From positions 1-49,828 of the forward strand of contig JAKSLH010000022.1 of NCBI GenBank assembly GCA_024401335.1: 49,828 nt of DNA, written 5' to 3'. Origin of the DNA: Bacteroidales bacterium. GTDB taxonomy: Bacteria; Bacteroidota; Bacteroidia; Bacteroidales; Marinilabiliaceae. The notes under the pieces were generated by a model. That model did not search any database. It was given only the letters and a program-made list of their open reading frames with translations, and was not told the DNA's origin. Shown here in pieces: positions 1 to 49,828 of the stretch (the first letter of the stretch is position 1; each line of letters starts with the position of its first letter). The position numbers and the translations under genes are program-made.

Positions 1-31
1 CAAACCTTGAGGCAATCAAGGAGGGTGACAA

Positions 32-322
32 TTGGTAAAAGCCCATACATCCAGATTCGGCATCCTCGACTACTGTGGATTCTGGAAGGATGAAGCCTGG
101 TACTTGAAATCGTGGTGGACGGACGAGCCGACATTGCACATCCTGCCTCATTGGAACCTGCAGGGACATGAAGGCGAGAATGTTGAGATCTGGGCTTATA
201 GTAACTGCGATGAGGTGGAGCTGACTGTCAATGGACGTAATCTCGGCAGAAAAGTTATGCCAAGGAATGGACACCTTGCGTGGGACGCGATCTATCGACC
301 AGGCAAGGTTGTTGCCAAATAA
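32..322 (+). pseudogene. GH2 beta-galactosidase, internal fragment near the C-terminus
   Basis: The reading frame matches the part of a glycoside hydrolase family 2 beta-galactosidase that follows the catalytic barrel: a FGILDYCGFWKDE stretch, then WWTDEP, LPHWN, and WAYSNCDEVELTVNG, which is typical of the DUF4982-type sandwich domain. Family members are roughly 600-1000 residues; only about 90 are here. A TGA at 26-28 closes the frame upstream, and the only start is TTG at 32, in the middle of the domain, so this is not a functional start. Similarity ends near VVAK at about 318, where the sequence switches directly to a BspA-like fragment on the opposite strand. No active-site residues remain. 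It is either a deletion remnant or an assembly join close to the contig end. Family assignment is confident. Confidence 0.7.
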
Positions 323-636
323 CCCTCAACTTTCTTTCCATTAATATACAAATCATAAGAATTAGAAATACTAGAAGGGCTCCATTCCTTTTCACACCAC
401 TCTGCCAAAGAACCTGTAAACTCAATCTTTGCGATATTACAATCCTCAAATGCAGACCAAGCTATCTCCGTCACACTCGAAGGAATAGTAACTGATGTCA
501 ATCCGCTAGAATATCCAAATGCATGATAACCAATCGCAGTCACACTATAGGTCGTCCCATCAAACGTCACTGAAGATGGAATAACTACATCACCATCGTA
601 GGCGTATTCATTATGAAACGTCACCGCCACAGTATA
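323..636 (-). pseudogene. BspA-like leucine-rich repeat surface protein, fragment
   Basis: Read on the minus strand, the frame gives DVVIPSSVTFDGTTYSVTAIG followed by the repeat pattern AFxxSSGLTSVTIPSSVTEI and AFEDCNIAKIEF. This is the treponemal/BspA-like leucine-rich repeat (LRR_5) used in surface adhesins of Bacteroidales. Only the start of the repeat region survives, about two repeats. There is no signal peptide: a TGA sits just upstream of the GTG at 628-630. The C-terminal side stops where the GH2 fragment begins, at about 323-326. A working member would carry a signal peptide and many repeats. Both this fragment and the GH2 fragment are truncated at the same junction. Confidence 0.65.
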
Positions 637-785
637 TCACTATATCATCACAATACCCTCGAGCTACCCTTACCGCTAATAAATTGACCTTTGTCATGAC
701 ATTACTTTGCCACGCTGTGTTTCGATTTGCCATAATTGATTTCTCGAACTTGATACCCAGATTAGGAAATCATAAAACTTACAAT

Positions 786-793
786 TATCTTTG
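786..793 (+). promoter_or_regulatory. -7 promoter element of guaA
   Basis: TATCTTTG matches the Bacteroidetes -7 consensus TAnnTTTG. No clear -33 TTG is seen at 19-20 bp. A GTG at 793, which would extend guaA, lies on this box, which supports the ATG at 832 as the true start with a leader of about 30 nt. Confidence 0.6.
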
Positions 794-831
794 TGCCATT
801 ATTGCAAATCATTAAGTTTTTTGATTTTAAG

Positions 832-2628
832 ATGCAACAGAAAATCATCATCCTCGACTTCGGAGGCCAGTATGCTCACCTCATTGCTAATCGCGTGCGC
901 CGACTCGGAGTATTCACAGAAATTCATTCGCCAGCGGCACCTGTTGAAGAGTTCGCTGGAGCTAGTGGTATCATCTATAGCGGTGGCCCGTCAAGTGTTT
1001 ACGCTGAAGATGCTCCTGAGTATAACCCAGAGATCCTTAGCTTGCCTGTCCCTAAGCTTGGCATCTGCTATGGTCATCAGCTTATAGCTCAACAGCTTGG
1101 TGGCAAGGTTACTCCGGGTAAGGTGAAGGAATATGGCATCGCCGATCTCGAACTTGGTGAACCTTCACATCCTCTCCTTAAGGATATCCCCGCTTCATCG
1201 CCAATGTGGATGAGTCATGGTGACGCTGTCTCTCAGCTCCCTGACGGATATCGTATCATTGCATCAACTAAAGACTGTCCTATCGCTGCCGTCGCTCTCG
1301 ACGAGCGTAAGATATATGGCATACAGTTCCATCCAGAGGTTACTCATAGCAAGTTCGGTATGAAGCTGCTCGACAACTTTGTTAGCATCTGTGGCTGTGA
1401 ACGTAACTGGAACATGAAGAGCTACATGCCTCTCATCTCTGAGAAGATTAAGAACGAAGTGGGCAACCGTAAGGTGTTCCTCCTCGTCTCTGGTGGTGTT
1501 GACAGTACTGTGGCTTTCGTGCTTCTCAACAAAGTTCTTGGAACAGACCGTGTCCTCGGCCTTCATATCGACAATGGTATGATGCGTATGGACGAGAGTC
1601 AGAAGATTATAGAGTTCCTCAATGCATCGGGCATGAACAACCTCCGCGTTGTCGATGCTACCGATTCTTTCCTCTCGCGCCTCGAAGGTATCACTGCTCC
1701 TGAAGAGAAGCGTAAGCGTATCGGCGCTACTTTCCTTGTCGTTAAGGACGAGGAGATGGCTAAGCTCAACCTCGATCCTAAAGAATGGATGATTGCTCAG
1801 GGTACTATCTATCCTGATACTATCGAGAGTGGCGGAACAAAGAACGCCGATCTCATAAAGACACACCACAACCGAGTTAAGGAGGTTATGGATCTTATGG
1901 CACAGGGCTTGCTCCTTGAACCACTTGCCGACCTCTATAAGGATGAGGTCCGTATGCTTGGCGAAGAGCTTGGCATTCCTCATAACCTCGTTTGGCGTCA
2001 CCCATTCCCTGGTCCAGGTCTTGGTGTTCGTATGCTCTGCACCGACGGTAAGGGCGAATTTGCTTCTAATGCCGACGTCCCAGGTCTTGCAGAATATCTC
2101 AAGGAGCATAATATCGAAGGTGTTGTTCTTCCTGTTAAGAGTGTTGGCGTGCAGGGCGATGGCCGTACATACGCTCAGCCTTTCCTACTTACAACTAAGA
2201 ACCTCTCTTGGAAGGAGTGTGAGAAGTATAGCACAGAACTTGTCAACCGTTTCAAGGTAATCAACCGTGTCATCTGGCAGGTAGGCACAGTAGCCAACGA
2301 GATGCCAAAACTCGTTGCCCAGTATGCGACAAAAGACAAGTTTGATACACTTCGTAAATTTGACAATATCTGCACAGAGTTCCTCCAGAAGAATGACCTC
2401 TATGAAAAGATATGGCAGATGCCTGTTGTGTTGACACCTCTCAAGGTTGCCGACAAGCCATGTATCGTTATGCGTCCGGTCAACAGTTCAGAGGCTATGA
2501 CAGCCAACTTCGCAGAGATTGACCAGAAGTTGCTTGAAGGATTGTGGGGTCAGTTCCAGGCCGATGGCGCAGGCTCATTGTGGTATGACGTCACTCACAA
2601 GCCTCCGGGAACTATCGAGTGGGAGTAA
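832..2628 (+). CDS. guaA: GMP synthase (glutamine-hydrolysing)
   Basis: Converts XMP, ATP and glutamine to GMP, the last step of guanine nucleotide synthesis, in the cytoplasm. The N-terminal class I glutamine amidotransferase domain (residues 1-190) has the nucleophile Cys79 in GICYGHQ and the His167/Glu169 pair in FHPEV. The ATP pyrophosphatase domain carries the SGGVDS P-loop at 220-225. The C-terminal dimerisation domain ends in the characteristic GTIEWE. At 598 residues it is longer than the 525-residue E. coli enzyme, with extra sequence in the synthetase/C-terminal part. The start is the ATG at 832, giving MQQKIIILDFGGQY; an upstream GTG at 793 overlaps the -7 box. Codon use is strongly biased (GGT, GCT, CTC, AAG), as expected for high expression. 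It is a single gene followed by a strong hairpin. Confidence 0.97.
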   Translation: MQQKIIILDFGGQYAHLIANRVRRLGVFTEIHSPAAPVEEFAGASGIIYSGGPSSVYAEDAPEYNPEILSLPVPKLGICYGHQLIAQQLGGKVTPGKVKEYGIADLELGEPSHPLLKDIPASSPMWMSHGDAVSQLPDGYRIIASTKDCPIAAVALDERKIYGIQFHPEVTHSKFGMKLLDNFVSICGCERNWNMKSYMPLISEKIKNEVGNRKVFLLVSGGVDSTVAFVLLNKVLGTDRVLGLHIDNGMMRMDESQKIIEFLNASGMNNLRVVDATDSFLSRLEGITAPEEKRKRIGATFLVVKDEEMAKLNLDPKEWMIAQGTIYPDTIESGGTKNADLIKTHHNRVKEVMDLMAQGLLLEPLADLYKDEVRMLGEELGIPHNLVWRHPFPGPGLGVRMLCTDGKGEFASNADVPGLAEYLKEHNIEGVVLPVKSVGVQGDGRTYAQPFLLTTKNLSWKECEKYSTELVNRFKVINRVIWQVGTVANEMPKLVAQYATKDKFDTLRKFDNICTEFLQKNDLYEKIWQMPVVLTPLKVADKPCIVMRPVNSSEAMTANFAEIDQKLLEGLWGQFQADGAGSLWYDVTHKPPGTIEWE

Positions 2629-2730
2629 TTCAAGGCGATTTGACTGCAATTCTCCACGGAGATTTTAGCTGATGTTTAAGGCATTAGGAGCTTGGTAGTT
2701 CTTTGTAAATGCCTTGTAAATAACCAAATA

Positions 2731-2780
2731 GCCGACATCTGATGTGCAACAAGGTGCTTCAGATGTCGGCTTCTCTTTGG
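2731..2780 (+). terminator. Terminator after guaA
   Basis: A perfect 12-bp stem, 2731-2742 with 2759-2770 (gccgacatctga and its complement), a 16-nt loop, then a T-rich tract. It separates guaA from the next operon. Confidence 0.75.
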
Positions 2781-2824
2781 GGGCGACGTGTAGGTGTTTG
2801 ATTTCGAGTATTAATACTGCAACA

Positions 2825-2840
2825 TACCTATTTTTTTGTA
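2825..2840 (+). promoter_or_regulatory. Putative NarL-type operator upstream of the TonB receptor operon
   Basis: TACCTATTTTTTTGTA fits a 7-2-7 inverted heptamer (NarL consensus TACYYMT-N2-AKRRGTA): the left half fits fully, while the right half keeps GTA and the K position. It ends 23 bp before the -7 box at 2864. The same spacing and orientation occur at 31667-31682 and 32840-32855. This is the weakest of the three copies. Confidence 0.5.
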
Positions 2841-2871
2841 TTGCTTTGTAGCGTGTTTTTTGATAAATTTG
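2841..2871 (+). promoter_or_regulatory. Promoter of the TonB receptor-DUF4876-DUF6850 operon
   Basis: TTG at 2841-2843, 20 bp, then TAAATTTG at 2864-2871, matching the Bacteroidetes -33/-7 pattern. The leader to the ATG at 2892 is about 15 nt. Confidence 0.6.
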
Positions 2872-2891
2872 TCTCGCTGAAGTAAAAACGT

Positions 2892-5837
2892 ATGCCAAGG
2901 ATTCTCTTTTCAATACTCCTGCTTCTGGTCTCTGTGATTGCCCAGTCCCAATCGTTCTCTATCAAGGGAAGGGTGGCGGATTCTGAGACTAATGAAGGTG
3001 TTGGCTTCTCGTATGTTTTAATCCCCGATTTGTCACTATGGGCCATTGCCGATGAATATGGCCTCTTCACTATCCATAACGTACCCGCTGGTAGCTGCGA
3101 GATCACCGTCAGCTGTATGGGGTATGAGGGAAGGACTGTACCTGTGGCCGTTTCTAGTGATGTCGCCGATATGACCCTAAAACTGACACGCAGCAGCCTG
3201 AAGATAAATGATGTTGTGGTTGTCGCTCAGAGAAACAAGACCAGCAACTCTACATCGTATAGCATCAACAAGATGGCACTCGACAACCAGCAAATGCTCA
3301 ACCTGAGTAGTGTGCCAGCCCTTCTCCCAGGCGGTAAGACTACCAACGACAACCTGACGACGGATGACCGAATAGCTCTGCGAAGCGGAACCCTAGAGAA
3401 GGGAAACGCTAGTTTTGGTACCGCCATTGATGTTGACGGTGTCAGAATGGACAATAATGCCATGATGGGTGAGACAATGTCGGCTTCGACACGTAGTGTG
3501 GCGATGTCGGATGTCGAAAGTGTAGATATTATCATTGGAATACCTTCTGTTGAATATGGTGACCTGAGTAATGGTATAGTGAAGATAAATCTGCACAAGG
3601 GAAAGTCGCCATACGTTCTTGAAAGCAAGATCAACCAGTCAACTTCTCAGTTCTCGCTCAGCAAAGGCTTTGAGTTGCGCTCGAATAGAGGTCTGCTGAA
3701 CGTCTCGTTCGAGCATGCTCGTTCGTTGAAGGAGATAGCCTCTCCATTCACCTCATACAAACGCAATGTTCTTTCTGTTAGATATGCTAATGTCTTCCTG
3801 AAAGATGCCGCTCCCCTCAATGTTTCTGTAGGCGTGACAGGTAATGTAGGCGGTTATAACTCAAAGCAGGATCCAGACAATAATCTCGATTCGTATTCCA
3901 AAGACGATGAGAGGTTGATACGCGTGAATTTTGAAGGCAATATGCTCCTGAACAAGACATGGCTGACCGACCTGACACTCAAGGCAAATGCCAGTTTCCA
4001 GAAACGTCTAGGTGAAAGCTATACCAACAAAAGCAGTTCGTCGTCGCAGCCCTACCTGCATACCAGGGAAGAAGGTTATCATGTGGCAGGGACATCGCCC
4101 GACGATGATATCGTGCTTAGTCCTGTAGGCTATTGGTATGTGCGGGAGTTTACCGACCAGCGACCAGTCAACATAAACGTCTCTCTCAAGGCCAATCGCT
4201 CAAAGCGTTATAGCCAATGCTTGTCGAACAAGCTCCTTGTCGGTGCAGAAGTGACAATGACAGGCAACAATGGTAGAGGCAGGTACTACGAGGATTTGGC
4301 GTTGGCCCCAACATGGCGTGAGTACCGCTATGATGAATTGCCATGGATGTATAATATGGCCTTTTATGTAGAAGATCAGCTGACTCAGACATTCTCTGAT
4401 GCACATTCTATAAATCTGACACTTGGCTTTAGAGATGATGTCACCGACATCCCCAATTCAGAATATGGTTCAGTCAATAGTGTAGCGCCACGTCTTTCGG
4501 CCCGTTATGTGTGGCGCAATGGAGAAGCAGACGCGTGGGTTGACAACGTAGCTCTACATGCCGGGTGGGGTAGAAGCATCAAGCTACCATCTTTTCAGGT
4601 GTTGTATCCACAAGAGACGTATTCCGACCTGCTGACATTCACTCCAGGTTCGACAGCCGACAATAAGGCCTTTTATGCATACTATACTCATGTAGGTAAG
4701 ACATTGCGTAATGATGATCTGGCTTTTCAGAAGACCGATCAGGTTGATGTGGGTGTAGAGATAGCCATGCGACATGTGAACGTGTCGTTGTCAGGCTTCT
4801 ATAACACGACCCGTGATCCATACCAGATGGTAAGAGTATATTCTCCTCTGAAATACAATTATACATCACAAAGAGATCTTGAAGGCATCGGCATACCAAG
4901 TGCAGAACGAACCTATACGGTAGATAAGAATACAGGTGTCGTGACGGTGAGCGGAAACGGACAGTCGGTAGATTTGCCAGCTGTTGAGCATCACACCTAT
5001 GCAAGTGACTATCAGTATGTCAACGGCAGTGATGTCGTCCGCTATGGTCTGGAGTGGGTTGTTGATATCCAGATGCTTAAGTGGCTCTCAGTGCGTCTGG
5101 ATGGCAACTGCTACCGCTATCATGGTGTTGATTATTCTTTGATAGCAGGTGCTCCGTCGGGGATCGGTGACTATGCCGCAGAGTCAGGTCAGCAACCCTT
5201 TATAGGCTATTACCTCGGAAGCAATACGACATCAGCTGGATCGGCCAGTCTCCCATCTGTCAGCAATGGTTCGGAGTCAAGTCAGCTGAATCAAAACGCC
5301 ACGTTGACAGTCAGAGTGCCTAAGGCCCGACTTATTGTTATGCTTAAGGCAGAAGCGTCGTTTGTGAACAAAAAGAGAAATCTGTCGGAATCCAAAGAAG
5401 GCTACCGCGGCGTGTTGCTTGAAGCAGCTGGTGATGATACAGGACATCCGTTTGATGGCGAGGCAGATCATTATGTTGCATTATATCCAGAGTACTATTC
5501 TACCTGGGAAAACCCAACGGTGATGATACCATTCGCGCAGGCATTGGCCGAAGCGAAGGACAATGATGCGGGCCTATATCAGCAACTGAGAAGACTGATA
5601 GTCCGTTCATCAAACGCCTACTACTTTAATGCGAATAACGTGTCACCATATTGCTCGTTTAATCTGCTTGTGACAAAAGAGATGGGGAACCATATCGCCC
5701 TCTCCTTCTATGCCAATAACTTCCTGAACACGATGCGTAGTGTTCATCTGTCGCAGACAGGGCTTGATGCCTCGTTGTTTGGTAGCGGATATGTTCCGAA
5801 GCTGTATTATGGTGTCTCATTAAAGATAAAGATATGA
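2892..5837 (+). CDS. TonB-dependent outer-membrane receptor
   Basis: A 981-residue outer-membrane receptor that would import a ligand using energy passed by TonB. It has a signal peptide (residues 1-20, cleaved after a QSQS region), then a carboxypeptidase-regulatory-like domain at about 22-100 (FSIKGRVADSETNEG, DEYGLFTIHNVPAGSCEITVSCMGYEG), a plug domain at about 110-230 with DVESVDIIIGIPSVEYGDLSNGIV, and a long 22-strand-type barrel ending in YYGVSLKIKI. It is not SusC: no SusD follows. The stop overlaps the next start by 4 nt, so it is the first gene of an operon with a DUF4876 lipoprotein and a DUF6850 barrel. The ligand cannot be read from the sequence. A shared operator with the imelysin/di-haem operon suggests a metal-related role (inference). 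Confidence 0.9.
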   Translation: MPRILFSILLLLVSVIAQSQSFSIKGRVADSETNEGVGFSYVLIPDLSLWAIADEYGLFTIHNVPAGSCEITVSCMGYEGRTVPVAVSSDVADMTLKLTRSSLKINDVVVVAQRNKTSNSTSYSINKMALDNQQMLNLSSVPALLPGGKTTNDNLTTDDRIALRSGTLEKGNASFGTAIDVDGVRMDNNAMMGETMSASTRSVAMSDVESVDIIIGIPSVEYGDLSNGIVKINLHKGKSPYVLESKINQSTSQFSLSKGFELRSNRGLLNVSFEHARSLKEIASPFTSYKRNVLSVRYANVFLKDAAPLNVSVGVTGNVGGYNSKQDPDNNLDSYSKDDERLIRVNFEGNMLLNKTWLTDLTLKANASFQKRLGESYTNKSSSSSQPYLHTREEGYHVAGTSPDDDIVLSPVGYWYVREFTDQRPVNINVSLKANRSKRYSQCLSNKLLVGAEVTMTGNNGRGRYYEDLALAPTWREYRYDELPWMYNMAFYVEDQLTQTFSDAHSINLTLGFRDDVTDIPNSEYGSVNSVAPRLSARYVWRNGEADAWVDNVALHAGWGRSIKLPSFQVLYPQETYSDLLTFTPGSTADNKAFYAYYTHVGKTLRNDDLAFQKTDQVDVGVEIAMRHVNVSLSGFYNTTRDPYQMVRVYSPLKYNYTSQRDLEGIGIPSAERTYTVDKNTGVVTVSGNGQSVDLPAVEHHTYASDYQYVNGSDVVRYGLEWVVDIQMLKWLSVRLDGNCYRYHGVDYSLIAGAPSGIGDYAAESGQQPFIGYYLGSNTTSAGSASLPSVSNGSESSQLNQNATLTVRVPKARLIVMLKAEASFVNKKRNLSESKEGYRGVLLEAAGDDTGHPFDGEADHYVALYPEYYSTWENPTVMIPFAQALAEAKDNDAGLYQQLRRLIVRSSNAYYFNANNVSPYCSFNLLVTKEMGNHIALSFYANNFLNTMRSVHLSQTGLDASLFGSGYVPKLYYGVSLKIKI

Positions 5838-7054
5838 TAAAGTATCTTGTGCCACTTATGTTTCTGTTTGTTGCGTGTTCGTCATATGATGTCGAACAAG
5901 AGACGTATGTGCTGACATTCAAGGTAGATTGTAACGATACCAGTTTCAAGGTATATCTGAGAGATCAACATTCAAATGTTTATTCTTCGGCTATAGATGA
6001 AAATGGTATGGCAAGCTTTTCTGTGCCCGCAGGTATCTATAACGCTTCATTGTCAGAAGTAGTGAGCGACAACTATTTTACCATCGTATATAATGCATCA
6101 AAGAACGGCATTGTTGTCGGTGACATGCCGTCGGGTAGTGTTGATATGTCGGTTACCGTGACCAAGACCCAGAACGCCAATCCGGTCCTTATCAAAGAGG
6201 TGTACTGTGGCGGATGCCAGAAAGATGATGGTTCAGGTAAGTTTGCCAACGACAAATGCATTATTCTTTACAACAACTCATCGCAGGCAGTGTCACTATC
6301 CAACATGGCCATAGGCATGGCTGATCCGTATAATGCCGAAGCCAGTTCCCATTCATTCTTGCAAGGAGGAGTGTTGATATACGAATCGGAGGGGTGGTTG
6401 CCCGGAATAAACGGCATCTGGTATTTCGGCGAGTCGGCGGTCATTGAAGCATATTCAGAGTTAGTAGTGAACATGTGTGGCGCGATAGACAACACATTGT
6501 CATATTCCAACTCCATCAACTATGCCAATCCAGAGTACTATTGCATGTACGACCCGGAGGCAGCCAGTTCAGATGGCGGTCATTACAATAATGTCAACAC
6601 CTATCCATCTCCATCAGAGCAGATACCTACCGATCATTACCTTAGAGCCGTGAAGTACGGTAAGAGCAACGCATGGCCAGTTAGCCAGATGTCGCCCGCT
6701 TTGTTTATCTTCTCAGCAGAAGGCGTGTCGCCTAAGGACTATGCAGAAGACGAGACAAACCTAGTCTTCCCGGCAGACAAGCAAGGTAATATAATCTATG
6801 CCAGTCTTCGTGTTCCTAGAGAGTGGATTGTCGATGGCGTCGAGATATTCAATGCCAATGCCCTGCCACAGTCGAAGAAACGCATGACGTCTGATATTGA
6901 CAACGGGTATGTGCAGATGACTTCAGGATATGGACATGCCGTTGTCCGCAAGTTGGACACCGAGGCCTCAGAGATGGCCGGACATGATATATATGTGGAT
7001 ACAAACAACTCTACCAATGATTTCTATGAGGCAGATAGCTGTAGTATTAAGTAG
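5834..7054 (+). CDS. DUF4876 family lipoprotein
   Basis: A 406-residue lipoprotein. The signal MIKYLVPLMFLFVAC ends in a lipobox with Cys15 as the modified residue. The next part (about 25-115) looks like a beta-sandwich, with a carboxypeptidase-regulatory-like PAGIYNASL turn. The rest matches DUF4876: PVLIKEVYCGGCQ, FANDKCIILYNN, WYFGESAVIEAYSELVVN and a PSEQIPTDHYLRAVKY segment. The CxxC pair in YCGGC and further Cys and His residues could bind metal, but this is not established. It starts 4 nt inside the receptor gene and ends 29 nt inside the following gene, so the three are translationally coupled. DUF4876 proteins typically accompany a TonB receptor. They likely sit on the outer membrane as a partner of the receptor; the exact role is unknown. 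Confidence 0.8.
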   Translation: MIKYLVPLMFLFVACSSYDVEQETYVLTFKVDCNDTSFKVYLRDQHSNVYSSAIDENGMASFSVPAGIYNASLSEVVSDNYFTIVYNASKNGIVVGDMPSGSVDMSVTVTKTQNANPVLIKEVYCGGCQKDDGSGKFANDKCIILYNNSSQAVSLSNMAIGMADPYNAEASSHSFLQGGVLIYESEGWLPGINGIWYFGESAVIEAYSELVVNMCGAIDNTLSYSNSINYANPEYYCMYDPEAASSDGGHYNNVNTYPSPSEQIPTDHYLRAVKYGKSNAWPVSQMSPALFIFSAEGVSPKDYAEDETNLVFPADKQGNIIYASLRVPREWIVDGVEIFNANALPQSKKRMTSDIDNGYVQMTSGYGHAVVRKLDTEASEMAGHDIYVDTNNSTNDFYEADSCSIK

Positions 7055-8627
7055 TCTCGTTGCCCTTTGTTGTTACTCTCAAGAAAGGTATCAGATAGTC
7101 ATTGATCGCAATGCGTGGCTTCTGAGCGGGAATGCTGCGGCCATGACATTGCATAGGGATAGTGTAGTATCTCTAGTCTCCATATCGTGTGATCACACCA
7201 ATGGCGGATGGCACGATTTCAGTGAACCTGAAAGAGAGAATACGGTTGTAGCCGATGCTAGGTCGTTCATGCGCTTGTCACCTAGAGTCATGACGTTTGG
7301 CAGTGTGACATATTGTAATATCACAGGATACGACGAACAAGGCACGATGCTTTATGATGACGGATCGTTGAAGCCCTTTGACATCGTTGATGACTCGCTC
7401 AACAATGCAGGAAAGAAACATACAGAGATCGTAGGGCTAGGAGGAGCAGTCGGAGCGAAAGTAGCCGACAAGCTGTCGGTTGGAGCCAAGATGACATACG
7501 ACGCAGGAACCTTTGTGAAATATAAGGATTTGCGCCATACCAATACGTATATGCGATTCGATGCAACTATGGGAGCGTGTGTGTCAGATATATTGTCAGG
7601 CATACTCGATATGGGCGCCAATGCGGAGTATCGACGAAGAACAGAGAGTGTTGAATTCAAGACATTCGGAACCAATGACGTAGAGTATAAGTCACTTGTG
7701 GATTATGCCAATCTGGTGGGTAGTATAGAGACATTTGGAGCCGATGGCTTTACTGAATCGGGCAAGGAACTGCCACTCCTGTCGGAGAAGATAGGCGGCA
7801 GTGTGCAGATGAATATTCATGTTGGAGAGAATATCGAGTGGTATAATGAAGTGTCGTTGCTGAACCATCAAGGTCGCTATGGCAAGGAGACACAGTATTC
7901 TATCTCATACGCGAAGTGGGATGGTGACGAGTGGTCGTATATGTCAGATCTGGTATATAAGCCAGATGGCCAGATGCATGTTCTCAGCTTTTCAATGAAA
8001 GAAGAGCAACTCTCGGCAAAGCGTAATGTATATCGTCAGGAGAGAGACGAGGAAAATACGTCTGTTATCTATTATAGATATTACACACCAGTGAAGATGA
8101 ACGACAAGTTGCAGAGGGATATGCATATAGCGTATGTCGGTCGTTTCTGTAAAATATCAGACTACCATCTATGGACAGTAAAAGCAGGTGTTGAGACAAT
8201 GTTCAGAGACTTTACAGCGTATGTCTTCCCATACTACTGCAGACAGAAATATACAGTCTGCATGCCATACGCCTCATTGATACGAAGGATATTTATGGGA
8301 GAACAAGGCTGCTTGACGGCCGAGCTGGGAGCTTCGGTTACCAAGGCAACAGCAACAGCGTTTGATGTGGAACGACTTTCGGATATTACTCAAGAAGAAG
8401 TGTCGATGGATCGACAAGAAACATATCAAAGTCAGAATTATGAGTATATGACAAGCACGCAGGTGAAGTGTCACGTAGCATTAGGATATCTGTGGAAGAT
8501 GCGTAAAGTCACTGATGTGAGGCCATCTGTCACCTTGTCGTGTGATCATAATAGGGTAGCGTCGTGTGAATATGTTGGAGGACGTTGCCGTAGGACATTT
8601 GCGTTGTCAGTAGGATGTGAATTTTAA
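7026..8627 (+). CDS. DUF6850-type outer-membrane beta-barrel protein
   Basis: The predicted product of 533 residues starts at the ATG at 7026, inside the end of the DUF4876 gene; the frame stays open further upstream to 6930, but the 7026 start gives a clean signal peptide (MRQIAVVLSSLVALCCYS). The mature part is rich in alternating aromatic and polar strands (VGAKMTYDAGTF, HIAYVGRFCKI) and ends in RTFALSVGCEF with a terminal Phe, as in outer-membrane barrels. It fits the DUF6850 family, found downstream of TonB receptor/DUF4876 pairs in Bacteroidales. It probably works at the outer membrane with the two upstream products. Substrate unknown. A weak hairpin (8627-8645) follows the stop. Confidence 0.75.
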   Translation: MRQIAVVLSSLVALCCYSQERYQIVIDRNAWLLSGNAAAMTLHRDSVVSLVSISCDHTNGGWHDFSEPERENTVVADARSFMRLSPRVMTFGSVTYCNITGYDEQGTMLYDDGSLKPFDIVDDSLNNAGKKHTEIVGLGGAVGAKVADKLSVGAKMTYDAGTFVKYKDLRHTNTYMRFDATMGACVSDILSGILDMGANAEYRRRTESVEFKTFGTNDVEYKSLVDYANLVGSIETFGADGFTESGKELPLLSEKIGGSVQMNIHVGENIEWYNEVSLLNHQGRYGKETQYSISYAKWDGDEWSYMSDLVYKPDGQMHVLSFSMKEEQLSAKRNVYRQERDEENTSVIYYRYYTPVKMNDKLQRDMHIAYVGRFCKISDYHLWTVKAGVETMFRDFTAYVFPYYCRQKYTVCMPYASLIRRIFMGEQGCLTAELGASVTKATATAFDVERLSDITQEEVSMDRQETYQSQNYEYMTSTQVKCHVALGYLWKMRKVTDVRPSVTLSCDHNRVASCEYVGGRCRRTFALSVGCEF

Positions 8628-8645
8628 ACAAGGCAACACCTTGTT
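8627..8645 (+). terminator. Weak hairpin after the DUF6850 gene
   Basis: A 7-bp stem, AACAAGG at 8627-8633 with CCTTGTT at 8639-8645, and a 5-nt loop. No T-tract follows, so termination is uncertain; it may only be a transcript-end structure. Confidence 0.3.
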
Positions 8646-8691
8646 AGTAAGGCAAGATTTATTAGTTTTGAAACGACAAATAAATGATAAT

Positions 8692-8968
8692 ATGAAAATA
8701 CTCTTTACGCTTTTTTCTTTGCTGTCTGTTTGTTATGCAATTGGCTAGTAATGTCAACATGGGAACTGTCTCAGGTTCGGGGGAGAATATCGGTGACGTC
8801 ATAGGTGGAAGTAAGCGAAGTAAACCTATTGTGACAGAAGTGGGTAAAGTCACTGTTAGGCCTAAAGTCGATGATAATGCTCCACGATATAATCTTGGCG
8901 GACAACGAATAAACAAAGAGGCTAGGGGACTGGTTATTGTCAATGGAAGAAAGTATATCCAGAGATAA
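8692..8968 (+). pseudogene. Small exported protein with Prevotella-type C-terminal tail, frameshifted
   Basis: An ATG at 8692 opens a convincing signal peptide, MKILFTLFSLLSVCYA, but this frame stops at TAG 8746-8748. The body continues in the next frame (ASNVNMGTVSGSGENIGDVIGG..., open to 8968) and ends in YNLGGQRINKEARG followed by LVIVNGRKYIQR. That ending is the short conserved tail seen on many Prevotella exported proteins. Joining the two frames near 8740-8750 gives a coherent product of about 90 residues: signal peptide, Gly/Ser-rich middle, basic middle and tail. So either a one-base indel has broken the gene or the read has an error there. The only start in the second frame (ATG 8735) would drop the signal peptide. 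Function unknown; it lies 64 nt after the DUF6850 gene and could be in its operon. Confidence 0.6.
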
Positions 8969-9017
8969 CGTAAGCATGCTGTAGATTTACATAGAAAATA
9001 AAACAGATATGATATTG

Positions 9018-9047
9018 GCCTGCGGAGATAAGTCTGCAGGCTTTTTT
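9018..9047 (+). terminator. Terminator before the LptF/LptG-type gene
   Basis: GCCTGC at 9018-9023 pairs with GCAGGC at 9036-9041, extended by three inner pairs around a 6-nt loop and followed by six T. It ends the upstream operon. Confidence 0.8.
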
Positions 9048-9070
9048 GTTGCACTTTAGGTATGTGTCAC

Positions 9071-9101
9071 TTCGGAATTGATTATTTATTGCTTATTTTT
9101 G
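9071..9101 (+). promoter_or_regulatory. Promoter of the lptF/lptG-like gene
   Basis: TTCG at 9071-9074, 19 bp, then TATTTTTG at 9094-9101 (TAnnTTTG). The GTG start at 9130 follows after a short leader. Confidence 0.6.
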
Positions 9102-9129
9102 CGGTGTTAAAAGCATATATACGCAGCAG

Positions 9130-10212
9130 GTGAAAAAGCTTGATTCATATATACTCAAGAAGTTCCTTGGTACATACTTCTTTATCGTGATTCTCATCAT
9201 TCTTATAGTCATAGTCTTTGACTTGGTAGAGAAGATGGATGACTTCATGGAGAATCATGTAGCTTTGAGCGAGATAGTGTTTGATTACTACATCAATCTT
9301 GTTCCCTATTACGCAAACATGTTATCACCTCTGCTCGTCTTCATATCAGTTATATTCTTCACGTCTAAGATGGCGTCTCAAACAGAGATTATTGCGATAC
9401 TCTCGTCTGGTGTGAGTTTCCGTCGTATGATGTATCCATATTTTCTAGGATCTCTCATAATAGCGGTAATGACATGGGTACTAGGAAGTCAAGTAATCCC
9501 TGTTGCCAATCGCACCCGAATAGCATTTGAAAACCAGTATATCAAGAGTCGCAAGGAGACGGGACTCAGTGATATGCATATGCAGATAGCTGATGGCGTG
9601 TATGTATATATGGGACGTTATTATTCATTCCGCGAAAGTGGAGACCGATTTAATATCGAAAAATATGACGGGGAGCGACTTGTGTCGCGCCTTTATGCCA
9701 AAACCATATCTTATGACTCGGTAGCTGGTAATTGGCGACTAAAGAACTATACCAGGTGGGACTTTAATCCCGATGGCGTGACACATACTATCACCAAGGG
9801 AGAAAGACTCGATAGTGTCATCAATATCTTGCCTAGTGATTTCAAGAATGAGAGAAAGTCGTATGAGATGCTCACCAGTGCCGAACTGCGAAGTCATATC
9901 GGTGAGTTGAAGTCAAGAGGCATCGGTAATACAGGAGATTTTGAGATTGAACTATATAAACGAAACGCATCCCCTTTCGCGTCATTTATTTTGGCGCTTA
10001 TCGGAGTCTCCTTAGCCTCTCGTAAGACACGAGGCGGCATGGGTCTGCACATAGGATTAGGCCTGCTGCTTTCGTTTGCCTATATCCTGTTCCTTACTGT
10101 TTCGACAACGTTTGCAGTCAATGGATCGATGAATGTAGTGTTGTCAGTATGGCTGCCTAATATCGTCTTCTCTGTGATAGGTGTAATCCTATACAATAAA
10201 GCGCCTAAATAG
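9130..10212 (+). CDS. LptF/LptG (YjgP/YjgQ) family LPS export permease
   Basis: Inner-membrane subunit of the Lpt machine that extracts lipopolysaccharide from the inner membrane and passes it to the periplasmic bridge. The 360-residue product has the family plan: an N-terminal LDSYILKKFLGTYFFI helix, two more membrane helices (about 55-75 and 100-120), a periplasmic beta-jellyroll domain (about 130-260, with VYVYMGRYYSF and WRLKNYTRWDF), and three C-terminal helices beginning at ASPFASFILALIGVSLASRK. It starts with GTG at 9130, consistent with the promoter just upstream. Bacteroidales often encode LptF/LptG-type permeases as single genes, and I cannot tell F from G here. It is followed 75 nt downstream by a conserved gene with its own probable promoter. 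Confidence 0.88.
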   Translation: MKKLDSYILKKFLGTYFFIVILIILIVIVFDLVEKMDDFMENHVALSEIVFDYYINLVPYYANMLSPLLVFISVIFFTSKMASQTEIIAILSSGVSFRRMMYPYFLGSLIIAVMTWVLGSQVIPVANRTRIAFENQYIKSRKETGLSDMHMQIADGVYVYMGRYYSFRESGDRFNIEKYDGERLVSRLYAKTISYDSVAGNWRLKNYTRWDFNPDGVTHTITKGERLDSVINILPSDFKNERKSYEMLTSAELRSHIGELKSRGIGNTGDFEIELYKRNASPFASFILALIGVSLASRKTRGGMGLHIGLGLLLSFAYILFLTVSTTFAVNGSMNVVLSVWLPNIVFSVIGVILYNKAPK

Positions 10213-10231
10213 TTATTATTCTACACGTCTC

Positions 10232-10262
10232 TTGCAAATGCCAACATAAGTTAATATCTTTA
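10232..10262 (+). promoter_or_regulatory. Probable promoter of the 10287 gene and pepT
   Basis: TTG at 10232-10234, 20 bp, TATCTTTA at 10255-10262. The last base differs from TAnnTTTG. It lies 24 bp before the ATG. Confidence 0.45.
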
Positions 10263-10286
10263 CAAATAAGATAGGCGATGTGACTT

Positions 10287-10970
10287 ATGGCAAATAAAAA
10301 GACAAACGATATAGTTGCTCAACTACAGCTCAAGGCGCAACTGAAAGCCCATATTATCAATGTGGCAAATGAAAGTTTCGAGGTGCTCAATCAGATGCTC
10401 GAAAATCTCACAGAAGAGTATAATTTGATACTTGGCGACAGTGGCGTCAAGGTAGAGCTGAAGCGACCAAGCCAGCGTGTTTTGCAGATAAGTGCAGATG
10501 AGGATACACTTATCTTCTCTTTGCAGACAAATGTGTTCCAGTTTGACCGTGAACACGAAGCATGGCAGACTAAATATGTGACAGAGAACCCTGCACGCAG
10601 TTATGCCTGTGTAGTCAATATCTACAACTTCCTTACTGATTCCTTCAAATATGACCGCGATGAGGATCTCGGATACCTCGTTGCCCGTGTCTTCATAAAT
10701 GCAGAAGGAGCGTTCTTTGTGGAGGGTAAGAGACAGAAAGGCATGGGCTCTAAGGATTATGGAAAGAAACTGCTTGATGCGGAGAATTGGCGTAAGATAG
10801 TTGAGACTGCCCTTAAGTATTGCATAGAGTTTGACCTGCTGTTGCCACCATACGACAATGTGAAGGTTACCGATTTGGCTCACATGAATCTTGAGATAAT
10901 GTTGTCGAAGACAAAGACAGGCAAGAGACTCGGATTCCAGTTTAATTCAGATGATGTAAAGGACAACTAA
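10287..10970 (+). CDS. Conserved Bacteroidales protein of unknown function
   Basis: I do not recognise a named domain. The 227-residue product has no signal peptide or membrane segment, so it is probably cytoplasmic. The first about 60 residues ([37 protein letters not shown]) look helical and could form a coiled coil. The middle (residues 60-120) reads as a beta-sheet domain with [19 protein letters not shown], and the C-terminal third is helical again ([24 protein letters not shown]). It ends 10 nt before pepT, so the two are almost certainly cotranscribed. That pairing says little about function. Confidence 0.75.
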
Positions 10971-10980
10971 TATAGACGAA

Positions 10981-12207
10981 ATGGATAAGATATTAGATAG
11001 ATTCTTAGGGTATGTGCAGATTAACACCCAAAGTGATGACACGACAGAGTTGAATCCGTCAACTCCTCAGCAGATGTTTTTTGCGCAAGACCTTGTTGAA
11101 GAGTTGAAGAACATAGGGTTGCAGGAAGTCACTCTTAACGAGTATGGCTATGTCATGGCGACACTTCCTGCCAATAACGGAAAGGAGAAGCCAGTAGTAG
11201 GGTTCATAGCGCATATGGACACATCACCTGATATGAGTGGTAAGAACGTGAATCCTCGTATTGTATCTAATTATGATGGAGGTAATATAGTGCTTAATGC
11301 CGCACTTGGTATAAACCTCAATCCAGAGGAGTTCCCGGAGCTTCTCAGATATAAGGGAGAAGACATCATCGTTACCGATGGTACGACCCTTCTTGGTGCA
11401 GATGACAAGGCAGGTATAGCAGCCATCGTTACAGCCATGGAGTATCTCCTTGCAAATCCGCAGATAAAGCACGGCAAGATACGTATAGCCTTCACTCCAG
11501 ACGAGGAGATTGGTCAGGGCGCAGATCATTTTGATGTCGCTGCCTTTGGAGCCGATTTCGCATACACTATTGATGGCGGTGAACTAGGCGAGCTCGAATA
11601 TGAGACATTCAATGCAGCTGCGGCAACAGTAACCTTCCACGGACGTAATGTACATCCAGGTGCAGCATACAAGAAGATGCGTAACTCAATGCGCATCGCA
11701 TCTACTTTCATCTATATGATTCCTCGTCATGAAACTCCTGAACACTCTCAGGATTATGAGGGCTTCTATCATTTGACAGATATGCAGGGTGAGGTAGAAA
11801 AGACCACTCTTCACTATATAATACGTGATTTCGACCGCTCACATTTTGAGAGCAGAAAGAAAGAGATGCAGCACTACGTAAATCGTATTAATGCAGAGTA
11901 TGGTGAGGGCACAGCAGAGATAGAGATACGTGACCAGTATTATAATATGCGTGAGAAGATAGAGCCAGTTATGCACATTGTTGATCTGGCAAAGGATGCC
12001 ATGCATGAATGTGGCATTGGAGCCAAGGTGCAGCCAGTTCGTGGCGGTACAGATGGTGCTCGCCTCTCGTTTATGGGTCTGCCAACGCCTAATATCTTTG
12101 CCGGTGGACATAACTTCCATGGTAAATATGAGTTCTTGCCGGTAAACAGCATAGTAAAGGCAATGGATGTCATTGTGAAGATTTCAGAGCTGGCGACAAA
12201 AGACTGA
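10981..12207 (+). CDS. pepT: Peptidase T (tripeptide aminopeptidase)
   Basis: Cytoplasmic zinc aminopeptidase of the M20B family that removes the N-terminal residue of tripeptides. At 408 residues it matches the E. coli length. The zinc ligands and catalytic residues are in place: HMDTSPD (His78, Asp80), GADDKAG at about 139-145, DEEIGQG (Glu175/Glu176), IDGGELGE (Asp198) and the late [12 protein letters not shown] histidine. The lid/dimerisation domain occupies roughly 205-315 and contains GRNVHPG. It sits 10 nt after the 10287 gene, so they form an operon, and is followed by a strong bidirectional hairpin shared with the convergent DUF3078 gene. Nothing unusual. Confidence 0.95.
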
Positions 12208-12231
12208 TTGTATTTAAGGCATCGACAATAA

Positions 12232-12266
12232 AAAGCCCCCTCCGCCGTCACGGTCGAGGGGGCTTT
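12232..12266. terminator. Bidirectional terminator between pepT and the DUF3078 gene
   Basis: A perfect 11-bp stem, AAAGCCCCCTC (12232-12242) with GAGGGGGCTTT (12256-12266), with A-rich sequence on the left and T on the right. It can serve both convergent genes. Confidence 0.85.
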
Positions 12267-12344
12267 CTGTACTAACCAAATAAAACTCTAAAATTATGAA
12301 AAACGCTATCAGAAAATATACAAATAGCGTGCCAAAGCATAATC

Positions 12345-13682
12345 TTAGAAGGTGTATTTAAACGCTATGTTTATGTTTTCTTTAACCTGAAACTTCTTGC
12401 TCTCATTGTCATAATATCTCAGTTCGAAGATAAATCGGGTAGAGAGGAACCTGTTGAATTGCAAGTCGATAATGTTTTCCCAGTCAAGACGTTTCTGTCC
12501 ATGTTTTTCGAAGTATTCGTAGAAGACTTCGCCCTTAGTTGTATAGAGAATGTCGCGTGTTATGTTCTTTTTCCAGTTGACACTGATAGAGAAACCGTCG
12601 ACAGTATTTGACTTCTTATTCTTCGGAATCTTGAAAGTAGTCTGGTCGATAGTGCTAGTATCGGCAACAACGGTAATGATAGCCGTATATGGTGAAAGGA
12701 GGATACTCAAATTCTCCTTCTTGTAGTCCATACCGAAAATGAACTGAATGTATGCAGGCGAAAGGAGGGTTGATTTAGGCTTCTCTTTGTTCTTGTCGCT
12801 TGCAGCATAGTTGCGGAACATCTGGGTCTTGAATGTATTCTGAAAAGAGTAGAACCAGTTGTTGACAGCCTTGAAGCCATATTTAGAGCTCGCGTTGAAT
12901 TCGTCATTGCTCACTCGTGTCCCTAAAGTAGAAGTATGGGTCACACCCATCTTGTGGGTAATATTGTTTTCCCATTCATGTTTCCCCTTCTTGTACTTCG
13001 CATTGTATCTAAAGTCACTCACCAAGCTCATTGAACTCTCACCACCTTTAGCCCAGTTCTCTAGGAACAGCTGTGATATCTGAAGGTTCTCTTGTCCAGC
13101 AGCAGTCCATGGTGATGGCTCCTCCTTTGGAAGCTGCTTAAATCCCGTTGCAGTGTAGTCGTCGTTTCTGTCGAACGAGATAAGTGTAGCGGCGCGTTCG
13201 AGGTCAGCCTTCTTGTCACGTCTGATTCTTCGGCCCTCGCGTATGTTTTTGTCAGGATCAGGGATCTGGCGCCAAGTGTATTTCACCTTCTCGGGGTGAT
13301 TCACGGTATAGTTATACCTTATGTCTTCCAACGGGTCATTGGACGATGTCAGCATCGTCGTGTGACTCTGTGCATTAAGCATATTTTGGTATTGCTCGAG
13401 CTTCTGCCTAGAAGTGTTGGTTGGATTATATGTGATACTTTTGCTCTGCGGTATGAAGATCACCTCGAATGGAAGCACAGAACGCATAGCGACATCGTCA
13501 CCAGTAATAGGCTGCCAGGGGTCTTGTGGAGAGCCAAAGAACATAAGGAGACTATCTGCATTGGACAGTTCAGTGGAGTCATTGTCTAACGACACTCGCT
13601 GTCGTAACAATTGCCCCTGACATAGATCGGCAATGAGCAGTGCTATTATTGTTAGTGTAAATCTATATATGTTAGAAGACAT
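12345..13682 (-). CDS. DUF3078 family outer-membrane protein
   Basis: The 445-residue product begins with a signal peptide (MSSNIYRFTLTIIALLIADLCQG). The first about 170 residues are polar and probably periplasmic or disordered; the rest matches DUF3078, including LFLENWAKGGESSMSL and a barrel-like series of amphipathic strands (ITHKMGVTHTS, FIFELRYYDNESKKF) ending in NIAFKYTF with a terminal Phe. DUF3078 proteins are outer-membrane barrels found across Bacteroidetes with no known activity. It is a single gene with its own promoter at 13717-13749 and converges on pepT. Confidence 0.85.
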   Translation of the reverse strand: MSSNIYRFTLTIIALLIADLCQGQLLRQRVSLDNDSTELSNADSLLMFFGSPQDPWQPITGDDVAMRSVLPFEVIFIPQSKSITYNPTNTSRQKLEQYQNMLNAQSHTTMLTSSNDPLEDIRYNYTVNHPEKVKYTWRQIPDPDKNIREGRRIRRDKKADLERAATLISFDRNDDYTATGFKQLPKEEPSPWTAAGQENLQISQLFLENWAKGGESSMSLVSDFRYNAKYKKGKHEWENNITHKMGVTHTSTLGTRVSNDEFNASSKYGFKAVNNWFYSFQNTFKTQMFRNYAASDKNKEKPKSTLLSPAYIQFIFGMDYKKENLSILLSPYTAIITVVADTSTIDQTTFKIPKNKKSNTVDGFSISVNWKKNITRDILYTTKGEVFYEYFEKHGQKRLDWENIIDLQFNRFLSTRFIFELRYYDNESKKFQVKENINIAFKYTF

Positions 13683-13716
13683 ATTTGTAAAAGTTTGAAT
13701 CCCTAGGTTCTCATAG

Positions 13717-13749
13717 CAAATATAATGCCGAGTTGGTTATTGTTGCAAA
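13717..13749 (-). promoter_or_regulatory. Promoter of the DUF3078 gene
   Basis: On the minus strand TTTG (13746-13749), 21 bp, TATATTTG (13717-13724). The leader to the ATG at 13682 is about 30 nt. Confidence 0.55.
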
Positions 13750-13865
13750 TCTTTTTATCCGTTTTTTCGCCAAAATGGGTTGTTTGGTCAGGACGTTGTC
13801 TATCGGCTGGCGGGAAGTGCAGATGAAGAGAAGCGGAAGAGAGCCAAATAATCGACAGTTATGGC

Positions 13866-13896
13866 TTCGATATGTGGTTTTTTATTAGTATCTTTG
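13866..13896 (+). promoter_or_regulatory. Promoter of the LuxR-type response regulator
   Basis: TTCG at 13866-13869, 19 bp, TATCTTTG at 13889-13896. It places the transcript start about 25 nt before the TTG start codon. Confidence 0.6.
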
Positions 13897-13926
13897 AGAC
13901 ATTCACTCAATTAAGAACAGAACATT

Positions 13927-14577
13927 TTGATTACAGTAGGTATTTTCGACAATCACAAGGTGATGCGTCATGCTCTTGTCGCCCTCTTAAGTGCCAATGA
14001 AGAGTTTAACGTGATACCTCTTGAGGTTGACCCGATGCATATTGCTGAGCGCATAAAGCTTGATGGTATAAACGTAATGATCTTCAATATTCATGAAGTT
14101 GCGGATGATTCGTTTAACCTTATAAAGCAGCTGTCTCAACGATTTGACCGTGTCAAGATACTTGTACTGTCATCTTCCGACAACGAACAGCTGATAGTGC
14201 GTTCAATACGTTCTGGTGCAAAAGGATTTATTGCTAGTGATGCAGATTCCAACGAATTGACCGAGGCTATATATATGCTACGTAATGGCTTTGATTTCTA
14301 TAGCCAATCAATCTCACATCTTCTTGTAGGTCGCTATATCAGTGAGATGCTTTCAGACAAGCCTAATACTCCAGGAGTGGAACAGCTCAGTCAACGTCAG
14401 ATAGAGATTATAAGACTATGGGGCAATAACAAGAGTAACAAAGAGATTGCCGATGAGTTGTATCTCAGTGTGCGAACAGTGGAGAGTCATAAGAATCACA
14501 TCATGCAGAAACTTAATCTGAAGACAACGGTGGATATGATTAAGTTCGGTATAAGAAATAACCTTATTGAATTGTAG
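13927..14577 (+). CDS. NarL/FixJ-type response regulator with Asn at the phosphorylation site
   Basis: A 216-residue DNA-binding regulator. Residues 1-120 form a receiver domain and about 150-212 a LuxR/NarL helix-turn-helix (LSQRQIEIIRLWGNNKSNKEIADELYLSVRTVESH). TTG at 13927 is chosen because it keeps the first receiver strand (ITVGIFDNH); the next ATG would cut it. The normal phospho-acceptor Asp is Asn54 (codon AAT at 14086-14088, in VMIFNIHE), and the acidic pocket is Asp8-Asn9 instead of Asp-Asp. The Ser in LVLSSSD and the Lys in GAKGF are kept. It therefore probably does not work by standard phosphorylation. No histidine kinase is adjacent; it is a single gene transcribed towards the crp-like gene. 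Target unknown. Confidence 0.88.
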   Translation: MITVGIFDNHKVMRHALVALLSANEEFNVIPLEVDPMHIAERIKLDGINVMIFNIHEVADDSFNLIKQLSQRFDRVKILVLSSSDNEQLIVRSIRSGAKGFIASDADSNELTEAIYMLRNGFDFYSQSISHLLVGRYISEMLSDKPNTPGVEQLSQRQIEIIRLWGNNKSNKEIADELYLSVRTVESHKNHIMQKLNLKTTVDMIKFGIRNNLIEL

Positions 14578-14602
14578 CAGTCCCTCCCATCAGAGATGCG
14601 TT

Positions 14603-15286
14603 TTATCCGAGTTGCGATATACGCTCTAGTGCAGGTTCGTTGATGATATTTATTTCGCGTCCATGCACTTCTATGATGTTTTCGTTAACGAAGTTAGACA
14701 GCGTTCTAATGGCATTGGATGTCGTCATGTTGCTGAGGTTAGCCATGTCCTCGCGTGTAAGGTTAACGTTGAGAGTATTACCTTTAGAATAGCCGTATTT
14801 ATCGCGCAATACAAGCAGACTCTCAGCCAGTCGTCCTCTTATCTGTTTCTGTGCCAATGTCACGCTTCGGTAACGGCTGAAGCTCAACTCCACGGCAAGT
14901 GACTTGATTATATAATGAGCTAGTCTGAAGTTGTTCTTTATGCCATTGAACATCACGTCCTTTGGTATCTTTATCACAGTGCAATCTTCCAAGGCTTGTG
15001 CAGAAGCCGAGTGCTTTTCTCCGGCCATCACAGCTCTATAACCGATGAAGTCGTTAGCTTTAGCCAGTTTTACAATCTGCTCGCGCTGACCTATACCTTC
15101 CTTGTAAACCTTGACCTTACCCTCAACAAGAAGCATGACAGAATCAGCATTGTCGCCCTCATGATAAAGAACCTCGTTGCGCATAACCTTGCAACTATGG
15201 TAGTTATGCTTCAGGTTTTCGAATTCTTCATCAGAAAGAACGTTCAATGGCGGAATGTCACGTCGGAGCAGGTGGTTGGTGGTCAT
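14603..15286 (-). CDS. Crp/Fnr family transcription regulator
   Basis: A 227-residue regulator. Residues about 20-130 form a cyclic-nucleotide-binding-type beta barrel (VLYHEGDNADSVMLLVEGKVKVYKE, FIGYRAVMAGEKHSASAQALED), a long dimer helix follows, and the C-terminus is a winged helix (LTREDMANLSNMTTSNAIRTLSNFVNENII). The Cys set of oxygen-sensing Fnr is absent, and the phosphate-binding RxS of classic Crp is not obvious, so the effector is unknown. It is the last gene of a minus-strand operon, 4 nt after the DUF819 gene, behind exbB-exbD-tonB. It could respond to the energy or nutrient state served by that operon (inference). Confidence 0.88.
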   Translation of the reverse strand: MTTNHLLRRDIPPLNVLSDEEFENLKHNYHSCKVMRNEVLYHEGDNADSVMLLVEGKVKVYKEGIGQREQIVKLAKANDFIGYRAVMAGEKHSASAQALEDCTVIKIPKDVMFNGIKNNFRLAHYIIKSLAVELSFSRYRSVTLAQKQIRGRLAESLLVLRDKYGYSKGNTLNVNLTREDMANLSNMTTSNAIRTLSNFVNENIIEVHGREINIINEPALERISQLG

Positions 15287-15290
15287 AGTG

Positions 15291-16451
15291 TTAGCAGAAG
15301 TTTATTAGCATTTTTGCAAGTCCGAAACCAAAATAGGTGCCGATAGCATATCCGAACAGACCTACAGCTATGCCGGGACCTACTATAGCTTTGTTGTGCA
15401 AAGCTCCGGATATGACAGGAACAAATGGTGGACTGCAGATCAGCGATATAGATGTCGCAAGAGTAGTGTCGCTATCCACTCGGAACAAAGTGCTCAGCAA
15501 TATATGGAAGAGCAGAGATCCGAATAGAGCAGTAAGAGTCATATACAGAAGGTCAGGGTTGACTTCAGTAAATGTATTTACACGCACCTGTGTTGCAACA
15601 GCGATGCTGAATATGAGTATGAAATATGTTCCAGCTTCGAATGTACGCTTTATATTGCGAACCTTAGGGCTTAGTGACGCCAATATCGACAGAAGTGATA
15701 TGCTGAGGATAAACACCGACTGGAAAGTATCTTTAGGGAAAAGACTTGCCACGCCAGCTCCTAGGGCAATGATAGCAACGGTCAATCCAAGACCCTTGAA
15801 GAGGTCAGACAAGTTGTCCTTTCTGAAGAGACCCAAGAAAAGTTCGTCTTCATGATTTTCGATACTCACGGAATTGTCTTCAACATTCTTGTCGAACTTG
15901 AAGTCGGGCATAAATAAACCGAGTATGCGCTTGCCAAAGATAATAACAAACAGCAAGTATGCAGCGCTAGCGGCTATCTCGTAGGCGTTGACAAGAATAT
16001 AAGTGCCATCATCAACACAGAGGGCAATCTTTAGAGAAGCCAAGTTGGCTGTTCCCCCCGTGAATAGGCCTGAAAGCATGCCACCCACATTGGCAAGAGT
16101 CACCGGGTCGGACTTGCCGAAAAGCTTAAATCCTATTGTTATAGCTATTGCCGAACCCAGGAGTGCAAATATGAGCGACTTTATGAAGCTAGGAGCTAGT
16201 TTCGCCCATGACTTGACATCTGATGAGAAGAGCATCAATGGAATTGCAAAAGGAATTGTTGCTGATGCTATTGATGTCTGTAACGACTGCATCTCATCTG
16301 TAGCCGGAATGATACCCGAGAGACCTAGTAGACAGCCTATTGTGTATGCTAATACTATGGTTCCAACCTTATTGAGCACCTTGCTCTTGTAGGTCAGCCA
16401 CAATATGAGCAGTGGCGAGAAGACGCATACAATGATGATAAATGCGGCCAT
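15291..16451 (-). CDS. DUF819 family membrane protein
   Basis: A 386-residue polytopic inner-membrane protein with about ten hydrophobic segments. It fits the DUF819 family: an N-terminal helix pair with LAYTIGCLLGLSGIIP, IPFAIPLMLFSSDVKSW, the glycine-rich GGMLSGLFTGGTANLASLKIAL, and a late CSPPFVPVISGALHNKAI followed by GPGIAVGLFGYAIGTYFG. The glycine-rich re-entrant-like segments occur in secondary transporters, but no substrate has been assigned to the family as far as I know. It lies 3 nt downstream of tonB and 4 nt before the crp-like gene, so it is cotranscribed with both. Confidence 0.85.
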   Translation of the reverse strand: MAAFIIIVCVFSPLLILWLTYKSKVLNKVGTIVLAYTIGCLLGLSGIIPATDEMQSLQTSIASATIPFAIPLMLFSSDVKSWAKLAPSFIKSLIFALLGSAIAITIGFKLFGKSDPVTLANVGGMLSGLFTGGTANLASLKIALCVDDGTYILVNAYEIAASAAYLLFVIIFGKRILGLFMPDFKFDKNVEDNSVSIENHEDELFLGLFRKDNLSDLFKGLGLTVAIIALGAGVASLFPKDTFQSVFILSISLLSILASLSPKVRNIKRTFEAGTYFILIFSIAVATQVRVNTFTEVNPDLLYMTLTALFGSLLFHILLSTLFRVDSDTTLATSISLICSPPFVPVISGALHNKAIVGPGIAVGLFGYAIGTYFGFGLAKMLINFC

Positions 16452-16454
16452 TTC

Positions 16455-17456
16455 TTACTGCAGTTTGAATATGTAGGTTATAGTTCCCGTTTGATGAGCA
16501 GGCAGACTAGCGTCGGAGTTGAATTTAGCTTTCTTAGCTGCGGCAACCGCTTGTGTCCACAACGTCTTATTCTGGATTGTTGTTCCTTTCATTGTGACCT
16601 CTGCGGTTATGACGTTTCCGTATTTATCAACTGTTATAGCAACAACCACTTTACCTTGCTCCTGCACGTTGTATGCAGGTTTTGGCAACGATCCGACAAG
16701 GCTACGTCCGTCGAGGTTGAAAGAGTTGCCCGAGCCAGTGCCCGATCCGCCTCCATTGCCGCTGCCGGAACCACTACCACTTCCATATCCAGTGCCGTTA
16801 CCCGTCAAGCTACCCTGACCAGTACCGCTGCCGTTGCCCGAGTTGTTGCCCGAGCCCGTTCCCGAGCCAGCAAAGCCCTTAGATATAGCATTCTTAGCTG
16901 CCGCTGCTTTTGCTGCCGCTTCAGCCTTAGCTTTAGCCTCCGCCTCCGCTTTAGCTTTTGCCGCTGCTTCCGCTTCGGCCTTCGCCTTAGCTTCAGCCTC
17001 GGCCTTTGCCTTGGCAGCTGCAGCTTCAGCTTTCGCTTTAGCCTCAGCCTCCGCTTTCGCCTTTGCATCGGCGGCTGCCTTTTCGGCTGCTATCTTAGCA
17101 GCTGCCGCTTCTGCTTCAGCCTTTTTCTTAGCCTCTTTCAGTGCCGCTGCCTCTTCGAAGTTCTGTGTATCCATCGTCTGGCCATCAGCCTTAGCTGTTG
17201 ATGGAGCAGGTTCGCTAGGAGCAGGTGTAGCAGGTGCAGGAGTAGGCTCAATAGTCTGTGCCACAGCAGCTGTGGCAGGTGATGAACCTCCGGCAGAGCC
17301 AGAGCCTCCGCCACCTTCGTAGTCGAGTATCAAGGCCTCTTCCTCTGGTGGTGTAGTGCTCATCGCAGTAAACCACAAGAAGAGCAGGAGCAGAGCATGG
17401 AATAAGATAGTGCCTGCTATGCCTTGTTTGTTATATCGTTTTTCTCTATTCTCCAT
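16455..17456 (-). CDS. TonB/TolA-like energy transducer with long Ala/Lys/Glu linker
   Basis: A 333-residue periplasm-spanning protein anchored by one N-terminal helix (GTILFHALLLLFLWFTA). Next come a Pro/Ala segment (about 65-95), a long run built from AKAEAEAKAKAEA-like units (about 105-195) predicted to form one extended helix as in TolA, a Gly/Ser/Asn-rich segment (about 198-250), and a C-terminal TonB domain (about 255-333) with LPKPAYNVQEQGKVVVAITVD and VTAEVTM-like strands. With the exbB and exbD genes directly upstream it would carry proton-motive energy to the outer membrane, serving the TonB receptors here and elsewhere. The linker mix is closer to TolA than to the Pro-rich linkers of TonB, so a Tol-like envelope role is also possible. 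It is immediately adjacent to exbD, with no gap. Confidence 0.85.
   Translation of the reverse strand: MENREKRYNKQGIAGTILFHALLLLFLWFTAMSTTPPEEEALILDYEGGGGSGSAGGSSPATAAVAQTIEPTPAPATPAPSEPAPSTAKADGQTMDTQNFEEAAALKEAKKKAEAEAAAAKIAAEKAAADAKAKAEAEAKAKAEAAAAKAKAEAEAKAKAEAEAAAKAKAEAEAKAKAEAAAKAAAAKNAISKGFAGSGTGSGNNSGNGSGTGQGSLTGNGTGYGSGSGSGSGNGGGSGTGSGNSFNLDGRSLVGSLPKPAYNVQEQGKVVVAITVDKYGNVITAEVTMKGTTIQNKTLWTQAVAAAKKAKFNSDASLPAHQTGTITYIFKLQ
16900..17140. repeat. Low-complexity repeat encoding the Ala/Lys/Glu linker of tonB
   Basis: A degenerate short-unit repeat (on the plus strand, variants of gcctccgctttagc) encoding AKAEAEA units in the tonB-like gene. It also opens a long Ala-rich antisense frame (16834-17322) that is not a gene. 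Repeat number could vary between strains. Confidence 0.75.
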
Positions 17457-17849
17457 TTACTTAGCTCTCGTAGCCAGGATGAGCTTGTATTTGTTCTTCT
17501 TGGCTATGTTCATAACCTTCACAACCTCTTTCATAGGAACCGTCTCGTCAACGTGTAGTGCTATGTACATGTCTGGCTGCTCTCCAAGTTTCGCCTGAAG
17601 AGTTGGTTCCAACTGTTCGAAGTTGACACGTTTCGTCTCTACGTAATAACGCAGATCTTTAGTTATAGATACCGATGTTTGTGGCTTAGCTGAAGTCTGG
17701 TTGCTGCTTTGAGGCAGAAGGAGCTTCAATGCGTTAGGATGAACCAAGGTAGAAGTCAGCATGAAGAAAATGAGCAGAAGGAAAATAATATCTGTCATAG
17801 ACGACATGCTGAAAGCCGCACTCAGTTTATTGCTTCTCTTTAGTGCCAT
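17457..17849 (-). CDS. ExbD/TolR family biopolymer transport protein
   Basis: A 130-residue protein with one N-terminal membrane helix (SMTDIIFLLLIFFMLTSTLV) that contains the proton-carrying Asp of the ExbD/TolR family (SMTDI). The rest is the periplasmic domain, ending in NIAKKNKYKLILATRAK. With the ExbB-like product it forms the stator that harvests the proton gradient. It is 37 nt after exbB and immediately before tonB. ExbD and TolR cannot be told apart from sequence alone. Confidence 0.9.
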   Translation of the reverse strand: MALKRSNKLSAAFSMSSMTDIIFLLLIFFMLTSTLVHPNALKLLLPQSSNQTSAKPQTSVSITKDLRYYVETKRVNFEQLEPTLQAKLGEQPDMYIALHVDETVPMKEVVKVMNIAKKNKYKLILATRAK

Positions 17850-17886
17850 ACTGTCTGTTGATTAAGTAATTAACTAAGAGAAAAGA

Positions 17887-18576
17887 TTACTCGCCAGGCT
17901 CGTTGAGGAGATCCATGAATTCCATTGTGCGAGCTTCGAGAATAAGGATGACCTTGTCAACTCGAGCCACTAGATTGTTATAGGCGAAATAGGCGACAAT
18001 ACCAACAGCAAGACCGCCTACGGTTGTCACAAGAGCAGTATAGATACCGCCAGCAAGAGTGCTAACCTCTATGTTGTTGCCAGCATTAGCCATCTCGAAG
18101 AAAGCCTGGATCATACCAGTTACAGTTCCGAAGAAACCGATCATCGGAGCGCCACCGGATACAGAAGCGAGACCAGCAAGGCCCTTTTCAAGTCGGCTAA
18201 CCTCAATGTTACCAACGTTTTCTACCGTATTCTGGATGTCGTTGAGTGGTCGGCCAATGCGCGAAATACCCTTTTCAATCATGCGGGCTACAGGAGTGTC
18301 GGTAGCCTGGCAAAGTGTACGCGCAGAGTCGATGTTGCCGCTATGTATGTAGTCTTTGATTTTACCCATGAAAGTCTTGTCTTCCTTGAGAGCACGAGAG
18401 AGTGCGAAAGTTCTCTCAACAAATACGTAGATGGCGTAAATAGAGAGGAGAAGGAGAACAACCATAATCCAGCCACCCTGGATTGCGAGATCAATCACAT
18501 TTAGAGTCACTTCTTCAGTTGCCTCAGCTGCTGTGTCGAGGACATCTGTCTGTGTAGCCAAATCTTGTAACATCAT
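17887..18576 (-). CDS. ExbB/TolQ/MotA family proton channel protein
   Basis: A 229-residue inner-membrane protein with three membrane helices (about 30-50, 135-160 and 178-200). The conserved core GLAGLASVSGGAPMIGFFGTVTGMIQAF and the segment LAGGIYTALVTTVGGLAVGIVAYF identify the ExbB/TolQ family. First gene of the operon exbB-exbD-tonB-DUF819-crp, with a -7 box about 40 bp upstream. It forms the pentameric channel around an ExbD dimer. It is the only such system in the window and so could energise the TonB receptors at 2892 and 20885. Confidence 0.92.
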   Translation of the reverse strand: MMLQDLATQTDVLDTAAEATEEVTLNVIDLAIQGGWIMVVLLLLSIYAIYVFVERTFALSRALKEDKTFMGKIKDYIHSGNIDSARTLCQATDTPVARMIEKGISRIGRPLNDIQNTVENVGNIEVSRLEKGLAGLASVSGGAPMIGFFGTVTGMIQAFFEMANAGNNIEVSTLAGGIYTALVTTVGGLAVGIVAYFAYNNLVARVDKVILILEARTMEFMDLLNEPGE

Positions 18577-18616
18577 CTTTTAGTTTTTTTCGTTGCTTTT
18601 TATCGGATAATATTGG

Positions 18617-18624
18617 CAAAGATA
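18617..18624 (-). promoter_or_regulatory. -7 element of the exbB operon
   Basis: TATCTTTG on the minus strand. No good -33 at the usual distance. Confidence 0.5.
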
Positions 18625-18730
18625 GGAAAATATAATAAACAATACACATTTGACCACACACTATTTGTTTCTTCATCTTATGTGTGAGATGAATTGCCGG
18701 TATGCTTATGGCTATTTGAATATCAGATTG

Positions 18731-18738
18731 TATTTTTG
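18731..18738 (+). promoter_or_regulatory. -7 element of the nhaC-like gene
   Basis: TATTTTTG, 27 bp upstream of the ATG at 18766. Its position inside the longer frame that opens at 18694 argues against that earlier start. Confidence 0.5.
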
Positions 18739-18765
18739 CATCCGTATAACAAGGCCTTTATCATT

Positions 18766-20055
18766 ATGGGAAGAATCAAACGACATACAAACGGACTACT
18801 TTCACTGATGCCACTTATAGCCTTCTTAGGCCTATATCTTGGTGGCTCTATTATCCTCGGTGACTTCTATAAGATTCCTATCACTGTAGCCTTTCTCTTC
18901 GCCTCTGTTGTAGCACTGCTTATGGCAAAGGGCTCCGTCAGCGAGCGTGTCAACAAATTCTCTCAGGGCGCATCTGACAAGAACATCCTCCTCATGGTCT
19001 GGATATTTGTTATGGCCGGTGCGTTTGCTCAGTCGGCCAAGGCGATTGGTGCCGTTGATGCCACAGTCAACCTCACCCTCCATATCCTTCCCGAGAGTCT
19101 TCTCTTTGTAGGCATCTTCGTCGCCGCATGTTTCGTCTCCCTATCTGTCGGTACGTCGGTTGGCACTATCGTCGCCCTTGTCCCTATAGCGGCAGGCATA
19201 GCCGAGCATACAGGTTCTGAGCCAGCTCTCGTGACAGCCATAGTGGTTGGTGGAGCTTTGTTTGGTGATAACTTGTCGTTTATCTCTGACACTACTATAG
19301 CAGCGACTCAGACATTGGGTTGTAAGATGAGCGATAAGTTCAAGGCAAACATTCTTATTGTATTGCCCGCTGCCATCATTGTCAGTGTCATATACTTCGT
19401 GATGGGCATGCATCTTAATGCCGACAATGTGGCGGGCGACTTCGACTGGGTCAAGGTCATTCCTTATTTGGCGGTCATTGTGCTTTCGATAGCCGGACTT
19501 AATGTGATGATAGTTCTTTTAGCGGGTATTGTCCTCTCGGCAGTCGTTGGTCTTGCTACGGGCACTGTTGACGTGTGGCAGTTCATCTCGGCCATGGGCA
19601 CTGGCATAAGCGGTATGGGTGAACTCATCATCGTAACCCTCTTGGCAGGCGGTATGCTTCAGATGATAAGAGTAGGTGGAGGTATAGGTTATATTATCTC
19701 ACTCTTTGAGAATCGTCTTAGTGGCAAGCGAGGAGCAGAACTAGTCATTGCCACTCTCGTCTCGTTATGCAACATGTGTACAGCCAATAATACGATAGCG
19801 ATCATAACCGTCGGACCAATAGCCAAGGATATAGCCGATAAGTTTCGGGTTGATCCTCGCAAGGCCGCATCGATACTCGATACGTTCTCGTGCTTTGTTC
19901 AGGGTATTATACCTTATGGTGCGCAGATGCTCATGGCCTCTAGCCTTGCCGCCTTGTCGCCAATAGCCATCATAGGTCACCTCTACTATCCGTTTCTGAT
20001 AGGAGTGTTTGGTCTTCTGGCAATTGTGTTGAGATGGCCTAAGAGATATTCTTGA
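18766..20055 (+). CDS. NhaC-family Na+/H+ antiporter
   Basis: A 429-residue inner-membrane antiporter of the NhaC type (ion transporter superfamily, COG1757), with about eleven hydrophobic segments. Typical parts are SVGTSVGTIVALVPIAAGIAEHTG, FGDNLSFISDTTIAATQTLGC (its Asp residues are the likely cation site), and the late LVSLCNMCTANNTIAIITVGPIAKDIAD. It would exchange Na+ for H+ in pH and salt balance; some relatives move other solutes. The start is set at ATG 18766 (MGRIKRHTNGLL): the upstream part of the open frame overlaps the -7 box and adds a non-hydrophobic stretch. It is a single gene, convergent with the DUF4249 operon with 9 nt between stops. Confidence 0.88.
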   Translation: MGRIKRHTNGLLSLMPLIAFLGLYLGGSIILGDFYKIPITVAFLFASVVALLMAKGSVSERVNKFSQGASDKNILLMVWIFVMAGAFAQSAKAIGAVDATVNLTLHILPESLLFVGIFVAACFVSLSVGTSVGTIVALVPIAAGIAEHTGSEPALVTAIVVGGALFGDNLSFISDTTIAATQTLGCKMSDKFKANILIVLPAAIIVSVIYFVMGMHLNADNVAGDFDWVKVIPYLAVIVLSIAGLNVMIVLLAGIVLSAVVGLATGTVDVWQFISAMGTGISGMGELIIVTLLAGGMLQMIRVGGGIGYIISLFENRLSGKRGAELVIATLVSLCNMCTANNTIAIITVGPIAKDIADKFRVDPRKAASILDTFSCFVQGIIPYGAQMLMASSLAALSPIAIIGHLYYPFLIGVFGLLAIVLRWPKRYS

Positions 20056-20064
20056 GGGAGGGAA

Positions 20065-20883
20065 CTACCACTTTGATGGATTCGGATTCCTCCACATGAT
20101 GGTTGATGAACCAAAAGTGCCGAAGAAACCATGCCCTCCATGTATGTTTTCTTCTACAGGATAGATGTATTCTGAAAAGATGTCGTCATGGGTCTCGTGG
20201 TTGTTGGTCCAACTGTCTAAGAAGTTGACGTACTCTGGCGAGAGCGTGACAAGCTCGTAACGTGTACTGTCGTAAGGGCTGTAACTAACGATTTCGATGG
20301 CTGTGGCTCCAACAGGGAATCCCGTGCGGTAGAATCTCGACACGGAATATTTGTCTTTGGAGTTGTACTCCCATTTTTTCTTATACTCTAAATTTCTGAC
20401 AAGATAACAGTTCTCTGCGTTGGGGTTGTTGAAATTCAGCATTTTACGTCGCCCACTATACGAGATGGAGTCGATGGCAACTGCTGATGGTAAGGTCATC
20501 CTGTCGGAATATACCATTCCCATAGACCGACTGCTGACGCATATCCAATACTCTGCGCTGTTGTCTAGCTTGATGGTTTTAGGGTCTATTAGATATAGCT
20601 CATGGTTCTTGGTCGTGGCTTCGGCTACGGTGTCATTACCTGCCATGAGCCACACCGTGACGTCTCTGACGATGCTGCTCTTCTGTGGTGCTGTTGGTGA
20701 CAGTGTCTTGTGCACAGTCGCAACAAGCCCGTCTGTCTGCGAAAGGTAACCGCTGACGGATAGCTTGTCTCCTTCATAGTAGGTTGAAAAATCTATCTCT
20801 TTCTCTAATTCACATGAAGAAAGGATAAGGCTTGCAAGCAAAATGGTATATCTGATTTGTCTGTTTGACATGTTTGTTGACAA
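20065..20883 (-). CDS. DUF4249 family lipoprotein
   Basis: A 272-residue lipoprotein. The signal peptide (RYTILLASLILSSC) ends in a lipobox with Cys24. The mature protein fits DUF4249: ELEKEIDFSTYYEGDKLSVSGYLSQTDGL near the start, then beta-rich sequence with DVTVWLMAGNDTV, and a C-terminal half with PYDSTRYELVTLSPEYVNFLDSW and HGGHGFFGTFGSS. DUF4249 proteins are coded next to TonB receptors in Bacteroidetes and are thought to be surface partners. Here the gene begins 1 nt after the receptor stop. A second Met at residue 5 is an alternative start. It is the last gene of a four-gene operon. Confidence 0.85.
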   Translation of the reverse strand: MSTNMSNRQIRYTILLASLILSSCELEKEIDFSTYYEGDKLSVSGYLSQTDGLVATVHKTLSPTAPQKSSIVRDVTVWLMAGNDTVAEATTKNHELYLIDPKTIKLDNSAEYWICVSSRSMGMVYSDRMTLPSAVAIDSISYSGRRKMLNFNNPNAENCYLVRNLEYKKKWEYNSKDKYSVSRFYRTGFPVGATAIEIVSYSPYDSTRYELVTLSPEYVNFLDSWTNNHETHDDIFSEYIYPVEENIHGGHGFFGTFGSSTIMWRNPNPSKW

Positions 20884-20884
20884 T

Positions 20885-23215
20885 CTAGAAGGTTATCGAA
20901 TAGGAGACTGTAGGCACAATAGAGAACATCGATATCTGTGTGGCCTTGTTGTTCCATGAATTGAAATACATCGCCTGCGCATTTTGACGTGCATAGACAT
21001 TGAATATGTTTATTTTGAATTCCGACATGTTCCCTCGTCTGGTCCTCTTGCTGCGCGTCGCTGCTAGGTCTAATCTGTGATATGTCGGTAAACGACGGTT
21101 GTTTATGCCTTCATAGACATAGTAATCTTCGTTTATCAAGCCATCTGAAACATATGATACTGGCAATGTTACTGGCGCACCTGATGATAGCGCGAAATTA
21201 CCGCTGAGGCTCCACTTGCTGTTTATGTGCCAGGTGGCTAGGATGTTCAGGTCATGACGACGGTCGTAATGAAACGGATACCATTGGCCTTTGTTGATAT
21301 ATCTGAATCTCCTCTCGTTACGCGATAGCGTGTATGATAGGCTCGCACTGACTGCTTCCCACTCCTTTGATATCATTGTCTCGATGCCATGGCAACGCCC
21401 GGTACCGCCTGTCTCTACGGCTGTCTCTATGCTTGCTGTCGCATCGTATTCATCTACCGGCGCTCGATAGGTGATGAGGTTAGTCATCTTTTTATAAAAG
21501 GCTTCTGCCGATACGTTGAGCTTGTTTTCCTCCCTCCCATAAAATAGCCCTGCTGATACCTGGTTGGCATGCTGCGGCTTGAGGTTTCGGGTCGAGGCCG
21601 TCCACATCTCTTTCTCAATTCCTTCTCGCATCGATAGTATGACATGGTTGTATTGGTTCATCATGGTGTAGTTCGCCTTTAACGAGATGTTGTCCGAAAA
21701 CATATACCTGGCCGAGATGCGTGGCTCTGTCCGCCAGTATTGGGCGCCTTTGGCAGTGTAGTATGTTGATCTCAGACCTACTTCACTGCTAAGTCTGTCG
21801 GTTATCTCTATGGCATCATTGACATATGCACTCGTCTCGTATGATCGCATGGGCGTCAAGTCTCCTACGATGGTGTCATTCATTATGTCCGATATGCTTC
21901 TTATGTCGGTCGATTGGGTGAGGCTCGGGCGGAAATAATAGTGCGAGAATTCAACACCTGTCTTTATCTGCCCTATGCCACTCGATATCTCTATTCTGCT
22001 CTGTGCCGACAGGTCTCGTATCGATGATATCGTTTTGGTGCGGGTCAATATGGTGTCTGAATACATCTCTTCAAAGTGGTATATGTTGTCGTTCTTGTAT
22101 TGAGATAGTGATACTATGTTGCGCCAGAACACCGATTTGAAACTCTGGGTGTGCGTTAATGATATTCCCTTGTTGTTTATCAGCAATCGGTCTTTCCTGA
22201 GTTGATGCTCGCCATCTTTGTTTCTGTCACCATCGGCGCTCGATAAGATGTCATCTCCATAGAAGATTGATAACGACAGATTGCTGTTCGGATTAATACG
22301 CCATTTTATTCGGCTGTTGATGTCGAAGAATGAATAGTTCCAGTATTCTCCAGTTCCGGTCTTTTTGAAGTCCTTCCGTTGCTTCGCTGAAAAAAGAGCG
22401 AAATATGATGTGCGCCCGGCTAGATAAAACGACAGATTGCTGCCAATAGGTGATTCTATAAGTATGTTTGACGAAATGAGACCAATGCTAGCCTTCCCGC
22501 AGAAACGCTCATTGTTTCCATCCTTCGTCACAATGTCAACTATAGACGATGCTCTTCCGCCGTATTGTGCAGGGAACCCTCCTTTATATACATCGACATG
22601 TTTCACTATGTCGCTGTTGAAAAGGGAGAGGAATCCTCCCGCGTGACTGGTGTTGTATATCTTGATGCCGTCAAGGAGAACAAGGTTCTGACCTCTGTCG
22701 CCACCCCTGACAAAGATGTTTGAATAACCATCTTTGCCCGAGATGACACCAGGAAGGTATGTTATCGATTTGAGAATATCTGGCTCTCCTGCAAACGATG
22801 GCATCTGTTTTATAAGTGCTGTCGGCACCGTGTTCTTGCCCATCTGCACCTGCTCTTGCATCGGTATGTAGGTGGATACTACCACTTCCTGCAGATTGGT
22901 CGACTTGGGTGCGAGCTTTATGACGATGGTAGTGTCATTATTCGACGCCACATCTATTGCCACGGTTTTATATCCGATGCATGACACTCTTAGCTTTGTA
23001 TGTCCCTCATTCTGAATAGAGAAATATCCAAAGGCATTTGTTGTTGTTCCCTGGCTGTTGTTCTCGTTCCAGCATGTGGCGTAGGGGATCGCCTCACCTG
23101 TCGTTGAGTCGTATATATGTCCGCTAAGTGTGTGTCTTGTTTGAGCTGTGGATCCTATAAATGAAAACGCCAGTAATAAGGATGTTATCACCCTTGTGAT
23201 GTTCTCTCTTCTCAT
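20885..23215 (-). CDS. TonB-dependent outer-membrane receptor paired with DUF4249
   Basis: A 776-residue receptor with a signal peptide (about 1-24), a carboxypeptidase-like domain at about 28-110 (HTLSGHIYDSTTGEAIPYATCWN, AFGYFSIQNEG), a plug domain at about 115-225 (PTALIKQMPSFAGEPDILKS, YLPGVISGKDGYSNIFVRGG, GRASSIVDIVTKDG), and a barrel ending in VPTVSYSITF with a terminal Phe. Its short length and DUF4249 partner separate it from SusC-type receptors. It lies 28 nt after the 23244 lipoprotein gene and 1 nt before the DUF4249 gene. Ligand unknown; the co-encoded lipoproteins are not recognised families. It would depend on an ExbBD-TonB system such as the one at 16455-18576. Confidence 0.92.
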   Translation of the reverse strand: MRRENITRVITSLLLAFSFIGSTAQTRHTLSGHIYDSTTGEAIPYATCWNENNSQGTTTNAFGYFSIQNEGHTKLRVSCIGYKTVAIDVASNNDTTIVIKLAPKSTNLQEVVVSTYIPMQEQVQMGKNTVPTALIKQMPSFAGEPDILKSITYLPGVISGKDGYSNIFVRGGDRGQNLVLLDGIKIYNTSHAGGFLSLFNSDIVKHVDVYKGGFPAQYGGRASSIVDIVTKDGNNERFCGKASIGLISSNILIESPIGSNLSFYLAGRTSYFALFSAKQRKDFKKTGTGEYWNYSFFDINSRIKWRINPNSNLSLSIFYGDDILSSADGDRNKDGEHQLRKDRLLINNKGISLTHTQSFKSVFWRNIVSLSQYKNDNIYHFEEMYSDTILTRTKTISSIRDLSAQSRIEISSGIGQIKTGVEFSHYYFRPSLTQSTDIRSISDIMNDTIVGDLTPMRSYETSAYVNDAIEITDRLSSEVGLRSTYYTAKGAQYWRTEPRISARYMFSDNISLKANYTMMNQYNHVILSMREGIEKEMWTASTRNLKPQHANQVSAGLFYGREENKLNVSAEAFYKKMTNLITYRAPVDEYDATASIETAVETGGTGRCHGIETMISKEWEAVSASLSYTLSRNERRFRYINKGQWYPFHYDRRHDLNILATWHINSKWSLSGNFALSSGAPVTLPVSYVSDGLINEDYYVYEGINNRRLPTYHRLDLAATRSKRTRRGNMSEFKINIFNVYARQNAQAMYFNSWNNKATQISMFSIVPTVSYSITF

Positions 23216-23243
23216 CTTTTGATGTGATATTCTGTCTCAGCGG

Positions 23244-23777
23244 TTATTTCTTGGTCGGATAGACTTCATGATCCATGTAGTAATCAACGAGCCTTTCTAT
23301 CCTCTCGTCAGTGAAGGTGTAAGTATATATTGCCGTGTCGGCCTTTTCTTCATAGTCGTATGGATTGTTTGATCCTTCGCGCCAAGCCCAAGTAAGTACT
23401 AGAAGTAAAGGGGCATATTCGAAGGACATGTCTCCGTCGTATTCATAAGGACAATTTATTATAGAATCTGCAAGTTCTATATATATATTTAAATTATCGC
23501 TGCATAGCATCCATTCTCCAGTCTCTGAACGAACATCTGTGTTGCCAGTCCCCATAACTTGCACTAGTTCCTTTTGCTGCGGAATGACTGGGAATGTATG
23601 CCTGTATTCATTGGTTTTCTCTCCGTTAAAAATTATTGTTTTTACATAGCTCAGTGTCATGTCTGAACTGCATTCGTTACGGAAAACATATTTGTTGTAA
23701 TTGATGCTAGCGTCATCATCACAGGCATGTAGTGATAGCATCACACACACAACCAAAATCTTCAGAATTGTCTTCAT
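23244..23777 (-). CDS. Lipoprotein of unknown function
   Basis: The 177-residue product has a lipoprotein signal (MKTILKILVVCVMLSLHAC), Cys19 being the lipidated residue, followed by an acidic DDDAS. The mature part looks beta-rich at first (KYVFRNECSSDMTLSYVKTIIF) and ends in an acidic-basic mixture. I recognise no family. It lies between another lipoprotein gene (19 nt upstream) and the TonB receptor gene (28 nt downstream), so it is likely an accessory surface or periplasmic component of that receptor system. Confidence 0.75.
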   Translation of the reverse strand: MKTILKILVVCVMLSLHACDDDASINYNKYVFRNECSSDMTLSYVKTIIFNGEKTNEYRHTFPVIPQQKELVQVMGTGNTDVRSETGEWMLCSDNLNIYIELADSIINCPYEYDGDMSFEYAPLLLVLTWAWREGSNNPYDYEEKADTAIYTYTFTDERIERLVDYYMDHEVYPTKK

Positions 23778-23796
23778 GTTTTGTTGAATTATTGAT

Positions 23797-24783
23797 TTAA
23801 TATAGTCTATAGTATCTCAGCCAAAATGAAGGGACATTGTCGGTTTTTACTGTCCCTACTAAACTATTGAAGTATACTCGTAGTGGGGTCTCTGTAGTTT
23901 GATTTGTAATCTTATATATAATAGAATAAGTGACAAGCCCGTCTTTATGTGTAGATTTTTTTTGGGGAAAATTTCTTGATATATTGCTTTGGATGCCTTC
24001 TATTGAGTACGCAAAAACTATGTCCTCAAAAGAACTACCCGTGGCGTGGTGCTCTCGGTATTTCCCGAGCTTATGTTTTCGGTTTTCTAGTTTGCCCTCG
24101 CATTCGTATTGGTATCTTTTGTAGCCATTGTCATTAATTAGCAGTGAGTACAATCTAAATGATGCTAAGCATTTGTATGTGTTTTTGCCTCCACTATATC
24201 CGGCATCACTTATGATGTTTTCCTCTTTATTGATTTTTGTGACCTTTAAATGTGATTGCATTTGGTAATTAAAGACTCCTTTATTGTTGCCGTCGCTTAC
24301 AATAGATTGTTGTAGTAATTCAGTTACTGTTTCTATGTTTCCGTTAGAGTCGAATGCTATGTTGTCTCCGTCAACTTTATGTATGGTGTTTTGTACGTAA
24401 AATACTCCTTGAGCATCTGCAATTGCAGAATATGACAGAGGAATAGTTCTCGTTGTTATACTGTCAATTATAGTGTAATATTGAGGGTATATTGATATAA
24501 GAGTGTCAGAGAATTCATATAGCTCTTCCAATTCGGCTAGTGTGGAATGTAAAGATTTGAATCCAATATGTTCCTCCCAGTTTTTTCGTGTGTCTTCGTC
24601 CATGTTTGCAATGTCGGAATTGACTTTGAAAAATTCTTCTGCGCTAGAGAAGTGTAATGTGCCTTCGGTGACTTTAATCTCAGGGTTTTCACTAGACAAG
24701 TCAAAGTTCTGAACTTCTTCGTCACAAGAAACGAGTGACAATGCAGCAAGTAATGCAAAAGTAGTTGTTTTAAATTTTCTCAT
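23797..24783 (-). CDS. Lipoprotein of unknown function, first gene of the DUF4249 operon
   Basis: The 328-residue product has a lipoprotein signal, MRKFKTTTFALLAALSLVSC, with Cys20 lipidated. The N-terminal part has HFSSAEEFFKVNSDIANMDEDTRKNWEEHIGFKSLHS, a pattern seen in several Bacteroidales lipoproteins that I cannot place in a named family. The remainder is Lys/Asn/Tyr-rich and probably beta. The coding sequence is clearly more A+T-rich than its neighbours, which may reflect transfer or low expression. It opens the operon and is preceded by a -7 box at 24886-24893 and a perfect inverted repeat at 24825-24849. Confidence 0.75.
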   Translation of the reverse strand: MRKFKTTTFALLAALSLVSCDEEVQNFDLSSENPEIKVTEGTLHFSSAEEFFKVNSDIANMDEDTRKNWEEHIGFKSLHSTLAELEELYEFSDTLISIYPQYYTIIDSITTRTIPLSYSAIADAQGVFYVQNTIHKVDGDNIAFDSNGNIETVTELLQQSIVSDGNNKGVFNYQMQSHLKVTKINKEENIISDAGYSGGKNTYKCLASFRLYSLLINDNGYKRYQYECEGKLENRKHKLGKYREHHATGSSFEDIVFAYSIEGIQSNISRNFPQKKSTHKDGLVTYSIIYKITNQTTETPLRVYFNSLVGTVKTDNVPSFWLRYYRLY

Positions 24784-24824
24784 TTTTTTATTTCATTAAG
24801 TTGTAAAATGCAGTACGTGTTCGT

Positions 24825-24849
24825 GTCAAACTTTGAGTCTGAGTTTGAC
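24825..24849. repeat. Perfect inverted repeat in the DUF4249 operon leader
   Basis: GTCAAACT (24825-24832), a 9-nt spacer, AGTTTGAC (24842-24849). It lies between the -7 box and the first start codon, where it could bind a repressor or fold in the mRNA. It has no T-tract on either side. Confidence 0.6.
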
Positions 24850-24885
24850 TGATGCTTAGCAAAGTAGTGTAAATTGAAATCGGTG

Positions 24886-24893
24886 CAAATTTA
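24886..24893 (-). promoter_or_regulatory. -7 element of the DUF4249/TonB receptor operon
   Basis: TAAATTTG on the minus strand, about 100 bp before the first ATG at 24783. The -33 is unclear. Confidence 0.45.
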
Positions 24894-25033
24894 CTTATTT
24901 TGTTTTATATAACATCATGATTTGTTGCATATTTTTAGCTATAAAATTATGATTATATGATTTGGGAGAGTAAGTGTATGTTGTTCAGTTGTTTGGGAAA
25001 TGTGATATTTTTGTCAAACTCTTGCAACAAAAA

Positions 25034-25063
25034 TGGGGAACACGCCAACCGACGTGTTCCCCA
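25034..25063 (-). terminator. Terminator of the porin-imelysin-di-haem-ccsA operon
   Basis: A perfect 11-bp stem, 25034-25044 with 25053-25063, an 8-nt loop, and five T on the minus strand immediately after. It is about 140 nt past the ccsA stop. Confidence 0.8.
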
Positions 25064-25200
25064 TGTCATTTCTCCAACACAAAATGCCTATCCGTAGAGT
25101 CTCTGCGTGCACTGTCTTAGATTAATTAGTCTTGAAATCCGCTCCCATAATGACATCGCTAATCGCATTTCGTAACTCGTATTTCGTGTTTCGTAATTAC

Positions 25201-27285
25201 TTACGCTATTGCATACGAGTGCATGCCGCCGAGGAGGAAGTTCACACCGAAATAGGTCATGAGGACGGTGAGGAAAGCTACGACAGTGAAGATATGGAAC
25301 GAACGTGGCTTGCTAAGAGAAGGTACTATAGACAGGTGCATAGGGACAGCATAGACGAGCATTGTGATGAGCGCCCATACCTCCTTGGGGTCCCACCCCC
25401 AATAACGGCCCCACGACTGGTTGGCCCAGATGGCACCTATGAAGATGCCGGCAGTGAGGAGGAAGAGAGCTGGATAGATAAGCAGACGACTCACATTATA
25501 GAGCATGCGGCTCTGCTCTGACTTGCCGAACGATTCCATGACAAGAGCCGTAACACCGTTGAACATCATGAAGGCCAGGAGAGAATAGGCAATCATAATG
25601 ACACATACGTGGATGCTGAGGAGAGGTGAGGCGAGAACTGGCATGAGATTGGTTATCTGCGGATTCGACTCGCCAAACATAGATACCATGAGCGAGAGTC
25701 CTGCGAGGAGCATGCCGAAAGGCAATACGAGAATAAAACGTCGCTGGAGGACAAAGGTGAGTATCAAAGCGACGAGAGACATGAACTGCATCGTCTCATA
25801 ACCATTGGTGATAGGTAGATGGTCTGACACATAGCCTCGCAGAGTCATGACCACGATAAGATAGCCTGCCACATGAGCCACAAAGAGATTGAGCGCAGCA
25901 CGAACCAGGCGCGGCACATCTTTGTTCTTGCTCCATCTGACAACAAAGAAGAAGAAGGATAGGATACCGGCCGTAGCTAGTGCCATCGATAACGGACGGG
26001 TGTGGTTGAAACGGTTATAGAACTTCTCGGCATAGAAACGACTGTCGGACGGCAACACACCTGCAGCATATTTCTGTTGATATACCTTTATCTTGCCAAC
26101 TGTCTCCGACAGCTTTTCGTAATCCTTCATCACAGCCAACTCACCCATATAATCGAGTGATTTCTTGATAAAGAACCACTGGTCTTCTGGCATGTCAAGA
26201 GGCAGATTGTCGCCTTGACTAAGCCAAAGGAATTCACCATTGTCATCATACGGATAGATTCTCATCAACTCACCATTGAGCAGCATCTGCACGACATTGA
26301 GTTTTTCATAGTCTGCCGCACTGTTGCTACGTGCATTGAGTTCATCTAGAGTCAGATATTTCTTGTCGCCCCCTTTTGTCTTAAAAATAGGCTCCGATGT
26401 CCATGTCGTGGGGAAGAAGAACCACCCCGTCATGACCTGTTCTGCACTCAAACCCTCATACGACGATTTGCCATAGAGTTTCGTGGTAAAGTCTTTGGCA
26501 ACTGTCTGAAGCGGACAGATACGTCCGTTGTAATAGACATATATGTCGCACACCTCCTCTGCCACATTTCGAGGCAAGATCTTCGGCGAAGCGACCATCT
26601 CACCACAAGTGGCGATAAGCAGAGCTATCGTGACAGTTCCTCTCCTCACATTCCTCAAAGCCTTGCGAAAGCCTTCATCAGGAAGGACGAGCAAGAGGGC
26701 CATGGCGACAAAGAGCATGAAATAACCCACATAGGTGATGCCAATGCCCCAGAGGTCGTGGCTTACAGAGAGTATAGTGCCATAGCCATCGTAGTCGTAG
26801 GCCGACTGATAGAAACGGTAGCCGTGATGCTCGGCGATATTATTCATAGAGACAGAGACCTCGGCCGAAGAGCCGTCGGCATCGATGAAGACTAGGTTGC
26901 TGACATAGTCCATCGGCGACATAGTGCCAGGATAGTTGATTATCTTAAATTCGTTGAGCTTGACTGAGAAAGGTAAGCTGCTGTTGACATCACCTTCTCG
27001 GATATGCATGGTTGACTGCTCACCAAAGAGGTAGGACACCAATGCACCGGCTAGGATGGTGACCAGAGCGACATGGAGCGAGAACACCACAGGACGACGG
27101 AATAGCGACTGCTTGAAGACATATGCTACGCCAGCAATAGCGAGGAGAGCCCATAGAGCCACGAACCACCATGAAGAATAGACCTCTGTATGACCATAGA
27201 TACGCTCAGTCACCGTTGCACAGCCCATAGCTACGACAACGGCAACAAAAGCCACAGCAACAGTTACCTTAATAACCTTAAGCAT
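25201..27285 (-). CDS. Cytochrome c biogenesis protein CcsB-CcsA fusion (haem lyase)
   Basis: A 694-residue inner-membrane protein of System II cytochrome c maturation, which moves haem to the periplasm and attaches it to CxxCH motifs. The N-terminal half (about 1-400) is ResB/CcsB-like: membrane helices at the start, then a periplasmic part with STMHIREGDVNSSLPFSVKLNEFKI and MSPMDYVSNLVF. The C-terminal half (about 405-694) is CcsA-like with many helices and the haem-binding tryptophan-rich motif WANQSWGRYWGWDPKEVWA; conserved His residues are in place, for example PLLSIHVC. Such CcsBA fusions are usual in epsilon-proteobacteria and Bacteroides. It starts 54 nt after the di-haem enzyme gene, its probable client. 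No other c-type cytochrome is coded in the window. Confidence 0.9.
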   Translation of the reverse strand: MLKVIKVTVAVAFVAVVVAMGCATVTERIYGHTEVYSSWWFVALWALLAIAGVAYVFKQSLFRRPVVFSLHVALVTILAGALVSYLFGEQSTMHIREGDVNSSLPFSVKLNEFKIINYPGTMSPMDYVSNLVFIDADGSSAEVSVSMNNIAEHHGYRFYQSAYDYDGYGTILSVSHDLWGIGITYVGYFMLFVAMALLLVLPDEGFRKALRNVRRGTVTIALLIATCGEMVASPKILPRNVAEEVCDIYVYYNGRICPLQTVAKDFTTKLYGKSSYEGLSAEQVMTGWFFFPTTWTSEPIFKTKGGDKKYLTLDELNARSNSAADYEKLNVVQMLLNGELMRIYPYDDNGEFLWLSQGDNLPLDMPEDQWFFIKKSLDYMGELAVMKDYEKLSETVGKIKVYQQKYAAGVLPSDSRFYAEKFYNRFNHTRPLSMALATAGILSFFFFVVRWSKNKDVPRLVRAALNLFVAHVAGYLIVVMTLRGYVSDHLPITNGYETMQFMSLVALILTFVLQRRFILVLPFGMLLAGLSLMVSMFGESNPQITNLMPVLASPLLSIHVCVIMIAYSLLAFMMFNGVTALVMESFGKSEQSRMLYNVSRLLIYPALFLLTAGIFIGAIWANQSWGRYWGWDPKEVWALITMLVYAVPMHLSIVPSLSKPRSFHIFTVVAFLTVLMTYFGVNFLLGGMHSYAIA

Positions 27286-27339
27286 CGAGAGACGATTATA
27301 TTTATTTCTTGCTAAATTAATAAAAACGCCAATAAAACA

Positions 27340-28959
27340 TTACAGAGCCTCAACAAACTTAACGACAGCGTCTCTCTCCTCCTTAGAAAGCTTGCGGAAA
27401 CGCTCTACCGTCCAGCGAGCATCACTATCGGCACTACCATGCCACATGATAGCCTCGAGCGTGTTTCGGGCACGGCAGTCGTGAAGGCGATCTTCAGAGT
27501 TCTCAACAAGCTTACATAGCCCACGGCCCCAAAGAGGCGTTGTGCGGCACCAGCCGGTGCGTATATCATTGACCATCGCGAGACGATGTTGAACCATATC
27601 GGTGTAAGGCCATATCTTCTGGTTAGGATAACGTGGCATATCATTATCTGAGAACATTCCATTAGGATCTTGTATGTGGTCATCACCGGTGGTCCACGAA
27701 GGACGATGGCACGAAGCACAACCTATCTGACGGAAAATGTCGTGACCTTTCTGAACGGTCGGATCATCGAGGTCGCGAGCAGCAGGTACAGCAAGGCCGC
27801 GATGCCATATCATGAAGTTCTTGTAGTCGGCATCACTCATCTCTGCCTCAGCTACATTCTGGCCATCTTCCTTACCTGTCAGATAGCGATAGATGTCGTA
27901 CTCCACACCCTTGTCGGTCTTCTCATTGGGAAAATAGTCGTAGAATGCTTCCTGCACCTCTGGATCTTTAGAGGCTGCCTCGGCATACGCGGCTGTCATA
28001 TAGTGATATTTACGGTCGGAGCGCGTCACATTGGTGATGTTCCATATTGCATTAGAACCTGGACCATCGAGCACAGGGCCACGGCTCAATGCGTAGGTAT
28101 AACGGCGCACATACGGTTTCTTGTCGATACCGTTAGCGTAATATACGGGCTGCCCATCGGCCCACACAGCAGGGTTGAGCTCAATGCCACGCGTCTCATA
28201 GTTCTTGTACTGTGCTATGATAGAATCTTCGGGTATAGCATCGAGGAGACCAGTGCCATAGACTCCGATAGTCGATTCGAGACGGATGCCTACCTCAGAT
28301 ATGTCGAGATCACCGCGAGCTGACTTGATAAGTCCGTAAGCGAAGGCCGAAGCTGGGATAGTGACCTCAGGATAGATGAGGCTATATGTCTCACCATCAT
28401 CAAACTTGTTGCCCCATTCATCGGTATAGTTGAGCCAGTCGATCTTTATCTGGTCTTCATCGATAGGTGCCTTGAAAGGAGCCACTGCCAGCGTCTGAGG
28501 CATACCTGTCTGCGATGTCAGATAGCCATTTGTCTCCTTGTCATAGAGCACAAGCAGATAGCCGTTGCCCATGTCGGTAGCCTTATAGCGTGTCTGACGC
28601 TTGCCATGTCCGTAGCTAGGATGGCAATAGAGACAGCCGTTGCGCACCATGAGCGGCCCCAACCCCTTGAAAGCACTCTCAGGATCCTGGGTGAAGTCTC
28701 GCTCGAAGAAATATTCGCCAAGCTTGAATGCCTGCGACATGCCGGACTGTTCGCAAGCTGGAGTAGGCTGCTGAAAGGCGTAGGCTGTAGCGTTGAACAC
28801 AGTACCCAACTTACCACCTGCATACACCTCCTCGTCATAGACAAGCGATTCCGATTCGTAAGGTTTCTCCTCCTCTATTATCTCCTTCTTGTCATCTTCA
28901 CAACCACAGGTTAACATCGACGCGATAAACATCATCGCGGTAAACATTCTATTGTTCAT
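27340..28959 (-). CDS. Di-haem oxidoreductase lipoprotein (DHOR/peroxidase-like)
   Basis: A 539-residue exported protein of the di-haem oxidoreductase family (COG3488, distantly related to cytochrome c peroxidases). It has two c-type haem sites, CLYCH (109-113) and CASCH (414-418). Family features include GLGPLMVRNGCLYCH, PFKAPIDEDQI and, near the end, the RTTPLWGRGL region, followed by RNTLEAIMWHGSADSDA. The start is set at the ATG at 28959 because MNNRMFTAMMFIASMLTCGC is a lipoprotein signal with Cys18 or Cys20 as anchor; the frame extends 21 codons upstream without one. It sits between the imelysin and haem lyase genes. Family members are found next to imelysins, where a redox step in metal uptake is often proposed but not proven. 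Confidence 0.85.
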   Translation of the reverse strand: MNNRMFTAMMFIASMLTCGCEDDKKEIIEEEKPYESESLVYDEEVYAGGKLGTVFNATAYAFQQPTPACEQSGMSQAFKLGEYFFERDFTQDPESAFKGLGPLMVRNGCLYCHPSYGHGKRQTRYKATDMGNGYLLVLYDKETNGYLTSQTGMPQTLAVAPFKAPIDEDQIKIDWLNYTDEWGNKFDDGETYSLIYPEVTIPASAFAYGLIKSARGDLDISEVGIRLESTIGVYGTGLLDAIPEDSIIAQYKNYETRGIELNPAVWADGQPVYYANGIDKKPYVRRYTYALSRGPVLDGPGSNAIWNITNVTRSDRKYHYMTAAYAEAASKDPEVQEAFYDYFPNEKTDKGVEYDIYRYLTGKEDGQNVAEAEMSDADYKNFMIWHRGLAVPAARDLDDPTVQKGHDIFRQIGCASCHRPSWTTGDDHIQDPNGMFSDNDMPRYPNQKIWPYTDMVQHRLAMVNDIRTGWCRTTPLWGRGLCKLVENSEDRLHDCRARNTLEAIMWHGSADSDARWTVERFRKLSKEERDAVVKFVEAL

Positions 28960-29053
28960 TTCGTTCAATTTGTCATTAAATCGCAAGCACCAAATGCCAT
29001 TCACAGGCACTTGGTGTTGCAAAAAAAACTATATACACAATTAGTTATAAACT

Positions 29054-30214
29054 CTATTCAACAAGAGCATTCTTCAGTTCATCAAGAGCAGCATCAAGAG
29101 CTTCGAGAGCCTCAATTGCCTCGCCGCATGATGCATCTGTATAGTTATTAACGAACGGACGTTTCATACCATTGACAGGACCGTCGATCTCGTCGAGGGC
29201 CTTCTCCAATGCCTTGACAACAGCCGCAGTCTTTTCAGAATGAGTGATTGCAGTGTAAGCTAGCAACGAACCGGTAGCAGCCTCCTTGATATCACCCATA
29301 GAGCCATACAAGGCGTGCTTGCAGCTCATCACATTATCGTAGAAGTCTGTTATAGAGTTGTGTGCATGAGGGCTCTCGATGTAGTTCACGTCCTCACCAG
29401 TATAAGCAGCACCAATCTTGCCGGCAGCAACCTCATCGACGATATCTTGACAGCCCTCAATGATCTGCACTGCTGCTAGAGTGGCCGACTTCCAACGTGA
29501 GCCTGCCTGACCTGCATTGATGAACTCCTCGCCAAAATTGTCGGCCTCAAACTCTGCCTCATCGAGCATCTCCTGACGATCTTTGCTCACTTCGCCTTTC
29601 CATGCTACAAGTAGCTTGCAAGAGTTGAGGTATAGGTCGTTGGATGCCTCTATAGCGAACCATGTCTCATTAGCAGTGAGATCGGATGCAGCACGCACCT
29701 TGCCGTCTCTGAAGATAAGATATTCCACTGCGTGGAAACCTGTAAGGTTCTGACCTGTAGCGATGGCCTCCGACAAAGTAGCTGCATCATCGTCATCTTC
29801 TGATGGATTATACTTCGACATATATTTGTCGAACGCGGAACGGTCGAAAGGCCATGTATCGATGTGAGGGTCGATAGAATAGCCCGAAGCAGCACCGAAG
29901 AGGAAGGCCTCTGACCACTCCCAGTATTTACGTGCCTCTTTCCAAGCCTCACCTGCCTTGTCGAGATCGCCCTGGGCCTTGCTTTCGCCAAACTTCTCGA
30001 GCGAAGATACGAGTGTTTCTGCTGCATCAGCAAGGCCGGCATATGTAGGTACTACGACGCTCTCAACATACTGCTTGTTGACAGGAGAAAGTGCTATCTC
30101 CTGAGCAGTCTCTTCAATCTCTTTCTTTGGATCGTCATCATCACATGCCACAAACATGCCCGACACTGTTGCCATCATTGCTATTGCAAGCAACATCTTT
30201 ACATTCATTTTCAT
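29054..30214 (-). CDS. Imelysin family lipoprotein
   Basis: A 386-residue lipoprotein (signal ending FVAC24, followed by Asp/Lys-rich sequence) of the imelysin/peptidase M75 family (PF09375), a duplicated four-helix-bundle fold linked to iron uptake. The family GxHxxE motif is present as GFHAVE (His161, Glu164) and a second half carries the usual late QAGSRWKSATLAAVQIIEGCQDI. Another typical region is FLFGAASGYSIDPHIDTWPFD. Related proteins (EfeO, IrpA) bind iron in the periplasm; peptidase activity is doubtful. It lies 28 nt after the porin gene and 94 nt before the di-haem enzyme start, so all are in one operon. Confidence 0.92.
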   Translation of the reverse strand: MKMNVKMLLAIAMMATVSGMFVACDDDDPKKEIEETAQEIALSPVNKQYVESVVVPTYAGLADAAETLVSSLEKFGESKAQGDLDKAGEAWKEARKYWEWSEAFLFGAASGYSIDPHIDTWPFDRSAFDKYMSKYNPSEDDDDAATLSEAIATGQNLTGFHAVEYLIFRDGKVRAASDLTANETWFAIEASNDLYLNSCKLLVAWKGEVSKDRQEMLDEAEFEADNFGEEFINAGQAGSRWKSATLAAVQIIEGCQDIVDEVAAGKIGAAYTGEDVNYIESPHAHNSITDFYDNVMSCKHALYGSMGDIKEAATGSLLAYTAITHSEKTAAVVKALEKALDEIDGPVNGMKRPFVNNYTDASCGEAIEALEALDAALDELKNALVE

Positions 30215-30242
30215 TGCGTTATTATTATTTGATTATTATTTC

Positions 30243-31604
30243 CTATAAACTGTATGCTATGCTCATCGATATACTAGGTTCATCGTTGTATGCTGAGTCG
30301 AGCATTCTCTTTGAGAACTCGGCTTTGACCACGATTCCACTCATCGGCATATAATTCACACCAACAGCTATTCTTTTCTTCTCACACCACTTGTAACCCT
30401 CCTTGTGCGTTCCTTCGAACATTGGGTTATAGTATTCATATCTGCCGAATAGCAGCAGTCGCCTGCCTTCTTGCGACAGAGATGTAGAGAGTCCCAACAG
30501 GTCATAGCCTACTTCTGCACCCCATGCCAAAGCTTTTTCGCCTATAGGCTGATGCTTGGATGGCGAGCCGTCTTGACCCGAATGCTTAGGATAGCTGTTG
30601 TTGTATGTCGTTATCTCCTGCGCGTCACTCAACGAAGCTATATCGACATTGCCTCGTGCCACAATGTTATGTCCTTCATAAGCGAAGTCGAACGCTGCAA
30701 TCTTCAGGGTGCCCTTCACATCGTCATATTTGGCCCCAGCAGCTCTCAACTTGTTCTTGAACGAATTGCCCATATAGGCACTTAAACCCATGCGGAGGCC
30801 AGGAACGCAATAGTTGTCAAGGCGTAAAGCCCCGGCATAGACATTAGCTATCTTAAATTCGTAGCAGCTAGTAGCGCCATAGTGCACGAAACAGTCGGAG
30901 CCAAATCGCTCTGCATCCAAGCCAGGAAGAAACAACGCCTCATAACGCCATACACCGGCCTTGCCCCAGAGCGACAGACCTGTCTGATGCCATGTGCAAG
31001 GGAACAGATTAGCCTCACCCTCAGGTCGGTAGCAAGTAAAAAACTCAGTAGGCATGTGATGAGAGTTAGTTCCGCCTATTGGCACTATTATCTCGCCGGC
31101 TCTGAGGTTGAGAGCACGGTTCCAGCATTTCTCTATCCAGAACTGCTCAAGAGCTACTTCACCTCCCTTCTCTGTCTCGGCCTCATATTCACCACTCTCG
31201 TCGGCATCCACCTCAACGGCACTCTCGGTACCGCCATGCTCAAACTCAATCTCCATACCCATTGTCCAACCACGACCGAAGTCATAGCCAAGGTTGACAA
31301 CAACATGAGGCAGATCAAACTGACCATGACTATCATCGTCCTTATGCTGTTCAGGATATTTATATCTATTGAAATGGTCACTGTAGAAGTTGCGTGTCAT
31401 GACAGCCTCGCCATAGCCGCCAATACTCAAACGGCTTGCAATGTTTTTCAGCACGCTATGATCGGACTTGTGTGTAGCCCCAGTATGACCGTCGATTATC
31501 TCTGTAGCACCCGTATGTGCATCAGCCTCTTCCTGTCCATAAGATACAACCGCAAGCATCATGCACATTGCGGTCAACATTACATTTCTGGATATGCTCT
31601 TCAT
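30243..31604 (-). CDS. Outer-membrane porin-like protein
   Basis: A 453-residue barrel protein, first gene of the imelysin operon. The signal peptide ends near VVSYGQ (about residue 23). The mature N-terminus is His- and acid-rich with a short direct repeat (HTGATEI and HTGATHK), then amphipathic strands of the phosphate-selective/OprO-type porin pattern (SIGGYGEAVMTRNFYSD, VVVNLGYDFGRGWTMGMEIEFEHGG, WIEKCWNRALNLRAGEIIVPIG), ending in SISMSIAYSL. Substrate unknown. With a lipoprotein imelysin, a di-haem enzyme and haem lyase behind it, a metal-related role is plausible; the His-rich start could bind metal (inference). Promoter at 31636-31643 and operator at 31667-31682. Confidence 0.82.
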   Translation of the reverse strand: MKSISRNVMLTAMCMMLAVVSYGQEEADAHTGATEIIDGHTGATHKSDHSVLKNIASRLSIGGYGEAVMTRNFYSDHFNRYKYPEQHKDDDSHGQFDLPHVVVNLGYDFGRGWTMGMEIEFEHGGTESAVEVDADESGEYEAETEKGGEVALEQFWIEKCWNRALNLRAGEIIVPIGGTNSHHMPTEFFTCYRPEGEANLFPCTWHQTGLSLWGKAGVWRYEALFLPGLDAERFGSDCFVHYGATSCYEFKIANVYAGALRLDNYCVPGLRMGLSAYMGNSFKNKLRAAGAKYDDVKGTLKIAAFDFAYEGHNIVARGNVDIASLSDAQEITTYNNSYPKHSGQDGSPSKHQPIGEKALAWGAEVGYDLLGLSTSLSQEGRRLLLFGRYEYYNPMFEGTHKEGYKWCEKKRIAVGVNYMPMSGIVVKAEFSKRMLDSAYNDEPSISMSIAYSL

Positions 31605-31635
31605 CTCTTAATCTGTTATGTCTTGTTTGACATTG

Positions 31636-31643
31636 CAAAGTTA
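31636..31643 (-). promoter_or_regulatory. -7 element of the porin-imelysin-di-haem operon
   Basis: TAACTTTG on the minus strand, about 30 bp before the ATG at 31604. The usual -33 TTG is missing; the NarL-type element starts 23 bp upstream, overlapping the place of the -33. That layout fits an activator-dependent promoter. Confidence 0.6.
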
Positions 31644-31666
31644 GAGATCATCAGAAAGGTGTGCCA

Positions 31667-31682
31667 TACTCACTTTTAGGTA
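31667..31682 (-). promoter_or_regulatory. Putative NarL-type operator of the porin operon
   Basis: On the minus strand TACCTAAAAGTGAGTA, a 7-2-7 inverted heptamer pair differing from the NarL-type consensus at two central positions. It is nearly identical to 32840-32855 (one mismatch over 17 bp) and is 23 bp from the -7 box, as there. Confidence 0.65.
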
Positions 31683-31723
31683 AAAAGGATGTCATGACGA
31701 ATAGACAAGTGTAACGGGTACAG

Positions 31724-31760
31724 ACAAAAAAATCCCGGCAGAACCTCACAGTCTGCCGGG
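31724..31760 (-). terminator. Terminator of the hemerythrin/LuxR regulator gene
   Basis: A perfect 9-bp stem, CCCGGCAGA (31734-31742) with TCTGCCGGG (31752-31760), a 9-nt loop, then a T-rich run on the minus strand. It separates the regulator from the porin promoter. Confidence 0.85.
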
Positions 31761-31789
31761 TGTAGGGTGTATATTTACCCAAAATCATT

Positions 31790-32746
31790 CTAGAGCTTTA
31801 CACTCGATATGTCAACCAATCCGTTTACTATAGCATAGACAGTAAGACCTGCCGGTGAGTGGATCTGCAACTTCTGGGCAATGTTGCGACGGTGAGTCAT
31901 CACCGTATTTGTCGAGATGCACAGCCTGTCGGCTATCTCCTTGTTCGACATGCCTTGCACAAGACAAATGATGACATCCTTCTCACGCTCGGAGAGCGCG
32001 TTGCCAGCATCGGGAGTCTGAGATATCATAGTCGTCAACTTATGAGTGACCTCATTGTTGCGCAAGCAACGTTCCAAGTGCTGTATGGCAGGCACAAATA
32101 TCTCATCTTCCACCTCCGAATGAAGCATGAGCCACTCCTCGTTGTTGTATATATCATAGAGCGTAGCGGTCAGCTTGTTGTTGTGCAATCCGTCGGGCGG
32201 GAGATACTTGATGATGATCTGTTTAAGTTCCTTGAGTTTCTCGCTGGTATCACCATGATGCTTCGAAAACGTCTCAGCGTCATAATCACCATTAAGGTCG
32301 CCCTTGAGCAGAGACTCAACGTAGGGGAAGAGATGCTTCTCTTCATACTTCATGTGTTGATGAATAGAGCGGGCATATTCATCGTAGAGCTTCATGATGA
32401 GCGAAGCGAGATTGCCACCATCATTGAGCGCCTCAGAGAGTTCTTTGCGGATAAAAGGCAGCTGGAAACCGAGGTAATAGTCGTGTGACGCACGAAGGTA
32501 TTTGAGAAGCGTAGAAACCGACAGACGCGAGACATCATCGGGATTATGATGGTCGTTAAGCGCTAGATTGACAACAGCCAGGAATGTGTAGGTGTCTACA
32601 CCTTGAGATTCACACACCTCACGTACTGTCTTGTCGCCAAAGCCAAGACTTATACCGAAAGCGCCAAGGCTCTGCAACACGTTATAGTTGTCACGAATGA
32701 GCGATATCATCATATCGTCAGCCTCATACAACTTCATCTTCTTCAT
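31790..32746 (-). CDS. Hemerythrin-domain transcription regulator with LuxR/NarL-type HTH
   Basis: A 318-residue fusion. Residues about 12-60 resemble the ScdA/RIC N-terminal domain (LQSLGAFGISLGFGDKTVREVCESQGVD), but the usual Cys-Cys pair is replaced by Leu-Gly. Residues 80-225 form a hemerythrin HHE four-helix domain with the expected di-iron ligands: His88, His129 or His131, Glu135, His138, His163/164, His209 and Glu213/Glu215. Residues about 250-310 are a NarL-type helix-turn-helix (LSEREKDVIICLVQGMSNKEIADRL, STNTVMTHRRNI). RIC proteins repair iron-sulphur centres after nitrosative or oxidative stress; here the di-iron domain most likely senses oxygen, NO, redox state or iron and drives DNA binding. 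A NarL-type site lies at its own promoter and at two others in the window. Confidence 0.88.
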   Translation of the reverse strand: MKKMKLYEADDMMISLIRDNYNVLQSLGAFGISLGFGDKTVREVCESQGVDTYTFLAVVNLALNDHHNPDDVSRLSVSTLLKYLRASHDYYLGFQLPFIRKELSEALNDGGNLASLIMKLYDEYARSIHQHMKYEEKHLFPYVESLLKGDLNGDYDAETFSKHHGDTSEKLKELKQIIIKYLPPDGLHNNKLTATLYDIYNNEEWLMLHSEVEDEIFVPAIQHLERCLRNNEVTHKLTTMISQTPDAGNALSEREKDVIICLVQGMSNKEIADRLCISTNTVMTHRRNIAQKLQIHSPAGLTVYAIVNGLVDISSVKL

Positions 32747-32808
32747 TGTGTTCTCTGGTTATTAGTGTTCTCTTTTTATGTGCAAAACAGTCAATTATAA
32801 TGACATCA

Positions 32809-32816
32809 CAAAGATA
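32809..32816 (-). promoter_or_regulatory. -7 element of the hemerythrin/LuxR regulator gene
   Basis: TATCTTTG on the minus strand, 62 bp before the ATG at 32746. No -33 TTG at the normal distance; the operator lies 23 bp upstream instead. Confidence 0.6.
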
Positions 32817-32839
32817 AGAGCCACAACGGACCTGCACTA

Positions 32840-32855
32840 TACTTACTTTTAGGTA
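32840..32855 (-). promoter_or_regulatory. Putative NarL-type operator of the regulator gene
   Basis: On the minus strand TACCTAAAAGTAAGTA. The arms TACCTA and TAAGTA form a near palindrome, and the 16 bp fit TACYYMT-N2-AKRRGTA at 12 of 14 half-site positions. It suggests autoregulation. Confidence 0.65.
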
Positions 32856-32889
32856 TTTTACGTCTAACACATAAGTAGTAGTGGCGATT

Positions 32890-33279
32890 TCAGCCTAAGA
32901 TATCCCAAAAGGAATTAGGGAGGAAGATGTTTTCAACATCCTTTGCCTCGGCAAAGAGTGGAGCAATATCTGATGGGACGAAACCTGCGATGCCGCAACC
33001 TATTGGGGTCACATAGAAGATGAGGTCGGAGTGTTGCTTAGCAAAGGCGATGAACTCATCGACATAAGGCTTGATGGTCTCAGGACCGCCCTGCATAGTA
33101 GGGATAGCGTAGGACTGCCCCTGGAGGCCTACGCCCTGACCCCACACAGCACCGAAATAGATATGAGCTGCATGGGCAGCACCGCCACCGTGTCTACCTT
33201 GAAGGTTAGAGCCGAAGACAAAGATCTCGTTCTCTTTAAGAGAAGAGATATGAGCAGGAGTAATACGATTGTTATACAT
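32890..33279 (-). CDS. Macro-domain-like protein, A1S_2505 type
   Basis: A 129-residue protein of a compact family found in Bacteroidetes and phages. Markers are ENEIFVFGSNLQGRHGGGAA, FGAVWGQGVGLQGQSYAIPT and TPIGCGIAGF, which resemble the glycine-rich loops of macro domains that bind ADP-ribose. The start is the ATG at 33279 (MYNNRITPAH), which matches the length of relatives; the frame extends 13 codons upstream without a better start. It may act on ADP-ribosylated molecules or other nucleotides, but the family activity is not firmly known. It is a single gene between the hemerythrin regulator and nspC. Confidence 0.75.
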   Translation of the reverse strand: MYNNRITPAHISSLKENEIFVFGSNLQGRHGGGAAHAAHIYFGAVWGQGVGLQGQSYAIPTMQGGPETIKPYVDEFIAFAKQHSDLIFYVTPIGCGIAGFVPSDIAPLFAEAKDVENIFLPNSFWDILG

Positions 33280-33414
33280 AAATATATTGTTACTGTCAGA
33301 CAAGCAAATGGCAAGCATCAGCTTTCATACAGGATGATTCAATACTATGCAAGAAATAATGGCGTGGAAGGATGATTGAGGGGTCATATGGGTAGTCAGG
33401 AGAATGAGATATGG

Positions 33415-34557
33415 CTATCCCATGCGCGACTTATAGTCTTCGTAGCCAAATTTACGTACTACACGCAGACCATGCTTCTGGTCGGAGATGGCGAGCGACG
33501 GATGAGTGACACCATTGAACATGGTAGTCTTCACTATGGTGTAGTGAATCATATCTTCGAAGATTATCTTGTCGCCAATCTTAAGAGGTTCGTCAAACGA
33601 CCAGTCGCCTACGTAGTCGCCCGAGAGGCAGCTGTTGCCACCCATGCGGTATGTCGGCAGTCCCTCAACTGGTTCGTGGTGTGCTCCGCGAATGTGAGGC
33701 TTGTATGGCATCTCAAGACAGTCTGGCATATGGCAAGCGAAAGAGACATTGAGTATGGCTGTTTTCACACCACAGTTCTCCACGATGTCAACAACGTCGC
33801 TTACGAGGACGCCTGTCTCCCATCCGAAAGCGGAACCAGGCTCAAGGATAACCTCGACGCCCCATTTCTCCCTGAAGTCCTTGATGATGCGTATGAGCTT
33901 CTCGACATCATAGCCCTGACGAGTCATGAGATGTCCGCCGCCAAAGTTGACCCACTTCACCTGCTTGATCCAGTGGCCGAACTTCTCACCCATACGAGCC
34001 ATGAGACCTTCAAGGTCATCGGCAGTCGATTCGCAGAGGCAGTGGACATGAAGCCCCTCAACGTCAGACGGGAGGTTAGCAGGGAGCTGGTCAGCCATGA
34101 TGCCTAGGCGAGAGCCCGGAGTACATGGGTTATAGAGGTCGGTCTCGACTACACTAAACTCAGGGTTGACCCTCAAGCCGAGCGATATAGGATGATCGGC
34201 CAGAGCTATCTGACCATGGAAACGTTCATACTGAGTGAGCGAGTTGAAAGTGATATGGCTGCTGCATTCCATGATGGTCTTGAACTCACTCTCTGTGTAG
34301 GCTGGCGAGAATGTGTGGGCAAAGCCACCAAGCTCTTCAAAGGCTAGACGAGCCTCGGAAAGAGAACTAGCAGTAGAGCGGAAATTAAATTCACGCACGA
34401 TAGGGAAAGCGCTCCACATGGCAAACGCCTTGAATGCCAATATTATCTCTGCACCCGACTCATGACGCACCCTGCTTATAAGTCGCAGATTGTCACGAAG
34501 CAAGTCACCATCAAGCACATAGCATGGTGAAGGAACCTTTGAAAAATCTATTGCCAT
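33415..34557 (-). CDS. nspC: Carboxynorspermidine decarboxylase
   Basis: PLP enzyme of the alanine racemase-type fold that decarboxylates carboxynorspermidine or carboxyspermidine, the last step of the alternative polyamine pathway used by Bacteroidales. The 380-residue product contains ILAFKAFAMW (PLP lysine), ILEPGSAFGW (phosphate binding), NFGGGHLMTR and the late MGGNSCLSGDYVGDW with catalytic Cys/Asp. The start is ATG 34557 (MAIDFSKVPSPCYVLDG): the open frame extends 51 codons further, but this passes through the promoter at 34589-34619 and is not protein-like. It stands alone; the partner carboxynorspermidine synthase is not in the window. Confidence 0.93.
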   Translation of the reverse strand: MAIDFSKVPSPCYVLDGDLLRDNLRLISRVRHESGAEIILAFKAFAMWSAFPIVREFNFRSTASSLSEARLAFEELGGFAHTFSPAYTESEFKTIMECSSHITFNSLTQYERFHGQIALADHPISLGLRVNPEFSVVETDLYNPCTPGSRLGIMADQLPANLPSDVEGLHVHCLCESTADDLEGLMARMGEKFGHWIKQVKWVNFGGGHLMTRQGYDVEKLIRIIKDFREKWGVEVILEPGSAFGWETGVLVSDVVDIVENCGVKTAILNVSFACHMPDCLEMPYKPHIRGAHHEPVEGLPTYRMGGNSCLSGDYVGDWSFDEPLKIGDKIIFEDMIHYTIVKTTMFNGVTHPSLAISDQKHGLRVVRKFGYEDYKSRMG

Positions 34558-34588
34558 AATCACATGTATTTGTTGTCTATTGTCAAGA

Positions 34589-34619
34589 CAAAGATACGTC
34601 AAAAATAAATCAATAACAA
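34589..34619 (-). promoter_or_regulatory. Promoter of nspC
   Basis: On the minus strand TTG (34617-34619), 20 bp, TATCTTTG (34589-34596). It gives a leader of about 25 nt. Confidence 0.65.
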
Positions 34620-35023
34620 CATAAAAAAATATAATGCGCCGCCTCCCAGAACCATGACAGGGCAAACATGAGGAGAGACGGATCATTACAACGGATATGC
34701 ACAGTAACAATCGGGAAGCAGGTTACGGTCATCAACTTACGATCAGGAGAACGGGAAGTAGACTTTATCCTATCGTTATCCTCTCGCTATCCTCTCGCTA
34801 TCGTCTCGCTATCGTCTCGTCAACCTACATTAATATATTAAAGGAAGAGGGTATATTGGCTTACAGACAGGCAAGTCAGGCACGAATCGCATATATCAGT
34901 GATGCCAGTCAGAACCAGCGAAGCGCAGAGAGGCGAGAGAGACAGGTTCACGCTTCAGGCGAGTGACGAAGAGAGCCAGCGAAGATTCGGAATCAAATTT
35001 CCACAGATAGTTGGATGTAATGC
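34620..35023. other. Non-coding region between nspC and the fucose-isomerase-like gene
   Basis: Divergent intergenic DNA. It holds the 11-bp tandem repeat at 34777-34819. An open frame across 34697-34966 is low-complexity and not protein-like. No RNA gene or mobile element was recognised. Confidence 0.55.
34777..34819. repeat. 11-bp tandem repeat
   Basis: About 3.9 copies of TATCSTCTCGC (S = C or G): two with C and two with G at the fifth base, at 34777-34787, 34788-34798, 34799-34809 and 34810-34819. It is a likely slippage-prone minisatellite in the intergenic region. Confidence 0.85.
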
Positions 35024-35053
35024 TTGTTTTTCTCAATAATGTATTTATCTTTG
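35024..35053 (+). promoter_or_regulatory. Strong promoter of the fucose-isomerase-like gene
   Basis: TTG at 35024-35026, exactly 19 bp, TATCTTTG at 35046-35053. The leader to the ATG at 35189 is about 130 nt, the longest in the window. Confidence 0.75.
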
Positions 35054-35188
35054 TCGCGTCGTTTGGCAACTAAAGACATAATAATACTTATGTCATTGTA
35101 TGAGCTCTAATTGTCAGAAGATATTAAGCAACCCTTTCCAACAAGGCAGAATTGAAAACAAATAACAATAATACTAAAGAATACTAAG

Positions 35189-36673
35189 ATGATTAATCAA
35201 CCTATCGTGAAGCTTGGTATCGTAGGCGTTAGCCGCGACTGCTTCCCAATTGAGCTTACAAAGAGCCGTCTTGCTGCTCTTATGGCAGAAGTAAAGAAGG
35301 CAGGCCTTCCAGAGGTATATGACTGCCCAGTAGTAATTGAGAACGACGTTGACACATACAAGGCTCTTGACTGGGCTAAGGCTAATGGTATCAATGCTGT
35401 ATGTATGTTCCTCGGCAACTTCGGTCCAGAGGGTCCTACAACACTCTTCGTACAGAAGTTCGGTGGCCCAGCTATGGTACTCGCTGCTAAGGAAGAGGGC
35501 AAGGCTAATCTTGCTAACGATCGTGGTGACGCTCTCTGCGGCGTGCTCAACTTCTCTTACAGCGTAGGTCTCCGTCGCCTTAAGGTATATATTCCTGAGT
35601 ATCCTAACGTAACTCCTGCTGAGGGCGTTAAGGAACTCGCTGATTTCCGTAACATCGCTCGCGTTGTTAACGGCGTACGCAACCTCAAGGTTATCGGCTT
35701 CGGTCCACGTCCTTGGGACTTCCTCGCTTGCAACGCTCCTATCCAGCCTATGTACGACCTCGGAATCGAAGTTCAGGAGAACTCTGAGCTCGACCTCAAG
35801 AAGGCATTCGACGAGATCACTGCTAAGCCTGGCAAGACTGCTGAGATTGCAGCTGTAGCTAAGGATATGGAGAAGGAACTCGGTAAGGGCAACAAGTACC
35901 CAGAGATCATCAACAAGATGGCTCAGCTCGAGGTTACTCTCATGGATTGGTACGAGAACCAGAAGGGTGGCTCTAAGTTTGCTGTATTTGCCAACAAGTG
36001 CTGGCCAGCATGGCAGCCAATCTTCGAATTCGAGCCTTGCTACGTTAACTCACGCCTCACTGGCCGTGGTATTCCAGTAGCATGCGAGGTTGACCTCTAC
36101 GGTGCTCTCTCTGAGTACATGGCTGAGTGCGCAACTGAAAAGGCTGCTACACTCCTCGACATCAACAACTCGGTTCCTGCTGACGTTATCCCTGCTGGTG
36201 CAAGCCTCGCAGGTGCTGACTTGAAGGACCTCTACATGGGCTTCCACTGCGGTAACACATGCTCACAGTGCATGAAGAGCTGCGAAATCAAGTATCAGCT
36301 CATCCAGGCTCGTCTCATGAGCCCAGATATCACTAAGGGTACTCTCGAGGGTCAGATCATGCCTGGCAAGTCAACAATGTTCCGTATCCAGTCGAACTCT
36401 GACGCTAAGCTCGTATCTTACATCGCTCAGGGTGAATTCCTTGATGTTGATCCTTGCTCATTCGGTGGCATCGGTATCCACGCTATCCCTGGTTTCGCTC
36501 GCTTCTACCGTCACGTATTGGTTGGCAAGCGCTTCCCACACCACGGAGCATACGCATTCGAGCACTGCGGCAAGGTCCTCTTCGAGGCTCTCAAGATGCT
36601 CGGCGTAGAGGATATCAACACACCTCTTCCAGCTGGTCAGCTCTACCCAGGCGAAAACCCATTCGCTATCTAA
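35189..36673 (+). CDS. L-fucose/L-arabinose isomerase family protein
   Basis: A 494-residue cytoplasmic protein resembling the L-fucose isomerase superfamily. Typical pieces are KLGIVGVSRDCFPIELT near the start, AVCMFLGNFGPEGPTTLF, IGFGPRPWDFLACNAPI, NSELDLKKAF, EVDLYGALSEYMAE and FHCGNTCSQCMKSCEIKYQ. True FucI/AraA metal ligands cannot be matched with confidence, so substrate and activity stay open. Codon use is the most biased in the window (nearly all GCT, CTC, AAG, AAC, CGT), and it has a near-consensus promoter with a 130-nt leader and its own terminator. It is therefore probably very highly expressed and acts alone, not in a fucose operon. Confidence 0.8.
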   Translation: MINQPIVKLGIVGVSRDCFPIELTKSRLAALMAEVKKAGLPEVYDCPVVIENDVDTYKALDWAKANGINAVCMFLGNFGPEGPTTLFVQKFGGPAMVLAAKEEGKANLANDRGDALCGVLNFSYSVGLRRLKVYIPEYPNVTPAEGVKELADFRNIARVVNGVRNLKVIGFGPRPWDFLACNAPIQPMYDLGIEVQENSELDLKKAFDEITAKPGKTAEIAAVAKDMEKELGKGNKYPEIINKMAQLEVTLMDWYENQKGGSKFAVFANKCWPAWQPIFEFEPCYVNSRLTGRGIPVACEVDLYGALSEYMAECATEKAATLLDINNSVPADVIPAGASLAGADLKDLYMGFHCGNTCSQCMKSCEIKYQLIQARLMSPDITKGTLEGQIMPGKSTMFRIQSNSDAKLVSYIAQGEFLDVDPCSFGGIGIHAIPGFARFYRHVLVGKRFPHHGAYAFEHCGKVLFEALKMLGVEDINTPLPAGQLYPGENPFAI

Positions 36674-36696
36674 TCATAGGGTAACAGCATAAAGCT

Positions 36697-36731
36697 AAGG
36701 CCTGACGTCAAAAGATGTCAGGCCTTTTTGT
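36697..36731 (+). terminator. Terminator of the fucose-isomerase-like gene
   Basis: A perfect 10-bp stem, AAGGCCTGAC (36697-36706) with GTCAGGCCTT (36717-36726), followed by a T run. Confidence 0.85.
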
Positions 36732-36785
36732 TTCATGTCCGTCGAGGTCAAAGTGAGCCGGTATCCTCTCATCGAGAGAAGGGAA

Positions 36786-36869
36786 TTACCAGATAATAAG
36801 AGCAAGGACAGTGGCAAGTACGATGCCGATGATGATGTCGATTGCTATTAGTGTTTGTCTTCTATTCAT
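36786..36869 (-). CDS. Possible 27-residue single-pass membrane protein
   Basis: On the minus strand an ATG at 36869 opens a 27-codon frame that ends in TAA at 36786-36788. The product has a basic N-terminus (MNRRQT) followed by one hydrophobic helix (LIAIDIIIGIVLATVLALII) and a terminal Trp. This charge and length pattern is typical of small bacterial membrane proteins. It lies in an otherwise empty 426-bp gap and has no clear promoter or ribosome-binding site, so it may be chance. Confidence 0.35.
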   Translation of the reverse strand: MNRRQTLIAIDIIIGIVLATVLALIIW

Positions 36870-37099
36870 GACGATTTGTTTTATTGGTTATTGATGTCGC
36901 ATATTTATCGGCGAGCCATCATATAATCCAAGGATAAAGTGTGACGGATTGCCCATAACACATAGATGTCACACATGTATTCTCTGCCAATATAGGTGTG
37001 TTTGCTTAAATATACTTAATAATACAACAAATAATGAATTTCTGTCGTAATAACAGTCAGATGCTGTCAAGCATTATAACCTCACATAAATGTTTTGCC

Positions 37100-37612
37100 A
37101 TGAACGCACTGTCTGTTCTATATTTTGTCATGCCCTTTCTGTTGGCGTTCTTCTTCCATGAGATTGAGGAGATTCTGACTCAACATAAGTGGATGACGTC
37201 GCACGTGGATAGTCTTAAGAAGCGTTTCCCACGATTCGAGAAGATCTTCACATATCATCTTCAGCTCAATACAAGGGTGTTCTCAATCGCAGCTTTCGAA
37301 GAATTTGTCGTGTTGGCACTTGTCACCGCTTATGTCTTCGCCGGCGGAGAGTGGGCGGAGTGGATGTGGATGTCTGTCACTATTGCGTTCACTATACATC
37401 TGGTCCTTCATATCATACAGGCGGTGATGGTGATGGGCTATGTGCCTGGCCTCGTGACTTCGGCTGTGCTGTTCCCTTTCTTCAGCATAATGGTATATCA
37501 CATATATAATGCAAGCGACTTTGTGGATTTCGTGCTATACACTGTGGTCGGTGTGGTCTTTATTGTATTTAACCTTCGATTTGCACACTGGTTGGGAATG
37601 AGGTTCAAATAA
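37100..37612 (+). CDS. HXXEE family membrane protein
   Basis: A 170-residue membrane protein of the HXXEE family (PF13787). The signature HEIEE lies in the first helix (FVMPFLLAFFFHEIEEILTQHKW); a second Glu pair occurs in AAFEEFVVLALVT and a His pair in HLVLHIIQAVMVM, together probably forming a metal- or substrate-binding centre in the membrane. There are five or so hydrophobic helices. Activity is unknown. I set the start at ATG 37100 (MNALSVLYF), matching relatives that begin just before the first helix; an in-frame ATG at 37034 would add 22 polar residues. Confidence 0.75.
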   Translation: MNALSVLYFVMPFLLAFFFHEIEEILTQHKWMTSHVDSLKKRFPRFEKIFTYHLQLNTRVFSIAAFEEFVVLALVTAYVFAGGEWAEWMWMSVTIAFTIHLVLHIIQAVMVMGYVPGLVTSAVLFPFFSIMVYHIYNASDFVDFVLYTVVGVVFIVFNLRFAHWLGMRFK

Positions 37613-37624
37613 TGGCGATATTGT

Positions 37625-37656
37625 TTTGCGTTTTCAAGACTAATGTTATATATTTG
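37625..37656 (+). promoter_or_regulatory. Promoter of the 37686 membrane protein gene
   Basis: TTTG (37625-37628), 20 bp, TATATTTG (37649-37656). Confidence 0.6.
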
Positions 37657-37685
37657 TTATATATTAACAATTAAATAGAAACTCT

Positions 37686-38075
37686 ATGGAAAACTTAAAG
37701 ATGACAAACAGTATTGCTGAAAATCTCTTGACAGCGACTAAGTGGCTCAAATTCCTTAACATTGTAGCAGCAGTAGGAGTCGCACTTGTTGTGATTTTTG
37801 GATTGTTCATGGCTGTGAGCGGCGCACATCAAGGGCTTCTCTTGTTAGTTACGTACATGATTGCAGCTGGCATCTACGCATATCCACTGATCAAGTCGTT
37901 CTCTCTTGTATCTAATATACGTGAGGCGATCAACAGTGATAGCCAGAATGCATTGGAGAGTGCTGCAGAGAACTTCAAGTCGCTTTTGAAGTATATGGGT
38001 GTCCTTACTATCGTGGTGCTCTGCCTTTATGTGGTGATTCTTTTGTGTGCTGTGATTTTTGTTGGAGCATTGTAA
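37686..38075 (+). CDS. Small membrane protein, DUF5362-like
   Basis: A 129-residue membrane protein with hydrophobic segments at about 24-45, 48-72 and 98-128, separated by a polar stretch (SNIREAINSDSQNALESAAENFKSLLKYMG). The pattern TATKWLKFLNIVAAVGVALVVIFGLF followed by a pair of helices and a terminal one resembles the DUF5362 family of Bacteroidetes, but I am not certain. Function unknown. It has its own promoter and terminator, so it is a single-gene transcript. Confidence 0.6.
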   Translation: MENLKMTNSIAENLLTATKWLKFLNIVAAVGVALVVIFGLFMAVSGAHQGLLLLVTYMIAAGIYAYPLIKSFSLVSNIREAINSDSQNALESAAENFKSLLKYMGVLTIVVLCLYVVILLCAVIFVGAL

Positions 38076-38096
38076 TTAATCCACATGATATAAATT

Positions 38097-38130
38097 AAGG
38101 CGATCTCGTTATGAGGTCGCCTTTCCTTTT
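38097..38130 (+). terminator. Terminator after the 37686 gene
   Basis: An 11-bp stem with one G-T pair, 38097-38107 with 38113-38123, a 5-nt loop, then a T-rich tract. Confidence 0.8.
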
Positions 38131-38220
38131 TTATGATGTCTTATGCTTATGTGCGTCTATAGTTCGATCGTAGTTCAACCATAATTCCCCAATGTGTCCT
38201 GTGGGGAGTTTTATGTGTTG

Positions 38221-39294
38221 CTAGGTGTCGATGTCGTTGATGTTGACTTCGCCGCAGATACTGTTCTTCATTCTCTGAGTTATCTCTTCTTTGGTCCTCT
38301 GATGACCCAATAGAACCATGAGCTTGGTTACTACACATTCTATTGTCATGTCGTATCCATTGAGCACTCCGGCCTCTATCAGTTGTAGACTCGTCTTGTA
38401 ACGTCCCATCTCTACTGTTCCATAGCTACACTGTGATATGTTCATTATCACCACTCCTCTGTCGTTCATTGATTTCAGAAGGTCGAAGAACCACTGTGTC
38501 TGTGGAGCATTGCCCGATCCGTATGTCTTGAGTATTACCGCTCTCAGAGCAGGCAGAGCACAGATGTTTTCTACTACGTCGCGTCGTATGCCAGGGAAAA
38601 GTGTCAGAATGACAACGTTGGAGTCGATGAGGAAATGTGGCTTGAATGGTTTGTTCGGGTCTGGTCGTCGGATGATGCTTCTGTTGTATTCTATGTTGAT
38701 CCCCGCAACAGCGAGCGGTGCCTCGTTGAACGAACGGAAGGCGTTGAAGCCCTCGGCGCTTATCTTTGTTGTCCTGTTGCCCCTCAACAGGTGGTCTTTG
38801 AAGAAGATGCCTACCTCAGGCACTGTCGCCGATCCGTCGGGCTCCGTCTGGGCCGCAATCTCTATCGATGTGATGAGGTTCTCTTTGCCATCGGTACGAA
38901 GCTTACCAATAGGGAGCTGTGAGCCGGTGATGATAACAGGCTTGCCGAGGTTTTCTAGCATGAAGCTGAGGGCAGACGCTGTATAGGCCATGGTGTCTGT
39001 GCCGTGCAGAATGACAAATCCCGTGTATTTGTCGTAGTTGTCGGCAATGATATGGCAGAGGTGTACCCAGTCTCTTGGCTCCATATCGCTCGAGTCAATA
39101 GGAGGTTCGAATGTCACAGCGTCAATGGGGAAGCTGAATCTGTTGAGTTCTGGCACAAGGGTATGGAAACGGTCCCAGTTGAAGTTCTCAAGTGCTCCAG
39201 TGTGCTGGTTCTCGATCATGCCGATGGTGCCACCCGTATATATTATCAATATACGTTTCCCTGAGTCATTGATGTCATTGCCGTTGGCTCTCAT
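38221..39294 (-). CDS. ansA: Type I L-asparaginase
   Basis: Hydrolyses asparagine to aspartate and ammonia. The 357-residue product has both catalytic motifs, IIYTGGTIGM (Thr20) and HGTDTMAYTASALSF (Thr99/Asp100), and the late YGSGNAP loop. The start is set at ATG 39294 (MRANGNDIND), which yields a cytoplasmic enzyme of normal type I length. An upstream in-frame ATG at 39363 would add 23 residues containing a weak hydrophobic stretch; it is less likely but would suggest export. It is a single gene, divergent from the Rid-like gene. Confidence 0.92.
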   Translation of the reverse strand: MRANGNDINDSGKRILIIYTGGTIGMIENQHTGALENFNWDRFHTLVPELNRFSFPIDAVTFEPPIDSSDMEPRDWVHLCHIIADNYDKYTGFVILHGTDTMAYTASALSFMLENLGKPVIITGSQLPIGKLRTDGKENLITSIEIAAQTEPDGSATVPEVGIFFKDHLLRGNRTTKISAEGFNAFRSFNEAPLAVAGINIEYNRSIIRRPDPNKPFKPHFLIDSNVVILTLFPGIRRDVVENICALPALRAVILKTYGSGNAPQTQWFFDLLKSMNDRGVVIMNISQCSYGTVEMGRYKTSLQLIEAGVLNGYDMTIECVVTKLMVLLGHQRTKEEITQRMKNSICGEVNINDIDT

Positions 39295-39422
39295 AAGTGG
39301 GGTTCTTGTTTGTTGCACGAAGATAATGAAAAAAAGAGTAGTTATTATGTCCTGCTGATTCAATTAGCATAACTTAACAGCTATTCTGTAGTCGAAATGT
39401 ACCACAAAAGCGTCTTGTCAGG

Positions 39423-39454
39423 TTTGTGTGGCTTGTTGATAATTAGTATCTTTG
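39423..39454 (+). promoter_or_regulatory. Promoter of the Rid-like gene
   Basis: TTTG (39423-39426), 20 bp, TATCTTTG (39447-39454). Confidence 0.65.
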
Positions 39455-39513
39455 CCGCCGTTATGTATAGCTTGTTGTCATTGAGTGTTTGAGGTGGGCA
39501 GGCTTATGAAAAG

Positions 39514-40668
39514 ATGATGATGCAGTATTCTAGAAACACATATAGTCAAGCGGAAGTAAAGAGCGCCAAATTCGTCTCGGCCAATGCTGATGGCGAGATG
39601 CATTCAATAATAAACATATCTGATCCTATCTTGTCGTTCTCTCAGCAGTTGTCTGCTGTGTCTGGAGCGTTGAAGCAGCTCATAGCCGACAATACAAAGG
39701 AGTGCTACAAGGCGGTTATGGTTCGCCTGCTTCTCAGTGATGCCGCTAATCAGTCGCAGATGGCTATGGCGGAGATATCCAAGGTGGTTGGTACTTGCGC
39801 AGTGGCGTATGTACAGCAACCTCCACTGAATGGCACTAAGTTGTCGGCCGTGGTCTATATGATGCAGAATGTTGACGTAGAGCGTGTTGACGATTTTACT
39901 GTACAGGTGAAGAAGGGCCAGTTCACACATCTCTGGTCGGCCAATGTATGCAGTCCGCTTGTGGATACTCTTGCGGAGACCCATTCTCAGTTGACTTATC
40001 TGGAGAATATGCTCGCCTCAAAGGGGCTGAATATCGCAGACAACTGCATACGCACGTGGTTTTATGTGCAGAACATAGATGTCAACTATGCTGCTGTTGT
40101 TAAGGCTCGCAGGGATAACTTCAACGAGAACAATCTTACCGTAGATACTCATTATATTTCAAGTACAGGCATCGGTGGCCGTCATGCGCAGAAGGAGGTC
40201 ACTTCGATACTCGACGCATATAGTGTAGGTGGCTTGCAGGAGAACCAGATGGGTTTTCTTTATGCCGCTGACAATATGAACCGCACCAGTGATTATGGAG
40301 TTACATTTGAGCGTGGTACGTATGTTGACTATGCCGACAGACGCCAGGTTTATGTGAGTGGCACAGCAAGCATCGACAACAAAGGCAATGTCGTCGCAGA
40401 GGGTGATATCGTTGCTCAGACCGACAGGATGTTGCTCAATGTCAAAGCACTCTTGACTGAGGCAGGTGCCGATTTCTCTGATGTGGCCCACATCGTGGTC
40501 TATCTGAGAGATGTCGCCGACTACGGTGTGGTCAGCCGTGTTTTTAAGCAGAGATTTCCTGAAATGCCGCTAGTCATCACCTTGGCTCCTGTTTGCCGTC
40601 CGGGATGGCTTATAGAGATGGAATGCATGGCCGTAGCCGGTCGCAAGACTTCCTTCGGAAAGCTATAA
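39514..40668 (+). CDS. RidA/YjgF-like protein with duplicated domain
   Basis: A 384-residue protein whose C-terminal third (about 255-375) is RidA/YjgF-like: RRQVYVSGTASIDNKGNVVAEGDIVAQT, LLTEAGADFSDVAHIVVYLRDVADY and PLVITLAPVCRPGWLIEMECMAV. RidA proteins deaminate reactive enamines or imines. The N-terminal half appears to hold a second, diverged copy (YLENMLASKGLNIADNCIRTWFYVQNID recalls the same helix-strand unit). Two-domain relatives include the FkbO/Hyg5 chorismatase group, so a chorismate-type substrate is one alternative. It has its own promoter and lies divergent from ansA. Exact activity unknown. Confidence 0.78.
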   Translation: MMMQYSRNTYSQAEVKSAKFVSANADGEMHSIINISDPILSFSQQLSAVSGALKQLIADNTKECYKAVMVRLLLSDAANQSQMAMAEISKVVGTCAVAYVQQPPLNGTKLSAVVYMMQNVDVERVDDFTVQVKKGQFTHLWSANVCSPLVDTLAETHSQLTYLENMLASKGLNIADNCIRTWFYVQNIDVNYAAVVKARRDNFNENNLTVDTHYISSTGIGGRHAQKEVTSILDAYSVGGLQENQMGFLYAADNMNRTSDYGVTFERGTYVDYADRRQVYVSGTASIDNKGNVVAEGDIVAQTDRMLLNVKALLTEAGADFSDVAHIVVYLRDVADYGVVSRVFKQRFPEMPLVITLAPVCRPGWLIEMECMAVAGRKTSFGKL

Positions 40669-40714
40669 TTGTCATTTAGTTGAGATTTTTTGTGCTATTT
40701 TAGATTGTTGTGTC

Positions 40715-40722
40715 TATCTTTG
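40715..40722 (+). promoter_or_regulatory. -7 element of the TPR/PD40/SPOR gene
   Basis: TATCTTTG, with TTTG at 40689-40692 (22 bp upstream, slightly long spacing). The ATG at 40747 follows. Confidence 0.5.
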
Positions 40723-40746
40723 TAGTGATTAAAACAGCATAAACAG

Positions 40747-43284
40747 ATGATACGCAATATTCTGAACGTGGCAGCTGTAATAGCTGCATTGCTACAGACA
40801 ACAATTGTTTTTTCACAAGCTAACATCAAACCCGCCATTTCGTTATTCGACAAGGGACAGTATGAAGAGTGCGCTCAGGCGTTAGAGTCGGTCATTACGT
40901 CAAACGAACGAGATGCAAAGACTAATTATTATCTTGGAGCGTCGTATGTGATGCTCAACAAGAACGTTTCTGAAGGCATTCGCCGTTTGAAGTTCTCTCA
41001 GGTAAAGGGTTTTGTTGCCAATTCGCATTTTTATCTCGGTCGTGCTTATCAGTTGCAGTATGAATATGAGCAGGCTACGGTCTCGTTCGATAAGTTCCTC
41101 AAGACAGCAAAATCTGATAAGCTGATAGCACTTGCAAATACATATCGTACACAGTGCCAGAACTCTATACCTTTGGCTAGCAAGATATTCCAGGTGAGGG
41201 TCATCGACAAGTATCGTGTCACTCCTGATAGCCTTCTTAATGTTTATAATCCTTCAAAGGAGGTTGGTACAATACAGCGCAACAAGAGTTTCTTTGAGTC
41301 GGATATCGACCCGGACGGTGTGCTTTATCGTACAGAGCGAGGTGATGAGGTGTTCTTCTCTGTGACCAACTCTAACAACAAGGAAAAGCTCTTCAAGATG
41401 GAGCGTCTGCTTGACGGCTGGAGTGAGATGGGAGCATTGACGGGTCTGGAGTCGGAGGCTAACGACCAGATGCCTGTTATGATGACCGACGGAACGACAT
41501 TGTATTTCACATCTGACCGTCCGGGTGGTATGGGAGGTTTTGATATCTACCGTACAACATACGATCAGGAAAGCAAGACATTTACAGAACCTGTGAACTT
41601 GGGTGTGCCGTTCAACTCGCCATTCGACGATTACCTGTTTGTCGGCGATGAATTCCGCAAGCGTGCATGGTTCGCTTCGAACAGAGAGACGACAAATGAT
41701 TCGTTGGTTGTCTATGAGATACTCTGGGATGAATCTGTAATCCGCAGTTTCGCGCAGAATACAGAGGAGATACGTCAGGTCGCTTCACTCAAGATAGATA
41801 AGTCGCTTGCGCGTTTGCGTGATAATGTGACAGCGGCAGGCGTCAACAAGTCAACATTCAGTGTTACACGCGAAGAGAAGAAGTTTGAATTTCAGGTCAA
41901 CGACTCACTCAAATACACTCAGTGGGAGCATTTCCGCAGCGAAGAGGCGAGAAAGATGTATCATGCGGCATTGGCTATAGAACATCAGAAGGATAGCCTC
42001 GCAGAAAAGATGGCTTCTCTCAGAAAGGAGTTTCAGAGAGTTAAGACCGACGACCAGCGTAACGACATCATAGCCGATGTTCTCAAGATAGAGAGGGTGG
42101 TCTATAATATGGAGGACGACCTCGAGTTGCGCTACGACAGGGTGCGCAGGGCAGAGAATACTTGCATAAGCGATCTCGTTGCCAGTGGCAAATATATGTC
42201 TCTTTCTCAGGTTGACCTTAAGCACAATGCTCCTGTGTTCAACTGGGATGAGATATTAGATCCGTCAAAGTTTGAGATGTATTCTAATGTCCCTTTTGAA
42301 GAGATAAGGGCGAAGAATGAAGGTCTATACAAGGCTGTGTTTAGCGATGATGAGATAGAAGACTTGCAGGAGGCTGATAGCTTGTATATATGGGCAGGAC
42401 TGTTGGCTCTCGAGGTGTCGAGAATTGAGGATGATGAGCAGGCTACATTCATATCGCAGGCATCGGTGATGCTCTATTCTAAGGCATTCGACCAGAAGTT
42501 CGATATCTTTGACGACCGTTACCTTGCTGCCATAGATAAGGAACCGAACATTGATTTTACCGAGATAACCGTTCTTAGAAAATCTGCTGTGCGTGATTTC
42601 AACCTTGTTGAGAATGTGCGTCTTGAAAATGGTCTTGAAGCCATGCATAACGCTTCGGTGATGAAGAAACGAGGTATGAACAGCTATACGGAGGCTATGA
42701 CTCGCTATGCTTCACATGTTGACGGCTCGTTCCCTCTTCCTAATAAGGTTACTTCGTCAGAACCGATGTCGGTTGTTGCCTCTTTCAATGCTATTGATGA
42801 GACAACGGCAAAACGAGGTGATACTGTGTTTACTATCGACGCGGCATCAGAAAAGCAGATAGAGGAGATAGTTGACAAGGAGGAGACTGTAGCGCCAGCT
42901 GTTCAGCCAGTTAAGAAGGCAGAAGAGCCCGCTCCTGCACCAGTAGCTGAAGTGAAAGAGGTGAAGGCAGAAGAACCCGTAAAGGCGGCTGTCGCAGTGT
43001 CTGACGCAACAGTGTCGCCTTATGGCGCATCAAAGCCAGTGTATAGAATACAGCTTGGCGTGTTCCGCAATAAGCCTGATGCAGCAAAGCTTTCGGTGTT
43101 CAGCGAAGTGACTACCGTTGAAATACCAGAAAAGGGCCTCACGAAATACTATGGAGGTGCATACGCTACATATACTGAGGCTCAGGCCGCGCTGAAGAGC
43201 GTGTCGGGTTTCAGCGGAGCGTTTATCGTTTCATTCCTCAATGGTCAGCAGGTGAAGCTGTCGGTAGCTCAAAAGGCGGAGTAA
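40747..43284 (+). CDS. TPR/PD40/SPOR-domain exported protein
   Basis: An 845-residue exported protein. A signal peptide (about 1-24) precedes TPR-like helices at about 28-130 (AISLFDKGQYEECAQAL, YYLGASYVMLNK, FYLGRAYQLQYEYEQA), then a PD40/WD40-like beta-propeller segment at about 195-300 with MPVMMTDGTTLYFTSDRPGG and MGGFDIYRTTYD. A long helical, charged middle follows (about 390-620), then a Pro/Glu/Lys-rich linker (about 690-750), and a C-terminal SPOR-like domain (about 755-840, with YRIQLGVFRNKPDA and YYGGAYATYTEAQAALKSV). SPOR domains bind denuded peptidoglycan at division sites, so the protein is likely periplasmic and cell-wall associated. The TPR plus PD40 pairing is common in Bacteroidetes envelope proteins such as gliding/secretion factors. 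Confidence 0.82.
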   Translation: MIRNILNVAAVIAALLQTTIVFSQANIKPAISLFDKGQYEECAQALESVITSNERDAKTNYYLGASYVMLNKNVSEGIRRLKFSQVKGFVANSHFYLGRAYQLQYEYEQATVSFDKFLKTAKSDKLIALANTYRTQCQNSIPLASKIFQVRVIDKYRVTPDSLLNVYNPSKEVGTIQRNKSFFESDIDPDGVLYRTERGDEVFFSVTNSNNKEKLFKMERLLDGWSEMGALTGLESEANDQMPVMMTDGTTLYFTSDRPGGMGGFDIYRTTYDQESKTFTEPVNLGVPFNSPFDDYLFVGDEFRKRAWFASNRETTNDSLVVYEILWDESVIRSFAQNTEEIRQVASLKIDKSLARLRDNVTAAGVNKSTFSVTREEKKFEFQVNDSLKYTQWEHFRSEEARKMYHAALAIEHQKDSLAEKMASLRKEFQRVKTDDQRNDIIADVLKIERVVYNMEDDLELRYDRVRRAENTCISDLVASGKYMSLSQVDLKHNAPVFNWDEILDPSKFEMYSNVPFEEIRAKNEGLYKAVFSDDEIEDLQEADSLYIWAGLLALEVSRIEDDEQATFISQASVMLYSKAFDQKFDIFDDRYLAAIDKEPNIDFTEITVLRKSAVRDFNLVENVRLENGLEAMHNASVMKKRGMNSYTEAMTRYASHVDGSFPLPNKVTSSEPMSVVASFNAIDETTAKRGDTVFTIDAASEKQIEEIVDKEETVAPAVQPVKKAEEPAPAPVAEVKEVKAEEPVKAAVAVSDATVSPYGASKPVYRIQLGVFRNKPDAAKLSVFSEVTTVEIPEKGLTKYYGGAYATYTEAQAALKSVSGFSGAFIVSFLNGQQVKLSVAQKAE

Positions 43285-43287
43285 AAC

Positions 43288-43318
43288 TTGTATTTTAGCT
43301 TCCCGTTTGTTATCTTAG
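43288..43318 (+). promoter_or_regulatory. Probable promoter of floA
   Basis: TTG (43288-43290), 20 bp, TATCTTAG (43311-43318), one base off TAnnTTTG. It begins only 3 nt after the stop of the previous gene and overlaps a TTG that would extend floA, supporting the ATG at 43342. Confidence 0.5.
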
Positions 43319-43341
43319 CACTATATTTAAACCGATTAAAT

Positions 43342-44325
43342 ATGGAATTACCAATAATGTTAATGGCAGTGGGCATAGTAATATTTGCAATAGTATTCTT
43401 TTACTATGTTCCGATTGTACTGTGGTTCTCGGCTATTGTGTCGGGTGTCCACGTATCATTGCTTCAGCTCATGCTGATGCGTATCCGTAAAGTTCCTCCA
43501 AGTATTATTGTTCAGGCTATGATCGAGGCTCACAAGGCTGGTATCACTCAGATACGCCGCGATGAGCTTGAGGCACACTTCTTGGCAGGTGGTCATGTGC
43601 GCAATGTGGTTCATGCACTTGTTTCTGCAAATAAGGCTAATATCAACCTCTCGTTCCAGATGGCAACAGCAATCGACCTCGCTGGTCGTGACGTGTTCCA
43701 GGCTGTGCAGATGTCGGTTAACCCTAAGGTTATCGATACTCCTCCTGTGACAGCTGTGGCAAAGGATGGTATTCAGCTTATCGCTAAGGCTCGTGTGACA
43801 GTTCGTGCAAACATCAAGCAGCTCGTCGGTGGTGCAGGTGAAGAGACAGTTCTAGCTCGTGTAGGCGAGGGTATCGTTTCGTCTATCGGTTCCTCTGATT
43901 CACATAAGACAGTGCTTGAAAATCCTGACAGTATATCTAAGGTCGTTCTTGAGAAGGGTCTTGATGCTGGTACAGCATTCGAGATCTTGTCTATCGACAT
44001 CGCAGATATCGACATAGGTAAGAATATCGGTGCCGGACTCCAGATCGACCAGGCAGAGGCCGACAAGAATATCGCTCAGGCTAAGGCCGAGGAGCGTCGT
44101 GCAATGGCCGTGGCTCTCGAACAGGAGATGAAGGCTAAGGCTCAGGAGGCTCGCGCTAAGGTTATCGAGGCAGAGGCTGAAGTGCCACGCGCAATGGCAG
44201 AGGCTTTCCGTAACGGCAACCTCGGTATAATGGACTATGTCCGCTATAAGAATATGGAGGCTGATACTGCTATGCGCCAGTCGATAGCTAAGCCACAGAC
44301 TTCTTCCGCTAAGGAAAAGAAATAG
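43342..44325 (+). CDS. floA: Flotillin-like protein FloA
   Basis: A 327-residue membrane-associated flotillin (UPF0365) that organises membrane microdomains. An N-terminal hydrophobic hairpin ([26 protein letters not shown], about 3-30) is followed by a long SPFH-like region ([40 protein letters not shown]) and a helical, Ala/Glu/Lys-rich C-terminus with repeated [16 protein letters not shown]-type sequence, ending in KEKK. It is close to the usual length of about 330. The start is ATG 43342 ([10 protein letters not shown]), since the open frame before it covers the promoter. Its own terminator follows. Confidence 0.93.
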
Positions 44326-44345
44326 TTGAAACACTATAAATATGG

Positions 44346-44379
44346 AGCCGCTGTCCGTAAATCGGATAGCGGCTTTTTT
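44346..44379 (+). terminator. Terminator after floA
   Basis: A 12-bp stem with one G-T pair (44346-44357 with 44363-44374), a 5-nt loop and six T. Confidence 0.85.
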
Positions 44380-44422
44380 CATTCTTTAACAATCATATTT
44401 GTTGTTTTTGCGTAGTTATAGA

Positions 44423-44430
44423 TAAATTTG
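44423..44430 (+). promoter_or_regulatory. -7 element of the ClC gene, almost touching the start codon
   Basis: TAAATTTG ends 5 bp before the ATG at 44436. With a start site 5-7 bp downstream of the box, the mRNA would begin at or very near the start codon. Confidence 0.5.
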
Positions 44431-44435
44431 TACTA

Positions 44436-46226
44436 ATGAATTGGTTAGACAATATACTCAAAGGTGTCTCATATCGCTACGGTCGATGGCAAATTAATCT
44501 CATAGGACAACGTTATTTCGTTATCATATTGAGCTTCTTGGTCGGCATATTAAGCGGTCTGGCTGCAGTGGCGCTGAAGCACACCATCTCTTTCGTCAAG
44601 ATGTTTGTTGTCGACAATTTTGCGGACAATTCATACAACCTCCTTCTCCTTGCCAGCCCGGCAGTCGGTATCCTTATCACTATGCTCTATGTGAGATACA
44701 TTGTAAAGGATAATCTGGGGCATGGCATCACAAAAATCCTATATGCTATTTCAAAGAACGATAGTAACATAAAGAGGCATCATGCTTATTCTTCGGTTAT
44801 CGCTTCCTCATTTACCATCGGTTTTGGCGGTTCTGTCGGTGCAGAGGCTCCTATTGCGCTTACGGGTGCAGGTATAGGTTCTAACATCGGCAAGCTGTTC
44901 AAGATGGACTACAAGACCATTACTCTTCTTGTCGCCTGCGGTGCTGCAGGTGGTATTGGTGGCGCTTTTAAGGCTCCTATTGCAGGTATGATCTTTACCT
45001 TGGAGATCCTTATGCTCAACCTTACTCTGGCATCGATTATTCCTTTGCTAGTATCGGCGGTGACGGCCACTTCAATAACCTTCTATTTCTTAGGTTCTGA
45101 AGCTGAGTTTGGTCTTCTTGCCATAATGCCGTTCAAGCTGCGCAACATGCCTTTCTATATCATGCTTGGCATATTCACCGGACTGGTATCGCTTATCTTC
45201 ACTCGTGGCACATGGTTTTGTGAGAAGAAGATGGGGCAGATAAAGAATCCATACGTGAAATGGATATTCGGTAGTGTTGTCATCGGTCTGTTGGTGTTCC
45301 TCTTCCCTCCTCTCTATGGTGAGGGTTATTCTACAATAGGTCAGTTGCTGAACAATCAGGGACATGATTTTATTGCTGGCTCTCCATTTTCAGCGTTTGG
45401 CAATGGTAGCATGACAATGCTTCTGTTTGCTGCAGGTGTGATGGCTTTCAAGATAATCGCGACATCACTCACTACAACATCTGGTGGTGTGGGCGGTACC
45501 TTCGCTCCGTCACTTATGCTCGGTGGTGTGGCCGGATATTTCTTCTCGTTGCTCAACAACTCTATCGGACTGCCTTATCTGCCACAGACCAACTTTACTC
45601 TTGTGGGTATGGCTGGTGTGATGTCGGGTGTGATGCATGCTCCTCTTACATCTATCTTCCTTATTGCAGAGATAACCAACGGCTATCAGCTCCTTCTTCC
45701 GTTGATGCTTACGGCTACGGTATCCTATCTTACAATAGGATTGTTTGAGAAGCATAGTATCTATACCAAGCCATTGGCAGAGAAGGGTGAACTTCTTACA
45801 CACGAACGCGACAAAACTGTGCTTACGCTTATGCACCTTGACCGTGTTATAGAAACCGATTTCACCGTTGTTCATGCTAGTGACTCGTTTGGTAGTCTTG
45901 TACAGGTTATATCAAAGTCAGAACGTAATCTTTTCCCTGTAGTCAACGACAGAGAAGAGATGATTGGCGTGGTACTACTCAACGATATACGCAAGATAAT
46001 GTTCGACCGCGATCGTTATTCAACGATGACGGTGCGCGACGTGATGATGATACCTCCCGACTTCATTTCTAAAGATGAGTCGATGGAGAGTGTGATGGAT
46101 AAGTTTGAACGAACACAGGCATGGAATCTTCCTGTAATCGACAATAATAGATATGTGGGTTTTGTGAGCAAGAGCAAGATATTCTCTGTCTATAGACGTG
46201 TGCTTACCCACGTAGCCTACGAATAA
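44436..46226 (+). CDS. ClC-type chloride channel/transporter with CBS pair
   Basis: A 596-residue membrane protein. Residues about 20-440 form the ClC core, with the family signatures SVGAEAPIALTGAGIGSNIGK (GxxGxEGP-type loop, here with Ala for Gly), GGIGGAFKAPIAGMIFTLE and GGVGGTFAPSLMLGG. The C-terminus (about 465-590) holds two CBS domains (DFTVVHASDSFGSLVQVISKSE, FPVVNDREEMIGVVLL, and MIPPDFISKDESMESVMDKF), which bind adenine nucleotides and gate ClC proteins. The glutamate gate is present in the GAEAP loop, which suggests H+/Cl- exchange. A promoter sits only a few bases before the ATG. tilS starts 13 nt later, so the two are probably cotranscribed. Confidence 0.93.
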   Translation: MNWLDNILKGVSYRYGRWQINLIGQRYFVIILSFLVGILSGLAAVALKHTISFVKMFVVDNFADNSYNLLLLASPAVGILITMLYVRYIVKDNLGHGITKILYAISKNDSNIKRHHAYSSVIASSFTIGFGGSVGAEAPIALTGAGIGSNIGKLFKMDYKTITLLVACGAAGGIGGAFKAPIAGMIFTLEILMLNLTLASIIPLLVSAVTATSITFYFLGSEAEFGLLAIMPFKLRNMPFYIMLGIFTGLVSLIFTRGTWFCEKKMGQIKNPYVKWIFGSVVIGLLVFLFPPLYGEGYSTIGQLLNNQGHDFIAGSPFSAFGNGSMTMLLFAAGVMAFKIIATSLTTTSGGVGGTFAPSLMLGGVAGYFFSLLNNSIGLPYLPQTNFTLVGMAGVMSGVMHAPLTSIFLIAEITNGYQLLLPLMLTATVSYLTIGLFEKHSIYTKPLAEKGELLTHERDKTVLTLMHLDRVIETDFTVVHASDSFGSLVQVISKSERNLFPVVNDREEMIGVVLLNDIRKIMFDRDRYSTMTVRDVMMIPPDFISKDESMESVMDKFERTQAWNLPVIDNNRYVGFVSKSKIFSVYRRVLTHVAYE

Positions 46227-46239
46227 CCAGAAATCTACT

Positions 46240-47550
46240 ATGGAACAGACAAGAGTAATTGATAAGAGCAGAGGTGTTCTTGTTGCCATAAGTGGTGGAG
46301 CCGACAGTGTTGCATTGCTTCACTATCTTGTCAGTAATGGCTATTATTGCATAGCCGCACATTGTAATTTCCATCTTCGAGGTGATGAATCAGATCATGA
46401 TGAACTGTTTGTCCGTCAGTATTGCGATAGTCTTAGTGTGCCTCTTCATGTAGCGCAGTTTGATACTAAGGCCTATGCGCAGGAGCGGAAGCTCTCTATC
46501 GAGATGGCTGCACGTGAACTTCGTTATCAATGGTTTTTCAAGATTATTGAGCAGGAGAAACTGCAAGGTGTGGCTGTTGCCCATCATGCCGATGACGCGG
46601 CAGAGACATTCCTCTTGAATCTTGTTCGTGGCACAGGCATCAGAGGCTTGACAGGAATGAAGCCTAAGGCAGGCCGCGTATTGCGCCCATTTTTGCATTA
46701 TTCTCGTCAGGATATAGAATTATACTGCAGAGCTCATAAGCTTAAATATGTGACCGATTCAACAAATGCTTCGGATGCATATACCCGCAACCGTATCCGT
46801 CATAATGTCATTCCTCAGCTTAAGACTATCAATCCGTCTTTCCTGGCAACAATGAGGGGTAATATGGAACATCTTAACCAGATATTTGCCATGTTCGACT
46901 CCCAGGTGAAGCAGCTATCCAAACGCGCTGTTGTGGAGCTTGATGGACAGACGTTGATCGCTATGGAACATATAAAGCAGTTGCCTCTGTCTGAGCCTTT
47001 CATTTTTGAATTGCTGTTCCCTAAAGGCTTCAATTCAGATGTCGTTCGCAAGATTGCCCGTTGTGTTGACGAGGAGCGGTGGGGACGAATATTCTTCTCG
47101 CCTAAATATCGCGCTATTGTCGATCGCTATAATATAGTGGTCGTGCCTCGAGATAAGGATGTTGAAGATAAGGAGTTTGATATAGAGCAGGATAAGCTCG
47201 AGATGTTTACTCCTATTCATCTTGAGATACGCCAGTTCCCTATGCCGTCTGACTTCAAGTTCTCTCGCGACAATAATCTGGCTCATTTCAACGCAGATAA
47301 GCTCTATTTCCCTCTCACATTGCGTCGTTGGCGTAATGGTGATACTTTCCGCCCTCTGGGCATGAAAGGGTTCAAGAAACTGTCTGATTTCTTTGTTGAC
47401 CAAAAGATGAGCCGTGTGCAGAAGGAAGACGTATGGGTCCTCGAAAGTGGCGGTGAGATAATGTGGATTGTCGGTCAGCGTATTGACGACCGTTTTAAGG
47501 TCGTTGAGGGCTGTAAAGAGGTCCTGGAGATACGTATAGTGAAGGAATAG
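46240..47550 (+). CDS. tilS: tRNA(Ile)-lysidine synthetase
   Basis: Attaches lysine to the C34 anticodon base of tRNA-Ile(CAU), which lets it read AUA and is essential. The 436-residue protein has the PP-loop SGGADS (18-23), the HCNFHLRGDESDHDE and AVAHHADDAAETFLLNL regions of the N-terminal catalytic domain, the RPFLHYSRQDIE core, and a C-terminal tRNA-binding domain ending near LRRWRNGDTFRPLGMKGFKKLSDFFVDQKMSR. It starts 13 nt after the ClC gene, probably in one operon. Its stop lies immediately next to the stop of the convergent MBL-fold gene, with no intergenic base. Confidence 0.95.
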   Translation: MEQTRVIDKSRGVLVAISGGADSVALLHYLVSNGYYCIAAHCNFHLRGDESDHDELFVRQYCDSLSVPLHVAQFDTKAYAQERKLSIEMAARELRYQWFFKIIEQEKLQGVAVAHHADDAAETFLLNLVRGTGIRGLTGMKPKAGRVLRPFLHYSRQDIELYCRAHKLKYVTDSTNASDAYTRNRIRHNVIPQLKTINPSFLATMRGNMEHLNQIFAMFDSQVKQLSKRAVVELDGQTLIAMEHIKQLPLSEPFIFELLFPKGFNSDVVRKIARCVDEERWGRIFFSPKYRAIVDRYNIVVVPRDKDVEDKEFDIEQDKLEMFTPIHLEIRQFPMPSDFKFSRDNNLAHFNADKLYFPLTLRRWRNGDTFRPLGMKGFKKLSDFFVDQKMSRVQKEDVWVLESGGEIMWIVGQRIDDRFKVVEGCKEVLEIRIVKE

Positions 47551-48357
47551 CTATATGGTTATCTGGCTACCCGCGTAGCCGTCTTTTATTTCGCAAGCAA
47601 AGTTTTTACTCCAATATGATATGGCATCTTCGCCTGTGCAGTGGTTTACAATCCACCTCCTTACAGGCAAGATGTTTTTTATTTTCTGCGCTTCATTCTC
47701 TATATGTTGTGCATCGCGACCGCTGAGATGCAGTCCCCCGATAAACAGTGACAACTCCTTTACGTCGAGGTTGTCCTTGCAGAATGTCAATAGTTGTTCA
47801 AGACCGTGATGAGTGCACCCTCCGAATAATACTGTAGTGTCTTTATGCCTTATGAGGGTGAACACTTCGTCGTTGAATGTGTCTGGTATAAGACCGCCGT
47901 TTTCGGCATCTGTCACCAGTTTGTCATTGGCAGGCGCATTGTTGGGCAACGTGAAGAGGGTAGTGGTGTCGCTTATCTTTACTATGCCTTTTATTGTCGT
48001 TACGTCGAACTTATCAAGCATCTCTGGCTTGGGAAACCCGTTGGGCTTGAGCATGGCAGTTGATAGAGAATAACGTCGTCGTGTTGCGTCTGGACCTAAA
48101 TACAACTTGGTCTTTTTCTCTCCTGATGGAAAAAATGATATGCCTCCGGCATGGTCATAGTGTCCGTGACTGAGCACAATAGCATCTACATTGGCAATGT
48201 CTATGCCCATGGCTATTGCGTTCTTCACGTATTTGTCTGTCTGTCCCGTGTCGAGCAACAGCGATTGTCCGTCCATATCAATATAGACGGACAACCCATG
48301 CTCGCAACAATAGTTGTTGTTAAGAGTTCTATTATCGTTTAGGATGGAGATCTTCAC
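47551..48357 (-). CDS. MBL-fold metallo-hydrolase
   Basis: A 268-residue cytoplasmic hydrolase of the metallo-beta-lactamase fold. The metal motif HxHxDH is present as SHGHYDHAGG (His64, His66, Asp68, His69), with later ligands in FGGCTHHGLEQLL and IGGLHLSG. It resembles the archaeal-type enzyme that makes the methanopterin precursor RFA-phosphate and related MBL hydrolases, but the substrate here is unknown. The start is GTG at 48357, one base after the stop of the threonine aldolase gene, so the two form an operon. Its stop touches the tilS stop. Confidence 0.85.
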   Translation of the reverse strand: MKISILNDNRTLNNNYCCEHGLSVYIDMDGQSLLLDTGQTDKYVKNAIAMGIDIANVDAIVLSHGHYDHAGGISFFPSGEKKTKLYLGPDATRRRYSLSTAMLKPNGFPKPEMLDKFDVTTIKGIVKISDTTTLFTLPNNAPANDKLVTDAENGGLIPDTFNDEVFTLIRHKDTTVLFGGCTHHGLEQLLTFCKDNLDVKELSLFIGGLHLSGRDAQHIENEAQKIKNILPVRRWIVNHCTGEDAISYWSKNFACEIKDGYAGSQITI

Positions 48358-48358
48358 C

Positions 48359-49384
48359 TCAGATGGCTGCTATAAGTTTGTCAACATTCTCTGGCTTGGT
48401 CGCCCAGCTGGTGCAGAAACGCACTGCTGTATGCTTGTCGTCCACCTTCTCCCATTTAGAGAACAGGAAGTCCTTGCCTAGGCGTTCCATGTCGTTGTCG
48501 GGTAAGACGATGAACTGCTGGTTTGTCGGACTGTCAACGTGCAGCTTATAACCTTTGTCAAGGAATGCCTTGCGTATCCTCTGCGCCTGCTTGTCGGCCT
48601 CTCTGGCTATGTCGAAATAGAGGTTGTGGGTGAACAGTGTGAGGAACTGAATGCCGAGCAGTCTGCCCTTGGCAAGCATGGCACCATTGGTCTTTATCAG
48701 ATAACGGAAGTCGCGTTTCAGGTTTTCGTTGGTTATGACCACCGCTTCGCCGAAGAGAGCTCCCTGCTTAGTGCCACCTATGTAGAATACGTCGGCTAGC
48801 TGGGCTATCTCACTCAAGGTGATGTCTGATGCTTCCGACATGAGGCCGTAGCCTAGACGAGCTCCATCGATAAACAATGGCACGTTATATTTGTGGCATG
48901 TTTCACTTATCTCTTGTAGCTCTTTCTTTGAATAGAGTGTGCCGTATTCTGTCGGATATGATATATAAACAACGCCTGGCTGAATGGTGTGCTCTGGCTC
49001 TGGGTCGTTGAAGTGTAGGGCAAGAGCTTCGTCTATCTGCTTCGCGTTGATGCATCCGTTGACTGCTGGCAATGCAAGGCATTTGTGACCTGAATGTTCT
49101 ATAGCTCCTGTCTCATGCACGTTGATATGTCCTGTTGAGGCACAGATGGCACCCTGATGTGGTCGTAGTATTGATGATATGACGGTGGCGTTGGTCTGTG
49201 TACCTCCTACGAGGAAATGCACGTCTGCCTGTGGTGCGTTGCACGCTTTCTTTATAGCTTCTGCCGCTGCCTTGCAGTATTCGTCACAGCCGTAGCCCAC
49301 TGTTTGCTCCATGTTAGTCTCTGCCAGTCTCTTGAGTATCTCTGGATGGCAGCCTTCATTGTAGTCGCACTGAAATTGTATCAT
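48359..49384 (-). CDS. Threonine aldolase family PLP enzyme
   Basis: A 341-residue PLP-dependent enzyme of the threonine aldolase/beta-eliminating lyase family, which splits L-threonine or L-allo-threonine to glycine and acetaldehyde. The PLP lysine is Lys206 in YIGGTKQGALFGE, Asp173 in PLFIDGARLGYG holds the ring nitrogen, and VGGTQTNATVISSIL and TGHINVHETGAIE form the N-terminal part of the site. The start is set at ATG 49384 (MIQFQCDYNEG); the open frame extends 42 codons upstream through the -7 box at 49413-49420 and is not protein-like. First gene of an operon with the MBL-fold hydrolase. Confidence 0.9.
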   Translation of the reverse strand: MIQFQCDYNEGCHPEILKRLAETNMEQTVGYGCDEYCKAAAEAIKKACNAPQADVHFLVGGTQTNATVISSILRPHQGAICASTGHINVHETGAIEHSGHKCLALPAVNGCINAKQIDEALALHFNDPEPEHTIQPGVVYISYPTEYGTLYSKKELQEISETCHKYNVPLFIDGARLGYGLMSEASDITLSEIAQLADVFYIGGTKQGALFGEAVVITNENLKRDFRYLIKTNGAMLAKGRLLGIQFLTLFTHNLYFDIAREADKQAQRIRKAFLDKGYKLHVDSPTNQQFIVLPDNDMERLGKDFLFSKWEKVDDKHTAVRFCTSWATKPENVDKLIAAI

Positions 49385-49412
49385 AGATAAAGTTTCCCTT
49401 TGTTTACTGATG

Positions 49413-49420
49413 CAAAAATA
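49413..49420 (-). promoter_or_regulatory. -7 element of the threonine aldolase gene
   Basis: TATTTTTG on the minus strand, about 29 bp before the ATG at 49384. The -33 is unclear. Confidence 0.5.
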
Positions 49421-49548
49421 ACATTTTCGTAAATAAATGAATGTTATTGGTTTCAGCTTTCTGATGAAAGAACAAAAGTCGACGAAGATCAAGTATTTTT
49501 TGCTTGTCAAGCAAATCTATCAGTTGACCATACATTGCTGTCCAATAA

Positions 49549-49828
49549 ATCCACATCCACCTCAGCCACACAACCGCCAAGAAGAAACTGGAGGGCATCA
49601 ACTGGTATGCTGAGGAGTATAACGGACCATTGACCAGAACGAGCAACGATGACTTGGCCAAGATCCAGCAGGAGTTGACAGAGGTATGCACACGCAAGAA
49701 ACTGAGCGAAGCGTTGACTCTCGCCGCCATCGGAGCTTCGATATGCCACGTTGACAAATCGGATCTCATCAAAGAGTGGATTGGCAAGATCCGCAAGACG
49801 GACTACACGATTGAACAGTTTGGGAAGA
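49549..49828 (+). CDS. Unidentified partial open reading frame at the right edge
   Basis: An open plus-strand frame of 93 codons runs from just after a TAA (49546-49548) off the end of the window. It reads like real protein (GINWYAEEYNGPLTRTSNDD, EVCTRKKLSEALTLAAIGA, IGKIRKTDYTIEQFGK), but has no ATG and I recognise no family. It could be the inner part of a gene broken at its 5' side, or the edge of a repeated element at which the contig ends. If the window ends were joined, the frame would run on through NLEAIKEGDNW to the TAA at 36-38. Confidence 0.4.
   Translation, partial: MHIHLSHTTAKKKLEGINWYAEEYNGPLTRTSNDDLAKIQQELTEVCTRKKLSEALTLAAIGASICHVDKSDLIKEWIGKIRKTDYTIEQFGK

Follow-up and report, generated by a model that had tools for sequence, protein, structure and literature searches.

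A conserved operator at iron and haem uptake promoters of Bacteroidales and its probable hemerythrin-LuxR regulator

In a 49,828-nucleotide stretch of DNA from a Bacteroidales bacterium (contig JAKSLH010000022.1 of assembly GCA_024401335.1; hereafter the window), similar elements precede a TonB receptor operon, a porin/imelysin/di-haem/haem-lyase operon and a regulator gene, each at the same distance from a TAnnTTTG box. This raises the question of whether the elements are operators of that regulator and, if so, which signal it reports and in which direction it acts. A sequence-only reading of the window had proposed that the regulator controls all three units and that the two operons belong to one pathway. 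The features concerned are as follows.

2825..2840, + strand: operator of the TonB receptor operon, TACCTATTTTTTTGTA, with a weak right half-site (rank 3 of 99,548 positions with the matrix described below)
2841..2843, + strand: TTG adjoining this operator, read as a -33 element (kept in the training sites of the matrix)
2864..2871, + strand: -7 element TAAATTTG, 23 bp past the TonB-operon operator (from the sequence)
2892..5837, + strand: TonB-dependent receptor, CarboxypepD_reg and plug domains (Pfam)
5834..7054, + strand: DUF4876 protein (Pfam)
6930..8627, + strand: DUF6850 protein (open reading frame listing, Pfam)
25201..27285, - strand: ResB-CcsB cytochrome c assembly fusion (family profile matches)
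27340..29022, - strand: di-haem oxidoreductase, DHOR (Pfam)
29054..30214, - strand: imelysin, Peptidase_M75 (Pfam)
30243..31604, - strand: porin, a name taken from the sequence-only reading, without a Pfam family (an operator-bearing relative in genome G186 is 55% identical)
31636..31643, - strand: -7 element TAACTTTG, 23 bp past the porin-operon operator (from the sequence)
31667..31682, - strand: operator of the porin operon, TACCTAAAAGTGAGTA (matrix rank 1)
31790..32746, - strand: regulator, 318 aa, hemerythrin/RIC-like domain and LuxR/NarL helix-turn-helix (Pfam, fold comparison, ortholog alignment)
32809..32816, - strand: -7 element TATCTTTG, 23 bp past the regulator-gene operator (from the sequence)
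32840..32855, - strand: operator of the regulator gene, TACCTAAAAGTAAGTA (matrix rank 2; position kept in 61/80 orthologous promoters)

The DUF6850 reading frame as listed overlaps the preceding gene, and its real start is probably further in.

On re-checking, the three sites proved to have the stated positions and strands, and the TAnnTTTG boxes (2864, 31643 and 32816) to follow them at 23 bp. The two minus-strand copies are identical at 15 of 16 operator bases, or at 16 of 17 when the next base is counted, as had been claimed. The element, originally described as a 7-2-7 inverted heptamer, is an inverted repeat better written as TACCnA-N4-TnGGTA, one half being often degenerate, with TTG directly after it and TAnnTTTG 23 bp past the repeat. 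The TonB copy had been said to fit less well, and it is indeed the weakest of the three (weak right half-site, matrix rank 3, E 5.97 with the model R1 described below).

The three-way match might be due to chance or to a generic promoter feature that is no operator. Two facts lend themselves to such an explanation: the short core TACCTA-N7-GTA is not over-represented in the genome (10 occurrences versus 28 for its reversed control), and the pattern was picked after being seen. The full pattern, TACCTA-N7-GTA-N23-TAnnTTTG, has three matches in the whole genome (G000; 2,715,117 bases), solely at the three window promoters, while its reversed control has none. Because the pattern had been chosen after the fact, a caveat that the sequence-only reading itself voiced for the third site, a blind matrix was trained on 72 non-redundant sites in other species, taken from regulator and porin promoters, with the window sites excluded. 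The three sites scored 30.1, 19.5 and 16.5 and so outranked the rest of the 99,548 window positions, the best of which reached 4.4. In a whole-genome search by local alignment, model R1 gave E values of 0.004 for the porin site, 0.41 for the regulator site and 5.97 for the TonB site, which scores below many partial matches elsewhere and is thus not significant genome-wide when taken alone. The blind ranks and the preservation of the site at orthologous promoters with a single-peaked spacing, described next, leave chance or a generic feature hardly credible, and it was rejected on the ranks and the single spacing peak.

Conservation was followed in 80 loci, mostly Prevotella-labelled. There the site lies at 23 bp in promoters of the regulator (61/80) and of the divergent porin (31/43); the strict test was missed by 19/80 and 12/43, respectively. 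The histogram of operator-to-box spacing over 1.42 Mb has a single peak, at 23, and the distance from operator to -7 element is thus nearly always fixed, the gap being 22 bp in two same-genus fused orthologs. In a genome of the same genus, the TonB-DUF4876-DUF6850 operon also has the operator at 23 bp; among TonB relatives outside the window, 5 of 24 pass the site test and 2 more do so by eye. Other operator-bearing promoters belong to TonB receptors, FeoAB, flavodoxin, HmuY, CobN and ZIP genes. In a separate scan of 30 loci, 26 had no scoring upstream site (L008-L011 alone gave a score), and none of the split hemerythrin genes tested there from the G000 genus and family had one. The common operator at a fixed distance upstream of the regulator gene and both operons holds in other species. 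The sequence-only reading had spoken of related Prevotella genomes; the window itself is not established as Prevotella. The idea of a three-part regulon was too narrow: the same genome has at least two further strong sites, one ahead of FeoA-FeoB and one ahead of a broken TonB receptor start, and 12 other genomes carry 2 to 8 sites each among the best 60 matches.

Across 198 genomes of the order, model R1 gave 27 matches, which include the regulator's own promoter in G181, G135, G196 (split pair) and G101 (fused), as well as promoters of TonB receptors, flavodoxin, FeoAB and a porin relative. One match precedes a redoxin. R1 matches at E <= 1e-5 occur in 18 of the 198 genomes, versus 132 with a regulator match at E <= 1e-15. 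Of 29 genomes in which the regulator is matched strongly (E <= 1e-40), 12 have the motif, versus 6/169 others (Fisher 1e-7, with a cut-off picked after the table was seen and the shared ancestry of genomes uncorrected). The TonB plug accounts for 12/39 first genes after matches. In a control set of 39 promoters, one per locus near the regulator and chosen among 119 candidates, it accounts for at most 1/39, as judged from the best 25 of 80 families. This set includes a flavodoxin-type protein and, from the haem-lyase operon itself, one gene (L104). Genes that look unrelated (pyruvate formate-lyase, a dicarboxylate symporter, an AraC regulator) follow some of the operator matches. Within Prevotella-type genomes and part of the wider order, the operator is conserved and marks the regulator's own gene and iron/haem uptake genes.

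The regulator has a hemerythrin/RIC-like domain at about residues 77-225 (Pfam Hemerythrin, 1.2e-12) and a LuxR/NarL helix-turn-helix (HTH) at about 250-311 (GerE, 1.4e-18). The NarL-type HTH had been recognized correctly, the PDB matches including NarL, LiaR and VraR. No Response_reg match was found in Pfam at E <= 0.001; the protein is therefore without an N-terminal receiver, and a receiver-type NarL/FixJ response regulator was rejected. NarL/FixJ regulators have the same C-terminal HTH fold, whereas the input domain here is hemerythrin-like. FBXL5, a ubiquitin ligase subunit without DNA binding, is the hemerythrin iron sensor of animal cells; its likeness to the regulator, possible iron sensing by a hemerythrin domain, is an analogy only. 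Fold comparison gave matches to RIC proteins and to NarL-type HTH domains, with the caveat that helical bundles reach middling Z by chance. Foldseek gave no match at E <= 0.001, the best being YtfE (2.3e-3), and a PDB sequence search with a five-row profile gave 27 matches, all HTH by name and range, with no hemerythrin chain at E <= 0.001. RIC proteins (YtfE, ScdA) have the same four-helix di-iron type of fold and a matching ligand set; in contrast to them, the regulator is fused to a DNA-binding domain and stays under the RIC cut-off (63.2 bits with TIGR03652, curated cut-off 204.7). Its six putative di-iron ligands (H88, H131, E135, H164, H209 and E213) are invariant in 48/48 orthologs and correspond to the YtfE ligands by order and spacing, not by residue alignment (PMC9268430, in excerpt).

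The hemerythrin/CdhR pair is already known, and the window regulator is its fused form rather than an orphan; split hemerythrin/LuxR pairs in other genomes match it over both halves. Hemerythrin and LuxR-type DNA-binding domains are likewise found in CdhR (PG1237) with PG1236 of Porphyromonas gingivalis and in BT0519-BT0520 of Bacteroides thetaiotaomicron, and they are fused, as in the window, in PIN17_RS10465 of Prevotella intermedia. Domain make-up suggests orthology with all of these. The CdhR pair and the window regulator, whose predicted operator marks iron/haem uptake promoters, are both tied to haem/iron genes. In B. thetaiotaomicron, BT0519-20, BT2473-82 and BT3631-33 go up when iron is depleted, and so do PG1019-22 and the CdhR pair, PG1236-37, in P. 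gingivalis (PMC10434189, in excerpt). By gene content, all three window units have counterparts among the B. thetaiotaomicron genes so induced (same excerpt). The proposal that the two operons belong to one pathway fits these data and holds in other species. Conservation of the operator and the B. thetaiotaomicron iron data thus support the idea of the sequence-only reading, with the corrections given here. In the papers searched, we found no published operator or genome-wide target set for CdhR and no binding experiment for the window operator; for the window regulator, we define the operator, its spacing and the likely regulon.

We infer binding, iron sensing and direction of control alike, and consider it highly probable that the 318-aa hemerythrin-LuxR regulator (31790-32746) has its operators at the three sites, where it would act as an activator at low iron. 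A dimer of its LuxR domain would bind the inverted repeat beside the -33 element, with a centre estimated near -43, and would help RNA polymerase to start transcription. The hemerythrin-like domain would hold a di-iron site and report iron status, low iron switching the regulon on. In this scheme, one iron-scavenging response would have two arms, the TonB/DUF4876/DUF6850 operon and the porin/imelysin/di-haem/haem-lyase operon, and the regulator would amplify its own expression.

The operator and regulon could be real and yet be bound by a Fur or DtxR-type repressor, with the hemerythrin-LuxR gene a mere target. Fur and DtxR, which belong to other protein families, also control iron uptake genes, the regulator gene is itself a member of the regulon, and 175/198 genomes of the order, including G000, have Fur-family genes. 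However, Fur is not enriched with the motif (16/18 motif genomes versus 159/180 others), and the motif genomes G130 and G162 (98-99% complete) have no Fur match. No DtxR N-domain was matched in G000 at E <= 0.001; at that threshold the domain occurs in 6/18 motif genomes, with 1/18 over the family cut-off. The presence of Fur or DtxR is thus uncorrelated with the site, and each lacks a match in at least one genome that has the site. Further, the fixed promoter-proximal spacing beside the -33 element suggests activation and is more in keeping with an activator than with a repressor, and the two inverted halves, TACC and GGTA, resemble NarL-type sites. Fur or DtxR as binder is weakened by these points, and we regard it as unlikely.

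If the regulator is the binder, its signal and direction of action could still differ from those preferred here. The hemerythrin domain might sense oxygen or NO, with the iron genes responding as one component of a redox or NO programme; oxygen binding or reaction with NO is described for hemerythrin and RIC domains (PMC10101095, PMC9268430, both in excerpt), and a redoxin lies behind one order-level match. The match list is dominated by iron/haem uptake and flavodoxin, and expression of the orthologous pair rises on iron depletion (PMC10434189, in excerpt), although autoregulation downstream of any signal could explain the latter. We therefore judge an oxygen or NO signal somewhat unlikely and iron the most likely signal. 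Repression of some or all three promoters by the regulator is rather more doubtful. CdhR has been reported as a repressor of mfa1 and luxS (PMC4082711, in excerpt), and thus may not be purely an activator, and the pg1237 product has been called an hmu repressor (PMC2671838). Against this stand the fixed 23-bp phasing beside the -33 element and the description of PG1237 as an activator in an excerpt of PMC3832793 and in the title of Wu et al. (2009).

The operator, its exact promoter position and the predicted target list make the role of the low-iron activator proposed here testable, and they can be used to look for iron-controlled genes in relatives that have not been cultured. On a broader scale, we see an even chance that CdhR-type hemerythrin-LuxR regulators are direct di-iron sensors and the main iron-starvation activators of much of Bacteroidales, with iron loss from a hemerythrin-like site leading to occupancy of one standard operator, next to the -33 element, at tens of iron/haem uptake promoters. 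If so, a CdhR-type activator would fill the role that Fur plays elsewhere by repression, and, should the sensor reading be true, a bacterial hemerythrin would act as a transcriptional iron switch.

The sequence-only reading had placed one NarL-like operator at a fixed distance before three promoters of the window, and on re-reading the sequence, its three sites, their strands and their distances are exactly as it gave them.

Features discussed in genome G000, which holds the window and the further contigs C2 and C11
2825-2840, plus strand: operator before the TonB operon (TonB receptor, DUF4876, DUF6850)
25201-31604, minus strand: porin operon (porin, imelysin, di-haem oxidoreductase, CcsAB haem lyase)
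31667-31682, minus strand: operator before the porin operon
31790-32746, minus strand: regulator gene, encoding a 318-aa hemerythrin-LuxR fusion
32840-32855, minus strand: operator before the regulator gene
C2, 206-221 (loci L038, L297): near-perfect operator, 23 bp ahead of TAATTTCG; the first codons of a broken-off TonB receptor follow
C11, 39173-39225 (loci L127, L296): strong operator before a 780-aa FeoA-FeoB fusion

The full pattern, TACCTA-N7-GTA-N23-TAnnTTTG, occurs three times in the whole of G000, always in the window, and its reversed control not at all. The short core (TACCTA-N7-GTA) is not enriched in G000 without the promoter element (10 vs 28 in the reversed control); thus, it is the core and the -7 element (TAnnTTTG) together, at one distance, that carry the signal. 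Because the pattern had been picked post hoc, an independent test was sought. A blind matrix was built from 72 sites (92 before near-duplicate removal) at regulator and porin promoters of other species, its training set including nothing from the window and no TonB promoter. The three window sites ranked as the top three of 99,548 positions, at 30.1, 19.5 and 16.5 bits, the next position scoring 4.4. In a genome-wide local search of G000, the window sites were weaker (E 0.004, 0.41 and 5.97), and the two best matches lay outside the window, before the broken TonB receptor start on C2 and the FeoA-FeoB fusion on C11. The regulon of G000 therefore comprises five sites or more, including the C2 operator, which stands before a broken gene and, with its truncated receptor, looks like a decayed member. 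A second LuxR-type regulator, carrying a receiver domain, is encoded at 13927-14577 in the window, and the matrix scan gave no high-scoring site near it.

The operator recurs at the regulator and porin promoters of other species. Named genomes were scanned for the fused regulator; of the 525 relatives that came up, the best 80 loci (67-76% identity; mostly, not all, labelled Prevotella or Prevotellaceae) were used. Upstream of the regulator, TAC[CT]TA lies exactly 23 bp from a T[AT]nnTT[TC]G box in 61 of the 80; when TACCTA alone was tested at spacings of 15-32, 58 matches fell at 23, 3 at 22, 13 at 15 and 1 at 31. The porin gene adjoins the regulator divergently in 43 loci, mostly with the imelysin, di-haem and CcsAB genes behind it, insofar as the contig is long enough; the porin operon lies on the regulator's other side in two, and no porin relative was found in the stretch examined around the regulator in 35. 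The window differs in that its regulator and porin operon run in the same direction. The divergent porin promoter carries a separate site, oriented with the porin gene, at exactly 23 bp in 31 of 43 cases, with a single other match, at 28, among spacings of 15-32. The divergent intergenic region (L068, approximately 9828-9950, and similar loci) often holds two opposed operators, both with a -7 element of their own at 23 bp. Over all positions in the 1.42 Mb of these loci, spacings of 5-44 gave a single peak at 23 (16, 18 and 6 matches with 9, 10 and at least 11 of 12 half-site bases), any other spacing giving at most two. The consensus is AAATACCTA-N4-TnnTTATTGC at regulator genes, with a degenerate right half, and TACCnA-N4-TnnGTATTGC at porin genes, with a degenerate left half. 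A TTG directly after the operator is nearly invariant, although the searches did not demand it. Bacteroides promoters have TTTG near -33 and TAnnTTTG at -7, according to excerpts of PMC7366714, and the TTG, 20 bp before TAnnTTTG, fits such a -33 element.

Within the genus of G000, 4 of 15 genomes, counting G000, have the exact full pattern, and none of the 15 has the control. Of the four matches outside G000, one precedes a TonB-DUF4876-DUF6850 operon in G003; two are in G005, before a ZIP-like gene (ZIP judged by eye) and before a methyltransferase gene that a CcsAB relative follows; the fourth, in G014, lies at a contig end. The same-genus TonB three-gene operon carries its site at 23 bp, with a receptor just 26% identical to that of the window. 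Among same-genus fused orthologues, the site stands at 23 bp in L009 and at 22 bp in L010 and L011, and was seen in L012 by eye only. The window's regulator is 67-76% identical to those of the 80 mostly Prevotella-labelled loci vs 54-58% to the four same-genus fused orthologues. Other same-genus genomes have the split hemerythrin/CdhR pair, which in G005 adjoins an LptF/G gene; the window has the counterpart of this gene at 9130-10212. From sequence comparison, horizontal replacement of the window's regulator is possible. Among the 80 loci, a horse-faeces Bacteroidales record (L104) holds the closest relatives of the window's porin operon (66-83% identity), which leaves the Prevotella label given to the window unproven. 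Five split hemerythrin genes from the taxonomic family of G000 (L020, L022, L023, L031 and L033) share an upstream motif, approximately TTATTTGGAAAGATTTTAAATAA, just before the -7 element; this differs from the three-site operator and is perhaps another operator.

Across 198 genomes of the order, a local-alignment motif model found 27 matches in 18 genomes (E <= 1e-5), two of them in G000. Four of the other 25 stand no more than 180 bp ahead of the regulator, which is split in G181, G135 and G196 and fused in G101; a G257 match shares the regulator's intergenic region, but in the opposite direction. Five precede TonB receptors, two of which (G181, G239) are relatives of the window's receptor, two precede flavodoxin, one FeoAB and one, in G186, a porin that shares 55% identity with that of the window, in a genome with no regulator match at 1e-15. 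The remainder concern a redoxin, an ABC transporter, a papain-type protease, a weak porin relative and seven unplaced sites. The motif is commoner in genomes with a strong regulator match (12 of 29 vs 6 of 169). Five of 24 other TonB relatives in the order pass the site test, all at 23 and one far upstream; two more carry a site by eye, with TAnnTTTA.

A wider target list came from the top 60 matches, 2 to 8 in each of 12 genomes reached via named loci, all with E of 2.9e-6 or below. Their first genes comprise 9 regulators and 6 porins (BLAST-checked, several of these 15 being training sites); of the remaining matches, 39 lead into an ORF of at least 100 aa and 6 do not. By hand tally, 15 of the 39 are TonB receptors, TonB-like barrels or pieces; there are 4 TetR regulators, 3 ZIP transporters, 2 flavodoxins, 2 calycin-like proteins and one each of FeoAB, HmuY, CobN, CbiX, PepSY, methyltransferase, OprB porin, leucine-rich repeat, dicarboxylate symporter, pyruvate formate-lyase and AraC regulator, with no family seen for two. 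A TonB plug domain occurs in 12 of the 39; random TAnnTTTGC promoters, taken as a control, gave it in no more than 1 of 39.

The operator ends where the -33 element begins, in one helical phase; this anatomy would fit an activator in contact with RNA polymerase, for which such a position is customary. In the window, the -33 elements of the regulator and porin promoters are poor (TAG and TGG for TTG), so these two promoters would need an activator. The hemerythrin half would gate activation via a putative di-iron site; the signal may be iron itself, oxygen or NO, and some targets may be repressed rather than activated. The literature on CdhR disagrees about the direction of control. By the title of Wu et al. 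2009, CdhR is reportedly an activator. Excerpts of PMC3832793 also call it an activator, whereas those of PMC2671838 call it a repressor and those of PMC4082711 a repressor of mfa1 and luxS.

Neither the protein family nor its link to haem genes is new; no description of a CdhR operator or genome-wide target set was found in searches of open-licence papers that did not take in two primary CdhR papers, Wu 2009 and Chawla 2010. Expression data provide evidence independent of the DNA motif. In a PG_0686 mutant, cdhR, PG1019-1020 and hmu genes rise together (excerpts of PMC10101095). Under iron depletion, as given in portions of PMC10434189, B. thetaiotaomicron raises BT0519-20 16-20 fold, BT2473-82 (CcsA, porin, thiol oxidoreductase and peptidase M75 among others) 63-324 fold and BT3631-33 (DUF4876 proteins, TonB receptor) about 112-128 fold, while P. 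gingivalis raises PG1236-37 about 7 fold and PG1019-22 (DUF4876, TonB) 21-215 fold. As far as those portions describe them, and by gene content rather than alignment, these iron-depletion-induced units are counterparts of all three units of the window.
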